Translations under genes and position numbers: made by a program
The notes under the pieces: model-generated
Told to the model about the DNA's origin: nothing
Database searches by the model: none
The model's input: the letters and a program-made list of their open reading frames with translations, nothing else
Assembly (NCBI GenBank): GCA_016212855.1
Contig: JACRDP010000009.1
Coordinates: 1-64,000 of the forward strand
DNA from: Elusimicrobiota bacterium
GTDB taxonomy: Bacteria; Elusimicrobiota; Elusimicrobia; UBA1565; UBA9628
DNA length: 64,000 nt
Direction of reading: 5' to 3'
Part shown: one piece after another, positions 1 to 64,000 of the stretch
Layout of the letters: the number at the start of each line of letters is the position of its first letter
How positions within the stretch are numbered: the stretch's first letter is position 1

Positions 1-2
1 TG

Positions 3-89
3 CCGCCAGGCCCCCCGAGGCCGGGTCAATCCCGGCCGTCCCCTGCGGCGATCGATTCCCTCGGCCGTGCCCGCATGCGCGTGAGCTAA
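3..89 (+). CDS. possible 3' end of a gene entering from the left
   Basis: One plus-strand frame is open from the window edge to a TAA at 87-89 and would give a 28-residue tail ending ARMRVS. A strong hairpin follows five bases later, which fits the end of a transcription unit. Another frame stops at 82-84, so the reading frame is not certain and no product can be named. Confidence 0.2.
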   Translation, partial: PPGPPRPGQSRPSPAAIDSLGRARMRVS

Positions 90-93
90 ATGA

Positions 94-131
94 GGCGGCC
101 GGCCCCCCGCAGGGGACCGGCCGCCGGTTTT
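94..131. terminator. GC-rich hairpin with T-run
   Basis: A 9-bp stem GGCGGCCGG (94-102) pairs with CCGGCCGCC (117-125) and is followed on the plus strand by GGTTTT. It reads best as a rho-independent terminator for a gene entering from the left. It could also stop minus-strand transcription from the small gene at 170-385. Confidence 0.5.
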
Positions 132-169
132 ACTGCTTGCTCCGGGCTCGAAATCCCGGAGCGGCGCTC

Positions 170-385
170 TTAGGCGGCGCTGACCTGGGCGCGCTTCGAG
201 ATCCGCCCCCGGGTCCGCTCCGCCGACGTCCACACGCACTTCCCCCCTTCGCAACGCACCTTCGCGAAAGGCTTCCACGCCGCACCGCGCCCCATGAACA
301 GCCAGGGCATCAAGGCCTTCGCCAGCTCCGACCTTCCGTTCATAACCGCCTCCGTCCTCGCGTCCACAACGTCCTCTTGGTGCAT
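170..385 (-). CDS. small hypothetical protein
   Basis: This is a 71-residue ORF of unknown function. It is basic, has a hydrophobic patch (LMPWLFMG), and carries two cysteines spaced C-x4-C. A near-consensus sigma-70 promoter sits immediately upstream, with its -10 ending five bases before the ATG at 385, so the message would be leaderless. An internal ATG at 343-341 has GGAGG five bases upstream and would give a 57-residue protein, so two starts are plausible. The promoter is the main reason to treat this as a gene. No family is recognised. Confidence 0.4.
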   Translation of the reverse strand: MHQEDVVDARTEAVMNGRSELAKALMPWLFMGRGAAWKPFAKVRCEGGKCVWTSAERTRGRISKRAQVSAA

Positions 386-390
386 GCTTA

Positions 391-419
391 TTTATAACAG
401 CTAATCTAATATTTGTCAA
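391..419 (-). promoter_or_regulatory. near-consensus sigma-70 promoter
   Basis: On the minus strand TTGACA (419-414) is followed by a 17-base spacer and TATAAA (396-391). The predicted transcription start falls on or next to the ATG at 385. A palindrome AATAGCTATT at 418-427 abuts and partly overlaps the -35 and could be an operator. Confidence 0.7.
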
Positions 420-508
420 TAGCTATTTTATCATTGTAAATCAGTATAGCTAATAGATTATGTTAGGTTTAAAAACGGCGGGGGAGGGGAGAAACGTCGT
501 CGAGGAAT

Positions 509-2911
509 TTACGCGAACGCCAGCTCGGGAACGCTGAGCGAGGCCTGAGGATCGGCGGGCGGAGTCGCGGGCTTCTTGTCCGGGTGGTTCCCGTCCTTGA
601 ATATCCACTTCGGCACGTTGTACTGCAGGACCGCGGTGATCGTCAGGAACGCCGCGGTCGCGATCAGCGCGGGCGCCAGGCCCGCGAAGTCGAGCAGCAG
701 GCCGAGGAACAGCGCGCCGACGGATTCGAAGGCGACGTCGATCATGAACACGGCGCTCTCGATGCGCGCGAGCTTGTCGTCGTCCATCTCCGCGCGCTTG
801 ACGGGCTCCATCACGATGCCGACCGGCGCGTGGAAGTACTGCACGGTGAACAGCACGCCCGCGATGATCGCGAGGTTGAGCCAGAACATGCCGCCCGTCA
901 GGTACACGGGCGCGAGCAGGGCCCAGAACAGGAGCGAGGCGAAGGCGGCGTGGCGGTAGAAGCGGCCGTGGCCGACCTTCGCGATGATCGCGTCGCCCTT
1001 CTCCCCCTCCAGGCGGGCCGAGGGGATGAAGCGGCCGATGTACTCGAGCGAGAAGAGCAGGCCCATGATGCTGCCCGCGCTGGCGACCTGCGCGAGGAGC
1101 AGGCCGGGGAAGAAGGACACGGCGGCGACCGTCGCGGCGACGGCGCCGAGCACCAAGGCCGGCCACCAGGACTTGCGCTTGGTGACCGCGCGGATTCCCG
1201 CGGCGAGCAAGGCGAGGCCGGCCGGAATCGCGGCGGCCCACAGCGGCACGGAGAGAGCCGCCGGCGCCTTGCCGATCGCGTCGGTGATCAGGCTCGGGAT
1301 CAGGACGAAGGGCAACGCGTCGATGAGCAGGACCTCGAGCGCCATCACGGCGGTGAGGATGCGCAAGGTCCGGTTGCGCAGGATGAAGGCGACGCCTTCA
1401 AGCTGCTTGTAACCGTCGAGAATCTCGGGCAAAGAGCGGCGTTTAATACCGCTCTTGGCCCGGGCCGCCTTGATCGCGCCGGGAATCTTGAACAGCGCTT
1501 TAAGCAGGGCCGGAACCAGTAGCGCCGCCCCGGCGAGGGCGACGAGGAGCTCTTTGCCGACCCACAGGGCGCGGGCGCCGTGCGTCGCCGGGAACTCGGC
1601 TCGCGTCCGGGAGAAGAACGAGTTGAAGGACCAGTTGAGGAGAACCGTGAACGGATGCGCGACGCTCGCGAGCAAAGCGCCCATGAAGGTCACGATCTGC
1701 GCGCCGAAGCCGAGCGGGCCCATCTTGTCGTTGTCCGGGAAGCGCGAGTCGCGGATCATGAACCAGTAGAACGGAATCGAGGCGATGAGCAAAGCGCCGT
1801 ACACGCCGTACGCCATCGCGTAACCGCCGAGGCCCAGGCTCGTGACCATCGCGCCGACCGCCCAACCGGCGATGATCGGCATCAGCATGCCGGCGACGGA
1901 GTCCCACTTACCGAGCGTGGCCGCCGCGTCCTTATTGAGCTTCTCGTCTTTGCCGAGGAAGGACTTGCGCGCGGCGCCGTCGGCGACGATCATCACGCTC
2001 TGGAAGATCGGGTTGACCGCGACAATCAAGGCGAGAATCGTGAAGTGCAGTCCGCCCGCCATGAACAGCAGCGGGATCGCGGCCATCAGCGCCGCGCGGG
2101 CCAAGGAGGTCGCGATGAACACGACGCGGTAGTCGGTCTTGTCGATGAGGTAGCCGATGGGCAGAAGGTTCACGACGGCCATCGAGCCCATGTGGATGTT
2201 GCGCACCAGGCCCATCGTGGCCGTGCCCATGCCGAGGGTATCCTTCACGAGGAAGGCCTGGCTGAGGACGTGAAAGTTGACGCCGAAGACGGTGGTGATG
2301 TGATGGCCCCAGAACAGGCCCCACATCGAGCGCGGCAGCTTCGCGCGGCCGGGCGCGGGCGGCTGGGCGGGAGCGCCGCCGGCGGGAATTTTCGCCGGCT
2401 CGAGGCCGCTGGGCGTTTCGGACTCGGCGGACGGCGCGGCGAGAACGTCGTCGAGGGCGCTCGGACGCGCGAAGGCCTGGTCGAACAGCGCGCCGGCGTC
2501 CTCGCCGGTCTTGGCGTGTTTGAACGATCCCGCGGCGGCGGGCGCCGCCGCGACGGGTCGAACCGCGGCGCCGATCACGGCGGCGGGAACGGAGACGGCT
2601 TTCGCCGCGACGGCTGCGGGCGCGGAGCCGGGAACGGAGAGCGCGGCGAGAGGCGCGGCGACGGCCAGCGGCGCTGGCGCCGAGAGAACCGACAGGGCGG
2701 GACGAAGGGCCGCCGGCGCAAAACTTCCGGACAAAGACGGCGTCGGCAAGACCAACCGGACCGTTCCGATCGACCCGGCGGCGGCACCCGGGACGCCCGC
2801 GCGCGCGGCGGAGGCGGCGATCGTCTGGGCGCACACCTCATAGAACCGCCCTCCGGGGGTCAGGAGAGCGATGGAAACGATCAGGACCGTAGCGATCAGG
2901 CGCCGCATCAT
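509..2911 (-). CDS. MFS-type transporter with secreted-type Ala/Pro-rich N-terminus
   Basis: This 800-residue protein starts with a signal-peptide-like segment (basic MMRR, then a hydrophobic run, to about residue 28). About 165 residues of Ala/Pro/Val-rich low-complexity sequence follow. From about residue 195 there is a polytopic membrane domain resembling the major facilitator superfamily, with a loop motif GYLIDKTDYR after an early helix and an enlarged central region (about residues 420-510). Typical MFS proteins have 400-450 residues, so the N-terminal extension is unusual. The substrate is unknown. The first of two adjacent ATG codons lies seven bases after a -10 box, which implies a leaderless message. 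The gene is divergent from the one at 3026. Confidence 0.8.
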   Translation of the reverse strand: MMRRLIATVLIVSIALLTPGGRFYEVCAQTIAASAARAGVPGAAAGSIGTVRLVLPTPSLSGSFAPAALRPALSVLSAPAPLAVAAPLAALSVPGSAPAAVAAKAVSVPAAVIGAAVRPVAAAPAAAGSFKHAKTGEDAGALFDQAFARPSALDDVLAAPSAESETPSGLEPAKIPAGGAPAQPPAPGRAKLPRSMWGLFWGHHITTVFGVNFHVLSQAFLVKDTLGMGTATMGLVRNIHMGSMAVVNLLPIGYLIDKTDYRVVFIATSLARAALMAAIPLLFMAGGLHFTILALIVAVNPIFQSVMIVADGAARKSFLGKDEKLNKDAAATLGKWDSVAGMLMPIIAGWAVGAMVTSLGLGGYAMAYGVYGALLIASIPFYWFMIRDSRFPDNDKMGPLGFGAQIVTFMGALLASVAHPFTVLLNWSFNSFFSRTRAEFPATHGARALWVGKELLVALAGAALLVPALLKALFKIPGAIKAARAKSGIKRRSLPEILDGYKQLEGVAFILRNRTLRILTAVMALEVLLIDALPFVLIPSLITDAIGKAPAALSVPLWAAAIPAGLALLAAGIRAVTKRKSWWPALVLGAVAATVAAVSFFPGLLLAQVASAGSIMGLLFSLEYIGRFIPSARLEGEKGDAIIAKVGHGRFYRHAAFASLLFWALLAPVYLTGGMFWLNLAIIAGVLFTVQYFHAPVGIVMEPVKRAEMDDDKLARIESAVFMIDVAFESVGALFLGLLLDFAGLAPALIATAAFLTITAVLQYNVPKWIFKDGNHPDKKPATPPADPQASLSVPELAFA

Positions 2912-2918
2912 TAAGGAG

Positions 2919-2924
2919 AGTGTA
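2919..2924 (-). promoter_or_regulatory. -10 box (TACACT), leaderless geometry
   Basis: TACACT on the minus strand ends seven bases before the ATG of the MFS gene. No convincing -35 is visible. The start codon would be the first codon of the mRNA. Confidence 0.45.
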
Positions 2925-3014
2925 GCGAGACGACGCTGACGTCTCCTAGGGTCCTTCGGGAGAAAATAAACGGGTCTTTCGGCCCGCGGACTGGAGAATC
3001 GCCGTTTCCCGGGC

Positions 3015-3020
3015 TATACT
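3015..3020 (+). promoter_or_regulatory. -10 box (TATACT) before the GTG at 3026
   Basis: TATACT lies five bases before the GTG start. The -35 region is weak (CTGGAG at 2991, 18-base spacer). It is divergent from the promoter at 2919 within a 114-base intergenic region. Confidence 0.5.
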
Positions 3021-3025
3021 GCGGT

Positions 3026-3706
3026 GTGTCCCGTCTCGCCCTCCTTCTCGCCGCCTTGAGCGGTTTGCTCGGGTCCGCGCGCGCGGAAACCGCGGGCTCC
3101 GAGTGCCTCCCGGTCGAAAAGATCGGCTGCTACTACATCCCCGAAGGCGCGCCCGCGGATGCGCCGCTGCTCGTGTATCTGCGCGGCCACCATCCCAGCT
3201 ATGCCGCGAACGTCCCCGCGGCGCAATTCCTGGCCTCCGCGCGTCAAGCGTTCACGGCCTACGGCCTGCGCAAGACGGCCGAAGAGAACCGCACGGGGCT
3301 TCTCGTCACGTACCGCAGCGACCTCGCCGTCACGCCCGCCGACCTCGCGGCCTTCTCCAAAGCGGCCAAACGGACCTTCCCGAAGACGATCATCGCCGCG
3401 CACAGCGGAGGCTACGTGGGGCTGGGCCGCTCGCTCGACGCCGGCACGTCCGCCTCGCGCGTGCTCATGCTCGACAACTTCTACGGGGCCGGCTCCGACG
3501 GCCTGCCGCAGAAGCTGCAAAGAGTGATTTCGGCCGGAGCCGGCTGCGCCGGGTTCTACACGCCTCACAACAAGAAGAACTACGAGACCGGCTATCTGCG
3601 CGCCGTCTCCTGCTCCATCGAGCCGATGAAGGACGACGGCCAGCACAACGCGGCCGTGGTGCGCTGTCTGGGCGGCTACCTGAACGGCGGCACCTGCGCC
3701 TTATAG
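3026..3706 (+). CDS. secreted alpha/beta-hydrolase-like protein
   Basis: The 226-residue protein has a clear signal peptide (MSRLALLLAALSGLLGSARA, cleavage near residue 20). The mature part contains LLVYLRGHH early and AHSGGYVG in the middle. The latter resembles the nucleophile elbow of serine alpha/beta-hydrolases (G-x-S-x-G with the first Gly replaced by Ala). Several cysteines (GSECLP, IGCYY, AGCAG, VSCS, VRC, GTCAL) could form disulphides in the periplasm. Start GTG was chosen because it begins the signal peptide and follows a TATACT box. The lipoprotein gene begins two bases after the stop, so the two are probably co-transcribed. Enzyme activity is unproven. Confidence 0.65.
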   Translation: MSRLALLLAALSGLLGSARAETAGSECLPVEKIGCYYIPEGAPADAPLLVYLRGHHPSYAANVPAAQFLASARQAFTAYGLRKTAEENRTGLLVTYRSDLAVTPADLAAFSKAAKRTFPKTIIAAHSGGYVGLGRSLDAGTSASRVLMLDNFYGAGSDGLPQKLQRVISAGAGCAGFYTPHNKKNYETGYLRAVSCSIEPMKDDGQHNAAVVRCLGGYLNGGTCAL

Positions 3707-3708
3707 CT

Positions 3709-4110
3709 ATGAGACGCGCTCTGCTCGCTTGCCTCGTCCTCTTCGCGGCCTGCGCCCATCCCCGTCCCGTCCTTTATCCGGATGATCACTACAAGTCCGC
3801 GGGAGAAGAAGCCGCCCGCGGAGACGTCGACAAGTGCCTCGCCGACGCCAAGGCCTACCTCAAGGCGAACCCCGCCAAGAAGATCGGCGGCCGGGCCGTG
3901 CGCGGCGGCATCTTCGGCGCCTTCATGGGCATGGTCTTCGGCGCGTTCACCGGCGACTACAGACGCGCGGTCAGCGAGGGCGCGGCGATCGGCGCGGCCG
4001 GCGGCGCGGCGCACGGCGCCTGGGAAGCGGGCTCGCCGGACGAGATCCAGCGCGCGTACGCGCAGCGCTGCCTGGCCGAAAAAGGCTGGTCAGTCATCGG
4101 CTGGAAGTAA
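3709..4110 (+). CDS. glycine-zipper lipoprotein
   Basis: This 133-residue protein starts with a lipoprotein signal (MRRALLACLVLFAAC; lipobox FAAC, Cys15). The central region GIFGAFMGMVFGAFTGDY followed by AAIGAAGGAAHGA is a glycine-zipper pattern found in membrane-inserting envelope proteins (Gly-zipper/OmpA-linker type). It is probably anchored in the outer or inner membrane. The gene follows the secreted hydrolase-like gene by two bases and ends convergently with the DHH gene. Its specific role is unknown. Confidence 0.65.
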   Translation: MRRALLACLVLFAACAHPRPVLYPDDHYKSAGEEAARGDVDKCLADAKAYLKANPAKKIGGRAVRGGIFGAFMGMVFGAFTGDYRRAVSEGAAIGAAGGAAHGAWEAGSPDEIQRAYAQRCLAEKGWSVIGWK

Positions 4111-4114
4111 ACTT

Positions 4115-5152
4115 CTAGGCCCCGCGGAAGGGACGACGCCGGTCGGACGCGTTCAATTCCTGGTGCGCGAGAAAATCGACGATGATCTGCTCCTCGGCCG
4201 CGCGCCAGACCGACTCGGGCGCCTCCAAGCCGATCTCGAGCGAGCCGCCCGCGATCATGCCGTGCCCCCCGCCGCGATTGCCGCCGCCGAGCAGGCGTTT
4301 TAAAAGACGCCCTGCCCCCGCCCCGGGATCGTTCGCGCGCAGCGAGACGTGCAGGCGGCCATGATAGCGCCCGGTCACGACCGACCACTGCATCTTTTCG
4401 AGCGTGAGCATGAAGTCGGCCATCTGCGCCACGCGGTCGGGCGTGGAGACCAGGCCGAGATGGGCGCCGACGACGCGCCCGGCTACGAACGCGTCGCGGA
4501 TGCCGCGGGTCAAGGTCTTGAAGAAATCCTCGGAGCGCTGGGGGTAGGAGATGCGCCACAGCGTCTTCATGTTCGCCTTCAGCCAGAACGCCTGATAGGC
4601 GTCCATGTCGCGCGGCGTGGCTTCACGCCCGAGGTTCTGCGTCTCCGAGCCGATGCCGTAGACGATCGCCGTCGCCAGACGGCCCGGCACGCGCAGGCCG
4701 GCGGCGTGCAGGGCCTCGACGAGGATGGTCGTCGTCGCGCCGACGGCCTCGTCTATCAGGGCCATCGAGGAATGAGTGTCCGCGTGGCGCGGATGGTGGT
4801 CGATGATCAGGTCGGGAATGCGCCGCGGAGGACAGCGGTTGTTCTTGAACGGGGGCTGGGTGTCCACCAAGGCCAGGTGCGGCACTCCGGCGAGCTCGCC
4901 TTTGCGCAGAGGACGAGCGGGCACGAGCAGGCGCTCGGCCATCATGCGGTTCTCGGCGCGTCCGATCATACCGCCGTAGACGATGCGCGTGCGGATCTTT
5001 CCCACCGACTGGGCGAGATGAGCGAGCGCCCACGCGCTCGCGAGCGCGTCGGGGTCGGGATGGTCGTGCGTGAGGATCGTCAGCGGCGAAAGGGCTTTGC
5101 CCTTTTCCTTCAACAGCTTCACGAGCCGGCGGGCGTGAAAGCCGGGCTTCAC
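4115..5152 (-). CDS. DHH-DHHA1 phosphoesterase (NrnA/c-di-AMP or pApA phosphodiesterase-like)
   Basis: The protein has 345 residues from a GTG start that overlaps the TGA of the upstream diadenylate cyclase gene (GTGA) and has GGAGG six bases before it. Longer upstream frames are shadows of that gene. DHH metal motifs are present: HDHPDPDALA (residues 29-38), VDT (96-98), DHHP (118-121). A DHHA1 signature GGGHGMIAGG lies at about 295-304. The family hydrolyses short oligonucleotides, pApA or c-di-AMP using Mn2+. Coupling to the cyclase suggests that synthesis and breakdown of c-di-AMP are made together. There are no transmembrane or PAS segments, so it is not GdpP-like. The exact substrate is an inference. 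Confidence 0.8.
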   Translation of the reverse strand: MKPGFHARRLVKLLKEKGKALSPLTILTHDHPDPDALASAWALAHLAQSVGKIRTRIVYGGMIGRAENRMMAERLLVPARPLRKGELAGVPHLALVDTQPPFKNNRCPPRRIPDLIIDHHPRHADTHSSMALIDEAVGATTTILVEALHAAGLRVPGRLATAIVYGIGSETQNLGREATPRDMDAYQAFWLKANMKTLWRISYPQRSEDFFKTLTRGIRDAFVAGRVVGAHLGLVSTPDRVAQMADFMLTLEKMQWSVVTGRYHGRLHVSLRANDPGAGAGRLLKRLLGGGNRGGGHGMIAGGSLEIGLEAPESVWRAAEEQIIVDFLAHQELNASDRRRPFRGA

Positions 5153-6030
5153 CTGGCGCCTCCGACCCCGACGAAGAAAACCCAGAGCAGCATCGAGACC
5201 ACGGTCGCGATCGCTTTCTCGCGCATATTCTCGGTGAAGAAGTGATAGATGCGGTTGGACGGGGTCTTGGGCAGGTGCTTGGTGAGGAATATCTCGATGC
5301 CGTCCTGCAGCTCCTCGAGGTCCTTGACCGGCACCAGGTCGCCGCGCAGGGCCACGCTGATCCGGCCCGTCTCCTCGCTGATCACGAGGCACATCGCGTC
5401 GCAGCGCTCGGACAGGCCGAGGGCCGCCATGTGCCGCGTGCCGAGGTTCGTGATTTTGGAAAAGTCCTTGGACAGCGGCAGCTGCGCGCCGAAGCGCGAC
5501 ACGCGGCCGTCCTCGACGATGAAGGCGCCGTCATGCCCGAGTGAGTGCGAGTCGAAGATGCTCTTGATCAGGGCCTCGGAGAGGTCTCCGTTCAAGTCCC
5601 AGCCGCCCTCCACGTGGCGGTCCAGCGGATCGAGGCCGCGCAGGACGACGAGCCCGCCGATGTTCTCGCGCGCGAGATCGCCGAGCGAGCTGACCAGAAT
5701 CTCGACCTGGCGGTGGGTCGGCGCCGCCTTGAGCACGCCGCCGGTGAGGCTCCAGATCGCGATGCGCTCGAACATCGAGCGGATCTCCTCCTGGAAGATC
5801 ACGATGACGGCGACGATGAAGACCGCGAAGAAGCCCTGGAAGATGCGCACCGTCATATACATCCCCGCGACGAAGGCGACGGTGTAGACGACGACGAGCA
5901 GCAGCAGGCCGAGCGCCACGAAGGCGGCCTTGGTCCGTTTGAACCACAGCAGGAGTCCGTAGACGAGGGTGCCCACGAGCAGCATGTCCATAATGTCGGC
6001 GACGGCGATGGGCTTGAGCCAGGAGGGCAT
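5149..6030 (-). CDS. cdaA: membrane diadenylate cyclase (CdaA/DacA family)
   Basis: The 293-residue protein has three N-terminal transmembrane helices (about 14-30, 36-57, 61-80) and a DAC domain. The family condenses two ATP into the second messenger c-di-AMP at a dimer interface. The active-site motif HDGA is at 166-169 and GTRH at 197-200. The usual RHR motif reads RHM here (Met201), so one residue near the ATP phosphates is changed. A hydrophobic C-terminal segment (about 272-289) is extra compared with many CdaA proteins. The gene is followed by an overlapping DHH phosphodiesterase rather than the ybbR/glmM partners of Firmicutes. Confidence 0.85.
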   Translation of the reverse strand: MPSWLKPIAVADIMDMLLVGTLVYGLLLWFKRTKAAFVALGLLLLVVVYTVAFVAGMYMTVRIFQGFFAVFIVAVIVIFQEEIRSMFERIAIWSLTGGVLKAAPTHRQVEILVSSLGDLARENIGGLVVLRGLDPLDRHVEGGWDLNGDLSEALIKSIFDSHSLGHDGAFIVEDGRVSRFGAQLPLSKDFSKITNLGTRHMAALGLSERCDAMCLVISEETGRISVALRGDLVPVKDLEELQDGIEIFLTKHLPKTPSNRIYHFFTENMREKAIATVVSMLLWVFFVGVGGAR

Positions 6031-6040
6031 AACGGGGCTC

Positions 6041-6046
6041 AGTATA
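6041..6046 (-). promoter_or_regulatory. -10 box (TATACT) before cdaA
   Basis: TATACT on the minus strand lies ten bases before the cdaA ATG, giving a leader of only about three bases. The -35 is weak. Confidence 0.4.
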
Positions 6047-6117
6047 GCGGAAGAACCCAGGGAAGGCCAGGGGGCGCGGGTCGGTCTGCCGGGCCACCGA
6101 GGACTTTACCGCGGCCA

Positions 6118-6135
6118 ACTATCCTCAAGGATAGT
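6118..6135. promoter_or_regulatory. palindrome ACTATC-N6-GATAGT, possible operator or hairpin
   Basis: An 18-base inverted repeat (ACTATCCT, CA, AGGATAGT) lies in the intergenic region between cdaA and the operon at 6265. The outer half-sites, including the flanking CCA, match the palindrome between nuoE and nuoF at 14776-14801. It could be a transcription-factor site for one or both divergent units, or a small RNA hairpin. Confidence 0.4.
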
Positions 6136-6226
6136 CGCAAGAAGCTGAGTTGTCCCCAGAGTTTCCAGCGTTGGAAGCGCGGAGGATAACTTCCCCCAAA
6201 CTCCATGAACCGTGCGCAAGATGGTC

Positions 6227-6255
6227 TTGACGGCCGCGATGTGGTCCCCTATCCT
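6227..6255 (+). promoter_or_regulatory. sigma-70 promoter of the four-gene operon
   Basis: TTGACG (6227-6232), a 17-base spacer and TATCCT (6250-6255) lie nine bases before the ATG at 6265. The spacing supports 6265 rather than the in-frame ATG at 6205 as the true start. Confidence 0.6.
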
Positions 6256-6264
6256 ACCCACGTC

Positions 6265-7287
6265 ATGCCCGAATCCCCCGCTCTCGCCGCCGACTGGATC
6301 GAGACCGCCCGTCGCCGACCCGTCGCCTTTGCACAGGTGCGCGAAGACGCGGCCCTCGACCTCGAGGTTCTGGCGGCCTGCCCGGCGGGAGCGCGAATCG
6401 CCATGATCGCCTCCGGCGGGTGCACCGCCTCCGCCCTCGCCGCCGACCGCCGCGCCGGGTCTCTTCTGCTCGTGGACGCCTCCACGGCTCAGCTCGCGAT
6501 CACGCGCCTCAAGCTCGACCTGCTCGGCGCGCCGCCCGAGCATCGCGCGTCGGTGCTCGGCCACGCGCCGCAGGACGTGGCCGCTCGCGCCGCGGATATG
6601 AGCGAGCGCCTGGCGCGGCTCGCGCTTCCTCTCGACGCGCTCGGGCCCCTCGAGGACGTCGCGGCTGCGGGGCTCGACTTCTGCGGACGGTACGAAGCCG
6701 TCTTCGCGCGCGTTCAGGAGCTGATAAAGGAACCGGGGCCCTACCGCCTCCCCGAGGCCTGCGCCGACGCCTTCGCCTTGCCCGCGCTCACCGCGCTGTT
6801 CGGCGCGGACGCCGTGCGCCGCAGCGCGCGGCCGTTCGCCGAGCACTTCGCCGCCCGGCTGGCCGCCGCGCAGGCGCGTCCCGGAGCCGGCGACAACCCG
6901 TATCTGTCCTTGATGCTCCACGGCCGCCTGCCCGAGCGCAGGGCCCTGCCCTGGATGAACGCCCGCGCGCGCGCCGTGCCGCCCGCGGTCGAATTTTTCG
7001 AGGGCGGCATGCGCCAGGCCTTGTCCGGGCGCAAGGCCGAGTTCGACTTCATCCACCTCTCGAACATTCTCGACTGGCTCGAGCCCGGCCCGGGCGCCGA
7101 GCTTCTCGCGACGGCGCGGCACGCGCTCAAGCCCGGGGGCTTCGTCCTTCTGCGGCGGCTGAACTCGAACGTCGATCCGCGCGGGCTCGATCCGGTTTTC
7201 GACTGGCTCGACGGCCGCTCGGCGCGCCTGCACGACGCCGACCGCAGCGCGATCTACTCCGCCGTCTCGCTCGGGAAGGCGCGGTGA
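6265..7287 (+). CDS. DUF3419/BtaA-like aminocarboxypropyl or methyl transferase
   Basis: This 340-residue protein resembles the DUF3419 family. That family includes BtaA, which moves the 3-amino-3-carboxypropyl group of S-adenosylmethionine to diacylglycerol in betaine-lipid synthesis. A SAM-binding Rossmann pattern is visible: ARIAMIASGGCTA followed by LLLVDAST, and later DFIHLSNILDWL and ALKPGGFVLLRRLN. The start at 6265 was chosen because it sits just after a TTGACG/TATCCT promoter. It is first of four genes joined by tiny overlaps, but no BtaB-type N-methyltransferase accompanies it, so the product is unlikely to be classical DGTS. Related SAM-dependent activities cannot be excluded. Confidence 0.7.
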   Translation: MPESPALAADWIETARRRPVAFAQVREDAALDLEVLAACPAGARIAMIASGGCTASALAADRRAGSLLLVDASTAQLAITRLKLDLLGAPPEHRASVLGHAPQDVAARAADMSERLARLALPLDALGPLEDVAAAGLDFCGRYEAVFARVQELIKEPGPYRLPEACADAFALPALTALFGADAVRRSARPFAEHFAARLAAAQARPGAGDNPYLSLMLHGRLPERRALPWMNARARAVPPAVEFFEGGMRQALSGRKAEFDFIHLSNILDWLEPGPGAELLATARHALKPGGFVLLRRLNSNVDPRGLDPVFDWLDGRSARLHDADRSAIYSAVSLGKAR

Positions 7288-7994
7288 GCCTCGACCCCGC
7301 CTGCTTCGCGAGGCTGGACGCCTGGTCACCTTTTCTCGTCGCCTGGATCGCCGCGTTCACCGCTTTGCACGTCGTCCGCTTCGCTTTGATGCGCCGCGAG
7401 GGCGCTGAACGCCGGCCGCACAGCACCGCGATCACCGAGCTCGCGGGCCTGCCGCTGGCCTTGCTCCAGACGGACGGCTTCATTCGCGCGATCATCGCGC
7501 GCGATCCCCTCTCCGCCTTGCTCTTCGCCTGGTGGGGCCCCGGCTTCATCATCGCCGCGGTCTATTACATACGCCGCAAGAAGCAGGGCGTGAAGGCGCA
7601 ATGGGGCGGCCTGCATTTCTGGATTTCCTGGCTGTGCAAGACCAACTACCTCGCTTTCATGATCGCCTTCTGGGTCCTGCGCCTACCCGGCCCTGCGTTT
7701 GTTTATAGCGCGTGGATCATCAACGACCAGATCGGACTCGCCTTCCTCTCCTCCGACGCCGACCGGCTGCGTCGCACCTTCCACGATTACTGGTTCGTGC
7801 GGATCGGCTATCCGGCGGGTCTGCTCCTGCCCTTCATCGTCCCGTCGCTGTCCGCGCCATGGTACCGGCTCGACGCCGCTCTTCTGCTGACGTTGTGGAT
7901 CCTAGGAATTTGCCGCGTCGCCGCGACCGTCGGCGTGAGGTCCATGCCGCATGGCTCCCCCCTCCTGCGCAACATGATATACGACAAGCCATGA
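7284..7994 (+). CDS. polytopic membrane protein of the DUF3419 operon
   Basis: The GTG start overlaps the previous stop (GTGA) and follows GGGAAGG. The 236-residue product has about six hydrophobic segments. The first is near residues 12-32 (FLVAWIAAFTALHVVRFALM), with others at GPGFIIAAVYYI, YLAFMIAFWVL, GYPAGLLLPFIV and ALLLTLWILGI. Polar motifs include IINDQIGLAF and FHDYWFVRIGYP. No family is recognised. Its place between a lipid-head-group-type transferase and a GNAT-like protein suggests work on a membrane substrate. Confidence 0.65.
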   Translation: MSLDPACFARLDAWSPFLVAWIAAFTALHVVRFALMRREGAERRPHSTAITELAGLPLALLQTDGFIRAIIARDPLSALLFAWWGPGFIIAAVYYIRRKKQGVKAQWGGLHFWISWLCKTNYLAFMIAFWVLRLPGPAFVYSAWIINDQIGLAFLSSDADRLRRTFHDYWFVRIGYPAGLLLPFIVPSLSAPWYRLDAALLLTLWILGICRVAATVGVRSMPHGSPLLRNMIYDKP

Positions 7995-8896
7995 ACAAGG
8001 TCGAGCTCTATTCCGTCGCCGTTCCTCAAAGCGTCGGCCAATCCCTGCGCGCGCTCGAGCGTGAGTTCGATTATCCCCTCGGTCCCGATGAACGCTTTCG
8101 TATCGACCATGGACCGGAATATGGCCGCTTCTACTCGTCGATGGGCGAGTCCGCCTGCGTCGTCGTCTACGACGGGGACGAGCCCTGCGCGACGGTCTCC
8201 GCGGCCCTGCGTACCGCGGCCGGCGCGCCGGCCGTTTATGGAGGGGATCTCAAGGTTCATCCGCGCGCGCGCGGCGGAAAAGCCTATCACCGGGCGGCGT
8301 CCGAGCTCGCCCGCTGGACCGCAAAACGCGCCGAGCGAGCGTACTCGGTCGTCATGGGCGGAACCGCCGCGCTTCCCGACGAGTATTCGGGCCGCGCCGG
8401 CCTGCCGGCCCTGCGCAAGGTCGCGGGCCTGACCGTGTTCTCCTTGGCCGCTTCCCCGGGAGGCGCCGACGGCGCCGAGGCCCCGCTCGGCGCATGGGAA
8501 CGCGCGTTCGGTGAGCTGACGCGCGGCTGCGTCGTGCCCACGGGCGGCGAACCGGCGCGCCGGTCTTCGGCTCCGCCGCGGCTTCTCCTCGGTCCCGGCG
8601 GGGCGGCCTGCGGCCGCCTGGAGGACACGCGCGAAGCGAAGAAGCTTCTGCGATTAAACGGAACTGAAATCAAGGCCGCGCACCTGGCCTCGTTCGCGTT
8701 CCGCAGCGCCCGCTCGGGCGTCGCGCTCGCGCGCCGCGCGGCCGCATTGTCCGGAGCCGAACGTCTGTTCTTCTGCGTCCCGGAGTCCCGCGCCGCAGAA
8801 TTGGCCGCGGAGCTCGGCGCCGGCGCCCCCGCCGCCGTGTACGCGACCGGCGACTGGCCCGCCGGCGATTGGATCATCAGCAGCTCGGAGATATGA
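7991..8896 (+). CDS. GNAT-like acyltransferase
   Basis: ATGA overlap joins this 301-residue gene to the membrane protein. The middle of the protein (CVVVYDGDEPCATVSAA, then YGGDLKVHPRARGGKAYHRA) matches the beta4 strand and the acetyl-CoA pyrophosphate loop (R/Q-x-x-G-x-G/A) of GCN5-related acetyltransferases. The C-terminal half is not recognised. The diiron-oxidase gene starts one base after its stop. It could acylate an amine made by the upstream transferase, but this is inference. Confidence 0.6.
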   Translation: MNKVELYSVAVPQSVGQSLRALEREFDYPLGPDERFRIDHGPEYGRFYSSMGESACVVVYDGDEPCATVSAALRTAAGAPAVYGGDLKVHPRARGGKAYHRAASELARWTAKRAERAYSVVMGGTAALPDEYSGRAGLPALRKVAGLTVFSLAASPGGADGAEAPLGAWERAFGELTRGCVVPTGGEPARRSSAPPRLLLGPGGAACGRLEDTREAKKLLRLNGTEIKAAHLASFAFRSARSGVALARRAAALSGAERLFFCVPESRAAELAAELGAGAPAAVYATGDWPAGDWIISSSEI

Positions 8897-8897
8897 C

Positions 8898-9578
8898 ATG
8901 AAAAGCTCTAAGGTCGCCGCCCACGCCGAGACGATCCTCCGAGAAAGCCGCATGCTCGAGGGGCCCTACTTCAAGGCGCTCAAGGCCCGCATGAGCCTCC
9001 CCGCCTTCCGCGCGACGCAGGAGCAGTTCTACTACGCGGTCCTGTTCTTTCCGCGGCCGATGGCCGCTTTGATCGGCCGCATTCCGCAGCCCGCCGCTCG
9101 CCTCGACATCCTGCACAACCTTCTCGAGGAACACGGCGATTTTCGCGAACGCGCCTTCCATGAGAACACCTTCAAGCGCTTCCTGGGCACGATCGGCGGG
9201 CGCGCCCCGAACCTGAAGCGCGTCCCGCTCTGGCCCGAGATGCGGGCCTTCAACACGACCTTGATCAGCTCCTGTCTGCTCGACGAAGTGGAGGTCGGCG
9301 TCGCCTGCATGGGGATGATCGAGCGCGCCTTCGCCGACGTTTCCGCCGCGATCGGCGCCGCGGTCGTCGCCCGAGGCTGGGTGCCGGCCGACAAGCTCGT
9401 CCACTACAAGCTCCACGCGCGCATCGACTCGCGCCACGCCGAGGAGTTCTTCGGAGTCGTCGAGGGCGCCTGGAAGACCCCGTCGCGCCGCTACTACATC
9501 GATCAGGGCCTGCGCCTGGGCGTCTACGTCTTCGACCGGCTCTACCGGGACATGGCCCTGCGGGTGTTGTCGGATTAA
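8898..9578 (+). CDS. heme-oxygenase-like diiron oxidase (HDO/TenA-PqqC fold)
   Basis: The 226-residue protein fits the iron-containing redox enzyme family that includes CADD, UndA and the SznF central domain. Likely ligands are visible: LLEEHG (Glu77/78), His88 in FHENTFKRFL, a Glu in the helix at 130-142, and HARIDSRH (His173, Asp177, His180), whose H-x3-D-x2-H spacing matches the signature of the family. Members perform O2-dependent oxidations such as N-oxygenation, decarboxylative desaturation or self-sacrificing pABA formation. Being last in a SAM-transferase/membrane/GNAT operon suggests oxidation of the amino acid-like group added earlier. Confidence 0.75.
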   Translation: MKSSKVAAHAETILRESRMLEGPYFKALKARMSLPAFRATQEQFYYAVLFFPRPMAALIGRIPQPAARLDILHNLLEEHGDFRERAFHENTFKRFLGTIGGRAPNLKRVPLWPEMRAFNTTLISSCLLDEVEVGVACMGMIERAFADVSAAIGAAVVARGWVPADKLVHYKLHARIDSRHAEEFFGVVEGAWKTPSRRYYIDQGLRLGVYVFDRLYRDMALRVLSD

Positions 9579-9892
9579 AGCCGGACTTGCAGGGGAACGA
9601 CGTCGAGAATCATCCCCCAATACAGCGCCCAGAACACGACGGTCTCGGCGCAGAACAGACGCGAAACGGCGCGCCACATCGCCCCTTCGGCGGCGCTTCC
9701 GGACCGGTCGAGGCCGTAGGCGGTCCACACGCACAGCAGGATCAAGGCGTGCAGCGGCGCGAACAGGAAGTAGGTCGCGGAATACACCGTCAGCACGCCG
9801 AGGCAGTGCTTGACCTCGTTGGGGTTGGCGGCGCAGATCGCGACGAGGTTCGCGCCCCACACACCGCTCATCGCCTTCTCCGGGAAGCTCAT
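9575..9892 (-). CDS. small membrane protein
   Basis: This 105-residue ORF has two or three hydrophobic helices (GVLTVYSATYFLFAPLHAL, ILLCVWTAYGL, VVFWALYWGMILDVV). It overlaps the diiron-oxidase stop convergently by four bases. A TACACT -10 box ends six bases before its ATG, the same arrangement as other starts in this window. No homologous family is recognised. Confidence 0.5.
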   Translation of the reverse strand: MSFPEKAMSGVWGANLVAICAANPNEVKHCLGVLTVYSATYFLFAPLHALILLCVWTAYGLDRSGSAAEGAMWRAVSRLFCAETVVFWALYWGMILDVVPLQVRL

Positions 9893-9898
9893 GCCGTC

Positions 9899-9904
9899 AG
9901 TGTA
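9899..9904 (-). promoter_or_regulatory. -10 box (TACACT), leaderless geometry
   Basis: TACACT on the minus strand ends six bases before the ATG of the small membrane protein at 9892. Confidence 0.4.
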
Positions 9905-9950
9905 GCCGGAGCACGCGCCTTCGTCCCCCCAACAAACGGCGAACGATTAG

Positions 9951-10118
9951 TTAAGGGATGGCGAGCGTGATCGCCGCCTCGAGAAGGCGCGTCGCCACGC
10001 TGTCGGCCAGCTCCCGGCCGTACTTGGCGATGAAGGCGCCGGTGAGCAGGGCCATGCACACGACCATGCACAGGAGCATCATGTACTCGACGGAAGCCTG
10101 GCCGCGGCGGACGCTCAC
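9951..10118 (-). CDS. class III signal-peptide pilin-like peptide
   Basis: From a GTG start the product has 55 residues and begins VSVRRGQASVEYMMLL. The R-G-Q-x-S-x-E-Y motif followed by a hydrophobic helix is the class III signal-peptide pattern known from archaeal pilins and Flp/TadE-like small pilins. A longer in-frame extension reaches 10280 but crosses an inverted repeat. The GTG is preferred because TTGCGC, 17 bases and TACAGT lie just upstream, ending six bases before it. It is probably a membrane-inserted minor pilin or pseudopilin. Confidence 0.55.
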   Translation of the reverse strand: MSVRRGQASVEYMMLLCMVVCMALLTGAFIAKYGRELADSVATRLLEAAITLAIP

Positions 10119-10124
10119 CCTCAG

Positions 10125-10153
10125 ACTGTAGACGAACTCACCGTCGGGCGCAA
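10125..10153 (-). promoter_or_regulatory. promoter of the pilin-like peptide
   Basis: On the minus strand TTGCGC (10153-10148), a 17-base spacer and TACAGT (10130-10125) end six bases before the GTG at 10118. Confidence 0.45.
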
Positions 10154-10191
10154 GGGCCCCTCGCACCGGGATCAACTCGCCGGCATGTTCG

Positions 10192-10225
10192 GGAGACGAT
10201 TTTATCTCAAGATAAAACTGTCTCC
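10192..10225. repeat. imperfect inverted repeat / hairpin
   Basis: GGAGAC (10192-10197) pairs with GTCTCC (10220-10225), and inside it TTTTATCT pairs with AGATAAAA. It overlaps the stop codon of the HNH ORF and may terminate minus-strand transcription coming past nuoI. AT-rich arms inside GC-rich DNA could also mark a small mobile-element scar. Confidence 0.5.
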
Positions 10226-10395
10226 GGACCGCGGCTCGATGCGTGCAAGCGCCGGTGGCAGGGAGCGCACAAGGTCTCAAGATTGGCCTGATGATGGGCG
10301 CAGCTCAGGGTCCCGTGGGCGCCCCGGCAAGGCTCGATGTGGTTCACCTCGAGCGGCCTGCCGCCGCCGCAGCGGCACCCGGATGGCTTCGCCAT
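10207..10395 (-). pseudogene. HNH endonuclease remnant
   Basis: The 62-residue frame encodes a recognisable HNH core: CRCGGGRPLEVNHIEP, then NLETLCAPCHRRLH, with paired CxC/CxxC zinc cysteines and the H-N-H residues. The frame stays open upstream into the end of nuoI without a plausible start, so the N-terminal part appears to be missing. It may be the tail of a mobile HNH gene left after a deletion, or a very short functional protein starting at the ATG at 10395. Intact HNH enzymes usually exceed 90 residues. Confidence 0.4.
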
Positions 10396-10423
10396 CGCAC
10401 ACGCGGCGAGAACGGCGTGGGAT

Positions 10424-10993
10424 TTAGGCGCCGTAAAGCGGATCGACGGCCTTCGTAGCGGCGGACGGGAGCTTCGGCTTGTCGCCGAGCAGCTCGGCCA
10501 TATCCCAGATCATGTCCTTGCGGTTGAAGGTCGAGAGTTCGACCTCATTGGCGTCCATGTGGATCGCGTCCACGGGGCAGGCCTCGACGCAGTAGCCGCA
10601 GAACACGCACATGCCCAGGTCGATGTCGAACGTCTTCGCCCGCTTCTCGACCGTCACGTCGGGCGCGTTCTCGGCCGTGATGCGGATGCACTTGGCGGGG
10701 CAGATCGTCTCGCACAGCAGGCAGGCGGTGCAGCGCGGGGCGCCGTCGTCGCGCTTGAGCAGGCGGTGGCGCGTGCGCGCCCGCTTGCCGAGCATGGCGG
10801 CGTCCTCGGGATACTGGATCGTGACCGCGCCGGGCAGGAAGCCCTTGATGCGGAACAAGGTCATCGTGTGGCGGAACAGGTTCACGAACAGATGCCGGAA
10901 AGTCAGCATGAGCCCCCTCCACACCTCGACGAGATAGATCTCGGTCAGGAAGGTGCGTTGAGGGCGCGTGACGGGTCGGATCGTTATCGCCAT
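10424..10993 (-). CDS. nuoI: NADH-quinone oxidoreductase subunit I
   Basis: The 189-residue NuoI carries two 4Fe-4S clusters, CTACLLCETICP and CVFCGYCVEACP. These form N6a/N6b and pass electrons towards NuoB. The ATG at 10993 lies inside the end of nuoH, and a GTG fifteen bases upstream is an alternative start. It is the last gene of the permuted nuo operon. The C-terminal tail after the second cluster is about 50 residues long. Confidence 0.93.
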   Translation of the reverse strand: MAITIRPVTRPQRTFLTEIYLVEVWRGLMLTFRHLFVNLFRHTMTLFRIKGFLPGAVTIQYPEDAAMLGKRARTRHRLLKRDDGAPRCTACLLCETICPAKCIRITAENAPDVTVEKRAKTFDIDLGMCVFCGYCVEACPVDAIHMDANEVELSTFNRKDMIWDMAELLGDKPKLPSAATKAVDPLYGA

Positions 10994-12036
10994 AGATAGA
11001 CTACCCACACGGTCGCGAGGAAGTTGATCAAGGCCAGCGGCAGGAGGTTCTTCCAGCCGAGGTCAAGAAGCTGGTCGAAGCGGAAACGGGGCAAGGTCCA
11101 GCGGATTTGCATAAGCAGAAACAGCAGGAACATCATTTTGCCGATGAAGCTCGCCAGCATCAGGGCGCCGCCCAGAAGGCCCATCGTGCGCAATTCGAGA
11201 CCAGGGATCGTCCAGCCGCCGAGGAACAGCGCGGTGATCACGCCGCAGATCACGATCGACTCGAAGAAGTCGGTCATCAGGAACATGCCGAACTTCATGC
11301 CCGAGTACTCGACGTGATAGCCGACGATCTCGCTCTCGCCTTCGGGAAGGTCGAACGGAGTGCGCTTGGTGACGGCGGCGCCCGCGGTCAAGAAGAGAAT
11401 GAAGGCCAGGGGCTGAAGGAAAATCCCCCAAATGCCGTGCGAGGCCTGCCACAGCACGGCCTCTGAAAAATCGAGCGTGCCGTAGATGAAGAGCACACCC
11501 GCCAGCGAGGAGGCGAGCGCGACCTCGTAGGAGATCATCTGGGCCGCGCCGCGCAGGGCGCCGAGCAGGCCGTAGTTCGAGCCTGAGGCGTAGCCCGCCA
11601 TCACGATGCCGTGCACGCCGAAGGCGAGCACGGCGAGCACCAGGGGCACGCCCATGGGCAAGGCGATGGGCTGGAGGTCCCAGGCGCTTCCGGCGTATTG
11701 GATCACACCGCCGTAAGGCAGCGCGGCGAGGCAGAACATGGCGCAGCCGAGCGAGATCATGGGCGCAAGCCCGTGCAGGCCCTTCGTGGCGCCCGTCGGC
11801 ACGAAGTCCTCCTTCGTGAGCATCTTGATCGCGTCGGCTATGGGATGAAAGAGCCCGAGGATATTGATGCCGAAGATCGAGGCGCGATTGGCGCCGATGC
11901 GGTCCTGCATCACGGCGCTTTGCTTGCGCTCGACCCAGCCCAGCAAGCCCGCGATGTTGAGGCCGACGCCCAGGACGGCGAACAGGACCTTCGCCGTGGA
12001 GAAGCAGATGTCGTTCAGGGGCAGGGCCAGGTTCAT
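10984..12036 (-). CDS. nuoH: NADH-quinone oxidoreductase subunit H
   Basis: NuoH (350 residues) is the membrane subunit that forms the quinone channel with NuoB and NuoD. The family loop ERKQSAVMQDRIGANRA is present near residues 36-52, and charged loops such as RTPFDLPEGESEIVGY precede late helices. Its ATG overlaps the nuoG stop by four bases and its end overlaps nuoI, consistent with translational coupling. Confidence 0.94.
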   Translation of the reverse strand: MNLALPLNDICFSTAKVLFAVLGVGLNIAGLLGWVERKQSAVMQDRIGANRASIFGINILGLFHPIADAIKMLTKEDFVPTGATKGLHGLAPMISLGCAMFCLAALPYGGVIQYAGSAWDLQPIALPMGVPLVLAVLAFGVHGIVMAGYASGSNYGLLGALRGAAQMISYEVALASSLAGVLFIYGTLDFSEAVLWQASHGIWGIFLQPLAFILFLTAGAAVTKRTPFDLPEGESEIVGYHVEYSGMKFGMFLMTDFFESIVICGVITALFLGGWTIPGLELRTMGLLGGALMLASFIGKMMFLLFLLMQIRWTLPRFRFDQLLDLGWKNLLPLALINFLATVWVVYLWR

Positions 12037-13520
12037 GCCGCCACCTTCGCGGCCGGCTGAATGACAGCCTTCTTGAGCAGCGCGAAAATGTCCCAGTCCG
12101 GGCGCGCGTGCCCGATGGGGGCCAGCGCTTTTTTATAGGCCTGGACCTTCCCCTCGAAATTGGTGAAATGGCCCTCCTCCTCGACGTAGGCGGTGGCCGG
12201 CAGGCGATAAGTGAAGGAATCGCCGAGCGCGTACTTGTTGGGGCCCTGCAGGATGGTCATGTCCGCCTTGGCGAGAAGTCCGGCGGCCTTGTCGCCCCAA
12301 ATCTTCGTCAGGTCGCGCTCGATCACGTACAAGGTTTTGACCTTACCGGCTTCGAGATTCTTCTTCAGTTCGTCGAACGAGCCGCTCTTGAGGCCGAGCG
12401 CTTCGGCTCCCTTCAGATTGGGCACCTTCTCCTTGCGCCGGAGCAAGGCGTCTTCCTCGCCGAGCTGATCGGGCTCGGCCGTGAAGTAATGCCCCTGAAC
12501 CTTCAGAGCGTCCACGAACAAAGCCTTGTAGGCGGCCCAGTCCTCGTTCGAGAGCATTCCCGAAGCCACGACGGCGATCGAGGAATCTTTGAGCTTGGCC
12601 GCGACTTCATGGGCCGCGTCGAACCACGACAATTCGGCCCTCTCGGGGGAAAGGCGGAGCACTTTACCCAGCCGATCGGAATCGAGGCTGGAAAAACCGT
12701 AACGGCCATCGTCACAGATCCAATGACCATTAATGTCCATGTTCACGCGCGGCTTGAGGCGCGCCACGCGCTTGCCGTCGTTGTGCCAGGGGCGTTGGGT
12801 GTTGGCGTGGACGCTGATATTGCAGCCGCGCGAGCAGCCCGGGCAGATCGAATCGGTCTTGTCGAGATACCAGACGCGCACTTTATAGCGGAAGTCGCGG
12901 TCGGTGAGCGCGCCGACGGGACAGATGTCGACGACGTTGCCGGAGTAGGCGTTGTCGAGCGTCATGCCGGGCGTGACCTCGACGCGCTCGTTGTGGCCCA
13001 TGCCGAAGATGCCGAGTTCATGGGTCTTGGTCACGTTGTCGACGAAGCGCGTGCAGCGGGTGCACAGGACGCAGCGCTCCTGGTCGAGCATGACGTGAGG
13101 GCCCGCCTCGATGCGCTTGCCCTTATGCTCCTTGTCCTCGCGCACCGAGCTCGAGTACTGGCCGATCTTCATGTAATAGTCCTGAAGACCGCACTCGCCC
13201 GACTGGTCGCAGACCGGGCAGTCGAGCGGATGATTGACGAGGTGAAGTTCTAAGGCCGAGGCCTGCGCCCGCTTGACCGCGTCGCTGTCGGTCTTGACCT
13301 CGAGGCCTTCGCGCACGCCGGTGCGGCAGGAGACCTGGGGCTTGGGCGCGCCGGCGACCTCGACGATGCACATGCGGCAGTTGCCGGGGTTGCCGAGGGC
13401 GGGGTGGTAGCAATAGTGCGGGATCTCGATGCCCTGGTCTTTGGCCGCTTCGATGACGAGCCGGCCCTCGGGCGCCTCGACGTCCTTGCCGTTCAATTTG
13501 TACTTGACGATCTTGTTCAT
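12033..13520 (-). CDS. nuoG: NADH-quinone oxidoreductase subunit G (short form)
   Basis: The 495-residue protein starts at an ATG overlapping the nuoF stop. The longer upstream frame is a shadow. The N-terminal 2Fe-2S site (CYHPALGNPGNCRMC plus a later Cys), the His-Cys3 cluster (HPLDCPVCDQSGEC), the N4-type cluster (CVLCTRC with CPVGAL) and a CPGCSRGC motif are all visible. The molybdopterin-oxidoreductase-like C-terminal part is much shorter than in E. coli NuoG (about 900 residues). It links NuoE/F electrons to the NuoI/B chain. Confidence 0.92.
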   Translation of the reverse strand: MNKIVKYKLNGKDVEAPEGRLVIEAAKDQGIEIPHYCYHPALGNPGNCRMCIVEVAGAPKPQVSCRTGVREGLEVKTDSDAVKRAQASALELHLVNHPLDCPVCDQSGECGLQDYYMKIGQYSSSVREDKEHKGKRIEAGPHVMLDQERCVLCTRCTRFVDNVTKTHELGIFGMGHNERVEVTPGMTLDNAYSGNVVDICPVGALTDRDFRYKVRVWYLDKTDSICPGCSRGCNISVHANTQRPWHNDGKRVARLKPRVNMDINGHWICDDGRYGFSSLDSDRLGKVLRLSPERAELSWFDAAHEVAAKLKDSSIAVVASGMLSNEDWAAYKALFVDALKVQGHYFTAEPDQLGEEDALLRRKEKVPNLKGAEALGLKSGSFDELKKNLEAGKVKTLYVIERDLTKIWGDKAAGLLAKADMTILQGPNKYALGDSFTYRLPATAYVEEEGHFTNFEGKVQAYKKALAPIGHARPDWDIFALLKKAVIQPAAKVAA

Positions 13521-14743
13521 GAGCTCTTGACCCGCTTCTTGAAATCTTCCGGGTAGCGCCCGATATAGCCCTTGAGCACCATGCCCACGGTGTCGCCGAG
13601 GGCGCAGATCACCTTGCCGGTGATATTGTCGCCCACGCGCGCGAGATTGTCGATATCGGCCTGCTCGCCGTGACCCACGAGCATGCGCTCGAGGATGCGC
13701 TCCGACCAGTTCGAGCCCTCGCGGCAGGGCGTGCACTGGCCGCAGGACTCGTGGGTCAGGAAACGTTCGATGTTGTGCGCGATTTCCACCGCGTCCATCG
13801 AATCGTCGAGCACGATCATCCCGCCGGCGCCGAGGAAGGTCCCCGCGGCGCGCACCGAGTCGAAGTCGAGCTCGATGTCGAGGTCCTTCTCCATGAGCGG
13901 CGGCATCGAGGTCCCGCCCGGGATGACGCCTTTGAGCTTGCGCCCGGCCTTGGGGCCGCCGCAGGCGGCGAGGACGTCGCGTAGCTTGGTGCCCATGGGG
14001 AACTCGTACAGGCCCGGCTTGTCGACCGAGCCCGAAATCGAGAACAGCACGGTGCCCCCCGATTTGGGCGAACCGATCTTCGCGAACGCTTCGGCGCCCT
14101 CATTGATGATGAACGGCAGCATCGAGAGCGTCTCGACGTTGTTGACCACGGTCGGCTTGGCCATGAGGCCCGCGACCGTCGGGAAGGGCGGGGGCTGGCG
14201 CGGCCAGGCCTTCTTGCCTTCCATGGTTTCGAGCAAGGCCGTGTCGAGGCCGGAGATGTAGGCGCCGGCGCCGCGCATGAGATGGATCGTCACGTCGCCG
14301 AGCAGGCCGGCGGCCTTCGCCTCAGCGAGCGCCTTCTCGAGAATGTCGTATTGGTTCTGGTACTCGCCGCGGATGAAGATGAACGTGTCCTTGGCGCCGA
14401 TCACGTAGGCGGCGATCAAAAGACCTTCGATGAGCTGATGAGGCGCGCGAGTCAGCAGAATGCGGTCCTTGTAGCAGCCGGGTTCGGACTCATCGGCGTT
14501 GACCACGACGTAACGCGGGCCGGGGACCTTGTCCTCGGGCGGGACAGTGCCCCACTTCACGCCCGTGGGGAAGCCCGCGCCGCCGAGGCCGCGGAGATTC
14601 GACTTAGTGACTTCGTCCTGCAGGGCCTTGCGGTCCTGGCCCAGCGCCTTCTTGAGCGCGGAATAGCCGCCCAGACGGCGATAAGCCTCGAGTTCATGGA
14701 ACTTGGGCTCGGAGTCGAAGTGCTTCGTCAGGATCTTGGTCAT
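13517..14743 (-). CDS. nuoF: NADH-quinone oxidoreductase subunit F (NADH-binding)
   Basis: NuoF (408 residues) holds FMN, the NADH site and cluster N3. The glycine-rich GLGGAGFPTGVKW motif lies near residue 53, and the cluster motif SCGQCTPCREG with a later Cys in ICALGD lies near the C-terminus. It follows a 64-base gap after nuoE, the only real gap in the operon, which contains a 26-bp palindrome. It overlaps nuoG by four bases. Confidence 0.94.
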   Translation of the reverse strand: MTKILTKHFDSEPKFHELEAYRRLGGYSALKKALGQDRKALQDEVTKSNLRGLGGAGFPTGVKWGTVPPEDKVPGPRYVVVNADESEPGCYKDRILLTRAPHQLIEGLLIAAYVIGAKDTFIFIRGEYQNQYDILEKALAEAKAAGLLGDVTIHLMRGAGAYISGLDTALLETMEGKKAWPRQPPPFPTVAGLMAKPTVVNNVETLSMLPFIINEGAEAFAKIGSPKSGGTVLFSISGSVDKPGLYEFPMGTKLRDVLAACGGPKAGRKLKGVIPGGTSMPPLMEKDLDIELDFDSVRAAGTFLGAGGMIVLDDSMDAVEIAHNIERFLTHESCGQCTPCREGSNWSERILERMLVGHGEQADIDNLARVGDNITGKVICALGDTVGMVLKGYIGRYPEDFKKRVKSS

Positions 14744-14775
14744 CTAAATTTTTGAGTTATCCACTCTATTCACAT

Positions 14776-14801
14776 CCCAACTATCGGTACCGATAGTTGG
14801 G
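14776..14801. promoter_or_regulatory. 26-bp perfect palindrome between nuoE and nuoF
   Basis: CCCAACTATCGGT is followed directly by its exact reverse complement. As RNA it would form an 11-bp stem with a GUAC loop. No T-run follows in the operon direction, so it is not a typical terminator. It may be an operator, an mRNA-processing hairpin or an attenuator. Its ACTATC-N6-GATAGT core recurs at 6118-6135. Confidence 0.6.
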
Positions 14802-14807
14802 CCGACT

Positions 14808-15302
14808 TCACTTCATGTCCTTCAACTTCAAAATCGATTCTTCCGTCGCTTTGCCGACGAGGCGATCATTCACCTGAAGCGCCGGCCCCTGCTCGCAGGC
14901 GCCGAGGCATTCCATCGGCTCCCAGGAGAATTTCCCGTCGGCCGTAGCCTTCTTCTTGGGAACCCCCAAAGTTTTCTCGAGACACTTCTCCATCTTGTCC
15001 GAGCCCGCCAGGTAGCACGTGAGCCCGCGGCAAATGCCGACGCGCTTCTCCCCGGTCTTCCAATGCGTGTAGGTCGGGAAGAAGGTCGCCACGCCCCAGA
15101 CATGGCTGAACGGCAAATTGAAGATCTCGGCCACGCGCGCGGCGGCGGCGGGCGTCATTTGGCGGTGCCAGTCCTGGACCGAGCGCAACGCCTCGATGAG
15201 GCCGAGATTCGTGTACGGATACTTCTTCGTCCAGGCGACGAGCGCCTTCTCCTGCTCGGGAGTGAAGGCGTTCTTGACGGCGAGAGCCGCGGCGGGAGTC
15301 AT
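14808..15302 (-). CDS. nuoE: NADH-quinone oxidoreductase subunit E
   Basis: NuoE (164 residues) carries the 2Fe-2S cluster N1a in the thioredoxin-like fold. The ligands CRGLTC and CLGAC are visible in the second half. The start ATG overlaps the nuoD stop (ATGA), which fixes it. The longer frame upstream is a shadow of nuoD. The protein pairs with NuoF in the NADH dehydrogenase module. Confidence 0.93.
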   Translation of the reverse strand: MTPAAALAVKNAFTPEQEKALVAWTKKYPYTNLGLIEALRSVQDWHRQMTPAAAARVAEIFNLPFSHVWGVATFFPTYTHWKTGEKRVGICRGLTCYLAGSDKMEKCLEKTLGVPKKKATADGKFSWEPMECLGACEQGPALQVNDRLVGKATEESILKLKDMK

Positions 15303-16627
15303 CGGTCGAGTTCTCCCGCGATCATGTTCACCGAGCCGAAGGTCGGGATCACGTCGGCGATGGAGCCGCCGACGAGAAGCTTCTTGAGCGCCGCCATCGG
15401 GAACAGGCACGGCGGCCGGCAGCGCACGCGGTAGGGCCCGTCGCCGCCGTCGCTGACGATGTGAAAGCCCAGCTCGCCGTTGCCGCCCTCGACGGCGAAG
15501 TAGGTCTCGGACGGCGGGATCCTGACGCCCCAGGACCACATGACAAGTTCAAAGTGGTTCATCAGGCCTTCGATGTTTCCGTACGTGGTTTCCTTGGCGG
15601 GCAAGGTGATCTTGCGGTCGAGGACGCGGGTGTTGGCCTCGTCGTCCTTGCTCATTCCCGCGAGGGTCTGGTCCACCTTCGCCTGATATTTGGCCAGCAA
15701 CGCGGTGTCGCCGTGCTTGCCGGCGTCCTGGATTTCATACGCGTACTTGATCTCTTTGGGCTCGAGCGAGTGCTTGCCCGCCGGAATCTGCTTGAGGCAC
15801 TGCTCGACAAGCCTCAACGACTGCTCGATCTCGGCCATGCGGCAAAGATACCGGTCGTAATTGTCGCCGCTCGTGCCCACGGGAATCTCGAAGTCGAGCT
15901 TGTCGTACACCGCGTACGGATGAGAGCGCCGCACGTCGTACGGCACGCCCGTCGAGCGCAGGAAGGGGCCGGTGATGCCGTAGGCGATCACGTCCTCTTT
16001 CGAGATGCGGCCGGTGCCTTCCATGCGGTCCATGAAAATGCGATTGCGCGTGAGAAGCTTGTCGCTCTCGGCCACGGCCGTGCGCACTTCCTTGGCGATC
16101 GAAGCGAATTTCTCGGCGAAGTCGGCGGGCAGGTCGCCCTTCACGCCGCCCACGCGCGTGAACGCGGTCGTGATGCGGGCGCCGGTCAAGTTGTCGACGA
16201 GCTGGTAGAGGTACTCGCGCGCCTTGATCATGTACAGGAAGACGGTGAACGCGCCCAGCTCCATCGAGGAGGCGCCGATGCAGGTGAGGTGGTCGGTGAT
16301 GCGCGAGATCTCGCAGGCGATGACGCGGATGTACTGGCCGCGCTCGGGCACGTCGATGCCCGAGAGCTTTTCGACGGCGAGCGCGTAGCCGACGTTGTTG
16401 ATCAACGGCGAGACGTAGTTGAGCCGGTCGGTCCAAGGCACCACGTTGTTCCAGGTCTCGTTCTCGGCGTGCTTCTCGAAGGCGCGGTGCAGGTAGCCGA
16501 TCTCGGCCTCGGCGTCGACGATGCGCTCGCCGGACAGCTCGAGCACGAGGCGCACGACGCCGTGCATGGCCGGGTGCTGGGGGCCCATGTTCAGCATATA
16601 CGTCTTCTGGGATCGGTTTTCGCTCAT
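15299..16627 (-). CDS. nuoD: NADH-quinone oxidoreductase subunit D
   Basis: NuoD (442 residues) is the 49-kDa subunit lining the quinone pocket. MGPQHPAMHG near the N-terminus and VEGGNGELGFHIVSDG near the C-terminus are family signatures. A stretch at about residues 300-345 (rich in Lys, Ala and Asp) looks longer than in the E. coli NuoD domain. The gene starts one base after the nuoC stop codon. Confidence 0.94.
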   Translation of the reverse strand: MSENRSQKTYMLNMGPQHPAMHGVVRLVLELSGERIVDAEAEIGYLHRAFEKHAENETWNNVVPWTDRLNYVSPLINNVGYALAVEKLSGIDVPERGQYIRVIACEISRITDHLTCIGASSMELGAFTVFLYMIKAREYLYQLVDNLTGARITTAFTRVGGVKGDLPADFAEKFASIAKEVRTAVAESDKLLTRNRIFMDRMEGTGRISKEDVIAYGITGPFLRSTGVPYDVRRSHPYAVYDKLDFEIPVGTSGDNYDRYLCRMAEIEQSLRLVEQCLKQIPAGKHSLEPKEIKYAYEIQDAGKHGDTALLAKYQAKVDQTLAGMSKDDEANTRVLDRKITLPAKETTYGNIEGLMNHFELVMWSWGVRIPPSETYFAVEGGNGELGFHIVSDGGDGPYRVRCRPPCLFPMAALKKLLVGGSIADVIPTFGSVNMIAGELDR

Positions 16628-16628
16628 C

Positions 16629-17120
16629 TCATTCGCCCGTGATCGTGGGGTGCAGGATGTTGAAGGACGGGCTGCCGGCCTTGTCTCCCGACTTCGGGCC
16701 GATGAGGGGCTGACGCTGGGCGATCGGGTAATCCTTGCGCAGGGCGTGGCCGACGAACTCCTCGTACATCAGCAGCCGCTTGATGTCGGGGCGGTCGGCG
16801 AACTTCACGCCGAACATGTCCCAGACCTCGCGCTCGAGCCAGTCGGCATTGGGATAAATATCTTTGACGGAGTGGAGGACGGGCGTTTCGTCGACGGCGC
16901 AGTGGACCTCTAAGCGGCCGAGGTCTTGCCCGGAAAGAGCATCCAACTTCATGAGACGGTAAATCACGTCAAAACGGGGAGACTTCTTTTGAGGCATGTA
17001 ATCCACGCAGGTCATGTCGACGAGCATGTTGTAGCCCTCGTCCCGAAGCTTAGAGAACTCCTGAACGACAACGGAAGGGGACACATCTCGGCGCTCTCCA
17101 CGTAGCGACATGTCGCTCAT
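16629..17120 (-). CDS. nuoC: NADH-quinone oxidoreductase subunit C
   Basis: NuoC (163 residues) is the 30-kDa subunit that packs against NuoD and NuoB. WLEREVWDMFGVKFADRPDIKRLL is the classical signature region (positions about 93-116). It overlaps nuoB by four bases and is separate from nuoD, unlike the fused CD of E. coli. Confidence 0.93.
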   Translation of the reverse strand: MSDMSLRGERRDVSPSVVVQEFSKLRDEGYNMLVDMTCVDYMPQKKSPRFDVIYRLMKLDALSGQDLGRLEVHCAVDETPVLHSVKDIYPNADWLEREVWDMFGVKFADRPDIKRLLMYEEFVGHALRKDYPIAQRQPLIGPKSGDKAGSPSFNILHPTITGE

Positions 17121-17596
17121 CGGAACTGCCCCCTCGTCTTTTGAATCTTATCTTGGAGCATCGTGAGGCCTTGAATCACCGTCTCCGGCCGCGGAGGGCA
17201 GCCCGGAATGTAAAGATCCACCGGGATGATGGTGTCGATGCCCTGCACCGTCGAATAGTTGTTGTAGAAACCACCGGTACATGTGCAGACGCCGAAGGCC
17301 ACGACCCACTTGGGCTCGGCCATCTGGTCGTAGATGCGGCGCAGGACAGGCGCGATTTTATGGCTGATCGTGCCGACGACCATGAGCACGTCGGCCTGGC
17401 GCGGCGAAAAGCGCGGAAAGCCCGCGCCGAAGCGGTCCATATCGTAGTGGCTGGCCGCGGTCGACATGTACTCCATGCCGCAGCAGGCGGTCACGAACGG
17501 GTACTGGAAGATCGAGTACTTGCGCGCCCAGCCGAGCGCGGCGTCGAGCTGGGTCGTCATGACGCCCGCGGGAACGGTGTCGACCTCTAACGGCAT
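17117..17596 (-). CDS. nuoB: NADH-quinone oxidoreductase subunit B
   Basis: NuoB (159 residues) binds the terminal cluster N2. The tandem cysteines TACCGMEYMS, the Cys in CTCTGGFYNNYS and the Cys in IPGCPPRPE are present. It overlaps nuoA by ten bases and nuoC by four. Confidence 0.95.
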   Translation of the reverse strand: MPLEVDTVPAGVMTTQLDAALGWARKYSIFQYPFVTACCGMEYMSTAASHYDMDRFGAGFPRFSPRQADVLMVVGTISHKIAPVLRRIYDQMAEPKWVVAFGVCTCTGGFYNNYSTVQGIDTIIPVDLYIPGCPPRPETVIQGLTMLQDKIQKTRGQFR

Positions 17597-17949
17597 TCGA
17601 GAACCCCCTTGCGCCAGAAATAGGCGAGCATGAGAAGCAGGATGGCGATAAAACCGGTGACCGCCAGCACGCTCGACAAATCCATGACGGGCTTCGACAG
17701 CGCCCAGGGCAGCAGGAACGCCAGGTCCACATCGAAGACGACGAAGAGGACCGCGAAGCGCCAGTAGCCGACGGTCATGCGCTCATAGGCCGGAGCCAGC
17801 GGGGGCAGGCCGGTCTCATAGGGCATGTCGGCGTCGCCCTTGTGCGTCGGGCGAGGCCCGAATAGGCGACCGGCGTTGGCGAACAAACCGGTGATCGCGA
17901 GGACGACGAGGCCGTTGATCGCGAGGGCGAGCATGGAGATTTTGGTCAT
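17587..17949 (-). CDS. nuoA: NADH-quinone oxidoreductase subunit A
   Basis: NuoA (120 residues) has three transmembrane helices and the loop PYETGLPPLAPAYERM, with RFAVLFVVFDVDLAFLLPWA following. The ATG at 17949 overlaps the nuoN stop (ATGA), so it is coupled to the antiporter-like genes placed upstream in this operon. Confidence 0.93.
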   Translation of the reverse strand: MTKISMLALAINGLVVLAITGLFANAGRLFGPRPTHKGDADMPYETGLPPLAPAYERMTVGYWRFAVLFVVFDVDLAFLLPWALSKPVMDLSSVLAVTGFIAILLLMLAYFWRKGVLECR

Positions 17950-19274
17950 TTGACGACGGCCTCCATGAGCCACGGGGCCGCGCCCAGGAGCACGATGCCG
18001 ACGGCGCAGGCGATGACGAGCGGCGCGCCGCGGCCGGGCGCCGACTCGGGACCGTGAGGCCTCTCGAACCAAAGGTCGCGCGTCATGCCCAGATAGTAGG
18101 AGAGCGAGATAAGCGCGGACACGGCGGCCAGCACGACCGGCCAGAACAGATTCGCGTCCACCGCGCGCCACAGCAGAAGAAGCTTGGCCATGAAGCCGCC
18201 CGTGGGCGGGATGCCGCCGAGGGAGAAGAGCAGAATGGTGAACGCGGCCGCGGCGACGGGCATGGACTTCCCGAGGCCCTTGAGCTGCTCGCGCGTCTCC
18301 ACGCCGGCGTGCTTCAAAAATCCGAACGTGCCGTTGCTCATGAACGCGTACGCACCGAGGAAGAAAAGGAGCGAGCCGACTCCATCGGCGGAGCGGCCCG
18401 CCGCGGCCCAGGCGCCCACGCCCAGGATGAGTAGGCCGGCGTTGGAGATCGAGGAGTAGGCGAACAGGCGCTGGAGGCGCTCCTGGCGCAGGGCCATGAC
18501 CGAGCCGACAAGCGCGGTGACGGCGCCGATCGCCGGCAGGTAGGCGATGAAGCGCGCCTCGGGCGCCAACTCGCACAGGCGCATGAGAAAGAGGACCGCG
18601 GCGGATTTCATCGCAGTCGACAGGAAGCCCGACACCTCGGGCGAGGCGGCCTCGTACACGTCGGGCAGCCACCAGTGGAGAGGAAACGCGCCGAGCTTGA
18701 ACAAAGCGGCCGCGGACATCAGGGCCGCGCCGGCCTGGCCGAGACTATTAAGCGTGGTGGCGCCAGCCAACACGCGCGTGTCGGCGTAGTAAAAGGAGAG
18801 CCCGAGCATGAACAACGCGCCGGCCGTGCCGCCCGCGAAGAAATACTTGAGCGCCGCCTCGAGGCCGCGGGGGCCGGGGCGCGAGCGCGCGACGAGCAGG
18901 TAGGCGGGCAAGGACATGAATTCCAAAGCGATAAACAGCATCGGCAGGTTGCGCGCGGAGGCGAGCAAGGACATGCCGAGTGTCGAACCCAGGAAGAGGG
19001 CGGTGAGGACGTCGTCCTCGCCGTCGATCCACAGCGCCAGCGGCAGCGCGCCGAGATAGATCAGGTACTGCCAACCGACGCTCTTGGGATCGACCGTGAG
19101 GATCAGAGACGACCACGTCTCCGCGGGCGCCCACGCCGAGAGCAGCATCGCCGCGGCCACCGCCGTGAAGGCGATCGCGCGCAACGCGAGCGCGGGCGGA
19201 CGGCGCAGAAGACCCAAGGACAAGGTCCCGAGCACGCCCGTCGCGAGCGCCGCCTGAGGAGCCAGGGCGATCAC
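17946..19274 (-). CDS. nuoN: NADH-quinone oxidoreductase subunit N
   Basis: NuoN (442 residues) is one of three antiporter-like proton-pumping subunits. The GTG start overlaps the nuoM stop (GTGA). Lys/Glu-bearing helices typical of the family are seen, for example ALFKLGAFPLHWWLPDVYE and RLFAYSSISNAGLLI. Multiple hydrophobic helices run through the whole length. Confidence 0.92.
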   Translation of the reverse strand: MIALAPQAALATGVLGTLSLGLLRRPPALALRAIAFTAVAAAMLLSAWAPAETWSSLILTVDPKSVGWQYLIYLGALPLALWIDGEDDVLTALFLGSTLGMSLLASARNLPMLFIALEFMSLPAYLLVARSRPGPRGLEAALKYFFAGGTAGALFMLGLSFYYADTRVLAGATTLNSLGQAGAALMSAAALFKLGAFPLHWWLPDVYEAASPEVSGFLSTAMKSAAVLFLMRLCELAPEARFIAYLPAIGAVTALVGSVMALRQERLQRLFAYSSISNAGLLILGVGAWAAAGRSADGVGSLLFFLGAYAFMSNGTFGFLKHAGVETREQLKGLGKSMPVAAAAFTILLFSLGGIPPTGGFMAKLLLLWRAVDANLFWPVVLAAVSALISLSYYLGMTRDLWFERPHGPESAPGRGAPLVIACAVGIVLLGAAPWLMEAVVK

Positions 19275-20719
19275 CGCACCAGCCCCCTCAGCGCGGGCTC
19301 GAACCAGGCGAGCCACGGCTTGGGCGCGAGACCGATCCAAAGCATGAGCCCGCACAAAATCCAGAGGATCGCGCGCTCGCGGAAATCGAGGTCGGAGACC
19401 TTGGCGCTCACCGAGTCGGGGCCTGCCGGCGACCAGAACACGACCTGGAAGGCGGGCAGGGCGTAGGCCGCCGCGAGCGTCACGCCGAGGCAGCCGACGA
19501 AGGCAAAGATCGGAAACGGGGCGGACATCGCTCCGGACAGCGACATGAACTCGCCCACAAAGCCGTTGAGGCCGGGAAGGCCGATCGAGGCCAAGGTCGC
19601 GAAGCCGAAGAAGAAGGCGAGGTACGGCGCGCGCGAGGCGAGGTCTCCGAAGTCTGAGAGGCCGCGCTTATGCGAGCGCTCGTAGAGGAACCCGACCATC
19701 AGGAACAGCGCGCCCGTCGTCAGGCCGTGATTGACGAGTTGGAGCGTTCCCCCCGACAGCCCTTGGCTGGTGCGCGACAGGACGCCGAGCAGACAGAAGC
19801 CCAAGTGGGCGATCGAGGAGTAGGCGATCAGACGCTTCAGGTCGGTCTGCGCCATCGCGCACAACGCGCCGTAGACCGTGCTGAGGGCGGCGAGGCCGCC
19901 CAGAATCGGGTACATCTCCACGGACAAATCGGGGAACAGGGGGATGGCCACACGCAGGAGGCCGTACACGCCCATCTTGAGCATGACGCCGGCGAGCATG
20001 ACCGAGCCGGCGGCGGGCGCCTCGGTGTGCGCGTCGGGCAGCCAGGTGTGCAGGGGCACCATCGGGATTTTCACGGCGAAGCCGAGCACCAGCCCCCAGA
20101 ACACATACGGCGCCGCGGCGCCGAGAGTCTTCGGGTCGAGGGACCCGAGGTCCCACGTCCACACGCCCGTGACGCGGTGATGCGCGCTGACGAGGGCGAG
20201 GAGAGCCAGGAGCATGAACACCGAGCCGGCGAAGGTGAACAAGAAGAACTTCACCGCGGCGTGCAGGCGGCCGCTCGAGCCCCACAGGCCGATGATGAAG
20301 AACATCGGGATCAGGGTCGCTTCCCAGAAGGCGTAGAAGAAGAACAGGTCGCGCGCCAGGAATACGCCGGTGAGCGCGGAGGCGAGCGCCAGGAAGCACG
20401 CCCAGTAGCCAGCGGAGACCTTGAGATCCCAGGAGGCCGCGACGCAGATGAGATTGAGGAACGCGGTCAGGCCGATGAGCCCAAGTGAGAGCGAGTCGGC
20501 CGACAGGCGGTAGCAGACGCCGTACGCCCACTGCGGGCCGGTCTCAGTGAGCACCGCGAGCGCGGAGGGCGAGCCCTGGAGGTACGAGATCCCCCCGGCC
20601 AATGCGAGGAATGCGCTGGAGAAGGCGAGCGCGCCGTAACGGGCCTTGCTCCCGAGGAAGGCGCAGACGAGAGCGCCGAGCAGGGGCACGGTCCACAATG
20701 CGGTCAGGGGCATGCTCAT
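19271..20719 (-). CDS. nuoM: NADH-quinone oxidoreductase subunit M
   Basis: NuoM (482 residues) is an antiporter-like subunit. It contains FYAFWEATLIPMFFIIG, KIPMVPLHTWLPDAHTEAP and RLIAYSSIAHLGFCLLG, all strong family signatures. The start at 20719 overlaps the nuoL stop (ATGA). A second ATG two codons later is also possible. Confidence 0.94.
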   Translation of the reverse strand: MSMPLTALWTVPLLGALVCAFLGSKARYGALAFSSAFLALAGGISYLQGSPSALAVLTETGPQWAYGVCYRLSADSLSLGLIGLTAFLNLICVAASWDLKVSAGYWACFLALASALTGVFLARDLFFFYAFWEATLIPMFFIIGLWGSSGRLHAAVKFFLFTFAGSVFMLLALLALVSAHHRVTGVWTWDLGSLDPKTLGAAAPYVFWGLVLGFAVKIPMVPLHTWLPDAHTEAPAAGSVMLAGVMLKMGVYGLLRVAIPLFPDLSVEMYPILGGLAALSTVYGALCAMAQTDLKRLIAYSSIAHLGFCLLGVLSRTSQGLSGGTLQLVNHGLTTGALFLMVGFLYERSHKRGLSDFGDLASRAPYLAFFFGFATLASIGLPGLNGFVGEFMSLSGAMSAPFPIFAFVGCLGVTLAAAYALPAFQVVFWSPAGPDSVSAKVSDLDFRERAILWILCGLMLWIGLAPKPWLAWFEPALRGLVR

Positions 20720-22623
20720 CTCAGCACCCGCCCGAGCAGGACGGCCGAGCCGGCCAGCATCCACCAAAGGTAGTCGTTCACGCGGCCTTGAGCCGACGAC
20801 GCCAAGGCATTGCCCGCTTCGCGCAGGACGTCGGAAGAGCTCTCTAACAGGCCGTCCCACCAATTCTTATCGAGCACGCGGCCTGTGAAGCGCGCGGTCC
20901 ACGACACGGCGCGCGCGCCCCAGCCGACGATAATCTTATAGCCGAAGTCGGACTCGAACACCGCCTCGGCGAAGCCTCCGCGCCAGCGCCAGTCCCAGCC
21001 GGAATCCACCATGGTGAGATAATAGGCGGCGCCAGCGCCGAGCAACGCCAGGACTGTCCCGAACGCGGAGACGGTCCAGTTGAGCGCAGGGAGCGCGGGC
21101 TCGCCGGGCAAATCGAAGTAGGGCTTGAGCCTGATGAGCACCATTGGCACGCCCCGCATCCCATACGTCATGAGGTTGGACACCCATTCGCGGATCGAAC
21201 CATGACCCAGAACGACCGCGCCGAATGAGAGCGCGAAAATCGGAAGCACGAACTCCGGACCCGCCTCGTGCGGGTGCCGTCCGCCGCGGGACTGCTCCTT
21301 TCGATCGCCGTGGAAGACCAGGAACAACATGCGGAAGATGTAGAACGCCGAGCCGAACGCGATGAGCATACCGATTACGCGCAGACCGCCGCCATGATGC
21401 CAGGCCGCGTCGAGGATCGCGTCCTTGCTGAAGAAGCCCGCGAACAACGGTGCGCCCGCCAAAGACAAGGCGGCGGCCAGGAAGCAGCCGTACGTGAACG
21501 GCATCTCGCGCCGCAATCCCCCGGTTTCGTCGACGTTCGCGGTCGACTGATGAAAGGCGTGGGCGATATTACCCGCGCACAGGAACAGGGCGGCCTTGAA
21601 GAATCCGTGCACGATGAGATGGTAGGCCGCCGTGCCCAGCTCTCCCAGACCGACGGCCAGCATCATCAGGCCGAGATGGCTGACCGTCGAGTAGGCGAGG
21701 ATGCGCTTGATGTCCTTTTTCGTACCCGCGATGATCGCCGCCCCCAACGAGGTCAGCGCTCCGGTCCAGGCGATCAGCTGCGGGAGGCCGTCGACGGCGC
21801 TGATGATCGGCCATGAACGGATGAGCAGAAACACGCCCGCGGTCACCATCGTCGCCGCGTGCATCAGGGCGGAGGTCGGAGTCGGGCCTTCCATCGCGTC
21901 GGGAAGCCAGTAGTACAGCGGCCACTGTGCGGATTTCGCGAATGCGGCCCAGACCAGACCGAGAGCGATGATAGACGTGTAGATCGAGGGCTTCGCGGCC
22001 ATGAATTCATAGACGGTCTGCAGCCGCGTTGAACGGTAGGCGTAGATCATCATCAGCACCGCGATCAGAAAGCCGAGGTCGCCGATACGGTTCGTCATGA
22101 AGGCCTTCAACGCGGCCTTGCGCGCGGATTCCTTGTGGTACCAGAAGCCGATAAGAAGATAGGAGGAGACCCCGACGAGTTCCCAGAAAAGATAGAGCTG
22201 AAGGTAGTCGTTGGCCGTGAGCAGTCCGATCATCGCGAGGAAGAAGAGGTGAAAGACCAGGAAGAAGCGCGCAAAACCCTTGTCTCCTTTCATGTAGGCG
22301 GCCGCGTAAACGTGGATCAACGAACCGACGAAGGCGACCATCGCCAGTATCGCCGACGAGGGACCGTCGATGCGAAGGCCGAAGGCGACGCCCCAGTCCC
22401 CGGCGACCGCCCAGGTCCAGACCGGGAGCTCGAGACAATGCTTGGCCGTCGTATAAGCCGCCAAACAGGCCGCCGCGGCGGTGACCGCGGCGCACGACGC
22501 GAGAATCGGCAGATGGGTCCATTCGGGCTTCACCCGGCGCATCACGAAAAATCCGAACAAGATCGCGGCGACGGGGGCGCCGAACAGGACCTTGACGGCT
22601 AACATGACTTCGGGAGGAGTCAT
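20716..22623 (-). CDS. nuoL: NADH-quinone oxidoreductase subunit L
   Basis: NuoL (635 residues) has the family motifs YLFWELVGVSSYLLIGFW, FAKSAQWPLYYWLPDAMEGP and ILAYSTVSHLGLMML. It ends in a long C-terminal region corresponding to the lateral helix that ties the antiporter subunits together. ATGA overlaps join it to nuoK and nuoM. Confidence 0.94.
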   Translation of the reverse strand: MTPPEVMLAVKVLFGAPVAAILFGFFVMRRVKPEWTHLPILASCAAVTAAAACLAAYTTAKHCLELPVWTWAVAGDWGVAFGLRIDGPSSAILAMVAFVGSLIHVYAAAYMKGDKGFARFFLVFHLFFLAMIGLLTANDYLQLYLFWELVGVSSYLLIGFWYHKESARKAALKAFMTNRIGDLGFLIAVLMMIYAYRSTRLQTVYEFMAAKPSIYTSIIALGLVWAAFAKSAQWPLYYWLPDAMEGPTPTSALMHAATMVTAGVFLLIRSWPIISAVDGLPQLIAWTGALTSLGAAIIAGTKKDIKRILAYSTVSHLGLMMLAVGLGELGTAAYHLIVHGFFKAALFLCAGNIAHAFHQSTANVDETGGLRREMPFTYGCFLAAALSLAGAPLFAGFFSKDAILDAAWHHGGGLRVIGMLIAFGSAFYIFRMLFLVFHGDRKEQSRGGRHPHEAGPEFVLPIFALSFGAVVLGHGSIREWVSNLMTYGMRGVPMVLIRLKPYFDLPGEPALPALNWTVSAFGTVLALLGAGAAYYLTMVDSGWDWRWRGGFAEAVFESDFGYKIIVGWGARAVSWTARFTGRVLDKNWWDGLLESSSDVLREAGNALASSAQGRVNDYLWWMLAGSAVLLGRVLR

Positions 22624-22922
22624 CCTCGAAGCTCCGTAAGCACCGACGCGTCGGCGCCTCGCCCGCTGCGGCGCACGCGCAGGATCAGGGCCAGGCCGAC
22701 GACGGCCTCGGCCGCGGCGACGGCGATGACCAGGGCCACGACCGCGAGGGCCTCGGCGTCGTCGAAGAGACCGGCGTGATGGACGAGGGCCACGTTGACC
22801 GCCGCGAGCATGAGCTCAAGGCCGAGCAGCATCGCGAGCAGCTGGCGGCGGAAAGTGACCACGGCCAGGCCGATGGCGAAGAGGCTCCCCGTCGTCGCCC
22901 AGACCACCGCGGTGAGGTTCAT
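22620..22922 (-). CDS. nuoK: NADH-quinone oxidoreductase subunit K
   Basis: NuoK (100 residues) has three helices. The conserved LLGLELMLAAVNVALV contains the membrane glutamate, and AAAEAVVGLALILRV contains the second. It overlaps its neighbours by four bases on both sides. Confidence 0.93.
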   Translation of the reverse strand: MNLTAVVWATTGSLFAIGLAVVTFRRQLLAMLLGLELMLAAVNVALVHHAGLFDDAEALAVVALVIAVAAAEAVVGLALILRVRRSGRGADASVLTELRG

Positions 22923-23404
22923 GCCTTGGGCTCCGGCTCGGGGGCGATCGCCAGCGCGGCGAGAAACATCAGCAAGGTCACGGCCTCGGTCGCCAGCGCG
23001 TAGGGCTGGAACAGCGCGGCGGCGAAGCGCGCCTGAAGCTCCGGATCCGGGGGCGCCGCCGCCGCAGGAAGTGCGCCATGGGATAGGATCAGCGCCGTCT
23101 CGACGGCGGCCGCGGCCAGGCCCAGCCAGGCCAGGGGCCGCGGAAAGGACAGGTCGGCGAAGCGCTCCCCCTCGTGGCCCGCCGCCATGATCGTGACCAC
23201 CACCAGCACCATCACGGCGCCGGCGTAGATCATGACCTGGAGCAGGCCCAGCAGGGGCGAGCCGCAGAGCAGGAACAGGACCGCGGTCTGAAGGAGGACC
23301 ACCAGGAGGCTGACCGCGCTCACGTAGAGGGAGCGGTGCAGAAGCATCACTCCCGCGAAAAAAACGGCTATGGCACCCGCGACGAGCGCGGCCTCGGCTG
23401 TCAT
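22919..23404 (-). CDS. nuoJ: NADH-quinone oxidoreductase subunit J
   Basis: NuoJ (161 residues) has about five helices, including YAGAVMVLVVVTIMAA, the helix known for its pi-bulge transition. It is the first gene of the fourteen-gene operon. A TTGGAC-18-TAAAAT promoter lies directly upstream and its -10 ends nine bases before the ATG. Confidence 0.92.
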   Translation of the reverse strand: MTAEAALVAGAIAVFFAGVMLLHRSLYVSAVSLLVVLLQTAVLFLLCGSPLLGLLQVMIYAGAVMVLVVVTIMAAGHEGERFADLSFPRPLAWLGLAAAAVETALILSHGALPAAAAPPDPELQARFAAALFQPYALATEAVTLLMFLAALAIAPEPEPKA

Positions 23405-23413
23405 GAGGCCGCT

Positions 23414-23443
23414 ATTTTAGCGATTTTGAGCCGCCAGGTCCAA
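23414..23443 (-). promoter_or_regulatory. promoter of the nuo operon
   Basis: On the minus strand TTGGAC (23443-23438), an 18-base spacer and TAAAAT (23419-23414) precede the nuoJ ATG by nine bases. The -35 directly abuts the stop codon of the preceding gene. Confidence 0.5.
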
Positions 23444-24199
23444 TCAGCGGCTGATTTCGAGGGTGGCCAGGTCGGGCGAAACGCGCAGTCTTATAACGTC
23501 CCCCCCATACAGCTTATAAGAGGTAGGCGCGGCGGCAACGACCTGGGACAAGGGCACCATGTAGAACTTATAATCGTGCCCGCCATTGCTCGTATCGTCG
23601 TAAATGAAGCAGAAGCCGTTGGTCGGCTTGAGGGAATAAAAAAGCCTGTAGGCGCGCCCGGCCAGAACGACCGGCTCGCCGGCGCGGTTGGTCAGGCGGA
23701 ACAGCTCGCTGATCCTCTTTTCCCAAACGGCCTGACCCGTGGATGTATCGCGGATGACGATGTAATTGGCGAGGCGAGGGCGGAAGATGTTGACGGAAAG
23801 ATTCACGCGGTACGCGTGAACTCCGTCGCTCCAGCCCCCCGACATGCCGCGCTCGATCTTGACGAAGCGGGTCGTCCCGCCCGGCGGGGTGACCGCGAGA
23901 TAGCCGTCGCCGTTGAGATCCAGAGTCCCGGCCACGAGGGTCGTCCCGGCGGCGCCGGCGAAGGAGTCCGTCGTCGAGAGATGCCGGTCGAGCAGCGCCG
24001 CGAGAGCGACGGTCTGAGTGTCCTGCGCGAGCGGCCGCACCGTGAGCACGGCGGTCGGGACGGGGATGAAGATCGGCTCGTCGAACGCCGCGACGGGAGC
24101 GAAGCCGGGCGGAAGAGCGGAGCGCATCAGCGCCGCGGGGTCCGGGGCGGCGATGGCGCGCGCGCTCAGCAAAGCCGACAGGACGATCGCTGCTTTCAT
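23444..24199 (-). CDS. secreted hypothetical protein
   Basis: The 251-residue protein has a short signal peptide (MKAAIVLSALLSARAIA). The mature part is beta-rich, with DLNGDGYLAVTPPGG resembling an EF-hand-like D-x-N-x-D-G calcium loop and IYDDTSNGGHDYKFYMVPL near the C-terminus. No known family is recognised. It ends just before the nuo promoter and has its own TAAGAT box six bases before the ATG. A periplasmic or surface role is inferred from the signal peptide only. Confidence 0.6.
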   Translation of the reverse strand: MKAAIVLSALLSARAIAAPDPAALMRSALPPGFAPVAAFDEPIFIPVPTAVLTVRPLAQDTQTVALAALLDRHLSTTDSFAGAAGTTLVAGTLDLNGDGYLAVTPPGGTTRFVKIERGMSGGWSDGVHAYRVNLSVNIFRPRLANYIVIRDTSTGQAVWEKRISELFRLTNRAGEPVVLAGRAYRLFYSLKPTNGFCFIYDDTSNGGHDYKFYMVPLSQVVAAAPTSYKLYGGDVIRLRVSPDLATLEISR

Positions 24200-24205
24200 T
24201 CGCCC

Positions 24206-24211
24206 ATCTTA
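24206..24211 (-). promoter_or_regulatory. -10 box (TAAGAT), leaderless geometry
   Basis: TAAGAT on the minus strand ends six bases before the ATG at 24199. No clear -35 is seen. Confidence 0.4.
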
Positions 24212-24294
24212 GCAAGAGCCCCGCAGGGGAATGACCGGGCCGCGTCGACGGATCGGCTGGACTTTGGACCCATGCCTTCCGTGGGCCCAAAGGC

Positions 24295-25350
24295 CTACTC
24301 GGCGGGGAGTTCCCGGGCGAACGCCGCGGCCTCGTCGAGCACGGCGGGCTCGGACACCTTGAGGCCCCACAGCACGAGCACGCTGAGCAAGGACGGCACG
24401 AGGTAATAAGCGGCGCGGTAAAGCAAGGCGGCGACGAGCGCGCGCCCGCCGCCGTAGCCGAGCGCTACGAGCACCGCCGCGGTCGAACCCTCGGCCGCGC
24501 CGAGCCCTCCGGGACGCGCCGGGATCAAAGTCGCGCCCTGGCCGACCGCGAACACGGCGCTCAGCGGGCCGAGCGGGAGCGGATCGCCGACGGCGAGGAA
24601 GCAGAACCACAGGGAGATCAAGGCGAAGCCCCAGTCGAGGCAGGTGTAGAGGATGGCGAGCGTCAGGCGCCCGCGCTCGTGGCGGATGCGCGCCAGCCCC
24701 TGCGCCATCTGCCGTTCGAAGGCCATGAAGCTCTCGGTCGGAATCTCCCGGCTCGACAGGCGGAAGGCCGCCTGGTTGGTCCAGTGGAAGACGCGCCGCG
24801 CCGCCTTGTGCCGCAGGTTTCCGTTGAGAAACAACGCGATCAAGCCGCCCGCGGCGCACAGCAGGACGACGAGCCCGACGATTCCCTCGACGAGCCCGAC
24901 CCGGCTGCCCTGCAGGCGGAAGGCCAAGGTCACCAGACCCTGGATGAGAATCGCGGCGAGCACGGCGTACAGGATCACGGCCGTCAGCGCGGACGCCACG
25001 ATCGTCGTCGCGATCGGCACGAGACGCTTGTGCAGCAGGTGCGCCTTCAACGCGAAGCCGCTCACGCCGCCGGTTGAAAAGACGTAATTGGCGGTGGTGG
25101 AAACGAGGGAGATGCCGAGAACGGTCGGCCCGCCCAGGGGATGCCCCAGCAAGGTCAGCACGGCCGAGAGCGCCAGCCCGCCCATCGCGTGGCTGGCGAG
25201 CGCGAAGAACAGCGCGACCGCCGCCCAGCCCCAGGACAGTCCCTCGGCCGCGGCCCGGACCTCGGCGTAGTTCGAGCCGACCACCCAGGCGAGCAGGCCG
25301 AGCGCGACCGCGGCGCCGAGCGCGATGACCGCGCGGCCACCGAGCTTCAA
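24295..25350 (-). CDS. flippase-like membrane protein (LPG synthase TM / UPF0104 family)
   Basis: This 351-residue protein has about eight helices and the features of the lysylphosphatidylglycerol-synthase transmembrane superfamily: TTANYVFSTGGVSGFALK (about 87-104), then QGATLIPARPGGLGAAEGS near residue 275 and a late YYLVPSLLSVLVLWGL. Family members flip or position lipid-linked substrates in the inner membrane. No catalytic MprF domain is attached. It overlaps the preceding gene by four bases, so both are likely made from one message. Confidence 0.75.
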   Translation of the reverse strand: MKLGGRAVIALGAAVALGLLAWVVGSNYAEVRAAAEGLSWGWAAVALFFALASHAMGGLALSAVLTLLGHPLGGPTVLGISLVSTTANYVFSTGGVSGFALKAHLLHKRLVPIATTIVASALTAVILYAVLAAILIQGLVTLAFRLQGSRVGLVEGIVGLVVLLCAAGGLIALFLNGNLRHKAARRVFHWTNQAAFRLSSREIPTESFMAFERQMAQGLARIRHERGRLTLAILYTCLDWGFALISLWFCFLAVGDPLPLGPLSAVFAVGQGATLIPARPGGLGAAEGSTAAVLVALGYGGGRALVAALLYRAAYYLVPSLLSVLVLWGLKVSEPAVLDEAAAFARELPAE

Positions 25351-26261
25351 GGAGATTTTCCGGCGGCGGAGGACAGGGCGATCACGTAGGTCAGGGAGCG
25401 CTGGACGTCCTCATCGGTGCCGTGGCCCTGCAGCAGGGCGATCAAGGACTGCGACGTGGTTCCGTCCGGCGCCGGCAGCCGCATTTCTCCGGACGCGTAC
25501 GACGCGTACATGGCCGCGGCCCCGCGCGCGGCGAAATACGAGATCGAGAACGACGTGACGACGAAGACGAGGGACAGCGCCGCGATCGCGGGGCCCAAGG
25601 ACGTGCGGACCGGGTCCGGCGCGAGGGCGCGCAAGTCCCCGGCGAGGCGCGCGCCGGCCACGAGACCGAAGGGAGCCCACAGCGGGCTGAGCAGCCAGCC
25701 CACGTACGGGATGAACGAGGGAACCCAGACGAGCAAGGCGATCAACGCCAGCCGCCCCGCGACGGCGCCGAAGTAGGGCCGCGCGCGCGCGAAGGACAGT
25801 TCGACGGCGGCGAGGCCGCTCGCCTCGCCGTGCAACTGATAGAACGGAGCGAAGAACAGTAGAACGGTCAGGATCATGCCGGGCAGGACCACGACGGCGA
25901 AGCCGCCGCATACGGCGAGCAGGACGAGCGAGAGCACCCACGCGAACGCCGGCGTGAGCCGCCAGCCCTCGCGCAGCGCCCTGTCCGCGCCGCCGTCCGT
26001 CGAGGCCGCGAGCATGGCCGCGGCCTGCGCCCAGGTCGAGAACCACAGCCCCGCGAGCAGCGCGAACGCCGACGCCGCGCCCCAGATCAGCCACGGCGAG
26101 CCCAGCCCGAGATACGCCGCGAGCCCCGCCGGCGCCAAGGGGAGGAGGACGAAGAAGGCGGTGACGAGCCCGCCGATGGCGAGCACCGACATCAGCGGCC
26201 AGAACCGCCGGCGGTAATCGGACCAGGACTCAGACAGCCAGGTTTCGACGCTCGGGAGCAT
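25347..26261 (-). CDS. polytopic membrane protein
   Basis: The 304-residue protein starts SESWSDYRRRFWPLMSVLAIGG and has about six hydrophobic helices. The central repeat-like pattern ALREGWRLTPAFAWVLSLVLL and ELSFARARPYFGAVAGRLALIALL resembles the membrane domain of DUF975 or glycerophosphodiesterase-type proteins, where two similar halves each begin with an amphipathic helix. No enzyme motif is visible. A TATCCT box ends seven bases before the ATG. Confidence 0.6.
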   Translation of the reverse strand: MLPSVETWLSESWSDYRRRFWPLMSVLAIGGLVTAFFVLLPLAPAGLAAYLGLGSPWLIWGAASAFALLAGLWFSTWAQAAAMLAASTDGGADRALREGWRLTPAFAWVLSLVLLAVCGGFAVVVLPGMILTVLLFFAPFYQLHGEASGLAAVELSFARARPYFGAVAGRLALIALLVWVPSFIPYVGWLLSPLWAPFGLVAGARLAGDLRALAPDPVRTSLGPAIAALSLVFVVTSFSISYFAARGAAAMYASYASGEMRLPAPDGTTSQSLIALLQGHGTDEDVQRSLTYVIALSSAAGKSP

Positions 26262-26268
26262 TAGGGTC

Positions 26269-26274
26269 AGGATA
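26269..26274 (-). promoter_or_regulatory. -10 box (TATCCT), leaderless geometry
   Basis: TATCCT on the minus strand ends seven bases before the ATG at 26261. It overlaps the stop region of the J-domain gene. Confidence 0.4.
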
Positions 26275-26823
26275 TCAAATAGGCCGGCGCAGTCTTCCCC
26301 GGCGGATGCCGCGCATCCACTCCTTCCTGTACTCCTCGTCCGTGATCATGAAGCGGCCCGCGCTCCAAAACGAGAGCATGATGCCGGCGATCATGATCAT
26401 GAACCAGCCCATACGCTCGTCCTCGTAGAGGATCGGCCGAAGGCCGAACGCGCGGGACAGGAAGCCTCCCGTCTCCGCGTAGGCATTGAGAAATCCGACG
26501 ACGACGGCGGCCCCGCCGATCGCGAGCCCGGCCCAGCCGACGAAACGCCGGAAATTGAACTCCTCGCCGGGCTTGAGCTCGGGCTCCTCCTCGCGCTGAG
26601 GCTCGACGTAGTCCCGCGCCGGCTGCGGCCCCGCCGCCTTGCGCACGTCCGGATCGCAGAGAAGGTCGTAAGCTTCTTTGAGCTTCTTATAGGTTTTCTC
26701 GGCCTCCGGATCGGCGAGACGGCGCTCGGGAGGAATGCGCCGCGCGATCACGCGGAAAGCCTCTTTGATCTCCGCCGCGGACGCGCCGCGCGGCAAGCCC
26801 AGCGTTTCGTAGGGATCGGGCAC
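26275..26823 (-). CDS. membrane-anchored degenerate J-domain protein
   Basis: The GTG at 26823 was chosen because a TTGATC-17-TAAACT promoter ends seven bases before it. A longer ATG frame to 26871 would run through that promoter. The 182-residue product opens with a J-domain (PYETLGLPRGASAAEIKEAF, EKTYKKLKEAYDLLCDP), but the HPD tripeptide that activates DnaK ATPase is replaced by IPP in RRIPPER. Two transmembrane helices follow (WAGLAIGGAAVVVGFL and WFMIMIAGIMLSFW). It is probably a membrane scaffold or adaptor rather than an active Hsp40. Confidence 0.7.
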   Translation of the reverse strand: MPDPYETLGLPRGASAAEIKEAFRVIARRIPPERRLADPEAEKTYKKLKEAYDLLCDPDVRKAAGPQPARDYVEPQREEEPELKPGEEFNFRRFVGWAGLAIGGAAVVVGFLNAYAETGGFLSRAFGLRPILYEDERMGWFMIMIAGIMLSFWSAGRFMITDEEYRKEWMRGIRRGRLRRPI

Positions 26824-26830
26824 CGCCGAT

Positions 26831-26859
26831 AGTTTAACGGGAAGGCCGCGGCTGATCAA
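26831..26859 (-). promoter_or_regulatory. sigma-70 promoter of the J-domain gene
   Basis: On the minus strand TTGATC (26859-26854), 17 bases and TAAACT (26836-26831) end seven bases before the GTG at 26823, so the message should be leaderless. Confidence 0.6.
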
Positions 26860-26870
26860 GGGGAACGCCA

Positions 26871-26899
26871 TTGACTCGGCGGCCCCGCCCCGCTACACT
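26871..26899 (+). promoter_or_regulatory. sigma-70 promoter of the response-regulator operon
   Basis: TTGACT (26871-26876), 17 bases and TACACT (26894-26899) end six bases before the GTG at 26906. It is back to back with the promoter of the J-domain gene. Confidence 0.65.
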
Positions 26900-26905
26900 G
26901 CTCGG

Positions 26906-27271
26906 GTGAAAAAGGTGGTGGTCGTCGATGACGATGACGATATGCGCGAGTTGATGGCCATGCTCCTGCGCGACCGCTACGAAGTCACGCTCGCCGTCAA
27001 CGGCAAGGCCGGCCTCGAGGCCGTGCGCACGGTGCGCCCCGACCTGCTCGTCCTCGATCTCCTGATGCCGATCATGCACGGCTTCGAGGTCTGCCAGCGC
27101 CTGCGCGCCGACCCCGAGCTCAAGAATACGAAAATCCTGATCAGCTCCTCGAAATCCTACAAGCACGACGTGCGCACCGCCGTCGAGGAAACGGGCGCCG
27201 ACGGCTACATCGTCAAGCCCTTCGAGGTCGCGGATTTCATCCGCCGCGTCGACGAAATGGCGGGAGCCTGA
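26906..27271 (+). CDS. single-domain response regulator
   Basis: This is a 121-residue CheY-like receiver domain with no output domain. The acidic pocket VVVDDDDDM, the phospho-acceptor Asp51 in VLDLLMP, a Ser near position 80 and the switch lysine Lys104 in IVKPFE are all present. It is co-transcribed with a metallo-beta-lactamase-fold hydrolase (TGATG overlap). No histidine kinase is adjacent. It probably acts through protein-protein contact. Confidence 0.85.
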   Translation: MKKVVVVDDDDDMRELMAMLLRDRYEVTLAVNGKAGLEAVRTVRPDLLVLDLLMPIMHGFEVCQRLRADPELKNTKILISSSKSYKHDVRTAVEETGADGYIVKPFEVADFIRRVDEMAGA

Positions 27272-28128
27272 TGCAGGTCCGCTTCTGGGGCGTGCGCGGC
27301 TCGATTCCGGCTCCGGGTCCCAAGACGGTGCGCTACGGCGGCAACACGCCGTGCGTCGAGCTGACGTGCGGCGGAGAAACCTTCATCATCGACGCCGGCA
27401 CCGGCATTCGAGAACTAGGCTTCGACCTGATGAAACGCGCGGCGGGCAAGCCGATCTCGGGCCGGCTGTTCATCGGGCACTCGCACTGGGATCACATCCA
27501 GGGGTTCCCCTTCTTCACTCCTCTTTTCCTGCCCGCGACGAAATTCCAGATTTACGGGATGCACGGCACGACCAGGTCGTTTCAAGAGGTCATGGCCGGG
27601 CAGATGCACTCGACCTACTTCCCGGTCCAAATGCACGAGCTGCCCTCCAACCCCGAGTTCATCGAACTGGGCGGACCGCTCGAGGCCGGGCCGGTCAAGG
27701 TCAGCTACCACTTCCTCAATCATCCCGGCATCACGGTCGGCTATCGCTTCGAGTACGAGGGCAAGGTCGTTTCCTACATCAGCGACCACGAGCCCTACGG
27801 CAAGCTGAACGTGAAGGGCCAGTTCAGCGAGAAGGAGGACGCCTTGATCGTCCGCTTCATCGCCGGCTCGGACCTCCTCATCTGCGAGGCGCAGTACACC
27901 GCCGACGAGTACAAGCTCAAGCGCGGCTGGGGCCACGGCACCTTCGAGGACGTCCTCGATCTCGCCGAGGCGGCCGAGGTCAAGCGGATGGCGCTGTTCC
28001 ACCACGATCCGCTGCACGACGACGACAAGCTCGACGCGAGGCTGAAGGAGGGCGCTTTGCTCATCACCTCGCGCAAGCTGGCGGTCGACTGCTTCGCCGC
28101 GCGTGAAGGGATGGTCGTCGAGATTTAA
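27271..28128 (+). CDS. metallo-beta-lactamase-fold hydrolase
   Basis: The 285-residue protein starts MQVRFWGVRGSIPAPGP, a signature of a PhnP/RNase Z-like subgroup of MBL-fold phosphoesterases. Metal ligands are visible: HSHWDH (H-x-H-x-D-H), His in FLNHPG, Asp in YISDHEP and His in ALFHHDP. Such proteins often accompany receiver domains and may cleave cyclic or phosphodiester nucleotides. The partnership with the response regulator suggests a phosphorylation-gated signalling enzyme, which is an inference. Confidence 0.8.
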   Translation: MQVRFWGVRGSIPAPGPKTVRYGGNTPCVELTCGGETFIIDAGTGIRELGFDLMKRAAGKPISGRLFIGHSHWDHIQGFPFFTPLFLPATKFQIYGMHGTTRSFQEVMAGQMHSTYFPVQMHELPSNPEFIELGGPLEAGPVKVSYHFLNHPGITVGYRFEYEGKVVSYISDHEPYGKLNVKGQFSEKEDALIVRFIAGSDLLICEAQYTADEYKLKRGWGHGTFEDVLDLAEAAEVKRMALFHHDPLHDDDKLDARLKEGALLITSRKLAVDCFAAREGMVVEI

Positions 28129-28826
28129 GCCCAGTACGGGCGGAAGAGCTTCTCGAGCCAGCCCAAGCCGTGCTTGCCCTCGGTCTTGCGGATCGCCGCG
28201 GACGTGAAGTCGGCGAAGCAGTCGAGCTTGACGACCGCGTTGGCGTTCGCGTCTTCGGCGTCGAGCGAGCGCAGCCGCGCGGCGAACTGCTGGTTCACTT
28301 CCCGGATCGCGTCGTAGATCCCCGCCAGCCCGTGCATGGTCCAGTCGGGCGTCAAGCCCTTGCGCGCGGCGATGAACTGCGCGAGCAGGTACATCGACAT
28401 GGCCCGGTACTCGGTCTCCTGCAGGCTCGGGAACGGCAGATGGGTGAAGGCCATCGGGCGCATCTTGTCGAGAATCGGGCAGCCGCTCGCGGACATCACG
28501 AGCCCGAACAGGGCGCTCACGCCGGCCTGCATCGCAACGCGCCGGCTGTAGGAGCGGCCCTCGGCCTCGACGACCACGTCGGCCATCTCGTAGGAGATCG
28601 AGTCCTTGAACGCGACCGCCAGCGGCGCGATGTTGACCGCCACGGGACAGCGCGGGCTGTCCGCGGGCTTGAGCGGGCAGTTCGAGCACTGCTGGTGCTC
28701 CAGGCGCGTCCACTCCGGCGGCTCGGCGTCCGTCTCGCCGCGGTAGTCGAGCGTGTCGGGATCGAGGCGGACGAGGAACTCCTTCACGGGGCCTTTGTCG
28801 GGCGTGAAGCGGTAGCGCAGGTCCAT
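28125..28826 (-). CDS. conserved Cys-rich protein of unknown function
   Basis: The start at 28826 (MDLRYRFTP) was chosen because a TATTTT box ends six bases upstream. An ATG ten codons earlier exists. The 233-residue protein contains QCSNCPL, SPRCPVAVN and SGCPILD, a set of cysteines that could bind metal, and an acidic middle region DVVVEAEGRSYSRRV. Similar YRFTPDKG/CxNCPL proteins exist in other Gram-negative bacteria, but I do not know a function. It overlaps the MBL gene convergently by four bases. Confidence 0.6.
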   Translation of the reverse strand: MDLRYRFTPDKGPVKEFLVRLDPDTLDYRGETDAEPPEWTRLEHQQCSNCPLKPADSPRCPVAVNIAPLAVAFKDSISYEMADVVVEAEGRSYSRRVAMQAGVSALFGLVMSASGCPILDKMRPMAFTHLPFPSLQETEYRAMSMYLLAQFIAARKGLTPDWTMHGLAGIYDAIREVNQQFAARLRSLDAEDANANAVVKLDCFADFTSAAIRKTEGKHGLGWLEKLFRPYWA

Positions 28827-28832
28827 GCTGAG

Positions 28833-28838
28833 AAAATA
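28833..28838 (-). promoter_or_regulatory. -10 box (TATTTT), leaderless geometry
   Basis: TATTTT on the minus strand ends six bases before the ATG at 28826. A weak -35 (TTCTTA) lies 17 bases further upstream. Confidence 0.35.
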
Positions 28839-28841
28839 GGA

Positions 28842-28847
28842 TATAAT
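28842..28847 (+). promoter_or_regulatory. consensus -10 box (TATAAT)
   Basis: TATAAT lies in the sequence AAATAGGATATAATCAC, which recurs exactly before tRNA-Ser at 30541-30557. The seventh base after it is followed by an in-frame ATA codon of the downstream membrane-protein ORF. Confidence 0.5.
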
Positions 28848-28923
28848 CACGTCCATAAGAAGGGCAGCCCTCCGCCTCGCGCGCCGTCACACCGCCCTCG
28901 ACCGCGCCGCGACGTCCGTCGGC

Positions 28924-30546
28924 GTGTGCGGCGCCTTTCTTGCGGCCTTCTACCCGCTGCACAACCCGGACCTGTTCTGGCATCTCGCCGTCGGCCGGCG
29001 CATGGCCGAACTCGGGCGCCCGCTCTTCGAGGAACCGCTCGCGCTGGCGGGCGCGCTCGGACGCGGATTGCCCTGGATCGGCTTCGAGTGGCTCAGCGAG
29101 CTTTTTTATTACGCGGCCTGGACGGCGGGCGGTTTCGTCGGGCTGGTGATCTTGAAGGCGGCGCTGGCCGCGGCGACCGCCTGGGCGCTCGATTCGGGCA
29201 TGCGCCGCGCGGCCGTTTCCCCGTTCCTGCGCGTGTCGGCGCTCTTGGCCTGGGCCGCGCTGTGCCAGACGCGCTTTATGCTCGAGCCCGAGTTGTTCAC
29301 CTTTTTGATGCTCGCTTTACTGTGGCGCCGCATCGAGGAAGGGCGCCGCTGGTCCGTTCGCGACATCGCCTCCTGGGCGGGTCTTTTCGCGCTGTGGGCC
29401 AACCTGCACGGCGGCGTCGTGTACGGGTTGGGCCTGCTCGCACTGCGCGCGCTCGACGATCCCTCTCCCCTGCGCGAGCGGGCGGGCCGCGTGCTCGCCT
29501 GCGCCGCGGCGGCCGCGCTCACGCCGTACGGCCCCGCGGTCTACGGCGTGGCCTTCCACCTGTTGGGCGACATGGCGAGTCTGCGCGCCGGCAACGTCGA
29601 GTGGATGTCTCCCGTGCTGCTGCCGGGAGTCCTGCCCAAGGCTTATTTTTTGCTGCCGCTCGGGGGCCTGGCCCTTCTATGGAGGCGGCAAGCCCGCGGC
29701 GAAAAGGTTGAAATCGGGCGCCTGCTGACGCTGGCGGCCTTCGGGCTTTGGGGCGGGCTGTCGATGCGCAGCATCTCGGTGGCCGCGACCGTGCTGGTAC
29801 CGCTCTGCGCCGGGCTGCTCGACGCCGAACCGGCGGCGAAACGGCTGCGCGGGAGCGGCCCCGCGCTCGCGGCCCTTCTCGTCTGCGCGATCGGGTTTTC
29901 CGGCGCGGTCTTCTCGGCCCGCCCGCTCGGCTCGCCCTGGTTCGGCGTGAGCTGGGCGTTCTTCCCGCGCGAGCTCAGCGAGGCGCTCGCGCGGGAAGTC
30001 CCGGCGGGCGCGATTTACGCGCCGTTCGACTGGGCCTCGTACCCCGCCTGGCGCTTCTATCCGGAGCGCCGCGTCCACGCCTACGGGCGCCTCGACGTGT
30101 TCCACGCCCGGTTGACTCGGGCGGCCGCGGCGCGCGCCGAGCCCTCATCGTGGTCGGCGTTCCTGGAGAGCGAAGGCGTGGAGGCCGCGCTCGAAAAGCC
30201 GCCGTCGCGAAGGCTGCCCGGAGTGGTCCACGACCCGGCCCGCCGCCGCGTGCTGCGCGTCGCGCGCTCGCCCTTCGCGGCCTATTACCCTCCTGAGCGC
30301 TGGGTTCTCGCGCATTGGAACGAAGAGGGATTTCTCTTCGCCCGGCGCCGCGCCGGAACGCGCGCCGGCTGGCTGGATCCGTCGGACCTGGACTATCTGC
30401 GCCTGCTCGTCGACCAGCGCTGGCTCGACGCGCGCCGTCTCTGCCGCGAGGGGCGCGAGCATCGCGAGCGCTTCGGCCTCTCGCGCTACGACGCCGAGCT
30501 CGAGAGCTTCTGCCGCGTTGAGGCGAAATTTCAATTGAGTAAATAG
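28924..30546 (+). CDS. GT-C-like polytopic membrane protein
   Basis: The conventional start is GTG at 28924, giving 540 residues. The frame is open upstream, and an ATA at 28855 with leaderless geometry would add 23 residues and complete the first helix. The protein has about ten helices, an early acidic-aromatic loop NPDLFWHLAVGRR (as in the first periplasmic loop of GT-C glycosyltransferases), WANLHGGVVYG in the middle and a soluble C-terminal domain. It is probably a lipid-linked-sugar-dependent glycosyltransferase. Donor and acceptor are unknown. Confidence 0.65.
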   Translation: MCGAFLAAFYPLHNPDLFWHLAVGRRMAELGRPLFEEPLALAGALGRGLPWIGFEWLSELFYYAAWTAGGFVGLVILKAALAAATAWALDSGMRRAAVSPFLRVSALLAWAALCQTRFMLEPELFTFLMLALLWRRIEEGRRWSVRDIASWAGLFALWANLHGGVVYGLGLLALRALDDPSPLRERAGRVLACAAAAALTPYGPAVYGVAFHLLGDMASLRAGNVEWMSPVLLPGVLPKAYFLLPLGGLALLWRRQARGEKVEIGRLLTLAAFGLWGGLSMRSISVAATVLVPLCAGLLDAEPAAKRLRGSGPALAALLVCAIGFSGAVFSARPLGSPWFGVSWAFFPRELSEALAREVPAGAIYAPFDWASYPAWRFYPERRVHAYGRLDVFHARLTRAAAARAEPSSWSAFLESEGVEAALEKPPSRRLPGVVHDPARRRVLRVARSPFAAYYPPERWVLAHWNEEGFLFARRRAGTRAGWLDPSDLDYLRLLVDQRWLDARRLCREGREHRERFGLSRYDAELESFCRVEAKFQLSK

Positions 30547-30548
30547 GA

Positions 30549-30554
30549 TATAAT
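30549..30554 (+). promoter_or_regulatory. -10 box of tRNA-Ser
   Basis: TATAAT ends ten bases before the tRNA 5' end and lies three bases after the stop codon of the preceding gene. A -35 is not obvious. Confidence 0.55.
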
Positions 30555-30564
30555 CACTTCCCTA

Positions 30565-30654
30565 GGAAGGGTGGCCGAGTGGTCGAAGGCGCACGACTGG
30601 AAATCGTGTAGGGTCTAAAAGCCCTCGAGGGTTCGAATCCCTCCTCTTCCGCCA
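30565..30654 (+). tRNA. tRNA-Ser(GGA)
   Basis: The acceptor GGAAGGG pairs with CTCTTCC (one G-T pair). The anticodon stem ACGA/TCGT encloses the loop CTGGAAA, so the anticodon is GGA, which reads UCC/UCU. A long variable arm typical of serine tRNAs and the T-loop GGTTCGAATCC are present. CCA is encoded at 30652-30654. The next ORF begins two bases later. Confidence 0.95.
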
Positions 30655-30656
30655 TT

Positions 30657-32051
30657 TTGAAAGCTTCGCCCTCCATCCCGCCGCGTTCCGCTTTCGTTCT
30701 CGCCGCCTGCTCCTTGCTCGTGCTGGCCTTCGCCCCGGCGCAATACTTCGGCCGCCAGCAAGACGACGTCCTCTATCTCGTCGGCGCGCGCGCCCTCGCC
30801 TCGGGCCGCTACTGCCTGCTCACCGATCCCGCCTGCCCGCCGCTGACGATGATCAATCCGCTGTGGCCGGCGCTGCTGGCGCCGCTGACTTTTCTCACCG
30901 AGAACACCGGTACGTTCCAGGCGCTGTCGGCCCTGTTCATGGCCGCGGTTCCCATCGCCGTCTGGGCGTGGCTGAGGCGCCGGACCGACGAGACGTCGGC
31001 CCTGCTCGCCGCCGCCTTGTTCGCGTCCTCGCCGCTCGTCCTTTCCCAATCCGGCACGGTGATGTCCGAACCCCTGTTCACCCTCGCGCTCCTGTCCATG
31101 CTCCTCGCGCTCGACACGGGGCGCGCGCTGCCCGCAGGCCTCTCCGCCGCCGCGATGCTGCTCACCCGCACGGCGGGCCTCGCCGCCTTGCCCGCGCTCG
31201 CGGCGGTCAAACGTCGCGACGCCCTGAAAGCAGGGCTTCCACCGGCCCTGGCTTTCGCGGCCTGGTGCGCGTGGTCATGGTCGCGCGGCGGCTCCGTCGG
31301 TAAATTCGACCTATTCGGGCTCACGTACGGCGGGAATCCGTCGGCCAAGCTCCTGCGCGTCGCCGCGGCCAACGCCCGCTACTACGCCGCGGAACTGGGC
31401 GGCGGATTCACGCCGGCGTCCTGGGCCGACGGACGTCTCGCCCTTCTTCTCGGCGCGGTTCTGGGCGCGTTCGCCTTGCGCGGCGCCCTGCGCGCGCGGC
31501 GCGACCCCGCGGCGTGGGCGCTGCTCGGAACCGTCGCGATGCACGCCGTCTGGGGCTGGCAGTATGAACGCTATCTGATCCCGCTTTTGCCGCTGCTGCT
31601 CTGGGGCCTGATCGCCGCGCTCGGTAGCTTCGCCAAGCCCTCGCTCGCCGCGCTGCTCGTTCTTCAGCTCGTCTTCCAGACCTTGCCGCGCCTCGGGCGG
31701 CCCAGCCCTTGGGCCGAGCCGGAGCTCGCGAAGACCTACGCTTGGCTCTCGCGGACCGCGCCCGCGCTCCTGAGCAGCGCCGAGCCCGCACGCGACGGCT
31801 GGCTGTCCGGCTTGCCCAGCCGCCCTCTGCCTCTCGTCGAAAAAGACGAGGATTTTGCGAAGGCGCTGAAGGCCGCGCGCGTCGATTACGTCCTGCGCGT
31901 GGACGGGCTCGACTACGGACTGCAGGCCGACCCGGACGCCGGGCCGCGCCGGCAATTGGAGCGCATCTACCGCCGTCTCGAAAATCCGAAGCTGTTCCGC
32001 AAGCTCCACGAGGAGCCCGGCGAGCGCGCCGCGGTGTACGCGCCGCGCTGA
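30657..32051 (+). CDS. GT-C/GT39-like membrane glycosyltransferase
   Basis: The frame opens with TTG two bases after the tRNA-Ser CCA end. No ATG or GTG preserves the first helix, so TTG is the best start. The 464-residue protein has an early loop GRQQDDVLYLVGARAL with paired Asp residues as in GT39-type enzymes. About ten helices follow, then WGWQYERYLIPLLPLLL and a soluble C-terminal domain. It probably transfers sugars from lipid carriers at the inner membrane. It ends at a bidirectional terminator. Confidence 0.65.
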   Translation: MKASPSIPPRSAFVLAACSLLVLAFAPAQYFGRQQDDVLYLVGARALASGRYCLLTDPACPPLTMINPLWPALLAPLTFLTENTGTFQALSALFMAAVPIAVWAWLRRRTDETSALLAAALFASSPLVLSQSGTVMSEPLFTLALLSMLLALDTGRALPAGLSAAAMLLTRTAGLAALPALAAVKRRDALKAGLPPALAFAAWCAWSWSRGGSVGKFDLFGLTYGGNPSAKLLRVAAANARYYAAELGGGFTPASWADGRLALLLGAVLGAFALRGALRARRDPAAWALLGTVAMHAVWGWQYERYLIPLLPLLLWGLIAALGSFAKPSLAALLVLQLVFQTLPRLGRPSPWAEPELAKTYAWLSRTAPALLSSAEPARDGWLSGLPSRPLPLVEKDEDFAKALKAARVDYVLRVDGLDYGLQADPDAGPRRQLERIYRRLENPKLFRKLHEEPGERAAVYAPR

Positions 32052-32057
32052 AAAACC

Positions 32058-32087
32058 GGCGCCAGGAGCCGTTAGGCTCCGGGCGCC
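32058..32087. terminator. bidirectional terminator between convergent genes
   Basis: GGCGCC-GGAGCC pairs with GGCTCC-GGCGCC around a GTTA loop. TTCTT follows on the plus strand and GGTTTTTC on the minus strand, so it can serve both the glycosyltransferase and pilin 1. Confidence 0.65.
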
Positions 32088-32108
32088 TTCTTCGTCAATC
32101 GGGCCGGT

Positions 32109-32549
32109 TTAGTAGCCCGACCAGATCGTCCCTTTCGTGTCCGTGTGCGTGCAGCTCACGAGCACGTTGCCCGAGTTGGCGTCGGTGGAGATGTTGTTGT
32201 ACGACCACCCGCCCACGTCCGTCAGGCCCGCGACCCCGAACAAGGTCGAGGCGGCGGAGTCCCCATGGTAGTTCGGCGCGCGGCTCGTCGGGATCGTCGT
32301 CAAGTACTTCCCGTTGAGCGTCAGCGCCGTCATGTCCGCCGGATAAATGCCTTCCATGTCGCCGTAGTAGATGGCCATGGCCGACCGGATCGCGCCGAGG
32401 TTGCCCTTGGACGCGCCCTCCGACGACTTACGTATCAGCTCGGCGAACTTCGGAATGGCGATCGCCGCGAGAATGCCGATGATCGCGACGACGATCATCA
32501 GCTCGATGAGCGTGAAACCCTTCTTGGACAGCTCTTTCAACTTCGTCAT
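32109..32549 (-). CDS. type IV pilin (copy 1)
   Basis: The 146-residue prepilin has a short basic leader ([11 protein letters not shown]) and the class I cleavage site [11 protein letters not shown] with Glu at +5. The hydrophobic helix runs to [11 protein letters not shown]. The globular part holds [10 protein letters not shown] and [11 protein letters not shown] and ends in IWSGY. It is nearly identical to the pilin at 33574, differing mainly around residues 105-112 (DSAAST). It lies downstream of pilD on the minus strand, and its ATG follows GGGGG by eight bases in a leadered message. Confidence 0.92.
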
Positions 32550-32563
32550 TTACATGACCCCCT

Positions 32564-32611
32564 GTGCCGTTTATTTATGAATGACTGGGCAAATGTTCTT
32601 TATGCCGGCAC
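32564..32611 (-). promoter_or_regulatory. conserved pilin 5' leader (copy 1)
   Basis: GTGCCG and CGGCAC bracket a 36-base AT-rich loop just upstream of the Shine-Dalgarno GGGGG and could pair. An ATG-TAA start-stop pair sits between the ribosome site and the true ATG in this copy only. Confidence 0.4.
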
Positions 32612-32633
32612 GCCGGTCATGGGCGCTGGACGG

Positions 32634-32662
32634 AGTATAACCGAAAGCCCCGCCGACGGCAA
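32634..32662 (-). promoter_or_regulatory. promoter of pilin copy 1
   Basis: On the minus strand TTGCCG (32662-32657), 17 bases and TATACT (32639-32634). The -35 matches consensus less well than that of copy 2. Confidence 0.6.
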
Positions 32663-32688
32663 GGAAACAATAATCAAACGGGGAATGA

Positions 32689-33492
32689 TTATGGTCGCAC
32701 ACCGAAGTCGAAGGGCCACCCTGGAGGGAGGAGCTTGAAGAAATTGAACGCGGCGGCGGCCGCGAGAAAGGGGCCGAAGGGAATCGGATCGGAGCGCTTC
32801 GCCCGCCCCGAGCGCAGCAGCCACAGTCCGTAGGCGGCGCCGAAAGTCGAGCCGATCATCAGCGCGTCGAACACGCCGGTGATCCCCGTCCAGGCTCCGA
32901 TGCCGGCCAGGAGCTTCACGTCTCCTCCCCCGAAGGCGTCCCGGCCGAACGCCGCCTCGCCGCCGGCCGCGACCGCCCAGCCCAGGCCGAAGCCGAACAG
33001 GGCGCCGCGCGCGCTCCACCACGGAGCCAGCCACCAGGCGTCGAAAGCGCCGTCGTGGAGATAGGGATTGAGCGGCGAGACGAGCAGGCCGAGCAGGGCC
33101 AGGCCGAGGGACAATTCATCGGGAATGAGGAACGTGTCCCAGTCGATGAGCGCTAAGGCGAGCAGGATGCCGCAGGCTAAGGCCGCCCCGGCGGCGAAGA
33201 CAGGCTGGCCGCTCCACTTGACGAACAAGGCCGCGGCGAGCGAGGCCGTCGCGGCCTCCACCAGCGGATACCGCGCCGAGATCGGCTTGCGGCAGCAGCG
33301 GCCGCGGCCGCGCAGGAGCGCCCAGGAGAGCATGGGAAGATTGTCATGCCACGCGATGAGCTTGCCGCAGCGCGGGCAGCGGGAACGCGGGGTCACCACC
33401 GATTCTTCACGGGGGAGGCGATGGATGACGACGTTCAAGAAGCTCCCGTACAGGGAACCGAACAGGAAAGCGACTAAAGGATAGGGGTCCAT
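32689..33492 (-). CDS. pilD: prepilin peptidase / N-methyltransferase
   Basis: The 267-residue inner-membrane aspartic protease cleaves and N-methylates type IV prepilins. The N-terminal cytoplasmic domain has CPRC (39-42), but the second cysteine pair is adjacent (Cys66-Cys67 in GRCCRKPIS) instead of CxxC. The two catalytic aspartates appear in LIDWDTFLIPDE (Asp119) and FGGGDVKL (Asp191). It lies between two almost identical pilin genes that are its likely substrates. Confidence 0.9.
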   Translation of the reverse strand: MDPYPLVAFLFGSLYGSFLNVVIHRLPREESVVTPRSRCPRCGKLIAWHDNLPMLSWALLRGRGRCCRKPISARYPLVEAATASLAAALFVKWSGQPVFAAGAALACGILLALALIDWDTFLIPDELSLGLALLGLLVSPLNPYLHDGAFDAWWLAPWWSARGALFGFGLGWAVAAGGEAAFGRDAFGGGDVKLLAGIGAWTGITGVFDALMIGSTFGAAYGLWLLRSGRAKRSDPIPFGPFLAAAAAFNFFKLLPPGWPFDFGVRP

Positions 33493-33514
33493 GAGGAGGG
33501 TGCCGCCTCTCTAA

Positions 33515-33551
33515 GAGAAAATGGCCCCCGGGGTCTTAGACCCCGGGGGCC
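33515..33551 (-). terminator. rho-independent terminator of pilin copy 2
   Basis: A 13-bp perfect stem (GGCCCCCGGGGTC with its complement) around a three-base loop is followed on the minus strand by ATTTTCTC. It separates pilin copy 2 from pilD. Confidence 0.8.
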
Positions 33552-33573
33552 AATCCTCTTCAATCCAGCAGGC

Positions 33574-34014
33574 TTAGTAGCCCGACCAGATCGTGCCCTT
33601 CGTGTCCGTGTGCGTGCAGCTCACGAGCACGTTGCCCGAGTTGGCGTCGGTGGAGATGTTGTTGTACGACCACCCGCCCACGTCCGTCAGACCCGCCACA
33701 CCGAACAAGGTCACTCCAGAGCCGTCGGAGTGGTAGTTCGGCGCGCGGCTGGTCGGGATGGTCGTCAAGTACTTCCCGTTGAGCGTCAGCGCCGTCATGT
33801 TCGCCGGATAGATGCCTTCCATGTCACCGTAGTAGATGGCCATGGCCGACCGGATCGCGCCGAGGTTGCCCTTGGACGCGCCTTCCGACGACTTACGGAT
33901 CAGCTCGGCGAACTTCGGAATGGCGATCGCCGCGAGAATGCCGATGATCGCGACGACGATCATCAGCTCGATGAGCGTGAAGCCCTTCTTGGACAGCTCT
34001 TTCAACTTCGTCAT
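33574..34014 (-). CDS. type IV pilin (copy 2)
   Basis: The 146-residue prepilin is almost the same as copy 1, with changes concentrated near residues 105-111 (DGSGV). The ATG at 34014 is chosen by homology and because GGGGG lies eight bases upstream. An in-frame ATG two codons earlier is too close to that site. The gene has a consensus TTGACA-17-TATACT promoter, a leader of about 75 bases and a strong terminator, as expected for the highly expressed major pilin. Confidence 0.92.
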
Positions 34015-34028
34015 GTACATGACCCCCT

Positions 34029-34076
34029 GTGCCGTTTATTTATGAATGACTGGGTAAATGTTCTTTATGCCGGCAC
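34029..34076 (-). promoter_or_regulatory. conserved pilin 5' leader (copy 2)
   Basis: The GTGCCG...CGGCAC arrangement of copy 1 is kept. In this copy the first ATG is followed by TAC and is in frame with the pilin. Confidence 0.4.
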
Positions 34077-34098
34077 TCTGGTCATGAGCACTGGACGG

Positions 34099-34127
34099 AG
34101 TATAACCGGAAGCCACGCCGCTGTCAA
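34099..34127 (-). promoter_or_regulatory. consensus sigma-70 promoter of pilin copy 2
   Basis: On the minus strand TTGACA (34127-34122), a 17-base spacer and TATACT (34104-34099). Transcription should start near 34092, giving a leader of about 75 bases. Confidence 0.8.
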
Positions 34128-34189
34128 GCGAACGGAAGATTAAATCGCTGTGACTTAAGTCCCGTTTTACGTCCTTTCATCCCGGCCGG

Positions 34190-34273
34190 TGGACAGGAAG
34201 GGACTTGAACCCTTAAGAGCTTGCGCCCACACGGTCCTGAGCCGTGCGCGTCTGCCAGTTCCGCCACCTGTCC
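34190..34273 (-). tRNA. tRNA-Leu(CAG)
   Basis: The acceptor GGACAGG pairs with CCTGTCC. The anticodon stem CACGG/CCGTG encloses CTCAGGA, giving anticodon CAG for codon CUG. A long class II variable arm and the T-loop GGTTCAAGTCC are visible. The 3' end reads A-CCG in the DNA, so the CCA must be completed after transcription. Confidence 0.93.
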
Positions 34274-34310
34274 ACCGCCCGGGACGAATTGCTTTAATAG
34301 TTTACGATAC

Positions 34311-34799
34311 ATGGCTCGCAAAGACAACACCGACGGAAAAAAGGTCGTCGCGACCAACCGCAAGGCGCGCCAGTTCTACGAGATACTGGACGTGGTCGAG
34401 GCCGGCCTGCAGCTGGCCGGCCCCGAGGTCAAATCTCTGCGCACCGGCCAGGCCAGCCTCGACGGGTGCTACGCCCGGCCGACGGACGGCGGCGGCGAGC
34501 TGTTTCTGCATAATTTTTATATTCCCCCTTATGTTTTCGCGACGTCGATCGAGCCCCTGGACACCCGCCGCAACCGCAAGCTCCTGCTGCATGGCGCCGA
34601 AATCCGCAAGATCGTGGGGAAGCTCACGACGAAAGGCCTGACCTTGATCCCCCTCGAGGTGTACTTCAAGAACGGCTGGGCCAAGGTGTCTTTGGGCCTG
34701 GCCAAGGGCAAAACCGGAGCCGATCGCCGCGACTCGATGAAGAAGAAGGACCTCCGTCGCGAGGCGGAGAAAAGCTTCAAGGGCGTCTACCGCGGCTGA
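34311..34799 (+). CDS. smpB: SsrA-binding protein SmpB
   Basis: SmpB (162 residues) binds tmRNA and brings it to stalled ribosomes. The start at MARKDNTDGKK is chosen over a longer frame that runs through tRNA-Leu. Signature regions are NRKARQFYEILDVVEAGLQL, GPEVKSLRTGQASLDGCYA, and the C-terminal basic tail with RRDSMKKKDLRREAEKSFK. The tmRNA gene itself is not in the window. The next gene starts one base after its stop. Confidence 0.96.
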   Translation: MARKDNTDGKKVVATNRKARQFYEILDVVEAGLQLAGPEVKSLRTGQASLDGCYARPTDGGGELFLHNFYIPPYVFATSIEPLDTRRNRKLLLHGAEIRKIVGKLTTKGLTLIPLEVYFKNGWAKVSLGLAKGKTGADRRDSMKKKDLRREAEKSFKGVYRG

Positions 34800-34800
34800 G

Positions 34801-36246
34801 GTGAAAGCCGCCGCGACGGACCGCCGGGATATTCTCTTGATCGCGGGGCTGGTCGTTCTCACGCGCCTGCCCGACGTCTTCTCCCACTACCACGATTGGG
34901 ACGAGGCCGGGATGATGTCCCAGGCCTGGGCGATGACCCGCGGTCAGGTCTTGTACCGCGACATCTTCCAGTACCACCCGGTCCTCAACTTCGCCGTGTT
35001 CGTCCCGTTCTTCGCCCTGCTGAAGACGTCCGCCGTCCCGCACGCCGTCAAGGCGTTCAACGCCGCGCTGGTGCTCGGCGGTGCCGAGCTGGTTCGGCGA
35101 CTCGTCGCGCGCTGGGAGGCCGGACGCGACGCCGCCCTCGCCGCGGCTTTGCTGTTCGTCTGGCTGCTCGGCCGCGAATGGGCGCTGAGCTCCTACGGCG
35201 AGTTCTACACGATGTTCCCCATCCTGCTGTCGGCCTACCTGCTGCAGGCGAAGAAGCCCGCGTGGCTCGCCGTCGGCGCGCTGTGGGGCATGGCCTTCTT
35301 CCTGAAGCAGGTCGCGGTGTACGACGCCGTCGCCCTGACGCTCGGCTTCCTGTTGTGGCGCCGCCCGTCCGCGGTGGCCCGGATCGCCGCCGGAGGCCTG
35401 GCCGTCACCGCCGCCGTCGCGGCCTATTTCGCCGCGCACGGCGCCTTGGCCGTCGCCTTCGACTCGATGATCGCAAGCGCATTGGCCTACCGCGCGATTT
35501 CCGTGTCCCCGCTCCTGCGCGTGGCGCTATTCGCAAAGCTGATTCTCGGCCCCGCTCTGCGCGACTTCGCCGCGTGCTGGCTGCTCGCCGCGGCGGCGCT
35601 CTTCGCTACGGGACGGCGTGCCGTCCCGCTCCAAAATCCGCTCAAGCCGTGCGCGCTCTGGCTCGCCGTGAACCTGTTCGGCGTCTGGTCCATCGGCAAG
35701 ATGCAGCTCCACTACGTGCTGGTGCTGGTGCCGCCGGCCTGCCTGCTCGCCGGGCTGATTTTGTCGTCCGCGCCTGAGGTCTTCCGCGCCTCCGCCCGAC
35801 AAGCGCTGGCGGCGGTCCTCATCGCCTCGTCGGCGTGGAGCGTCTGGCCTCAGCTGCGCGCGTTGTCCAGAGAGCGGTGGCTGGACCCGCGCGCGCGCGG
35901 CTCGATGGCGCTCGCCGAGACGATCCGCGCGAACACGCGCGACGACGATCGCATCTTCCTCTTCGGGATCAGCAATATCGACGTGTTCTATTTATCGGAG
36001 CGGCTCGCCGCCAACGGCGTGTATCTCTACCTCACGATGGAGCTCCCCGTGTTGCACACCGCCGAAAAGGTGGAACTCGAACGCAAGCGCTTCCGGGACA
36101 ATCCCCCCGCACTTCTTGTCGCCAACAACGAGCCCGGCTTCCGCGACGCCTCCCCGGGTCTGCGCGAGTTCATCGCCTCCCAGCTGCGCGAACGCTACAA
36201 GCTCGTCGCGACGATCGGCGTCGCCGACCTCTACCGCCTCAAGTGA
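34801..36246 (+). CDS. GT39-like membrane glycosyltransferase
   Basis: GTG start one base after smpB. The 481-residue protein has a first-loop motif HYHDWDEAGMMSQAW (Asp-Glu as in GT39/ArnT-type enzymes), then DIFQYHPVLNFAVF, about ten helices and a soluble C-terminal domain ending GVADLYRLK. It probably uses a polyprenyl-phosphate sugar in the periplasm. It is co-transcribed with smpB and ends at a long inverted repeat. Confidence 0.7.
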   Translation: MKAAATDRRDILLIAGLVVLTRLPDVFSHYHDWDEAGMMSQAWAMTRGQVLYRDIFQYHPVLNFAVFVPFFALLKTSAVPHAVKAFNAALVLGGAELVRRLVARWEAGRDAALAAALLFVWLLGREWALSSYGEFYTMFPILLSAYLLQAKKPAWLAVGALWGMAFFLKQVAVYDAVALTLGFLLWRRPSAVARIAAGGLAVTAAVAAYFAAHGALAVAFDSMIASALAYRAISVSPLLRVALFAKLILGPALRDFAACWLLAAAALFATGRRAVPLQNPLKPCALWLAVNLFGVWSIGKMQLHYVLVLVPPACLLAGLILSSAPEVFRASARQALAAVLIASSAWSVWPQLRALSRERWLDPRARGSMALAETIRANTRDDDRIFLFGISNIDVFYLSERLAANGVYLYLTMELPVLHTAEKVELERKRFRDNPPALLVANNEPGFRDASPGLREFIASQLRERYKLVATIGVADLYRLK

Positions 36247-36248
36247 GG

Positions 36249-36325
36249 TGGTGTCAGGCCGGTCGATATAGTGATTATCAATAGCAGCACCGCGTCGAAT
36301 CGGAATATCGACCGGCCTGACACCA
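36249..36325. repeat. long inverted repeat between convergent genes
   Basis: The 21-base arm at 36249-36269 (core GTGTCAGGCCGGTCGATAT) is repeated exactly in reverse complement at 36305-36325 around a 35-base centre. The right arm abuts the stop codon of the minus gene. It may be a bidirectional transcription stop or a REP-like element, since GTGTCAGGC cores are common in REP families. Confidence 0.7.
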
Positions 36326-37804
36326 TCACTTAGCCAAAGCGGCTTCGACGCGGGCGAGGTTGCGGCGGGCGCCCTCGTTGGAGGGATCGGCGCGGATCGC
36401 GAGGCGCAGGAGTTCGCGCGCCTCCTTGTACTCGCCGAGCTGGGCGCGCGCGGCGCCGAGATTATTGAGCGCGTGGCGGCAGGCGGGACGGGTCTCGAGC
36501 TTGACCGGGTCGCCCTGGGCGGGAAGACAGACGGGATCGGCGGCCAGGGCGCGCTCGAACGAGGCGGCGGCGTCCCGCACGCGGCCCGCGTCCACGGAGG
36601 CCGTGCCGTAGTTCACCAAGGCGGTGGGCGAGTTCGGGTCGAGGGCCAACGCCCGCGTCCAGAGCGCGTCCGAGCTGCGCCAATAGGATTGCTGGGCGAC
36701 CGTCGCCGCGCCGAGCGCGGCGACGAACACGGCCAGCAGCGGCGCGGCGGCCCTCCGCGACGCAGCCCCCGCGAGCAAGGCGAACGGAAGGGCCGCCAGG
36801 TACGAGTAGCGGTCCGCGACGAGCTGCTCGCCGGCCTGCAGCAGCCCGCTCACCGGAAGCAGGATGACTGCGTAGACCGCGCCCGCCGCCAGCAGCGCCG
36901 GGCGCTGCTGGCGGCCGCGCCACAGCGCGACGGCGCCGGCGGCGGCAAGAACGGCCGAAGCGAGAAATCGGAGCTCAAGCGGGTTCAGCGGCGGTCTCAT
37001 CTCGTAAAACGGCGACAGCCCCGATGGCCAGGCTGTTTTACGCGCGTAGAAGACCAGCGCGTAGGCCGCTTGGGCGAGTCGGGCGGCGAGCGTGTGATCC
37101 GCCCAGCTCCAGGACGCGCGCGCGCCGGCCTGCTGCATCACCGCGATCACCCCGAGGGCGCCCCCGAGGACGGTCATCGGAAGTTTCTCGATCAGCGATT
37201 CGCGGAAAGGCCGGCGCAGGAGCAGGACGTCGACGATCAGCAGGACGAGGGGCAAGGTGACGGCGATGCCCTTCGCCAGGCACGCGGCCGCAAACAGCGC
37301 GTAGACCGCGGGCCACGAGCGTCGCGGACGTAGATAGGCGAGCGCCGCGCCCAGCCAAAAAGTTCCGGAAAGTGCATCGCGGCGCTCGGCGATCCACGAC
37401 ACCGATTCGACGCGCAGCGGATGCAGCGCGAAGACCAAGGCGGCGAATGCCGCCGCCCGCGAATCGAGCGCGAGGAGCCGGCGCGCGAGACAATAGACCA
37501 AGGACGCGTTCAGCGCGTGGAGCAGGACGTTGACGAGATGGTAGCCGCGCGGGTCCGCCCCCCACAGCGCGAAATCGCACATCCAGGATACGTACGCCAG
37601 CGGCTGGTAAGCGCCGGTCGGCGAGGAGGTGAACGCCCATCTCAGATTATCCGCGCTGAAGGCGCGGATATGAGGATTGCCGGACACCATCAAGCCGTCG
37701 TCCCAGTTCAGCCAGCCGGAGGTAAGACTCGGGAGGAAGACGAGGAGGGCCGCCGCGGCGCAGAGGCCGGCGGGAAGGAACTCCTTCCTAGAATCTGACG
37801 CCAA
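36326..37804 (-). CDS. TPR-containing GT-C (TMTC-like O-mannosyltransferase type) membrane protein
   Basis: The 492-residue protein has about ten helices with the TMTC/bacterial homologue pattern: GWLNWDDGLMVSGNPHIR in the first loop, YQPLAYVSWMCDFALWG, FALHPLRVESVSWIAERRD and EQLVADRYSYLAALPF. The C-terminus carries tetratricopeptide repeats (from about residue 375). Relatives glycosylate secreted proteins. Given the neighbouring pilus genes, pilin glycosylation is possible but unproven. Its end overlaps an inverted repeat. Confidence 0.75.
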   Translation of the reverse strand: MASDSRKEFLPAGLCAAAALLVFLPSLTSGWLNWDDGLMVSGNPHIRAFSADNLRWAFTSSPTGAYQPLAYVSWMCDFALWGADPRGYHLVNVLLHALNASLVYCLARRLLALDSRAAAFAALVFALHPLRVESVSWIAERRDALSGTFWLGAALAYLRPRRSWPAVYALFAAACLAKGIAVTLPLVLLIVDVLLLRRPFRESLIEKLPMTVLGGALGVIAVMQQAGARASWSWADHTLAARLAQAAYALVFYARKTAWPSGLSPFYEMRPPLNPLELRFLASAVLAAAGAVALWRGRQQRPALLAAGAVYAVILLPVSGLLQAGEQLVADRYSYLAALPFALLAGAASRRAAAPLLAVFVAALGAATVAQQSYWRSSDALWTRALALDPNSPTALVNYGTASVDAGRVRDAAASFERALAADPVCLPAQGDPVKLETRPACRHALNNLGAARAQLGEYKEARELLRLAIRADPSNEGARRNLARVEAALAK

Positions 37805-38519
37805 GGCCCGCTTCGCCGCCGGCGTGGCCGTGGGCCATCGTCGCCGCGAGGCTGAAGTACGTGAACTGATACGGCGTCAGGCGCATGCCGAGCGTGAAGC
37901 GGCTCTCGAGCGTGCTGACCTCGCGGCCGTTGAGCGACGGATCGAGCGTGGACTGGCGCACGACGAGGCGCGTGCGGTCCATGCCCACGCCGGCGTACGG
38001 CGCGAAGAACGGAGTGCCCGCCGAGCAGACGAGGTTGGCGCCGAAATGCGACGCGGAAAAATCCTGGTGCACCACGCTGTGGCCGACGACCGAGACCAGC
38101 ACTTGAGGCGCCCAGGGCTTGTCCGAGGCCGCGTAGATGCCGTAGCGGATGCCGCCGCCCGCGATCGTCAGACCCTGATAGGAGATGCCGCGGATGAAGC
38201 CGCTGAGCTTGAAGGGCATGCCCACCTCGGCCTGAACCCAGGGAAGCCCGAACGCGCGCACGCCGTTGTTGCGCAGGATGTTGTCGCCCTTGGACGGGTA
38301 GGCCTGGCCGCCGAAGCGGATGCCGACGTCGAAGCCGGTGAGGCCGAGCGAGCGGCCGCTCTGAAACGTCGCGGCGCCGAGCACGCCGCCCAGGTCGCGC
38401 GCGAACGGCTTGAGCGAGCCTTCGTCGGCGTAGCGCGCGAAGCCGCCGTACTGATCGGCGCCCGCGAAGGCGGACGCGGCGGACAGCAGGACGGCGGCGG
38501 CGAGGCCGAGTCGCTTCAT
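37788..38519 (-). CDS. putative outer-membrane beta-barrel protein
   Basis: The 243-residue protein has a signal peptide (MKRLGLAAAVLLSAASAFA) and alternating hydrophobic/polar strands rich in Gly and aromatics. It ends GLGVRF, with the C-terminal Phe typical of outer-membrane barrels. Its end overlaps the downstream glycosyltransferase by 17 bases. A CATAAT box ends eight bases before the ATG. Confidence 0.65.
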   Translation of the reverse strand: MKRLGLAAAVLLSAASAFAGADQYGGFARYADEGSLKPFARDLGGVLGAATFQSGRSLGLTGFDVGIRFGGQAYPSKGDNILRNNGVRAFGLPWVQAEVGMPFKLSGFIRGISYQGLTIAGGGIRYGIYAASDKPWAPQVLVSVVGHSVVHQDFSASHFGANLVCSAGTPFFAPYAGVGMDRTRLVVRQSTLDPSLNGREVSTLESRFTLGMRLTPYQFTYFSLAATMAHGHAGGEAGLGVRF

Positions 38520-38527
38520 GCCCGCCG

Positions 38528-38533
38528 ATTATG
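38528..38533 (-). promoter_or_regulatory. -10 box (CATAAT) before the outer-membrane protein gene
   Basis: CATAAT on the minus strand ends eight bases before the ATG. TCGACG lies 18 bases further upstream as a possible -35. The layout equals that of the dehydrogenase gene at 41775. Confidence 0.45.
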
Positions 38534-38546
38534 CGAAATAATCCGG

Positions 38547-40370
38547 CTATTCGTCGACCAGGATTTTCAACGCTTCGGTCAGCGACGTCTCGCCGCGCTC
38601 CACGAGGTCGAGCACGCCGCGGCGCAGCGGGCGCATCCCCTCGGACACCGCGAGCGCCTGGAGGGCGTCCGGGTTGACGCAACGCGTGATCGCTTCGCGC
38701 ATCGGGGTCGTGCGGATATGGAGAACTTCCATGACCGCGGTCCGGCCCTTGAAGCCGACGCCGTCGCAACGTTCGCAGCCCTTGGGAGATTGCACGCTGC
38801 CCAGGCGCCGGACCTCCTCTTTCGTGAGGAAGCGCGTCTGGGAGTCGGTGGGCTGCCAGCTCTGCTTGCAGTGGATGCACAACGTGCGCACGAGCCTCTG
38901 GGCGACGACGAGGCGCACGGCGGCCGCGACCATGTACGGCGGCACGCCCATGTCGACGAGGCGCGTCACGGTGGTGACCGCGTCGTTGGTATGGAGCGTC
39001 GAGAGCACGAGATGGCCGGTGACGGAGGCCTTCATCGCGGTGTTCGCGGTCTCGGCGTCGCGGACCTCGCCGACGAGGATGACGTCGGGGTCCTGGCGCA
39101 GGAAGGCGCGCAGGGCCTTGTCGAAGGTGAAGCCGACCTCGTTGCGCACGTTGACCTGGGTGATCCCGGGCATCTCGTACTCGACGGGATCCTCGGCGGT
39201 CACGATATTGCGGTCGGTGCTGTTTAAGGAAGAAATCATCGTGTACAAGGTGCTCGTCTTGCCGCTACCCGTGGGGCCGGTGACGAGAATCAAGCCGTTG
39301 GGGTTGGCGAGCGCGGTCTGCATGCACTCGAGGTCGCGCGGGTGCAGCTTCAGCGAGCGCAGATCGCCGCTGATACGCGCCTGGCCGAGCAGGCGCATGA
39401 CGACTTTTTCGCCGTATTGGCTGGGCAAGGTGCTGAGACGAATCTCGAGCTTGCGGCCGTCGGGAAGCCGCATGCGGAAGCGGCCGTCCTGGGGCACGCG
39501 CCGTTCGGAGATGTTCAGGCTCGCCATGATCTTCAGGCGCGCCGTCATGGGGCGGCACATCGCGATCGGGACCTCGAGCTGGGGGATCAAGCCGCCGTCG
39601 ATGCGGAAACGGACGCGCACGGCCTTTTCCTGAGGCTCGATGTGGATGTCGCTGGCCTTCTTGTCCACGGCCATGCCGAGGATGGCGTTGACCATCTTGA
39701 TAATCGGGGCGGCGTCGGCGGCCGCGGCCTCGTGCATGTCGGTCGGCGCGGCGGGACGGTCGGACTCGAAATCGTAGGCGTCGCGCGCGGTTTTGCCCAG
39801 CAGGCTCTGGAGCTCGGCCTCGGCCCGGCGCGGGTCCACGTCGGAGGTCGGAGCGTGGTGCGTTTCGGCGCGGCGCAGTTCCTCGGCGTCGAGTTCGTCC
39901 TGCGGCCGGGCGGGAAGGCGAGCGCCGAGCGTGCGCGACATCGCCTCCACGAGGGCGTCGCCGCCGATGGGCTTGCGCAGAAGGACCGCGAGCTCGCATT
40001 CGAGGCTTTCGGCGAGATTGAAGGCGCGGGGGCTGCCGGTGAGCATCATGACGGGCACGCCGTGCAGGGCGTCGTGGTGGCGCATGCGGCGGATGAGCTC
40101 GAAGCCGTTCATGAACGGCATCTCGAAATCGCTGACGACGACGTGCGGGAGATGCTGCAGGGCGGCGGCCAAAGCCGACTCGCCGTCTCCGGCCTCGAAC
40201 ACCTCGCAGTCGTAGCGGGCGAAGACGCGCTTGAGCGCGGTGCGCAACTCGGGCTCGTCCTCGACCAGCAGAACCTTGGTGCCGGGAGGAAGGGTCCGCT
40301 CGCGCCAGCTTTCATCGGGCTGAGTGAACGAACCGAGCGCCAGGCCCGACTTGTGGTGGCGTCTGTTCAT
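38547..40370 (-). CDS. receiver domain-PilB/GspE ATPase fusion
   Basis: The 607-residue protein begins with a CheY-like receiver domain (about 30-150): LLVEDEPE, phospho-acceptor Asp81 in VVVSDFEMP, Thr111 and Lys133. After an acidic linker comes a PilB/GspE assembly ATPase with DIHIEPQ, Walker A GPTGSGKT (365-372), the Asp box, Walker B VILVGEVRD, the His box LVLSTLHTND and a tetracysteine zinc site (CIHC, CERC). It powers pilus extension. The receiver replaces the usual N-terminal MshEN/GspE_N region and suggests direct control by phosphorylation. Confidence 0.9.
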   Translation of the reverse strand: MNRRHHKSGLALGSFTQPDESWRERTLPPGTKVLLVEDEPELRTALKRVFARYDCEVFEAGDGESALAAALQHLPHVVVSDFEMPFMNGFELIRRMRHHDALHGVPVMMLTGSPRAFNLAESLECELAVLLRKPIGGDALVEAMSRTLGARLPARPQDELDAEELRRAETHHAPTSDVDPRRAEAELQSLLGKTARDAYDFESDRPAAPTDMHEAAAADAAPIIKMVNAILGMAVDKKASDIHIEPQEKAVRVRFRIDGGLIPQLEVPIAMCRPMTARLKIMASLNISERRVPQDGRFRMRLPDGRKLEIRLSTLPSQYGEKVVMRLLGQARISGDLRSLKLHPRDLECMQTALANPNGLILVTGPTGSGKTSTLYTMISSLNSTDRNIVTAEDPVEYEMPGITQVNVRNEVGFTFDKALRAFLRQDPDVILVGEVRDAETANTAMKASVTGHLVLSTLHTNDAVTTVTRLVDMGVPPYMVAAAVRLVVAQRLVRTLCIHCKQSWQPTDSQTRFLTKEEVRRLGSVQSPKGCERCDGVGFKGRTAVMEVLHIRTTPMREAITRCVNPDALQALAVSEGMRPLRRGVLDLVERGETSLTEALKILVDE

Positions 40371-40376
40371 GTCCTA

Positions 40377-40382
40377 AGGATA
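40377..40382 (-). promoter_or_regulatory. -10 box (TATCCT), leaderless geometry
   Basis: TATCCT on the minus strand ends six bases before the ATG of the receiver-PilB gene. Confidence 0.4.
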
Positions 40383-40467
40383 ACCGGCGGCCGCCCCGGC
40401 CGCCTGGGCCATTGACAGGCCAAGGCCGTCCGGGAGACCTAGGCCTACGGGTGAGCGGAGCCGGCAG

Positions 40468-41775
40468 TCACAGCCGCCAAACGCGGAAGCCGAACGCCTT
40501 CAGCTTCGCGGGGTCGTAGGCCGACTTGACGTCGATGAAGGGCGCTCCGAAGCCCGCGAGCTTCGCGAGCTTAACGATGTCGAGTGCGAGGACTTCCTTG
40601 TGCGTGACAGCGGCGACGATAGCCTCGACGTGTTCCAGATCGCCGAGGTCCACGAGGTCGATGCCGTACTCGTGCTTGACCGCCGCAGGATCGGCCACGG
40701 GGTCCCAGACGAGCGGCTTGAGGCCTGAGCTCTTCAGTTCCACATAGATGTCGTAGACCTTGGAATTGCGGACGTCGGCCACGTTCTCCTTGAAAGTCAG
40801 ACCCAGGATGAGCACCTTCGCGTTCTTCACGCTACGGTCCGCGGCGATCAACTCCTTGACCGTGCACTGGGCCACGTAGGCGCCCATGCCGTCGTTGATG
40901 CGCCGGCCGGCGAGGATCACCTGGGGATGGTAGCCGAGCCGCTCCGCCATGAAGGTGAGATAATACGGGTCCACGCCGATGCAGTGTCCGCCGACCAGGC
41001 CCGGCCGGAACGGCAGGAAGTTCCATTTCGTGCCGGCGGCCTTGAGGACCTCCACCGTATCGATCCCCATCTTATGGAAGATCAGCGCGAGTTCGTTGAT
41101 CAAAGCGATATTGAGGTCGCGCTGCGTGTTCTCGATCACCTTGGCGCTTTCGGCCACCTTGATCGACGAGGCCTTGTATACGCCGGCCTTCACAACCTGC
41201 GAGTACAGCCAGGCAACCCGCTCAAGGGAATCGGCGTCCATCCCCGATACCACCTTCACGATGTTCTCGAGAGTGTGCTCCTTATCGCCCGGATTGATGC
41301 GCTCGGGCGAGTAGCCGACCTTGAAATCGACGCCGCACTTCAGCCCGGATTGCTTTTCCAGAATCGGCACGCAGACATCCTCGGTTACGCCGGGATAGAC
41401 GGTGCTCTCGTAGATCACGATCGCGCCCCGCTTGAGGTTCTTGCCGACCGTGACGCTGGCCGACTCCACGGGACCGAGGTCGGGACGCTTGGCGGCGTCC
41501 ACGGGGGTGGGCACGGCCACGATCACGAAATCAGCCTGAGAAAGCGCGGCCGGATCGGTGGTGAAGACCGCTCGCTTGGCGGCTTTAAACCGCGCCGCGA
41601 CGACCTCGCGGGCGGGATCGACGCCAGCAGCGTAGGCGTTAACCTTTTCCCGCGACAGGTCGAAACAGATCGTCTTCAGCTTCGCGCCGAACGCCAGGGC
41701 CAGGGGCAAGCCCACGTAGCCCAAACCGACCACGGCCACGACCCTGCCTTCCGACTTGCGCGCGATTGACTTCAT
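40468..41775 (-). CDS. UDP-N-acetylhexosamine 6-dehydrogenase (TviB/WbpA-like)
   Basis: The 435-residue enzyme oxidises a UDP-N-acetylhexosamine to its uronic acid using NAD+. The dinucleotide site VVGLGYVGLPLA lies at about 14-25. YESTVYPGVTEDVC and GYSPERINPGDKEHT are typical of the TviB/WbpA branch. The catalytic cysteine motif is GGHCIGVDPYYLT, and GLTFKENVADVRNSK closes the C-terminal domain. The product would feed the exopolysaccharide locus to the right. A CATAAT box ends eight bases before the ATG. Confidence 0.88.
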   Translation of the reverse strand: MKSIARKSEGRVVAVVGLGYVGLPLALAFGAKLKTICFDLSREKVNAYAAGVDPAREVVAARFKAAKRAVFTTDPAALSQADFVIVAVPTPVDAAKRPDLGPVESASVTVGKNLKRGAIVIYESTVYPGVTEDVCVPILEKQSGLKCGVDFKVGYSPERINPGDKEHTLENIVKVVSGMDADSLERVAWLYSQVVKAGVYKASSIKVAESAKVIENTQRDLNIALINELALIFHKMGIDTVEVLKAAGTKWNFLPFRPGLVGGHCIGVDPYYLTFMAERLGYHPQVILAGRRINDGMGAYVAQCTVKELIAADRSVKNAKVLILGLTFKENVADVRNSKVYDIYVELKSSGLKPLVWDPVADPAAVKHEYGIDLVDLGDLEHVEAIVAAVTHKEVLALDIVKLAKLAGFGAPFIDVKSAYDPAKLKAFGFRVWRL

Positions 41776-41783
41776 GCCGGGTG

Positions 41784-41789
41784 ATTATG
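41784..41789 (-). promoter_or_regulatory. -10 box (CATAAT) of the dehydrogenase gene
   Basis: CATAAT on the minus strand ends eight bases before the ATG. TTGTGA lies 18 bases further upstream. It is divergent from the TATAAT at 41824. Confidence 0.45.
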
Positions 41790-41823
41790 CGATTTCCTGC
41801 GGACGCATCACAACACTAAGCGC

Positions 41824-41829
41824 TATAAT
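41824..41829 (+). promoter_or_regulatory. consensus -10 box (TATAAT), leaderless geometry
   Basis: TATAAT ends exactly seven bases before the GTG at 41837. The last two bases form part of an in-frame ATG (41828), which is therefore unlikely to be the translation start. Confidence 0.55.
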
Positions 41830-41836
41830 GGAAACA

Positions 41837-42304
41837 GTGAGCGCCGCTCCCCGCAAAATCATGTTCGTCTGCACCGGGAACATCTGCCGCAGCGCGACGG
41901 CGGAGCACCTCCTGAGGCACTGGGCGAAGTCCCGTGGGCTCGCGCTCGAGACCGCCTCGTGCGGGACCGCGGCCGAATCGTGGTACGAGATCCCTGAGCC
42001 GGCGCGGCGCCTGCTCGCCGCCGAAGGCGTCCCCCCCTTCGAGCACAGACCTCGCCTAGCGACCCGAGCGGTCCTGCGCGAGTCCGACCTGATTCTCGCG
42101 ATGACGCAGGCCCACTTCGACAACATCGTGGAGCGCTTCCCGGAATTTACGGGCCGGACGCGGCTGTTTCGCGAGCAGGCGGGCTTCGGCGAGCAGGACG
42201 TCGAGGATCCGATGGGGCGTCCCGACGCGGTCTTCGCCGACTGCCTCGCCGTCATAAAGGAATCGCTCGAGGCCTTGCTGCGGTCCGACTTTCGCGACCC
42301 GTAA
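41837..42304 (+). CDS. low-molecular-weight protein-tyrosine phosphatase
   Basis: The 155-residue protein has the P-loop FVCTGNICRS (Cys12 and Arg18, C-x5-R) and the general-acid loop VEDPMG. In exopolysaccharide loci this family (Wzb/Etp-type) dephosphorylates the tyrosine kinase of the export system, which here would be the Wzc-like protein at 59339. The GTG start is chosen because it begins seven bases after TATAAT. ATG at 41828 lies inside the -10. Confidence 0.85.
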   Translation: MSAAPRKIMFVCTGNICRSATAEHLLRHWAKSRGLALETASCGTAAESWYEIPEPARRLLAAEGVPPFEHRPRLATRAVLRESDLILAMTQAHFDNIVERFPEFTGRTRLFREQAGFGEQDVEDPMGRPDAVFADCLAVIKESLEALLRSDFRDP

Positions 42305-42395
42305 CCCCGCTTAGGTCTTTCGGCCCCTCCCGGATTGCCCCCTTCGACCCTTACGATTCCTCCGTTTTGCTCCAATAATGTAGCATGATGACGAA

Positions 42396-43814
42396 ATGCC
42401 TCAGGAGCGTTCGTTGAACCGTGTCGGCACCCGCCACTACTGGCGTTGGATGATCCCGCCCCTGGTTGACTGCCTCCTCTTCTACGTGAGCCTTTTCACG
42501 ACCATCGCCCTGCGCCAGCCCCAACTGCTGACCGTCGAGACGGGCCTCGCCTTCCTTCCATTGTTCATGACCTGGATTGCCGTCATGTACGCCCTTGGCC
42601 TGTACGACCTGCGCCTGGTCCGCAGCTCCGTGTCTCTGATTAAAAACCTGCTCGCCTCCTCGGGCGCCTGCCTGGCGCTCGGCACGACCTACTTTTACCT
42701 CCTGCACTCCAAGTCCCTGACTCCTAAAACCCACCTGCTGCTCACGGTGATGATTTCTCACGCCCTGATCCTGGGCTGGCGCCGGGCGTGGCTCATGCTC
42801 CTCCACTACAGCTTCCTGGACCAGCGCTTCGTGTTTCTCGGCGATCCCGCCGATATGGCCGAAATCGAAAAGGATATTCCTCATCACGCCGGCGAGACTG
42901 GCCTGACCATCGTCCCTTGGCAGTACCCCGGCGTCGACATGGTCGTCGCCGACAGCCGCTGGGTCGACTGGAATTGGGAGGCTGCTCGCCCCGTTTTTCT
43001 GGCCGCCATCGAACGCGGGGTGCCCATCGTCACTTTGGAGGATTTTTACGAGTCGGTCTTCGGCAAAGTTTCGCCTCACTACGCGGGCCGTCCCTCCTGG
43101 GCGCTCAAATTCACCTTGCCCAACAACATCGGACCGTTCCTCTGGATCAAGCGCGCCTTCGACGCCTCCGGCTCCGCGGCGCTGCTCATTGCGACCGCGC
43201 CCATTCTCGTTGCGACGGCCGCCCTGATCGCTCTGATCGACGGCCGGCCGATTTTCTACCGCCAGGCCCGCGCGGGCTTTCTAGGACGGCCGTTCATGGT
43301 GCTTAAGTTCCGCACCATGAGCTTGGGCGCCGAAACGACAGGACCATTCACTTCCGCCAAGGCTCACGGCGCCAGCATCACCCGCCTGGGCAAGATCCTG
43401 CGCCGCTACCGCATCGACGAGCTTCCGCAGCTTTGGAACGTCCTGATCGGAGATATGTCACTGGTCGGCCCCCGACCCGAGTGGGTCAGGGAGGTCGAAG
43501 TGCTCGAAAAGGTCGTGCCGAGTTATCATCTCCGCCACCTGGTCAAGCCCGGCATCACCGGCTGGGCGCAGGTCAAGTTCCGCGCGACCAACAGCATCGA
43601 CGACTCCATCGAGAAGATCCATTTCGATCTTTACTACTTGAAATACCTGTCCCTCGGCCTGGACATCAGCATCCTGCTCCAAACTGTCAAGCGCGTTCTG
43701 ACCCACGACTCGCAAGTCGTCGCCCGGCGCTCCCCCGCCCTCCAGCCGAAGCAAAACGTCGAGCATTGGGCCGCGGATCTCACCGCCCACCTCGAACACC
43801 CGCGCCCCTCCTGA
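42396..43814 (+). CDS. polyprenyl glycosylphosphotransferase (initiating sugar transferase)
   Basis: The 472-residue protein has four or five N-terminal helices, a cytosolic CoA-binding-like middle region and a C-terminal catalytic domain. In that domain KRAFDASGSAALLIATAPIL, FYRQARAGFLGRPF, VLKFRTM, RRYRIDELPQLWNVL and GDMSLVGPRPEWV are classic WcaJ/WbaP-type motifs. It transfers a sugar-1-phosphate to undecaprenyl phosphate to start repeat-unit synthesis at the inner membrane. Confidence 0.92.
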   Translation: MPQERSLNRVGTRHYWRWMIPPLVDCLLFYVSLFTTIALRQPQLLTVETGLAFLPLFMTWIAVMYALGLYDLRLVRSSVSLIKNLLASSGACLALGTTYFYLLHSKSLTPKTHLLLTVMISHALILGWRRAWLMLLHYSFLDQRFVFLGDPADMAEIEKDIPHHAGETGLTIVPWQYPGVDMVVADSRWVDWNWEAARPVFLAAIERGVPIVTLEDFYESVFGKVSPHYAGRPSWALKFTLPNNIGPFLWIKRAFDASGSAALLIATAPILVATAALIALIDGRPIFYRQARAGFLGRPFMVLKFRTMSLGAETTGPFTSAKAHGASITRLGKILRRYRIDELPQLWNVLIGDMSLVGPRPEWVREVEVLEKVVPSYHLRHLVKPGITGWAQVKFRATNSIDDSIEKIHFDLYYLKYLSLGLDISILLQTVKRVLTHDSQVVARRSPALQPKQNVEHWAADLTAHLEHPRPS

Positions 43815-43854
43815 TAGGGCCAGAGAGCGGGACGCGCCGCCTCTCCCTCTAGGG

Positions 43855-43860
43855 TATAAT
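43855..43860 (+). promoter_or_regulatory. consensus -10 box (TATAAT)
   Basis: TATAAT ends eight bases before the ATG of a 32-codon ORF at 43869. No -35 is evident. Confidence 0.5.
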
Positions 43861-43868
43861 AGACACCG

Positions 43869-43967
43869 ATGCGAATTCTGCGCGTGAACGTAGCGGCGTG
43901 GCGCCTGCGTCGACTGATTCCAAATCCTTCGCCGGCAACCATCAACGCAATCAAGACGGACGCCTGA
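43869..43967 (+). CDS. putative leader peptide upstream of the CapK-like gene
   Basis: This 32-codon ORF encodes a basic peptide (MRILRVNVAAWRLRRLIPNP at its start). It begins eight bases after a TATAAT and its TGA ends one base before the next ATG. Its placement suggests a leaderless upstream ORF whose translation delivers ribosomes to the downstream gene. Too short for family assignment. Confidence 0.4.
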   Translation: MRILRVNVAAWRLRRLIPNPSPATINAIKTDA

Positions 43968-43968
43968 C

Positions 43969-45378
43969 ATGTCCACCCCCAGCTTAGCGCTGAGCTTATA
44001 CCCACGGCTCCCGATTATTCTGCAAAACGTCGCCTGCAGCCTCGAGGGACTGCGGGTCGAGCGGCAACGGTACGGGGGTGGCTATGACGCGCTCGCTCAA
44101 GCGGCAACCGAGCGCGCCTCATGGAACGACGAGCGCCTGCGGGAGTTCCGCGACGCCCGCCTGCGCGACTTCGTCGCTCGCGCCGCCCGCAACGTCCCCC
44201 ACTACCGCCGGCTGTTTTCACGCTTGGGCCTGGCGCCGGACGACATCCGATCGCTCGCCGATCTGTCCCGGCTCCCCATCCTCACGAAAGACGAGGTCAA
44301 GGCGGATCCCACGGCGTTTTTTGATCCCACCTTTCAGACGAGGGATCTCGCATGGGCGCAAACCAGCGGCACGACCGGAACCGGACTCCGCTTCCGTACG
44401 ACCTGGGAAGCACTGCAGGAGCGATGGGCCGTTTGGTGGCGCTATCGCGGTTGGCACGGCATCGGACGCAACGACTGGTGCGCCTTATTCGGAAGCCGAC
44501 AGATAGTGCCGCTGTCTCAAACCGCGCCGCCATTCTGGCGCTACAACGTTCCGGGCCGTGAGATCAGGTTCAGTTCGTACCACCTGAGCGAGCGCAATCT
44601 TCCGGCCTACGTAAATGAGTTGCGCCGCCGCCAGCCGCCGTGGATTCACGGTTATCCTTCTGCTCTGTCGTTAGTGGCGGCTCACCTCGTGGAATCCGGG
44701 ACCGACCTCGGCTACAACCCGCGATCGGTGACGATCGGCTCGGAAAATCTGCTTCCTCAACAGGTGAGCCTAATGGCGCGAGGATTCGGCGTCCGTCCTC
44801 AACAGAGCTACGGCATGCACGAGTCGGCCGCCAACTTCTCCGGCTGCGGACAGGAGAACCTGCACGTCGACGAGGACTTCGCGGCGGTGGAATTTGTGCC
44901 CGACGGAACGGAGGGCGGCTGCCGCGTCATCGGCACGAATCTCTCCAATTCCGCGACACCACTCATCCGCTACGACATCGGCGACGTGGCCACGCCGATC
45001 GAGGGTCCGTGCCTCTGCGGACGTCCGGGACGGGTTATATCGCGCGTGGACGGTCGGCAGGAGGACTTCGTGGTGCTCGAATCGGGAGCGCGCGTCGGTC
45101 GGCTCAGCCACTTGTTTAAGAAGGCAGTCAATATCCGCGAAGCGCAGATTCACCAGAGCAAGATCGGCGAGATCGTGATCCGCGTCGTCCGCAGCGCCGG
45201 GTGGAGCGCCGGCTCGGAGACCGTGCTGCTGCGCGAGGCGAAGCAGTATTTGGGCGCGACGATGAAGATCCAAATCCAATATGTGCCGGAACTTCCGCGT
45301 ACCACGTCCGGGAAGCTGCGACTGGTGGTCTCCGACCTGCGGGACGGCGCTCTGCTTCGCTCACCCAAGATTGGATGA
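43969..45378 (+). CDS. phenylacetate-CoA ligase-like adenylation protein (CapK family)
   Basis: The 469-residue protein has the AMP-binding signature AWAQTSGTTGTGLRFR (about 127-142), YGMHESA, LIRYDIGDVA and a C-terminal PELPRTTSGKLRLVV with the conserved lysine. CapK/PaaK-like ligases are frequent in capsule loci but rarely characterised. They may activate an acid for transfer to a sugar. It is translationally coupled (ATGA) to the glycosyltransferase that follows. Confidence 0.82.
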   Translation: MSTPSLALSLYPRLPIILQNVACSLEGLRVERQRYGGGYDALAQAATERASWNDERLREFRDARLRDFVARAARNVPHYRRLFSRLGLAPDDIRSLADLSRLPILTKDEVKADPTAFFDPTFQTRDLAWAQTSGTTGTGLRFRTTWEALQERWAVWWRYRGWHGIGRNDWCALFGSRQIVPLSQTAPPFWRYNVPGREIRFSSYHLSERNLPAYVNELRRRQPPWIHGYPSALSLVAAHLVESGTDLGYNPRSVTIGSENLLPQQVSLMARGFGVRPQQSYGMHESAANFSGCGQENLHVDEDFAAVEFVPDGTEGGCRVIGTNLSNSATPLIRYDIGDVATPIEGPCLCGRPGRVISRVDGRQEDFVVLESGARVGRLSHLFKKAVNIREAQIHQSKIGEIVIRVVRSAGWSAGSETVLLREAKQYLGATMKIQIQYVPELPRTTSGKLRLVVSDLRDGALLRSPKIG

Positions 45379-46511
45379 TCCTGGGCATAGACGCCTCGAA
45401 CATCCGCGCAGGCGGCGGCGTGACGCATCTCACCGAATTGCTCGCGGTAGCCGAGCCCCGGGCACATGGATTCGAAAAGGTGATCGTCTGGAGCGGCGCT
45501 AAGACGCTCGCGAAAATCGCGGATCGGGATTGGCTCTGCAAGATTCACGATCCCCAACTGGACCGAGGTTTGTTTCTTCGAACGCTCTGGCAGCGTTTCA
45601 GATTGAAGCGGCTCGCCGAACAGGCCGGATGCGAAGTGTTGTTTGTCCCCGGGGGATCGGATTCCTGCGGCTTCAAGCCTCAAGTCACCATGAGTCGGAA
45701 TATGCTCCCGTTCGAATGGGCGGAACTGCGCAGGTATGGCTGGTCTTTAAATGTGTTGAGGTTGCTGCTGCTACGGTTGACCCAAAGCCGGACTTTCCGC
45801 AAGGCCGACGGCATCATTTTTTTGACCCAATACGCCCGCGATGTGGTCCTGAGAACGACGGGGCCGCTCCCCGGGCGAATTGCCACCATCCCACACGGCG
45901 TCGGCCCACGCTTCGCCCTCGCCCCGCGTCCGCAACGCGTGCGAAAGCAATTCGACGAATCGGCTCCATGCCGCATACTCTACGTATCCAAGGTCTCGGC
46001 CTATAAGCATCAATGGCACGTCGCGGAAGCGGTCGCGCGCCTGCGCGAATCCGGATTGCATGTGGCGCTCGATCTCGTCGGGCCGCCCGGCAGCGGAACT
46101 CCACGGCTCGATGCCGCGCAAAAGCGATTGGATCCTTCAGGAGTCTTCATTCGCTATCACGGCGCAGTCCCTTACAAGGAGCTGCATCGATATTATGCGA
46201 ACGCCGAGATCGGAATTTTCGCGTCCAGCTGCGAGGCTTTCGGTCAAATCTTGACGGAATCCATGAGCGCCGGATTACCGCTTGCCTGTTCAAATCGATC
46301 GGCGATGCCGGAGATCTTGGGGGAGGCGGGCGTGTACTTCGATCCAGAAAACCCCGCTGAAATCGCTGATTCCATCCGCCGTTTAGTCGAGTCGGCGGAG
46401 CTCCGCCAGCAAAAAGCCGCTTTGGCCTACGAGCGCGCTCGCCAATTATCCTGGACACGCTGCGCCGAAGAAACTTTAGGATTCATCTCGCGTGTGGCGA
46501 GAGAACGGTAA
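45375..46511 (+). CDS. GT4 family glycosyltransferase
   Basis: ATG overlaps the CapK stop. The longer frame upstream is a shadow. The 378-residue GT-B protein starts MILGIDASNIRAGGGVTHL. It has IPHGVGPRF, LYVSKVSAYKHQ and the donor-binding C-terminal motif ASSCEAFGQILTESMSAGLP (E-x7-E). It probably adds one sugar of the repeat unit at the cytosolic face. It ends three bases from the convergent WbuB-like gene. Confidence 0.87.
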   Translation: MILGIDASNIRAGGGVTHLTELLAVAEPRAHGFEKVIVWSGAKTLAKIADRDWLCKIHDPQLDRGLFLRTLWQRFRLKRLAEQAGCEVLFVPGGSDSCGFKPQVTMSRNMLPFEWAELRRYGWSLNVLRLLLLRLTQSRTFRKADGIIFLTQYARDVVLRTTGPLPGRIATIPHGVGPRFALAPRPQRVRKQFDESAPCRILYVSKVSAYKHQWHVAEAVARLRESGLHVALDLVGPPGSGTPRLDAAQKRLDPSGVFIRYHGAVPYKELHRYYANAEIGIFASSCEAFGQILTESMSAGLPLACSNRSAMPEILGEAGVYFDPENPAEIADSIRRLVESAELRQQKAALAYERARQLSWTRCAEETLGFISRVARER

Positions 46512-46513
46512 AG

Positions 46514-47749
46514 TTAAGTTCGCTTGAGGATGGCATCCTGCAGGACTCCAAGCATGTCGGCAGCCAGGCTCCTGCGATCGAACTTCACCGCGGCGCAAAC
46601 GCATTGCGCTTTGAGTTCCTGATAACGCGCGCTGTCGGAAGACAGTTTATCGATCAAAGAGACGAGGTCTGCGGCGTTCTCGGGCTCGAAGGCCACGCCG
46701 GCCTTCTCACGTAAAACGATCTCCCGGGACTCCCCCTCCACGCCCATAAGAACGGGCACGCCCATCGCCATGCTCTCGAAGATCTTGGATGGGATGACCG
46801 TTTTAAAAAGAGGGGTCTTGCGCAAATGGACGACGCTGACGTCCAACAGCGACCAATAAGCGACGACTTCGTCCTTGGCGACTGAGTCCAAGAAAAGGAC
46901 CGTGTCCAGACCGCGGGCGCGCGCCCGCGCCTTCAACGCCTCCTTGCGCGCACCATCGCCCACCATCAGAAAGCGGAATCGATCTCCGTGCGGGCGCCGG
47001 CGGATCAACTCCGCGGCCTCGAGGATCGTCTCCAGTGCATGCGCCATGCCATGGGTGCCGATATAGCCCACGACAAATTTTCCTTCCAATCCGAAGCGAG
47101 CGAGCAGTTCCGGATCCTTCGGCGTCGGAGCAAATCGCGACAAGTCGACACCGCTGGTCACGACGGCGATCTTACCGCCCTCGACGCCTCTTTTAATCAG
47201 CGTTTCCTTAAACGAGTGCGTCACCGAAACGATCGCGGCCGCTCGATGGTAGAGAAAAAGTTCAAGCCGCTCCAAAAGCCTGAGCGCGGGGCCGTCCTTC
47301 ATGGCGCCCACAGCCTTGATCGATTCGGGCCAGATATCTCGCAGTTCGAAGACGAACGGCGCGCACTTGGCGCGGCTCACGAAGTAAGCCGCGCAAGCAG
47401 TGAAGAACTGCGGCGACGTCCCCACCACCACATCACAGCGACCCGCTAATGGCGACGCCAAAATGGCGCTGAACATGTAGCTTAAATAATCGAGGGTTCT
47501 TTTCAGGAAGCCCTCATTGGCCGTGATGTAGGTCCACACGCGAATGACGGAAATGCCCTCCATTTGTTCCCGATGCCGCAGTTGGTTGCGGTAGCCGGGA
47601 TAAACCCTGCCCTGAGGGAAATTGGGGAATCCCGTGATCACCGTAACCCGGTGGCCGGCCCGCACCCACTCCCGGCAGTGCTCGAAAGTGCGGCTGGCCG
47701 GAGCATTAACCTCAGGCGGGAAGTTGTCCGTCAGAAAGAGAATGTGCAC
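46514..47749 (-). CDS. GT4 glycosyltransferase, WbuB/WcaI-like
   Basis: The 411-residue protein starts at GTG with GAGG four bases upstream. FLTDNFPPEVNAPASRTFEH, ITGFPNFPQGRVYPGYRN, FELRDIWPESI and VIPSKIFESMAMGVPVLMG are close to the WbuB group, whose E. coli member transfers N-acetyl-L-fucosamine. A deoxy-aminosugar donor is therefore possible but not established. It follows the C5-epimerase gene by six bases. Confidence 0.86.
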   Translation of the reverse strand: MHILFLTDNFPPEVNAPASRTFEHCREWVRAGHRVTVITGFPNFPQGRVYPGYRNQLRHREQMEGISVIRVWTYITANEGFLKRTLDYLSYMFSAILASPLAGRCDVVVGTSPQFFTACAAYFVSRAKCAPFVFELRDIWPESIKAVGAMKDGPALRLLERLELFLYHRAAAIVSVTHSFKETLIKRGVEGGKIAVVTSGVDLSRFAPTPKDPELLARFGLEGKFVVGYIGTHGMAHALETILEAAELIRRRPHGDRFRFLMVGDGARKEALKARARARGLDTVLFLDSVAKDEVVAYWSLLDVSVVHLRKTPLFKTVIPSKIFESMAMGVPVLMGVEGESREIVLREKAGVAFEPENAADLVSLIDKLSSDSARYQELKAQCVCAAVKFDRRSLAADMLGVLQDAILKRT

Positions 47750-47755
47750 AGAGCC

Positions 47756-48713
47756 TCAGTAGTAGAACACCTTAAACAGACATTTCTGAGCCAGGCTCAG
47801 CGCCCGATTTCCTTTTTTATCGCCGTAATCGGCCCATTGAGCGGCGTACCGGCCGAAGGCCGCACTGCCCGTCATTTTTTCGGTGACGCGCAATTGTATG
47901 AGGTGTAGGCCGTGATAATAATGGCTTGCGATCATCGGGATGAACGTCGGCGAAAGCTCATATAAGGACCAGAAGCCGTTGTCGTATTTGCTCAGGTTTC
48001 GCTCGATAGTCCCAACGCAGGCGTCGAACAGGCGCCGCGCCGACTTGTCCTCGGTGATGAAAATATAATCGCGCAGGCCCCACAGCGCCCAGAAGAACCC
48101 GTTCAAGATATGCGATGGCGGCGAGACGATGTATTCCTCGATCCAGACGTCGCCCGAGGGCTCCGTGAACAGCACGCCGCCCTGCGAGACCTCGCGCTCG
48201 AAGACGGCGTAAGCCTTGCGCATGGCATCCAGGTAGCGCTCTTCACCGGTGAGTTGATAGGCGCGAGCCAGTGCCGAGAGCCCCTGGCCTTGAGCCAAAC
48301 CCGAATACCACGGAGCGATCAGACGCTCGCGATACTCAAAATCGAAGTGATGATTCCAAACGTAAAGTCCCTTGGGGTTGAGCTCAAGCGAGCGCGCGAG
48401 CCAATCCGCTTGAGCAAGAAAACATCGCCGATTCTCCACGCCGCCTCGCTCCTCGAATAAATTATAATGCGCGAGCCCGTACTGCGCGATCGCGATCGGA
48501 TTGTGCTGAATCCCGATCGATCCGTGATAATTGAGCTGTGGCACGCCGTTCGCATCGAAGGGGCCCGGGTAGGCCGCTTTACCCGCGAAGGTCATGTAGT
48601 AGGGGCCCAACCGATCGTAGACGGCGCGCGGGTTGAGCGCGGGAGTCTCGTGCCAGAAGGTCAGGTTGCTGTTGCCCCCCAATAAATAGGCCCGGGAGAT
48701 GCGTCGCCAGTAA

Positions 48714-48730
<17 letters not shown>
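47756..48730 (-). CDS. D-glucuronyl C5-epimerase domain protein
   Basis: The start at 48730 lies 17 bases inside the end of wecB. The 324-residue protein has the C5-epimerase C-terminal-domain pattern: LNYHGSIGIQHNPIAIAQYG, WYSGLAQGQGLSALARAY, IVSPPSHILNGFFWALWGL, GFWSLYEL and YYHGLHLIQL. The domain inverts C5 of glucuronic acid in polymers (D-GlcA to L-IdoA). No signal peptide is seen, so it may act on lipid-linked or cytosolic glycan. In this locus the substrate may be an N-acetylated uronate. Confidence 0.85.
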
Positions 48731-49781
<1,051 letters not shown>

Positions 49782-49786
49782 GGTGA

Positions 49787-51115
49787 TTATCGGACCGCGG
49801 TCTTTTCAGACCACTCCACGTGCTGCCGCCAGGATTGCGCGTTTCCGATGAAAAACATTTTTCCCCCACCCGGCTCCAACATAAGGCTTGCGAGTTCCAC
49901 GGCGGTTTGCGGCGCGCGGGTCTCCAGATCATAGAAACGGTCGTCAGGGCCGCTCGCGCCGAGATCGAGCTGGATCGGTCGAGACTCCTTAAGATCGGTG
50001 CTGACCACCATTAAATAGCGGGATCCGCTGTCGCGGTCAATGAACGTCCGGCCGTGGATATCCGGATGGTCGGCGCGTGAGACCTGTCCGCTCTCGGGCG
50101 CGAGATCGAGACGAAGCAGGAGGGGCTTGATCGGATCCAGCCGACGGCTCAGCGCGGAGGCTTCCTCGTAATGGTCCAACGGACGGCCATGACGATCGCG
50201 GAAGTGCTCGCTGAGCGCTCCCTTTTTCAGTTCTGTCGATCCCTGATACCCAAAAAAGAAAACCCCTTTCGCTCCGTGGAGCAGCGCCATCCACACTTGA
50301 TAGCGCAGCTGCGCCGGCGACGGTTTGGCCATGAGCCACTGCGTCGTCTCCCCCTTCTCATCGATCCTGCGCTTGCTCCAGGATTGGACCATCATCCACA
50401 ACGGGACGCCGCTCTGGCGAGCGATGGTGGAGAGCTTTGACAACGTACCCTCATAGTAAATGCGCTGCTTGGGCCACGTAGTAGGCCCGCTGCTCCCGGC
50501 AAAAAAAGGATAGATATCGAAGGCGAGAATTCGGGAGTTGATCTCACTCGCCGCGCGCTGCGCGGACTTAATCGGATTATGAAGGACGATCACGGGATGA
50601 TCGGGATCGAGCTTCTGCACTTCCTGGGTGATTTCGACGATCGCTGGAAAAAAAGGGCTACTCGGAGGAATCTCCTCAACGAGGCAATAGGCCAGCAACG
50701 TCGGATCGCCCCGGTATTTTTTGGCGAGTTCACGATAGAACGGCTTGACTCGCGACTCGATGGCAGGCTTCCAGCTATTTTCCCACCGGCCCTTGTCGAG
50801 AAGATACATCGGCATGTCGCCGCCCTGCGTGATGATCCGCTGCCCATGTTTGGAAGCGGCAGCCAGCCAGGCATCGAGATACTTGGGGCTCAAATTATGG
50901 ACCCAGAGCGCATTGAAGTGGTGCGCTTGTAAATCCGCGCAAGTTGCTTCAATCTGCTCCTCCACCGATGCGCCGCTCTCCTGCATGGAGGCGATCGGCG
51001 CGTTGCCTTCGACGTAGACGCCGAAGGGGAAAAACCTTTCTGGAGGAACGACATGTGCCGCCTCAACGCTCGTCCACGCGCAGAGAAGGCAAGCCCCTAT
51101 GAAAAGCTTTCCCAT
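49787..51115 (-). CDS. secreted TIM-barrel glycosidase-like protein
   Basis: Start at MGKLFIGACLLCAWTSVEA, a signal peptide; the longer frame upstream overlaps the oxidoreductase gene. The 442-residue protein reads FFPFGVYVEG, HHFNALWVHNL, LAYCLVEEIPPSSP and GAKGVFFFGYQG, resembling the (beta/alpha)8 barrel of GH42/GH-A-type enzymes, with Glu in VEE as a possible acid. A C-terminal beta domain follows. It could trim the exported polysaccharide in the periplasm. The family is not confidently identified. Confidence 0.65.
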   Translation of the reverse strand: MGKLFIGACLLCAWTSVEAAHVVPPERFFPFGVYVEGNAPIASMQESGASVEEQIEATCADLQAHHFNALWVHNLSPKYLDAWLAAASKHGQRIITQGGDMPMYLLDKGRWENSWKPAIESRVKPFYRELAKKYRGDPTLLAYCLVEEIPPSSPFFPAIVEITQEVQKLDPDHPVIVLHNPIKSAQRAASEINSRILAFDIYPFFAGSSGPTTWPKQRIYYEGTLSKLSTIARQSGVPLWMMVQSWSKRRIDEKGETTQWLMAKPSPAQLRYQVWMALLHGAKGVFFFGYQGSTELKKGALSEHFRDRHGRPLDHYEEASALSRRLDPIKPLLLRLDLAPESGQVSRADHPDIHGRTFIDRDSGSRYLMVVSTDLKESRPIQLDLGASGPDDRFYDLETRAPQTAVELASLMLEPGGGKMFFIGNAQSWRQHVEWSEKTAVR

Positions 51116-51119
51116 CGGA

Positions 51120-53246
51120 TTACAGGCTGACGGGCTTTCCGCTGTGCAGACTTTCATGAGCGGCCAGCGCCGCGTGAGACGAGGCGAGGACGTCGTCCAA
51201 AGAGACCGGAGCAGGCCGTCCCTGTCGCACCGCAGCGGCAAACGCGGACCACTGGGCCTGGTGTCCCTTGTCCGCCCGCATCCATGCGCGGCGCGAGGCT
51301 TTTCGGCCGTGCGACCATATCGTCAACCGCCGGAAATCCTCAAGAACAGCGCTCACGCCGCCCGAATGAACCTCATAGCGCTCCTTGCCCGCCGCGCTGT
51401 CGCCCGTACTGACATAAAGGATATCGGCGACGCTGCCGTCGGAGTAGCTCAGACGGAGCGACCAGTCTTGATCGCCAGCCAGCGAACCGATCCCTCGTGC
51501 GTCGGCCGCCGAAGGCTTTGAACCAACGACGAAGTTGGCCCAATCGATAAAATGACAACCCTCACCCAGCAGGCGTCCACCCTCGGACGGTTCCAAAACC
51601 CAATGCCCGGCTGGGAGCGCCCCAGCGTTTATCCGGATCTGGATCGCCTTTGCTCCGTCAGGCAGCGCCTTCTTCAATGCGATGGAGAAGGGAGCAAATC
51701 GCCGATTAAATCCAACGGCAAGAATACCTTTCGCCGAACGGGCCGCCGCTTCAACACGCCTAAATTCGTCAAGGGTGAGACATAGCGGTTTTTCTACGAA
51801 TACGCTCTTTCCGACGGCCAAGGCCGCGCAGGCCTGGGCCGCGTGCTCGCAATGGCGCGTCAGCACAGCAACGATGGATGTATCAGCGTCCGCAATGACC
51901 TCCTCCGCGCGCGACGAAGCGAAGGCAAAACCAAAGCGGTCCGCAGCAGCCTTCGCCTTGGTGCCCGACGCGCTGGCAATCCCGCGCAGGGAAGCGCCGG
52001 AAGCGTGCACGATGGGCAACAGCACGCTGCTTGCAAATTGGCCGGCGCCGATTACGCCTACGCCGCCGACAGCGGAGCGACGTGGAGCTGGACTCCAAAC
52101 TTGCGTCGCCGCAGCCGAGGGAAACTCGCCATAGGTCAAGACGACGCCCAAGGAAGGTTCGTCCCCGCTGCTGGCGATGAGCCGGTAGGCCTCGACCGCC
52201 GATCCAAATGGGAGGCGATGGGTGATGAGCGGGGCCACGCGAACAGATCCCGTCGACAGCAATCGCAGGAATTCCTCGATGTTCCTCTTTTCGGTCCAGC
52301 GCACATAAGCATAAGGATAGTCGATGCCGCCCTCTTCGTAGCTCGGGTCGTAGCGCCCAGGGCCATAGGAGCGGGAGACATGAAGCGCCAATTCCTTTCG
52401 ATAAAAAACGGTCCTCGGCACGGCAAGATTCACATTGCCGATGGCTACGACCACGCCGCGATCACGGGCGAGCGCACCGGAAAGCTCGATGGGATCGCTT
52501 GAGGCCGCGTCGGCGCAGATAAGCACGACGTCGAAGCCGCGGCCATCGGTAAAAGACATCGCCGCTGCTTCGGCGCCGGCGCGCGTGACCGCTGCATCAA
52601 ATCCTCCCGCCTTGGCGACCTCAAGACGGCGCGCGTCGAGATCGATGCCCAATACGCGGCAGCCGGCAGCCTTGGCGATCAACCCGGCCAGTTGTCCGAG
52701 AACGCCCAAGCCGATCACGACCACTGACTCGCCCAGCCTCGCTTCGGAGAGACGAAATCCCTGCAGTGCAATTGCACCCAAGGTCGAGAACGCCGCGTCC
52801 TCGAAGTTTGTCAAAAGCTGAGGAAACTTTACGCAAAGATTCTGAGGAACGGCGGCGAACTCCGCATGATTGGCGTAACCCGCGCCCGCGCAAGCGACAA
52901 AATCTCCGGGAGAAAAACCATCCACCCCTTCGCCAACCGCTTCGACCACGCCCGCGGCGGAATAGCCGAGCGGCAAAGGCTGATCGAGCCGACCTTGCGT
53001 AGCGTCCCAGACCGACAAGATCCCGTCGCGGCGCGCCTTCTGCACGGCCTGGCGCACGAGGTCCGGACGCTTGCGCGCCTTTCCGAGCAGAGTGCTCTTG
53101 GCGAAATCGACAAGCATCCTCTCCGTTCCCGCCGATACGGCCGAGGCGCGCAGACGCACGAGCACTTGCCCATCCCTCGCCTGCGGGACCGGCACCTCAG
53201 CGAGGTAGGTCTCACCCGACTTAAGATTCTGCAACAGCTGCTTCAA
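51120..53246 (-). CDS. two-domain oxidoreductase (zinc-type dehydrogenase + Gfo/Idh/MocA)
   Basis: TTG start with GGAGG six bases upstream. The 708-residue protein has an N-terminal MDR alcohol-dehydrogenase-like half (about 1-370; VVIGLGVLGQLAGLIAKAAG) and a C-terminal Gfo/Idh/MocA half (from about 390; GVIGAGQFASSVLLP, VFVEKPLCLTLDEF). Such fusions occur in capsule and heparinase-containing loci and are thought to modify sugars bound to a nucleotide or polymer. The substrate is unknown. Confidence 0.85.
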   Translation of the reverse strand: MKQLLQNLKSGETYLAEVPVPQARDGQVLVRLRASAVSAGTERMLVDFAKSTLLGKARKRPDLVRQAVQKARRDGILSVWDATQGRLDQPLPLGYSAAGVVEAVGEGVDGFSPGDFVACAGAGYANHAEFAAVPQNLCVKFPQLLTNFEDAAFSTLGAIALQGFRLSEARLGESVVVIGLGVLGQLAGLIAKAAGCRVLGIDLDARRLEVAKAGGFDAAVTRAGAEAAAMSFTDGRGFDVVLICADAASSDPIELSGALARDRGVVVAIGNVNLAVPRTVFYRKELALHVSRSYGPGRYDPSYEEGGIDYPYAYVRWTEKRNIEEFLRLLSTGSVRVAPLITHRLPFGSAVEAYRLIASSGDEPSLGVVLTYGEFPSAAATQVWSPAPRRSAVGGVGVIGAGQFASSVLLPIVHASGASLRGIASASGTKAKAAADRFGFAFASSRAEEVIADADTSIVAVLTRHCEHAAQACAALAVGKSVFVEKPLCLTLDEFRRVEAAARSAKGILAVGFNRRFAPFSIALKKALPDGAKAIQIRINAGALPAGHWVLEPSEGGRLLGEGCHFIDWANFVVGSKPSAADARGIGSLAGDQDWSLRLSYSDGSVADILYVSTGDSAAGKERYEVHSGGVSAVLEDFRRLTIWSHGRKASRRAWMRADKGHQAQWSAFAAAVRQGRPAPVSLDDVLASSHAALAAHESLHSGKPVSL

Positions 53247-53304
53247 CTCACTCCTCCGGCCGCTCTAGAGTCCAGATCGACCATATGCTACAAAATCGAT
53301 CCCG

Positions 53305-54657
53305 TCACTCCGCGACGGGCAATCCCAAAAGTCGTCGAATCCGATTGGAAGCGAAATCGAAGCGCATACCGAATATCTTATTATTGGGTACCAGCACCTG
53401 CCATCGCGGCGTCGCCAACTCCCGCCAGCTCAGACCTACGGCCTGCCGAAAGAACGCCACCTGCGCGAGCGCGACCACAAAGTAAGCGCACAGGGAGGCG
53501 ATGGCCGCCCCCAAGATTCCCAGGGGAGGCAAGAGCAGGGCGAGCAGCGCTACGGTCACCACTAGTCCCAAGCCTTCAGACAACGCCGGCTTTCCGGGTT
53601 CACCAAGGCCTCGCAGGCTGTTTCCCAAGACGCTGTTGACTCCTTGAAAAAGAGCCGCGACCAGGAGAATCCGCGCTGGGAAAATGGCCCCGGAATAATC
53701 CTTGCTGAACAAAAATGGCAGGACCCAGGGCATCAATAAAATGGCCAGGACCGTTGTCGGCACCCCCAACAAAGCCGCCAAATAAATATGACGCAACGCC
53801 TGCCCTCCGCCGGCTTCGATATTTTCCGCCTTGGCGATCCGAGGGAACACCACCATGGCTAAGGCGTTGTAGAGAGGAGCCAGCATGCCGGAAAGCGAAA
53901 CGGCTACCGCATAAAGTCCGAGTTGATCGGAAGCCATCACCGAGGTCATGATGAGTTGATCCATGCGCAGATTAACCTGCGACGCGATCGAAGAAAGAAA
54001 CGACTTAAGCCCATAAGCGAATACCGGTCTCACCAGAGTCCGCGGCCATGCAAACACCGGACGCAGCCTCCAGATCACCGCGCTGGAGGTAATCATGCAA
54101 GCGGAAGTCTGGGTACAAAGATAAGCGATCAAATAGTTGCGCACCGTCGGCCAGCCCATGGCCGCTACGCAGGCGACCCCGATGGTATAACTGACTCCGC
54201 CGTAGATGCGCAGGAGGTTGAATTCGACAAGGGCATTGGAGCCCAGGAGAAGATGGGCTTGTTGATTGGTGGCGATCATGAATGGGATCGCCACCGCCAT
54301 CCATCTCAAATAAGAGCTCACGACGGGAGACAGATGAAGAGCCTCAGGCAGGATCAGCGCTCCGAAAAGAGCCAGCAGGCCTCCCCACAGGATGCTGACC
54401 AGCCAGGACAGCAGCCACAGGCCACCTATACGTTTGGGTTCCTTGCCCGCAAAGTAAGCGAAGGAAAAACCAAGACCCAGGTTCCCGATCAACGTCAGCG
54501 CATTAAGCCAAACAATGACGGCCGCCATTTCGCCGCGGCGCTCGGGCCCCAACGTACGCGCAAGCATGATCCCGGCGCAGGCGCCCGCGACACCCACGAT
54601 GATCGTCGACGCGAGAGTGCCGGGTAGACCGCGGGTCATACGGCCTTGAATTTTCAT
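53305..54657 (-). CDS. wzx: Wzx-like polysaccharide flippase
   Basis: The 450-residue membrane protein has about twelve to fourteen helices and the MATE/MOP-flippase pattern, including ARTLGPERRGEMAAVIVWLN at the first loop and a later FSKDYSGAIFPARILLVAA. It should flip the undecaprenyl-linked repeat unit to the periplasm. It overlaps the Wzy-like gene by four bases. Confidence 0.85.
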   Translation of the reverse strand: MKIQGRMTRGLPGTLASTIIVGVAGACAGIMLARTLGPERRGEMAAVIVWLNALTLIGNLGLGFSFAYFAGKEPKRIGGLWLLSWLVSILWGGLLALFGALILPEALHLSPVVSSYLRWMAVAIPFMIATNQQAHLLLGSNALVEFNLLRIYGGVSYTIGVACVAAMGWPTVRNYLIAYLCTQTSACMITSSAVIWRLRPVFAWPRTLVRPVFAYGLKSFLSSIASQVNLRMDQLIMTSVMASDQLGLYAVAVSLSGMLAPLYNALAMVVFPRIAKAENIEAGGGQALRHIYLAALLGVPTTVLAILLMPWVLPFLFSKDYSGAIFPARILLVAALFQGVNSVLGNSLRGLGEPGKPALSEGLGLVVTVALLALLLPPLGILGAAIASLCAYFVVALAQVAFFRQAVGLSWRELATPRWQVLVPNNKIFGMRFDFASNRIRRLLGLPVAE

Positions 54658-55979
54658 CGTTTAGCCACGGCGCCGGGCGCACCCGAGGCTTGCTTGCCGG
54701 AGCGCACACCGATGCCGGTTCCCAACGCCGTCAGCACCAACCAAACGATCGGACTGAACCGATTGAGCGTCAACACCGGCGCTCCCATTCCGGCCCCGAG
54801 GAGAAGCAGAACGACGACCAGCAGAAGTTGGCCCTCTTCGCAGCCCCCGAACTTGCTTCTAATCGCACGAAACAGGGCATACCCGAACATGGCTAAATAA
54901 AGGACTAGCGCCACGCAGCCTCCCGAGGCGAATATTTCCAAATAGGCGTTATCGACGATCGCGTAGGACCCGATCCCCGTTCCCAGCCACGGAGATCGGG
55001 ACCAGACTTCTCCGAAATCATCGATGATTCCCCCACGAGTGCCGCCGGTCGTGAAGCGACCCGCGGTGTAGCGCGACAGGACATCGGAGGAGTCAAGGTA
55101 TGACGACAGCTTCGTCAGCCTCGCTCCGGTAGCCGTATCGATAAGCACATATTGCGCCGAAAGGAAAATAACGGGGGCAAGCAGAAACAAGATCAGCGCG
55201 GACCTCCTCATGGCTTTGCCTGAAGAGAGCATATAGATGCCCGCCAGGATCGGCGCTCCGATCAAGAACACCTTAGAGACCGATAGGAGCCCCCCGATGA
55301 CGACCAAACCGACTGCGGCGAGTTGCATAACACTGGGCCATCTTCTCGCTTTAGCCAGCGTGTAGCACCACAACATAAGAACCAGCGAATACATATCGCC
55401 GGCTTCGATCGGCTGGTTGAATATGCCCGTAAATCTCCCCAGCGCTCCCGCCGCACTGGCGACTGAGGAGCGCTCCAATTTCCCTGAGTCCTGCCAGAAG
55501 TGCGAAAGCATCGGCTTGAGAGCTCCTCCGGGGAGAGCGAGCTGAACGATCGCGACCGCTGAATTAAGCGCTGCCAGAAAGAGCGCGACCTTGCATATTT
55601 CCATTATCATCGCAGAGGAGCCGCCGCTCTTTAAGCGGCGTTTCATGCAAGCGGACATGACAAACATCAGCACCAGCGGTTCAAGGAACTTCTCACCGCG
55701 GGAGACAATGTGCCGAATGTTCGGATCGTATTGCGGATAATAATTCGCGTAAGTTGAGATCGCCGACCACAAAACGATCAGCATCCAAAATACGCAGATA
55801 TGCAGAATAAAGGTCGATGCTTGCTTTTTCTTCTCCAGGAAATAGACAGGTAACGTCATCAAAAAAAACCCGTAGATCAGGACATGAGCAGCTTGAAGGC
55901 CGGAACCTGTACCCAGATACGGCCCGAAACAGCCGACCACGATGAGTATCGCGGAATTTCGGATCAGCCAGTCATACAT
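54654..55979 (-). CDS. O-antigen polymerase/ligase family protein (Wzy-like)
   Basis: The 441-residue protein has ten or more helices. The large periplasmic loop near residues 290-340 contains GGTRGGIIDDFGEVWSRSPW, GTGIGSYAIVDNAYLE, resembling the Wzy_C signature. It likely polymerises repeat units. The ATG lies after GGAG with rather long spacing. A second ligase-like protein is encoded at 57594. Confidence 0.8.
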   Translation of the reverse strand: MYDWLIRNSAILIVVGCFGPYLGTGSGLQAAHVLIYGFFLMTLPVYFLEKKKQASTFILHICVFWMLIVLWSAISTYANYYPQYDPNIRHIVSRGEKFLEPLVLMFVMSACMKRRLKSGGSSAMIMEICKVALFLAALNSAVAIVQLALPGGALKPMLSHFWQDSGKLERSSVASAAGALGRFTGIFNQPIEAGDMYSLVLMLWCYTLAKARRWPSVMQLAAVGLVVIGGLLSVSKVFLIGAPILAGIYMLSSGKAMRRSALILFLLAPVIFLSAQYVLIDTATGARLTKLSSYLDSSDVLSRYTAGRFTTGGTRGGIIDDFGEVWSRSPWLGTGIGSYAIVDNAYLEIFASGGCVALVLYLAMFGYALFRAIRSKFGGCEEGQLLLVVVLLLLGAGMGAPVLTLNRFSPIVWLVLTALGTGIGVRSGKQASGAPGAVAKR

Positions 55980-56032
55980 GAATCAACACTCCACAATGTT
56001 TCCCAAGTAGATGCTCGAGTCATTCTGTGCCG

Positions 56033-56686
56033 TCAGAGCCGACCCTCGAGCCAGAGCACCCGCCCGGCGGGCAGGCACTGTCCGCCGCCGCAGGCACTCA
56101 GCAGTTCCCGCGCATCGGCGCGAACCTCAAAGAGCGCCCTCCACGGCCTCAGGGCGTCCGCGGGCAACGGAATCGGGGAGGTGGTGTTGTTGACGAGAAG
56201 AAGATACAGCCGGCCGCGAAAGCGCAAAGCCCGCGCCAACACGCCGCCCGGAACCGCGAACGGCAGACCGACTTCGGCTCCGGATTCCAAAATCGGCCGC
56301 ATCGCGGCCGTTTCGCGGGCCACGCGGGACAGGGCCTGCCACTCCTCGGGATATGAACTCAGTTCGCGCCCGTCCGGTAAAGTCGGCAAGGCAAAGTATA
56401 CGCCCGTCCGGCCTTTGACGGCCGCGAGCGCGACGAGCAGGCGTAGATGCGCCCAATCCGCCAGGATATCCCCCCTCCGGTCCGAAGGCCAGCCGGCCAA
56501 GACGCTCGCCCCGGGCGCGTCGGCGCCGTCGGGTGCGGCCGCGCGAATGGAGAGCCCCTCCGCACGCGCCGCCGACGCGACGCCTGGCCCGACGGGCGCG
56601 AGCAACCCGATCTCGAAGTCGCGCGTCTTATCGGGGGCGCAGGCGGTCGTCAGCGCCAGAAGGGATGCCGCGAACGCGCGTCTCAT
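56033..56686 (-). CDS. hypothetical lipoprotein of the exopolysaccharide locus
   Basis: The start overlaps the upstream stop (ATGA). The 217-residue protein has a lipobox signal (MRRAFAASLLALTTAC). The mature part resembles a fragment of a TIM-barrel hydrolase or polysaccharide-associated protein (ASVLAGWPSDRRGDILADW, FRGRLYLLLVNNTTSPIPLP), where the last motif looks like a C-terminal beta-sandwich of glycosidases. A CGGGQC disulphide is possible. Function unknown. Confidence 0.6.
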   Translation of the reverse strand: MRRAFAASLLALTTACAPDKTRDFEIGLLAPVGPGVASAARAEGLSIRAAAPDGADAPGASVLAGWPSDRRGDILADWAHLRLLVALAAVKGRTGVYFALPTLPDGRELSSYPEEWQALSRVARETAAMRPILESGAEVGLPFAVPGGVLARALRFRGRLYLLLVNNTTSPIPLPADALRPWRALFEVRADARELLSACGGGQCLPAGRVLWLEGRL

Positions 56687-57597
56687 GATCGCACCCCTGC
56701 GTGCATGCCCGCGATCAGCATGGCGGTCAGGACGAAGATCCGAAAATCCTCCAGGAACGCCCCGAGCATGAGCATCCCGGCGACAACGCCAAGAAATAGC
56801 GCCGCTCCCAGGAGATGATGCGGGTCGTCCCATGAGGCCCGCAGAAGCCGAAAGGCGACGAGGCATAAGCCGATTAAGATCAGCCCCGCACCGAGAACGC
56901 CATTGCGCAGAAGCCATCTGAGATATTGGTTGCCCAGAGTCGACATCGGTTCGTACAGAGCGGGGCCCCAGCCGAATACCGGGGATCGCCCAAAATAGGC
57001 GAACGCCTCGCGCGAGGACGTGAGGACCGGCGGCGCATTGAACAAGACGACCAGCGCGGAGGCCGCCGCGTGCACGCGACGAAGCGGCGCAAGCGAGAAA
57101 AATAAAAAATGGATCGCGGCCAGAACCGAGAGGCAGCCTAGGAGCCCGGCTGGCTCGAACAGGTACCACGACCGCGCCCCAATCGACAGCAGGAAAAGAG
57201 AGAGATAAATCGCGGCCGTAAGCCCCGTTTCCAAAGACTTACGAACCGACTCATCGTAATGCTGGATGAGGTAGACCGTGAAAGCCCCTGCGACGGGATA
57301 ACGCGAAAGCGCCCACACATCCCCCGCCCCGGTGCGAATGCCGTTGAAGGCCGTCGAGTACGCATAGGAAACAGCGTCGAGCAAAGCCAGCAGGAAGAAC
57401 AGCCCCGCGGCCTGGCGTCCGGGCCGACGAGTCTCCCAAGGAGAGGACAACGTCAGCGAGGCCGCGCCGCTGAGAAGGAGCGCGCCCGCAGGCAGAAGAA
57501 GACCGAGTCGTCCGCCCAGAAAGTGACCCGGAACGAAAAGGGCCAACCACACGACGGCGCTCATGGGATTATGCAGGCGTAGCGCAACCGGGATCAT
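56683..57597 (-). CDS. polytopic membrane protein, O-antigen-ligase-like fragment
   Basis: The 304-residue protein has about eight helices. The sequence FGRSPVFGWGPALYEPMSTLGNQYLRWLLRNG resembles the conserved periplasmic loop of Wzy_C proteins (GxGxGxF...N.YL), but the protein is shorter than usual polymerases. Its start overlaps the preceding 582-residue gene. It may assist polymerisation or be a reduced polymerase. Confidence 0.6.
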   Translation of the reverse strand: MIPVALRLHNPMSAVVWLALFVPGHFLGGRLGLLLPAGALLLSGAASLTLSSPWETRRPGRQAAGLFFLLALLDAVSYAYSTAFNGIRTGAGDVWALSRYPVAGAFTVYLIQHYDESVRKSLETGLTAAIYLSLFLLSIGARSWYLFEPAGLLGCLSVLAAIHFLFFSLAPLRRVHAAASALVVLFNAPPVLTSSREAFAYFGRSPVFGWGPALYEPMSTLGNQYLRWLLRNGVLGAGLILIGLCLVAFRLLRASWDDPHHLLGAALFLGVVAGMLMLGAFLEDFRIFVLTAMLIAGMHAGVRS

Positions 57598-59342
57598 TCT
57601 TTCTCCTGCGCCGGAGACGAGCGGTAGAACGAACGCAGTTCTTCGAGAGCCTTCCGACGTTGCTCAGATGCGTTCTCCCGGCGCGGCTCCAAGCGGGCAA
57701 AGCGGACGGCCACCGCCCGCGTGGCGAAGTCGGCACCGTCGGCCGAGCGCCCCAGCCGCCGCAGAATCGCCCCCGCGAGGTAGAGTATCTCCGTGTTGAA
57801 CGGGCGGCGTTCGACGGCGGCGAGAGCGTAGCGAAGAGAAAGCCGCAACATGGCGTAGTCGGCCGCCGGACCGTCTCCGGCCGCCTTGTACGCGGCCACG
57901 GACATCAGCACGGCGATGTCCGGCCTGTCATCGAGCGACAGCGCCCCCGCGATTGCCACGACGCGTTCCAGGGGCTCACCGGGCGTTGCGGCCCGCCGAG
58001 CCGCCAAGGCCGGCAGAACAGCCACCCGCAACATCACGATGCAGTAGGCTGCGGCCAGAAGAGCGGCGCCCGCCGAAGGCCGCAACTCAGGGGCGCGGAC
58101 GACTGATTTATCCGCCCAGGAAGGCGCGGAAAGAAGAAAGCCGAGAACTCCGAAAAAGAAGACCGCGTTGGCCGGTATCTGAAAGCTGAAATCGAACAAT
58201 GAGTGCGCCGCGAAAACGGCCGTGGCCGCCAGGCTTCCACCGATGAGGGCGCGCATCTCGCTCGAACGCGCCTCGCGCCAGGTCCGCGCGGAGATCAGGA
58301 CCGCCAGGCCCGCGGCGATGAACGCCCCGATGAGGCCGAAGATCCCCGTTTCCAGCGCAAACTCGATCCAATCGCTGTGCGCATGGGCGGCAGTGCCCAG
58401 CAGAGTGAGATCCTGATACGAGGGATAAATCGTCTCGAAGCCCCCCAGCCCCGTGCCGAACAGCGGCGCGTCCCGCCACCAGCGCCAGGCATCGCCATAG
58501 ATGGACAGACGCCCCATGACGTTTTTAGCGACGAGCGCCCCCGCGTCGGCGCTGGCCGCGACATGAAAGTAGGCGAAGAAGATCGTCAGCACCGCGCCGG
58601 CGAGCGCAGCGGCCGCACGCAGACGGCGGCGACGGGGGCTCCGCGCGAAATCGGCGCCAATAAAAGAAACCGCGGAGGCGGCCAATGGAATCGCCATTAA
58701 GGAGGCCTCGGACGTGCATAAAGCAAGTCCGATAACAACGACCACAAGGGCGCCCGCCAGGAGCTTTCCAGGCCGGGAAAAGAACAGGCCGACGCCGGCG
58801 GCCAAGGACACGAGCATGATGTTGGCGGCATGATCGCGGTTGTAATAGGAGCCGAAACGCAGCTCTTGACGCAGCCAGTAGAACTGACCGCCGGTGACTT
58901 CCTGGAGCAGACCAAGCACGGCCAACGCCAAGCCGACGCCAAGGAGAAAACGCGCGTAGCGGCGCGCGATAGAGTGCGTAACGACGATACGCGGCACGCT
59001 CCACAGCACGGCCGCGCAGGCGGCCCAGAGCATGACGGCGGCCCTGGTCTCATCGGGCGCCGCCGTGAAAGGCACGAACGGGCGCGGGCCGTCCGGCGCC
59101 GCGACGGTCGCGAGTTGGAGGCAGCCCAAAGCCGCGACGGCCGCCGGGAAAAGCCAGAAATACGCTCCGGCAGGGGAGGCGGCCGGTCGCCCTTTGAGAA
59201 AGCAGGCTAGGGCGAGGGTAAAGACGAGAATCTCGATCACCGCGCGCGACCACGGCTCCACGCCGCCGAAGGCGAACACCCCGAACGCGGTCGCCGCGTA
59301 CAACAGCCCTTCCAGTACCCGGGAAGGAATGCGCGGCGTCAT
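57594..59342 (-). CDS. O-antigen ligase family protein with C-terminal helical repeat region
   Basis: The 582-residue protein has about twelve helices. The Wzy_C/WaaL loop contains FGSYYNRDHAANIM, LFGTGLGGFETIYPSYQ and AHSDWIEFALETGIFGLIG, which match the signature of ligases/polymerases well. The C-terminal 130 residues are soluble and TPR-like. It is sandwiched between the Wzc-type kinase and a second membrane protein, so it is probably the main polymerase or ligase. Confidence 0.8.
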   Translation of the reverse strand: MTPRIPSRVLEGLLYAATAFGVFAFGGVEPWSRAVIEILVFTLALACFLKGRPAASPAGAYFWLFPAAVAALGCLQLATVAAPDGPRPFVPFTAAPDETRAAVMLWAACAAVLWSVPRIVVTHSIARRYARFLLGVGLALAVLGLLQEVTGGQFYWLRQELRFGSYYNRDHAANIMLVSLAAGVGLFFSRPGKLLAGALVVVVIGLALCTSEASLMAIPLAASAVSFIGADFARSPRRRRLRAAAALAGAVLTIFFAYFHVAASADAGALVAKNVMGRLSIYGDAWRWWRDAPLFGTGLGGFETIYPSYQDLTLLGTAAHAHSDWIEFALETGIFGLIGAFIAAGLAVLISARTWREARSSEMRALIGGSLAATAVFAAHSLFDFSFQIPANAVFFFGVLGFLLSAPSWADKSVVRAPELRPSAGAALLAAAYCIVMLRVAVLPALAARRAATPGEPLERVVAIAGALSLDDRPDIAVLMSVAAYKAAGDGPAADYAMLRLSLRYALAAVERRPFNTEILYLAGAILRRLGRSADGADFATRAVAVRFARLEPRRENASEQRRKALEELRSFYRSSPAQEKE

Positions 59343-61057
59343 ATAGCCCGGTCTTTCTTGGTCTCCGAATCGACGTAGTCGCGGTAATACTGCTCGTAAT
59401 AGCGGCCGTCCGCGTAAGTCATCGTGCCGAGCCGTGCGCCGTTGACGACGCCGCCGAGTATTTTCAGGCCGCCGACGCGCAGGCGCGCGCAGGCGGTCCG
59501 TATGAGCGGCACGCGCGTGCGCCCGAAACGAGTCACGAAAATGTTTTGCTTGACGTGACGGCCCCAGAGCAGGATGTCGCTGATGGGGAACACCGGCGGG
59601 CAGTCCACGATGACCCGGGCGTAGCGCCCCCTCGCCCAGGTGAGGAATTTTTTAAGCTGATCTGTGTTGAGCAGCTCCGCGGGGTTCGGCGGCCTCTGCC
59701 CGCAGACGATCACGTCCAGGTGCGCTATGCCGCTTGACTGAACGAGGCCGTCCGGAGACGAGGCCACGCCGGACAAGAAGTCGCTGAGGCCGGTTTCGTT
59801 GGACAGGTGGAAGTTGCGGTGCTGGCGCGGGCGGCGAAGGTCGCCGTCGACGAGAAGGACTTTCTGTCCCAGTTGAGCGAGGGCCACGGCCATGTTCGCG
59901 GCGACGAAGCTTTTACCCTCCTCCTGCACCGTGCTGGTGACGAGGATGACCGGTTCGCCGTCCACGGACTCCGCGTAGCCGATCATAGTGCGCAAGTTGC
60001 GGAAGGCTTCGCTCATGAGCGAGACCTCCGAGGACAACAGCGGCGCGTAAACCTTCGCGTCCTTCTTCAGTCTGGTATGAGGGATAAGTCCCAGAAACGG
60101 CAGATCGAGCTTGCGTTCGACGTCGTCGTGCGTGCGCACGGTTTGGTCGAGCATCTCGATGATCAATGCGGTGAAGACGCCAAGAATGAGCCCGCCCAGC
60201 AGGCCGAAGACGAGAGCCAGGGCCTTGCGCGGGCGAACCGGACGCTGCGGCAGCTTCGGCGGGTCGATGATGCGGACGTTGTTTCCCTGCAGTTGGCCAG
60301 ACAGCTCGGACTTGAGGCTTTGAACGATATTGTTGACCTCGTTGTCGAGGACCTTGTGCATCGAGGCAAGCCGAGACGTCAGCCCCTGGACGGCGGGATG
60401 GCTGGACGTGTACTTCATGCGCAGGTCAGCCAGCTGCGCCTCTGCGGAGAAGATCTGGCTCTTGATGTCCTGAATCAACTTGTTGTTGACGACGGAGGGC
60501 AATGACTCGTTGATCCGCTGGGCGTCGACGCCTTTGACGCGCATCTGCAGGGCATCGAGAACGTCCTTCGACATGAACATCTGATTGTTCAAGTTCTGCT
60601 CGACGAAATACTGAGACAGGGTGTGGGAAATCTCCATGGCCAGGCGGGGATCGGTGCTGTCGGCGTTGACGTAGCAGAGCCGGGTCTTAGGAACCGGCAT
60701 GATCGTCACGGCGTCGCGCAGGAGTTGGATGCCCAGGGCGAAGTCGCGAGAGTCCGCAAGTTTAAGGGCTGCGTATGCACGCTCGAGAGCGGTGTCGCTC
60801 GTGATGAGCTTGTACTGGGTCAGGAAATACGCGTCGTCGTCGCTTTCCACACCGACGCCTTGCTGGGCGATCCCCTTATTGGCCCGCTCAACGTTGAGCA
60901 AGGTCTCCGCGCGGAACACCGGGGTGGACAGGAAAGCGTAGGCCGCGGAGGCGAGAAACACGGCCGCGGCGATGAGCAGGGCGATCCAACGCCGCCGCGA
61001 GACGATCTCGATGTACAGGGCGAGATTGATCTCGACTTCCTGTTCGGATTCGGCCAT
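59339..61057 (-). CDS. Wzc-like chain-length regulator/tyrosine autokinase
   Basis: The 572-residue protein has a Wzz domain with flanking helices (about 27-48 and 290-312), a periplasmic coiled-coil region and a C-terminal BY-kinase domain. The P-loop TVQEEGKSFVAAN is a variant of the usual P-x-E-G-K-S/T. VLLVDGDLRRPRQHR and VIVDCPPV are Walker A' and B. A tyrosine cluster (YADGRYYEQYYRDY) lies at the C-terminus. It controls polymer length and export together with Wza, and is likely reversed by the phosphatase at 41837. Confidence 0.9.
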   Translation of the reverse strand: MAESEQEVEINLALYIEIVSRRRWIALLIAAAVFLASAAYAFLSTPVFRAETLLNVERANKGIAQQGVGVESDDDAYFLTQYKLITSDTALERAYAALKLADSRDFALGIQLLRDAVTIMPVPKTRLCYVNADSTDPRLAMEISHTLSQYFVEQNLNNQMFMSKDVLDALQMRVKGVDAQRINESLPSVVNNKLIQDIKSQIFSAEAQLADLRMKYTSSHPAVQGLTSRLASMHKVLDNEVNNIVQSLKSELSGQLQGNNVRIIDPPKLPQRPVRPRKALALVFGLLGGLILGVFTALIIEMLDQTVRTHDDVERKLDLPFLGLIPHTRLKKDAKVYAPLLSSEVSLMSEAFRNLRTMIGYAESVDGEPVILVTSTVQEEGKSFVAANMAVALAQLGQKVLLVDGDLRRPRQHRNFHLSNETGLSDFLSGVASSPDGLVQSSGIAHLDVIVCGQRPPNPAELLNTDQLKKFLTWARGRYARVIVDCPPVFPISDILLWGRHVKQNIFVTRFGRTRVPLIRTACARLRVGGLKILGGVVNGARLGTMTYADGRYYEQYYRDYVDSETKKDRAI

Positions 61058-61060
61058 GGC

Positions 61061-61789
61061 TTAGAAGAAGCTCTGCGGCACGTAGATCACGTCGTTGGGT
61101 TCAAGCACCAGGTCCTTTTCTTTCTGTCCCTGTTGCGTGATGGCCTTGACCTCGATGGTGTAGGTGACGCTCACGCCGTTGACGGTGCGCAGGACGCGGG
61201 TGCGATCCTGCGCCGCGATCGGCGTGAAGCCGCCCGCGGTGCTGATCGCCTCGAGAACGGTCAGACGCGACTCCGTCGGAATGGCGAGCGAGCCCGGCCG
61301 CTGCACCTCGCCCATCACGAAGACGGTCTTATTTCCGTACTCCTCGATGAACAGCGAAACTTGCGGGCTGACAAGGAACTTAGCCAGCTTGCCTTCGATA
61401 GAACCCTGCGCTTCGATGAGAGTCATCCCCCCCACCTTGACCTCGCCGATCAGGGGCATGGAGATGGAGCCGTTGGCGTTGACGCGCACCTTGCGGTTCA
61501 TCTCGAGGTCCTGGTAGACCGTGACGCTGATCAGGTCGGCCGCGGAAATCTTGTAGTCCGTCTTAGAACGCGACACCTGCTGCATGGCCGCCGCGATGGC
61601 CGCAGCCTCCTTCGCCGCGGCCGCCTGCTGAAGTTCGGGAGCAAGCGACGAGGCTGAGTCAGCCGGGGTCGCCTGAGCGGGGGCGGGAACGGCGGCGGGA
61701 ACGTCCGGCGCGCCCTCCGTTATCTGCAGCTTGCCGCACGCCGACAGCAATATGCACAGCACGGCGGTGAAGTACGGGGGGCGTTTCAT
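61061..61789 (-). CDS. wza: polysaccharide export lipoprotein (Wza/SLBB family)
   Basis: The 242-residue protein has a lipobox (CILLSAC), then the Poly_export domain (YKISAADLISVTVYQDLEMN, GSISMPLIGEVKVGG) and an SLBB-type segment (VFVMGEVQRPGSLAIP, LEAISTAGGFTP). It forms the outer-membrane export channel. TATAAT ends eight bases before the ATG, so an internal promoter may let export genes be expressed separately from the upstream barrel gene. Confidence 0.9.
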   Translation of the reverse strand: MKRPPYFTAVLCILLSACGKLQITEGAPDVPAAVPAPAQATPADSASSLAPELQQAAAAKEAAAIAAAMQQVSRSKTDYKISAADLISVTVYQDLEMNRKVRVNANGSISMPLIGEVKVGGMTLIEAQGSIEGKLAKFLVSPQVSLFIEEYGNKTVFVMGEVQRPGSLAIPTESRLTVLEAISTAGGFTPIAAQDRTRVLRTVNGVSVTYTIEVKAITQQGQKEKDLVLEPNDVIYVPQSFF

Positions 61790-61797
61790 CCGCGCTT

Positions 61798-61803
61798 ATT
61801 ATA
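61798..61803 (-). promoter_or_regulatory. internal -10 box (TATAAT) before wza
   Basis: TATAAT on the minus strand ends eight bases before the wza ATG and overlaps the region just after the barrel-gene stop. Confidence 0.5.
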
Positions 61804-61809
61804 CAGGGT

Positions 61810-63072
61810 CTAGAACTTCAGCGCCAGGTTCAAGCCGGTTTGGTGGTCCTGATAGTTGAAGTCGCGCGTGAAAGTCGAGTTGCGCTCCCGATAAACGTAA
61901 GTCAGACCGGTCGTGAGCCAAGCCTGAATGTCGTAGGTCACCCACGCGCCGCCCTGGTAGATGTCGTCGCGGCGGCTGCCCGTGGCGCCGCTCGCCGTGA
62001 TCTGGGAGTCGGGATACTTGTCCAGCCCGAAGGCCAGGTTGACTCCGGCCGAGAACTTGCGCGGGAGCTTGTGCTTGACATCCAGCGTCGCGCTGTTGCT
62101 GATGTAGAAGCGATTGCCGGCTGAGATCGACTCCTGCAGGTCGCGGGACAGCGCGAGAATGACGTCCGTGCGGTCCGTCGGCTTGTAGACGAGGTTCGTG
62201 GCGACGGTGAAGTTGCGCGTCTCGCGGGTCACGGCGCCGATCGGCGATTCGTCGTAACGGCGGTAGGTCATGCCCGCCTCGACCTGACCGGTCACCTTGG
62301 GGGCGATGACGCCGCTGACGCCGAAGCCGAAATCGTGGGATTTGCTGTTCTTGTCCTGGTCCGGAAGTTGGCGATGGACGGTGTAATGCGTGACGCCGCG
62401 GTGGTAGGAGGCGTACAGCTTCGTCTTGGGCTGGATCTTGTAACCGACGTTGAAGCCCACCCGTTGAGAGTACCGGTTGAGCAGGCGGCTGATCGCCGGT
62501 CCCAGGTACTTATTGACGGTGTGGCTGACGTCCACGCCGCCGGCCATATTCCCGTTCTCCTGGTCGTAGTCGAGCGCGGTGTAGACCGTGTTCGCCCAGC
62601 GACGGTTGCGGTCGACGAGCTGGGAAAAGGCCTGATCGGTCGTGCTCAAATAGCGGTCGCCGGCCTTAAAGGTCAGGCCGTAGGCGCCCGCGTAGGAGTA
62701 GTCGAGGTGCGCGTTCTGGTTGACCGTGTCGTTGCCCTTGGGATCGACGCTGTAGCTGTGGAACTCGACGCCGTAGCCGGCCGACAGGTTGTGGAGATTG
62801 CGCCAGGGCAGCGAGGCCTCCAAGGCGAGTTCGTTCTTCGTGATCCAGGAGCCGCGCACGCCGCCGCCGACGACGCTGTTCGGCTCGTCGCGAGGCACGA
62901 GATAAATGTTGGAGTCATACACTTCGGTCAGTTGATAGTAGGGGTGGAGTGCGAGCTGACCCCAGTGGATATTGGGCTTCTTGTATTGGGTGAGCCAATC
63001 CAGATTGACGGCCCGGGCGGTGGATGCGATAAAAATGGAGAGGACGGTAACGACACGAATCATTGGGCGCAT
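61810..63072 (-). CDS. outer-membrane beta-barrel protein of the exopolysaccharide locus
   Basis: The 420-residue protein has a signal peptide (about residues 1-22, TVLSIFIASTARA), a repeated pattern of amphipathic strands with aromatic girdles and a C-terminal NLALKF ending in Phe. It resembles the large barrels that accompany Wza/Wzc in non-enteric exopolysaccharide loci. AAGGA lies seven bases before the ATG. It follows a strong hairpin after the 144-residue gene, so its expression may be attenuated. Confidence 0.75.
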   Translation of the reverse strand: MRPMIRVVTVLSIFIASTARAVNLDWLTQYKKPNIHWGQLALHPYYQLTEVYDSNIYLVPRDEPNSVVGGGVRGSWITKNELALEASLPWRNLHNLSAGYGVEFHSYSVDPKGNDTVNQNAHLDYSYAGAYGLTFKAGDRYLSTTDQAFSQLVDRNRRWANTVYTALDYDQENGNMAGGVDVSHTVNKYLGPAISRLLNRYSQRVGFNVGYKIQPKTKLYASYHRGVTHYTVHRQLPDQDKNSKSHDFGFGVSGVIAPKVTGQVEAGMTYRRYDESPIGAVTRETRNFTVATNLVYKPTDRTDVILALSRDLQESISAGNRFYISNSATLDVKHKLPRKFSAGVNLAFGLDKYPDSQITASGATGSRRDDIYQGGAWVTYDIQAWLTTGLTYVYRERNSTFTRDFNYQDHQTGLNLALKF

Positions 63073-63115
63073 GTCTTAATCCTTGTTTGGGGTCGTGCGG
63101 CTACGCTCAAACAGA

Positions 63116-63145
63116 GAGCCCAGTCCTTAACCGAGGACTGGGCTC
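63116..63145 (-). terminator. hairpin between the first and second genes of the exopolysaccharide operon
   Basis: A 12-bp perfect stem (GAGCCCAGTCCT and its complement) around a six-base loop is followed by TCTGTTTG on the minus strand. The T-run is weak, so it may be a partial terminator or an mRNA-stability element. Confidence 0.55.
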
Positions 63146-63164
63146 CTATCAAGAGCTGACTACA

Positions 63165-63599
63165 TCAACGGTCGAAGCATTCGTTCTGAATGGAGCTCGG
63201 GCCGTAGCCTTCGCAGGGCTTTTGCGGCTCATCCTGCGGACCGGAGGGCGACAGAGGCGGCGGGGGCGGGGGCGGGGGCGGGTTGTTGTTATTGTTGTTC
63301 GACAGGGGGCCGAAGCCGCCGTTGCCGTTGCCTCGGGGAGGGCCGTCCACGTCGCCGAGGGTGTTCGTACCGCCGGGGGTGCCGACCGCGTGGCCCGCGA
63401 CGGCGTCGCGAAGGTCGTCGCCGGTGCCGCTGGCAAGCGTCAGCTTCGGAGCGTTGCGGCGGATGCGGTTGCCGGCAACCGCATCCTTGATCTCCTCAGG
63501 AGCGGGCATGTTCAAGCCGAGCTGGGGGGCCTTCTTGACGGAATAGCCGCCGATGATACAGAGAATGATGATGATGACGGCATTGCGGGCTCGGGACAT
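63165..63599 (-). CDS. low-complexity Asn/Pro-rich anchored protein
   Basis: The 144-residue protein has one N-terminal helix (NAVIIIILCIIGGYSV). Two DAVAG-containing segments follow (about residues 39 and 65), then a Gly/Asn region with six Asn and nine Pro in a row, and a Cys-containing C-terminus (KPCEGYGP, NECFDR). The DNA under the Asn/Pro tract is simple-sequence repeat. AGGAGG lies six bases before the ATG and a TTGCGG-17-TATCAT promoter precedes it. No family is recognised. It heads the exopolysaccharide operon. Confidence 0.65.
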   Translation of the reverse strand: MSRARNAVIIIILCIIGGYSVKKAPQLGLNMPAPEEIKDAVAGNRIRRNAPKLTLASGTGDDLRDAVAGHAVGTPGGTNTLGDVDGPPRGNGNGGFGPLSNNNNNNPPPPPPPPPLSPSGPQDEPQKPCEGYGPSSIQNECFDR

Positions 63600-63648
63600 C
63601 AGTTTCCTCCTGCGGCATGACTGGACGGCTTGTGAGCGACGTGGGAAT

Positions 63649-63677
63649 ATGATATCTCATTGCACCCCTCGCCGCAA
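63649..63677 (-). promoter_or_regulatory. promoter of the exopolysaccharide operon
   Basis: On the minus strand TTGCGG (63677-63672), 17 bases and TATCAT (63654-63649). The leader of about 45 bases ends with a strong Shine-Dalgarno, unlike most promoters in this window. Confidence 0.55.
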
Positions 63678-63748
63678 GCGGCATTTGGCCCCCAGAACAC
63701 CGGGGTCGATAGGCCCAGACGGCGTCAGGGCCCCAAGGAGCCGCACAC

Positions 63749-64000
63749 ATGAACGATTTGATCGGGAAGCTGAAGCAGCCGGCTCTGTGGACTATCAGCG
63801 TCCAGCTCATGATCCTCTACGTCGTGGGCGTCGCGCTCTTCTTCGCGGCCCACGCCGTCCACAAGAAAACCGAGGACGCGCTGAAAGAAAAGGTCGCGAA
63901 GGGCGAGGCGGGGCCCTCCGCGGGAATCTTCCTGCTCGCGGTGCTCCTCAATTTCGCCGGAGTCGCCGCGCTCGTCTTCGTCACCAAGAAAACCGGCGAG
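63749..64000 (+). CDS. membrane protein, 3' end outside the window
   Basis: The ATG follows AAGGAG by eight bases. The visible 84 codons encode two hydrophobic helices (WTISVQLMILYVVGVALFFA and AGIFLLAVLLNFAGVAALVF) separated by a Lys/Glu-rich loop. No family is recognised. It is divergent from the exopolysaccharide operon. Confidence 0.6.
   Translation, partial: MNDLIGKLKQPALWTISVQLMILYVVGVALFFAAHAVHKKTEDALKEKVAKGEAGPSAGIFLLAVLLNFAGVAALVFVTKKTGE

What the first reader, a model, noticed from the sequence alone, without database searches (positions are those of the whole stretch)
383..61803. Systematic leaderless promoter geometry at most transcription-unit starts
Seen directly: -10-like hexamers end 5-10 bases before the start codons at 385, 2911, 3026, 6030, 6265, 9892, 10118, 23404, 24199, 26261, 26823, 26906, 28826, 38519, 40370, 41775, 41837, 43869 and 61789. 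Several have TTGACx/TTGATC boxes at exactly 17 bases (385, 6265, 26823, 26906). With initiation about seven bases after the -10, the first transcribed codon would be the start codon. Inside operons starts are supplied by ATGA/GTGA overlaps. The pilins and the head of the exopolysaccharide operon instead have leaders of about 45-75 bases with Shine-Dalgarno sites. This suggests two translation-initiation classes in this lineage, with secreted, abundant products in the leadered class.
Basis: partly seen in the sequence, partly recalled or inferred. Interest (0 to 1): 0.75.

Follow-up and report, generated by a model that had tools for sequence, protein, structure and literature searches.

The report
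Leaderless genes in an Elusimicrobiota lineage
In this uncultured Elusimicrobiota lineage many genes appear to start transcription on or right beside the start codon, so their messages would carry no ribosome-binding leader; this way of starting genes is known from other bacterial groups, and the evidence here is from sequence only.

Summary
The window is from a 66% G+C Elusimicrobiota MAG. With genes called without upstream signals, TANNNT starts at -12 in 69 of 453 starts from three genomes of the family, against 3.4 per position further upstream, dropping to 5 and 2 at -11 and -10. E. coli shows no -12 peak; Deinococcus deserti does. Aligning on TANNNT alone reveals a -35 TTG at 17 bp and an extended -10 G. 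In 52 orthologous starts the box keeps its place in 45 (controls 0-3). SD motifs avoid these genes (4 of 103 against 67 of 257). So these are sigma70-type promoters expected to fire on, or within a few bases of, the start codon; RNA ends were not available. 'Most' is too strong: 136 of 453 starts carry the box, about 20 expected; 10 of 25 first genes in the window. The idea that secreted products are leadered is not borne out. The trait is strong in this order, weak or absent in other Elusimicrobiota sampled. Known mechanism; no earlier report for this phylum in the searches made.

The parts
391..396 (-). -10 TATAAA, 5 nt before ATG at 385; -35 TTGACA at 414-419, spacing 17; 71-codon ORF, no Pfam match
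   Evidence: not searched in relatives
2919..2924 (-). -10 TACACT, 7 nt before ATG at 2911
   Evidence: kept in 2 of 2 orthologues
3015..3020 (+). -10 TATACT, 5 nt before GTG at 3026
   Evidence: no orthologue in fetched stretches
6041..6046 (-). -10 TATACT, 10 nt before ATG of cdaA (DisA-type diadenylate cyclase) at 6030
   Evidence: kept in 9 of 10 orthologues, wider set
6250..6255 (+). -10 TATCCT, 9 nt before ATG at 6265; -35 TTGACG at 6227-6232, spacing 17
   Evidence: alternative ATG 60 nt upstream; no orthologue in fetched stretches
9899..9904 (-). -10 TACACT, 6 nt before ATG at 9892
   Evidence: 3 of 3 orthologues
10125..10130 (-). -10 TACAGT, 6 nt before GTG at 10118
   Evidence: 5 of 6 orthologues
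23414..23419 (-). -10 TAAAAT, 9 nt before ATG of a NuoJ-type gene (Oxidored_q3) at 23404
   Evidence: 9 of 9 orthologues
24206..24211 (-). -10 TAAGAT, 6 nt before ATG at 24199
   Evidence: 5 of 5 orthologues
26269..26274 (-). -10 TATCCT, 7 nt before ATG at 26261
   Evidence: 8 of 8 orthologues
26831..26836 (-). -10 TAAACT, 7 nt before GTG of a DnaJ-domain gene at 26823; -35 TTGATC at 26854-26859
   Evidence: alternative ATG 48 nt upstream; no orthologue in fetched stretches
26894..26899 (+). -10 TACACT, 6 nt before GTG of a response regulator at 26906; -35 TTGACT at 26871-26876
   Evidence: 5 of 5 orthologues
28838..28843 (-). best -10 (TATCCT), 11 nt before ATG at 28826; doubtful site
   Evidence: rival ATG at 28856; no orthologue in fetched stretches
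38528..38533 (-). -10 CATAAT, 8 nt before ATG at 38519
   Evidence: 1 of 1 orthologue, relaxed box
40377..40382 (-). -10 TATCCT, 6 nt before ATG of a T2SSE ATPase with receiver domain at 40370
   Evidence: 1 of 1 orthologue, relaxed box
41784..41789 (-). -10 CATAAT, 8 nt before ATG of a UDP-sugar dehydrogenase at 41775
   Evidence: 1 of 1 orthologue, relaxed box
41824..41829 (+). -10 TATAAT, 7 nt before GTG of a low-molecular-weight phosphatase at 41837
   Evidence: 0 of 1 orthologue; alternative ATG 9 nt upstream
43855..43860 (+). -10 TATAAT, 8 nt before ATG of a 32-codon ORF at 43869 that ends one base before the ATG at 43969
   Evidence: not searched in relatives
61798..61803 (-). -10 TATAAT, 8 nt before ATG of a polysaccharide export protein at 61789
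   Evidence: no orthologue in fetched stretches
34298..34303 (+). additional candidate: TAGTTT, 7 nt before ATG of smpB at 34311 (weak box)
34099..34127 (-). leadered contrast: TTGACA (34122-34127), 17 bp, TATACT (34099-34104), about 72 nt upstream of the prepilin start at 34020
   Evidence: counted by eye; N_methyl

Best explanation
At a large share of transcription-unit starts in this Elusimicrobiota genus and its order, the sigma70-type promoter is placed so that its -10 hexamer ends most often 6 (5-10) bases before the start codon. RNA polymerase would then initiate on the A or G of ATG/GTG or up to about four bases before it, giving leaderless or near-leaderless mRNA. Such mRNA is presumably translated through direct start-codon recognition by 70S or initiator-tRNA-loaded ribosomes, as described for other bacteria. 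Genes inside operons start through stop/start overlaps and Shine-Dalgarno sites, and a minority of first genes, such as the pilins, have SD-bearing leaders. Shown here: motif, position, -35 and extended -10 context, concentration at genes with an upstream gap, avoidance of SD, and conservation. Inferred: actual 5' ends and translation of the leaderless form.
For: Position: in 453 starts of three same-family genomes TANNNT counts are 69 at -12, 28 at -13 and 22 at -15, against 3.4 per position at -60..-25, falling to 5 and 2 at -11 and -10, the wall expected if the transcription start cannot lie past the start codon. Independent promoter signature: 136 starts chosen by TANNNT alone show TTG exactly 17 bp upstream in 19 (0-5 in the 15 other registers), G in 65% at -2 of the hexamer, and A in 61% and 51% at hexamer positions 4 and 5. 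Footprinting: 45 of 52 orthologous starts keep TANNNT at -16..-11, controls 0-3; 49 of 52 with a relaxed box. At cdaA the box is missing in several relatives whose upstream sequence looks coding (by eye). Context: SD in 4 of 103 -10-adjacent first genes against 67 of 257 others; first genes 50 of 153 against internal 10 of 198 in the own genome. Controls: E. coli 7 of 67 against 7.8 expected; D. deserti 11 of 66 against 2.4.
Against: No RNA 5' end is available for this lineage. Only about a quarter of starts with an upstream gap are explained above background (136 of 453, about 20 expected). Spacers of 8-10 nt imply leaders of a few bases rather than strictly leaderless messages. Internal genes show a small excess too (10 of 198 against 2.0; 8 of 146 against 0.6), which may be internal promoters or miscalled starts. 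Longer transcripts from further upstream promoters cannot be excluded. Three of 52 orthologous starts lack even the relaxed box. The orthologues come from related genomes and are not independent. The own MAG holds no 16S.
Confidence: 0.93

Rival explanations
1. The A/T-rich box just upstream of the start codon is a translation signal (for example a ribosomal protein S1 site or a non-SD ribosome-binding signal) on a longer leader, not a promoter.
For: Such AT-rich biases upstream of non-SD genes are discussed as possible S1 sites in PMC5397173 (passages).
Against: A TTG element at exactly 17 bp and an extended -10 G appear although not selected for; the signal is concentrated at genes with an upstream gap, 50 of 153 against 10 of 198 internal, whereas a translation signal should serve internal genes as well.
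Confidence: 0.04
2. The starts are misassigned: the boxes are ordinary promoters of leadered genes whose true start codons lie 20 or more bases downstream.
For: Start calling at 66% G+C is error-prone; several window genes have alternative starts.
Against: The box-to-start distance is kept at 5-10 nt in 49 of 52 orthologous starts; the response regulator at 26906 has its receiver domain starting at residue 4, leaving no room for a later start; SD is nearly absent at these starts.
Confidence: 0.03
3. The pattern is a by-product of the reader picking hexamers that fit, in AT-richer intergenic DNA.
For: Some listed sites are weak (28826, 43869), and -35 boxes are poor at 15 of 19.
Against: Unselected genome-wide peak with position controls, absent in E. 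coli by the same code, and conserved in relatives.
Confidence: 0.01

Closest known systems
-10 motif adjacent to ORFs in Deinococcus-Thermus (PMC12340547; outline and sections 7 and 12 read)
   Same: TANNNT about 6-7 bp upstream of the ORF, shown there to act as a sigma70-type -10, in nearly one-third of D. radiodurans genes; an SD class coexists. D. deserti plasmid 2 gives the same peak with my code.
   Different: Different phylum; here a 17-bp -35 TTG and an extended -10 G are visible in the pooled alignment; evidence here is computational only.
TA-led leaderless genes of Zheng et al. 2011 (PMC3160421; passages read)
   Same: Same TANNNT signal at about -12 of the translation start; the paper argues that only the proximal gene of a transcript can be leaderless and distal genes need SD.
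   Different: Elusimicrobi- does not occur in its main text; an 'Other Bacteria' row (8 of 20 genomes) could hold members. It links leaderless use to few operon-distal genes; here 198 of 423 called genes are close codirectional followers (another definition than theirs).
Leaderless transcriptomes of mycobacteria and Streptomyces (PMC3898074, PMC4895711 and others; search listing only)
   Same: High-G+C bacteria listed with both TANNNT and leaderless.
   Different: RNA 5' ends were mapped there (titles and abstracts); none here.

Membership tests
Bacterial leaderless (TA-led) genes | TANNNT about 12 bp upstream of the start, far above background | tested here: met
   69 of 453 at -12 against 3.4 per position
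Bacterial leaderless (TA-led) genes | The box belongs to a promoter (-35 and/or extended -10) | tested here: met
   TTG at 17 bp in 19 of 136, other registers 0-5; G 65% at -2
Bacterial leaderless (TA-led) genes | At single or first genes, not operon-internal ones | tested here: met
   50 of 153 first against 10 of 198 internal in the own genome; a small internal excess over 2.0 remains
Bacterial leaderless (TA-led) genes | No SD at these genes | tested here: met
   4 of 103 against 67 of 257
Bacterial leaderless (TA-led) genes | mRNA 5' end at or within a few bases of the start codon | not testable with these tools
   no RNA data for this lineage
Bacterial leaderless (TA-led) genes | Leaderless mRNA is translated | not testable with these tools
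   inferred from other taxa
SD-based initiation (coexisting) | 16S 3' tail with CCTCC | tested here: met
   GGATCACCTCCTTT in same-genus G011; the own MAG has no 16S
Leaderless group of GeneMarkS-2 | Assignment by that program | not tested
   program not available; its paper is not held

The most novel reading that the evidence does not exclude
Within one phylum, one high-G+C order has made leaderless initiation a main mode of starting transcription units (possibly half of them once start errors and degenerate boxes are allowed for), while other families and classes kept ordinary leaders. This would have happened in operon-rich genomes, against the proposal that leaderless genomes are those with few operon-distal genes, and would make Elusimicrobiota a natural experiment on how leaderless initiation is gained or lost.
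Probability: 0.4. Interest if true: 0.55.

Novelty: new member of a known kind. Interest (0 to 1): 0.42.

Why it matters
It adds an order of uncultured bacteria to those that seem to rely on leaderless mRNA. That affects annotation of their gene starts (gene finders that look for SD sites can misplace them) and the reading of metatranscriptomes. The contrast inside one phylum allows comparative tests of what favours leaderless initiation: G+C content, operon structure or ribosome features.

Tried and rejected
A first gene caller did poorly on the 68.5% G+C genome G011 and was replaced by one seeded on amino-acid composition and trained against shadow frames; the conclusions rest on the second, though one search already showed the peak in the own genome. 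TATAATN{5,8}ATG against its reversed form looked a poor control in AT-rich genomes, so spacing 18-21 was added. The excess at -15 was tested for starts called one codon late: 0 of 22 have a start-like codon just upstream, 2 of 22 also have a box at -12; it stays unexplained. The search with the 41775 protein returned many weak paralogues; its loci were not used. CdaA against plasmids gave nothing useful. The secreted/leadered hypothesis was tested and not borne out. A perfect leaderless rule for all listed starts was rejected: 28826 and 43869 are weak, and three of 52 orthologous starts are misses even with the relaxed box (10118 in G016, 41837 in G011, 6030 in G018).

Rows dropped before counts: tblastn hits starting after query residue 25 or under 35% identity, and hits without an in-frame start nearby, were left out; 17 sites were searched (385 and 43869 were not), 12 gave orthologues and 5 none (3026, 6265, 26823, 28826, 61789). 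In one search the fetched pieces L114, L118, L119, L122, L124, L203-L205, L208, L210-L212, L214 and L215 (short, or a single stretch of a genome) were not used; G037 was profiled only.
Full report
What was checked. In 18 of 19 the best -10-like hexamer ends 5-10 bases before the start codon; at 28826 it ends 11 bases before and the site is doubtful. TTGACA, TTGACG, TTGATC and TTGACT lie exactly 17 bases upstream of the -10 at 385, 6265, 26823 and 26906; the other 15 sites have poor -35 boxes (1-4 of 6 matches). At 43869 the ORF is only 32 codons long.

Where the window comes from. It is contig C4 of a 2.50 Mb, 73% complete genome, G+C about 66% in the 464 kb examined. Its CdaA protein has 17 related loci among named genomes, 10 of them 84-92% identical and 7 at 52-79%; 15 record titles say Elusimicrobia or Elusimicrobiota, including GWA2_66_18 and the complete chromosome CP096137, and two say only 'bacterium'. 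The own MAG has no 16S. The 16S of G011 ends in GGATCACCTCCTTT, so the SD partner is intact in the genus.

Genome-wide test. Genes were called by a script that uses codon and amino-acid statistics and start-codon preference, never upstream signals. In 464 kb of the own genome (window plus 400 kb), 50 of 153 first genes (divergent gap over 30 or codirectional gap over 60) have TANNNT starting at -16..-11, against 6-12 (mean 8.6) in five control windows of equal width; operon-internal genes show 10 of 198 against 2.0. G011 gives 40 of 171 against 5.4, and G019 (same family, another genus) 13 of 36 against 2.0. Pooled over these three and over all genes with an upstream gap (453; codirectional gaps over 15 now included), counts by position are 4, 22, 12, 28, 69, 5, 2 for -16 to -10, against 3.4 per position at -60..-25. 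The abrupt drop after -12 is what is expected if polymerase starts about seven bases past the -10 and cannot start inside the coding sequence. 136 of the 453 starts carry the box at -16..-11, about 20 expected from the background rate. The excess at -15 is unexplained; it is not due to a start codon called one codon late (0 of 22).

Controls with the same code. E. coli K-12, 150 kb: 7 of 67 first genes against 7.8; by position 0 at -12 and 5 at -13, against a mean of 1.7. Deinococcus deserti plasmid 2, 150 kb: 11 of 66 against 2.4 and 7 at -12 against a mean of 0.5. The pipeline finds the signal in a known leaderless organism and not in the known SD organism.

Are the boxes promoters? Aligning the 136 starts on TANNNT alone brings out TTG in the exact 17-bp register in 19 of 136, against 0-5 in the 15 other registers, a G in 65% at position -2 of the hexamer (extended -10), and A in 61% and 51% at hexamer positions 4 and 5. 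None of these was used for selection. Spacers from box to start codon are 6 in 69, 7 in 28, 9 in 18, 8 in 12, 5 in 5 and 10 in 4; start codons are 107 ATG, 27 GTG and 2 TTG. ATG and GTG both begin with a purine, the usual initiating base (general knowledge).

Conservation. In stretches from ten same-genus genomes, 52 orthologous starts of 12 window sites were found (5 of the 17 sites searched gave none): 45 keep TANNNT at -16..-11, seven control windows give 0-3, and 49 keep a relaxed box; TTG lies 16-18 bp upstream of the box in 19 of those 49, where the chance in these sequences is about 4% per three registers. The NuoJ-type gene keeps it in 9 of 9, the 26261 gene in 8 of 8, the response regulator at 26906 in 5 of 5, cdaA in 9 of 10, and the 41837 gene in 0 of 1. 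The genomes are related, so these are not independent trials. In a wider set, several relatives lack the box before cdaA, and there the sequence upstream looks like the end of another gene (by eye).

Two classes of initiation. SD-like tetramers (GGAG, GAGG, AGGA) occur at -15..-7 in 4 of 103 -10-adjacent first genes but in 67 of 257 other first genes of the three family genomes (summed). Among internal genes of the own genome 69 of 198 have SD (control 18), and 106 of 211 close codirectional pairs overlap by 4 or 1 bases. The two prepilin-like first genes found in the three family samples, both in the window, fall in the SD class under a wider rule that also counts AGGG and GGGG; n is only 2. 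Secreted-like products are not confined to leadered genes: 36 of 111 -10-adjacent, 21 of 80 SD, 12 of 169 neither (the signal-peptide rule is mine, and 'neither' probably includes miscalled starts). The polysaccharide export protein at 61789 is a direct counter-example.

Distribution in the phylum. TATAATN{5,8}ATG against TATAATN{18,21}ATG was counted in 294 Elusimicrobiota genomes drawn by the tool (summed from hand-copied tables). Pooled ratios: 5.8 in 14 genomes of the genus, 2.3 in 21 other genomes of the family (20 of 21 above 1), 3.5 and 3.0 in the two other families of the order (7 and 2 genomes), 1.5 in 145 genomes of the same class outside the order (142 of 145 above 1), 1.1 in 105 genomes of other classes (88 of 105 above 1). 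Direct profiles on smaller samples: family f2 of the same order, five genomes, 23 of 107 against 7.6; f7 20 of 77 against 13.4 (weak); f8, three genomes, 4 of 45 against 5.0; f15 6 of 43 against 10.0; f21 3 of 18 against 2.4; f6 5 of 41 against 6.6. Family numbers are tool labels, not names. High G+C and lineage go together in this sampling and are not separated.

What is known. Zheng et al. 2011 (PMC3160421, passages) describe the same TANNNT signal at -12 and report leaderless genes in many groups, most in Actinobacteria and Deinococcus-Thermus; the word Elusimicrob- does not occur in its main text, though an 'Other Bacteria' row exists. Zhong et al. 2025 (PMC12340547, outline and sections 7 and 12) show experimentally in Deinococcus that the box works as a sigma70 -10. 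The StartLink paper (PMC9581028, passages) quotes 21.6% of bacterial species as predicted to use leaderless transcription. In the held library two papers contain both 'leaderless' and 'Elusimicrobi'. In PMC10783764 (passages and section 16) the phylum stands in a table of SD usage, 46% for class Elusimicrobia and 43% for Endomicrobia; the other (PMC7448276) was seen only in the listing. Three papers contain Elusimicrobi, promoter and Shine-Dalgarno (listing only); their titles concern other subjects. The list (20 of 35 papers shown) was read by title and abstract start only, and the GeneMarkS-2 survey could not be read, so an earlier prediction for this phylum may exist there.

Conclusion. The finding is real and well supported by sequence. 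The mechanism is a known one, in a lineage for which I found no earlier report in the searches named. The open step is RNA 5'-end mapping.

Noticed in passing
window 43855-43975: TATAAT sits 8 bases before a 32-codon ORF (43869) whose stop is followed after one base by the ATG of the next ORF (TGACATG, 43969): possibly a leaderless short upstream ORF coupled to the following gene.
   Followed up: partly
window 32109-34150: Two prepilin genes (N_methyl) share near-identical upstream sequence including the SD-like G-run, and flank a prepilin peptidase gene (A24 family, 32689-33492).
   Followed up: partly
fetched stretches of G000, G011, G019 (window included): TANNNT is over-represented at -15 (22 of 453) relative to -14 (12) and -16 (4); not explained by start codons called one codon late.
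   Followed up: partly
fetched stretches of G000, G011, G019 (window included): -10-adjacent starts are frequent in codirectional gaps of 16-60 bases (18 of 44, 12 of 42, 3 of 7; E. coli 1 of 17), where part of the promoter would lie in the preceding gene.
   Followed up: partly
window 44000-56000: Region of lower G+C (0.59-0.60 per 4 kb) with a glycosyltransferase, patchy gene calls and no -10-adjacent first gene; may be laterally acquired.
   Followed up: no
window 38547-40370: Type II/IV secretion ATPase carrying an N-terminal response-regulator receiver domain.
   Followed up: no
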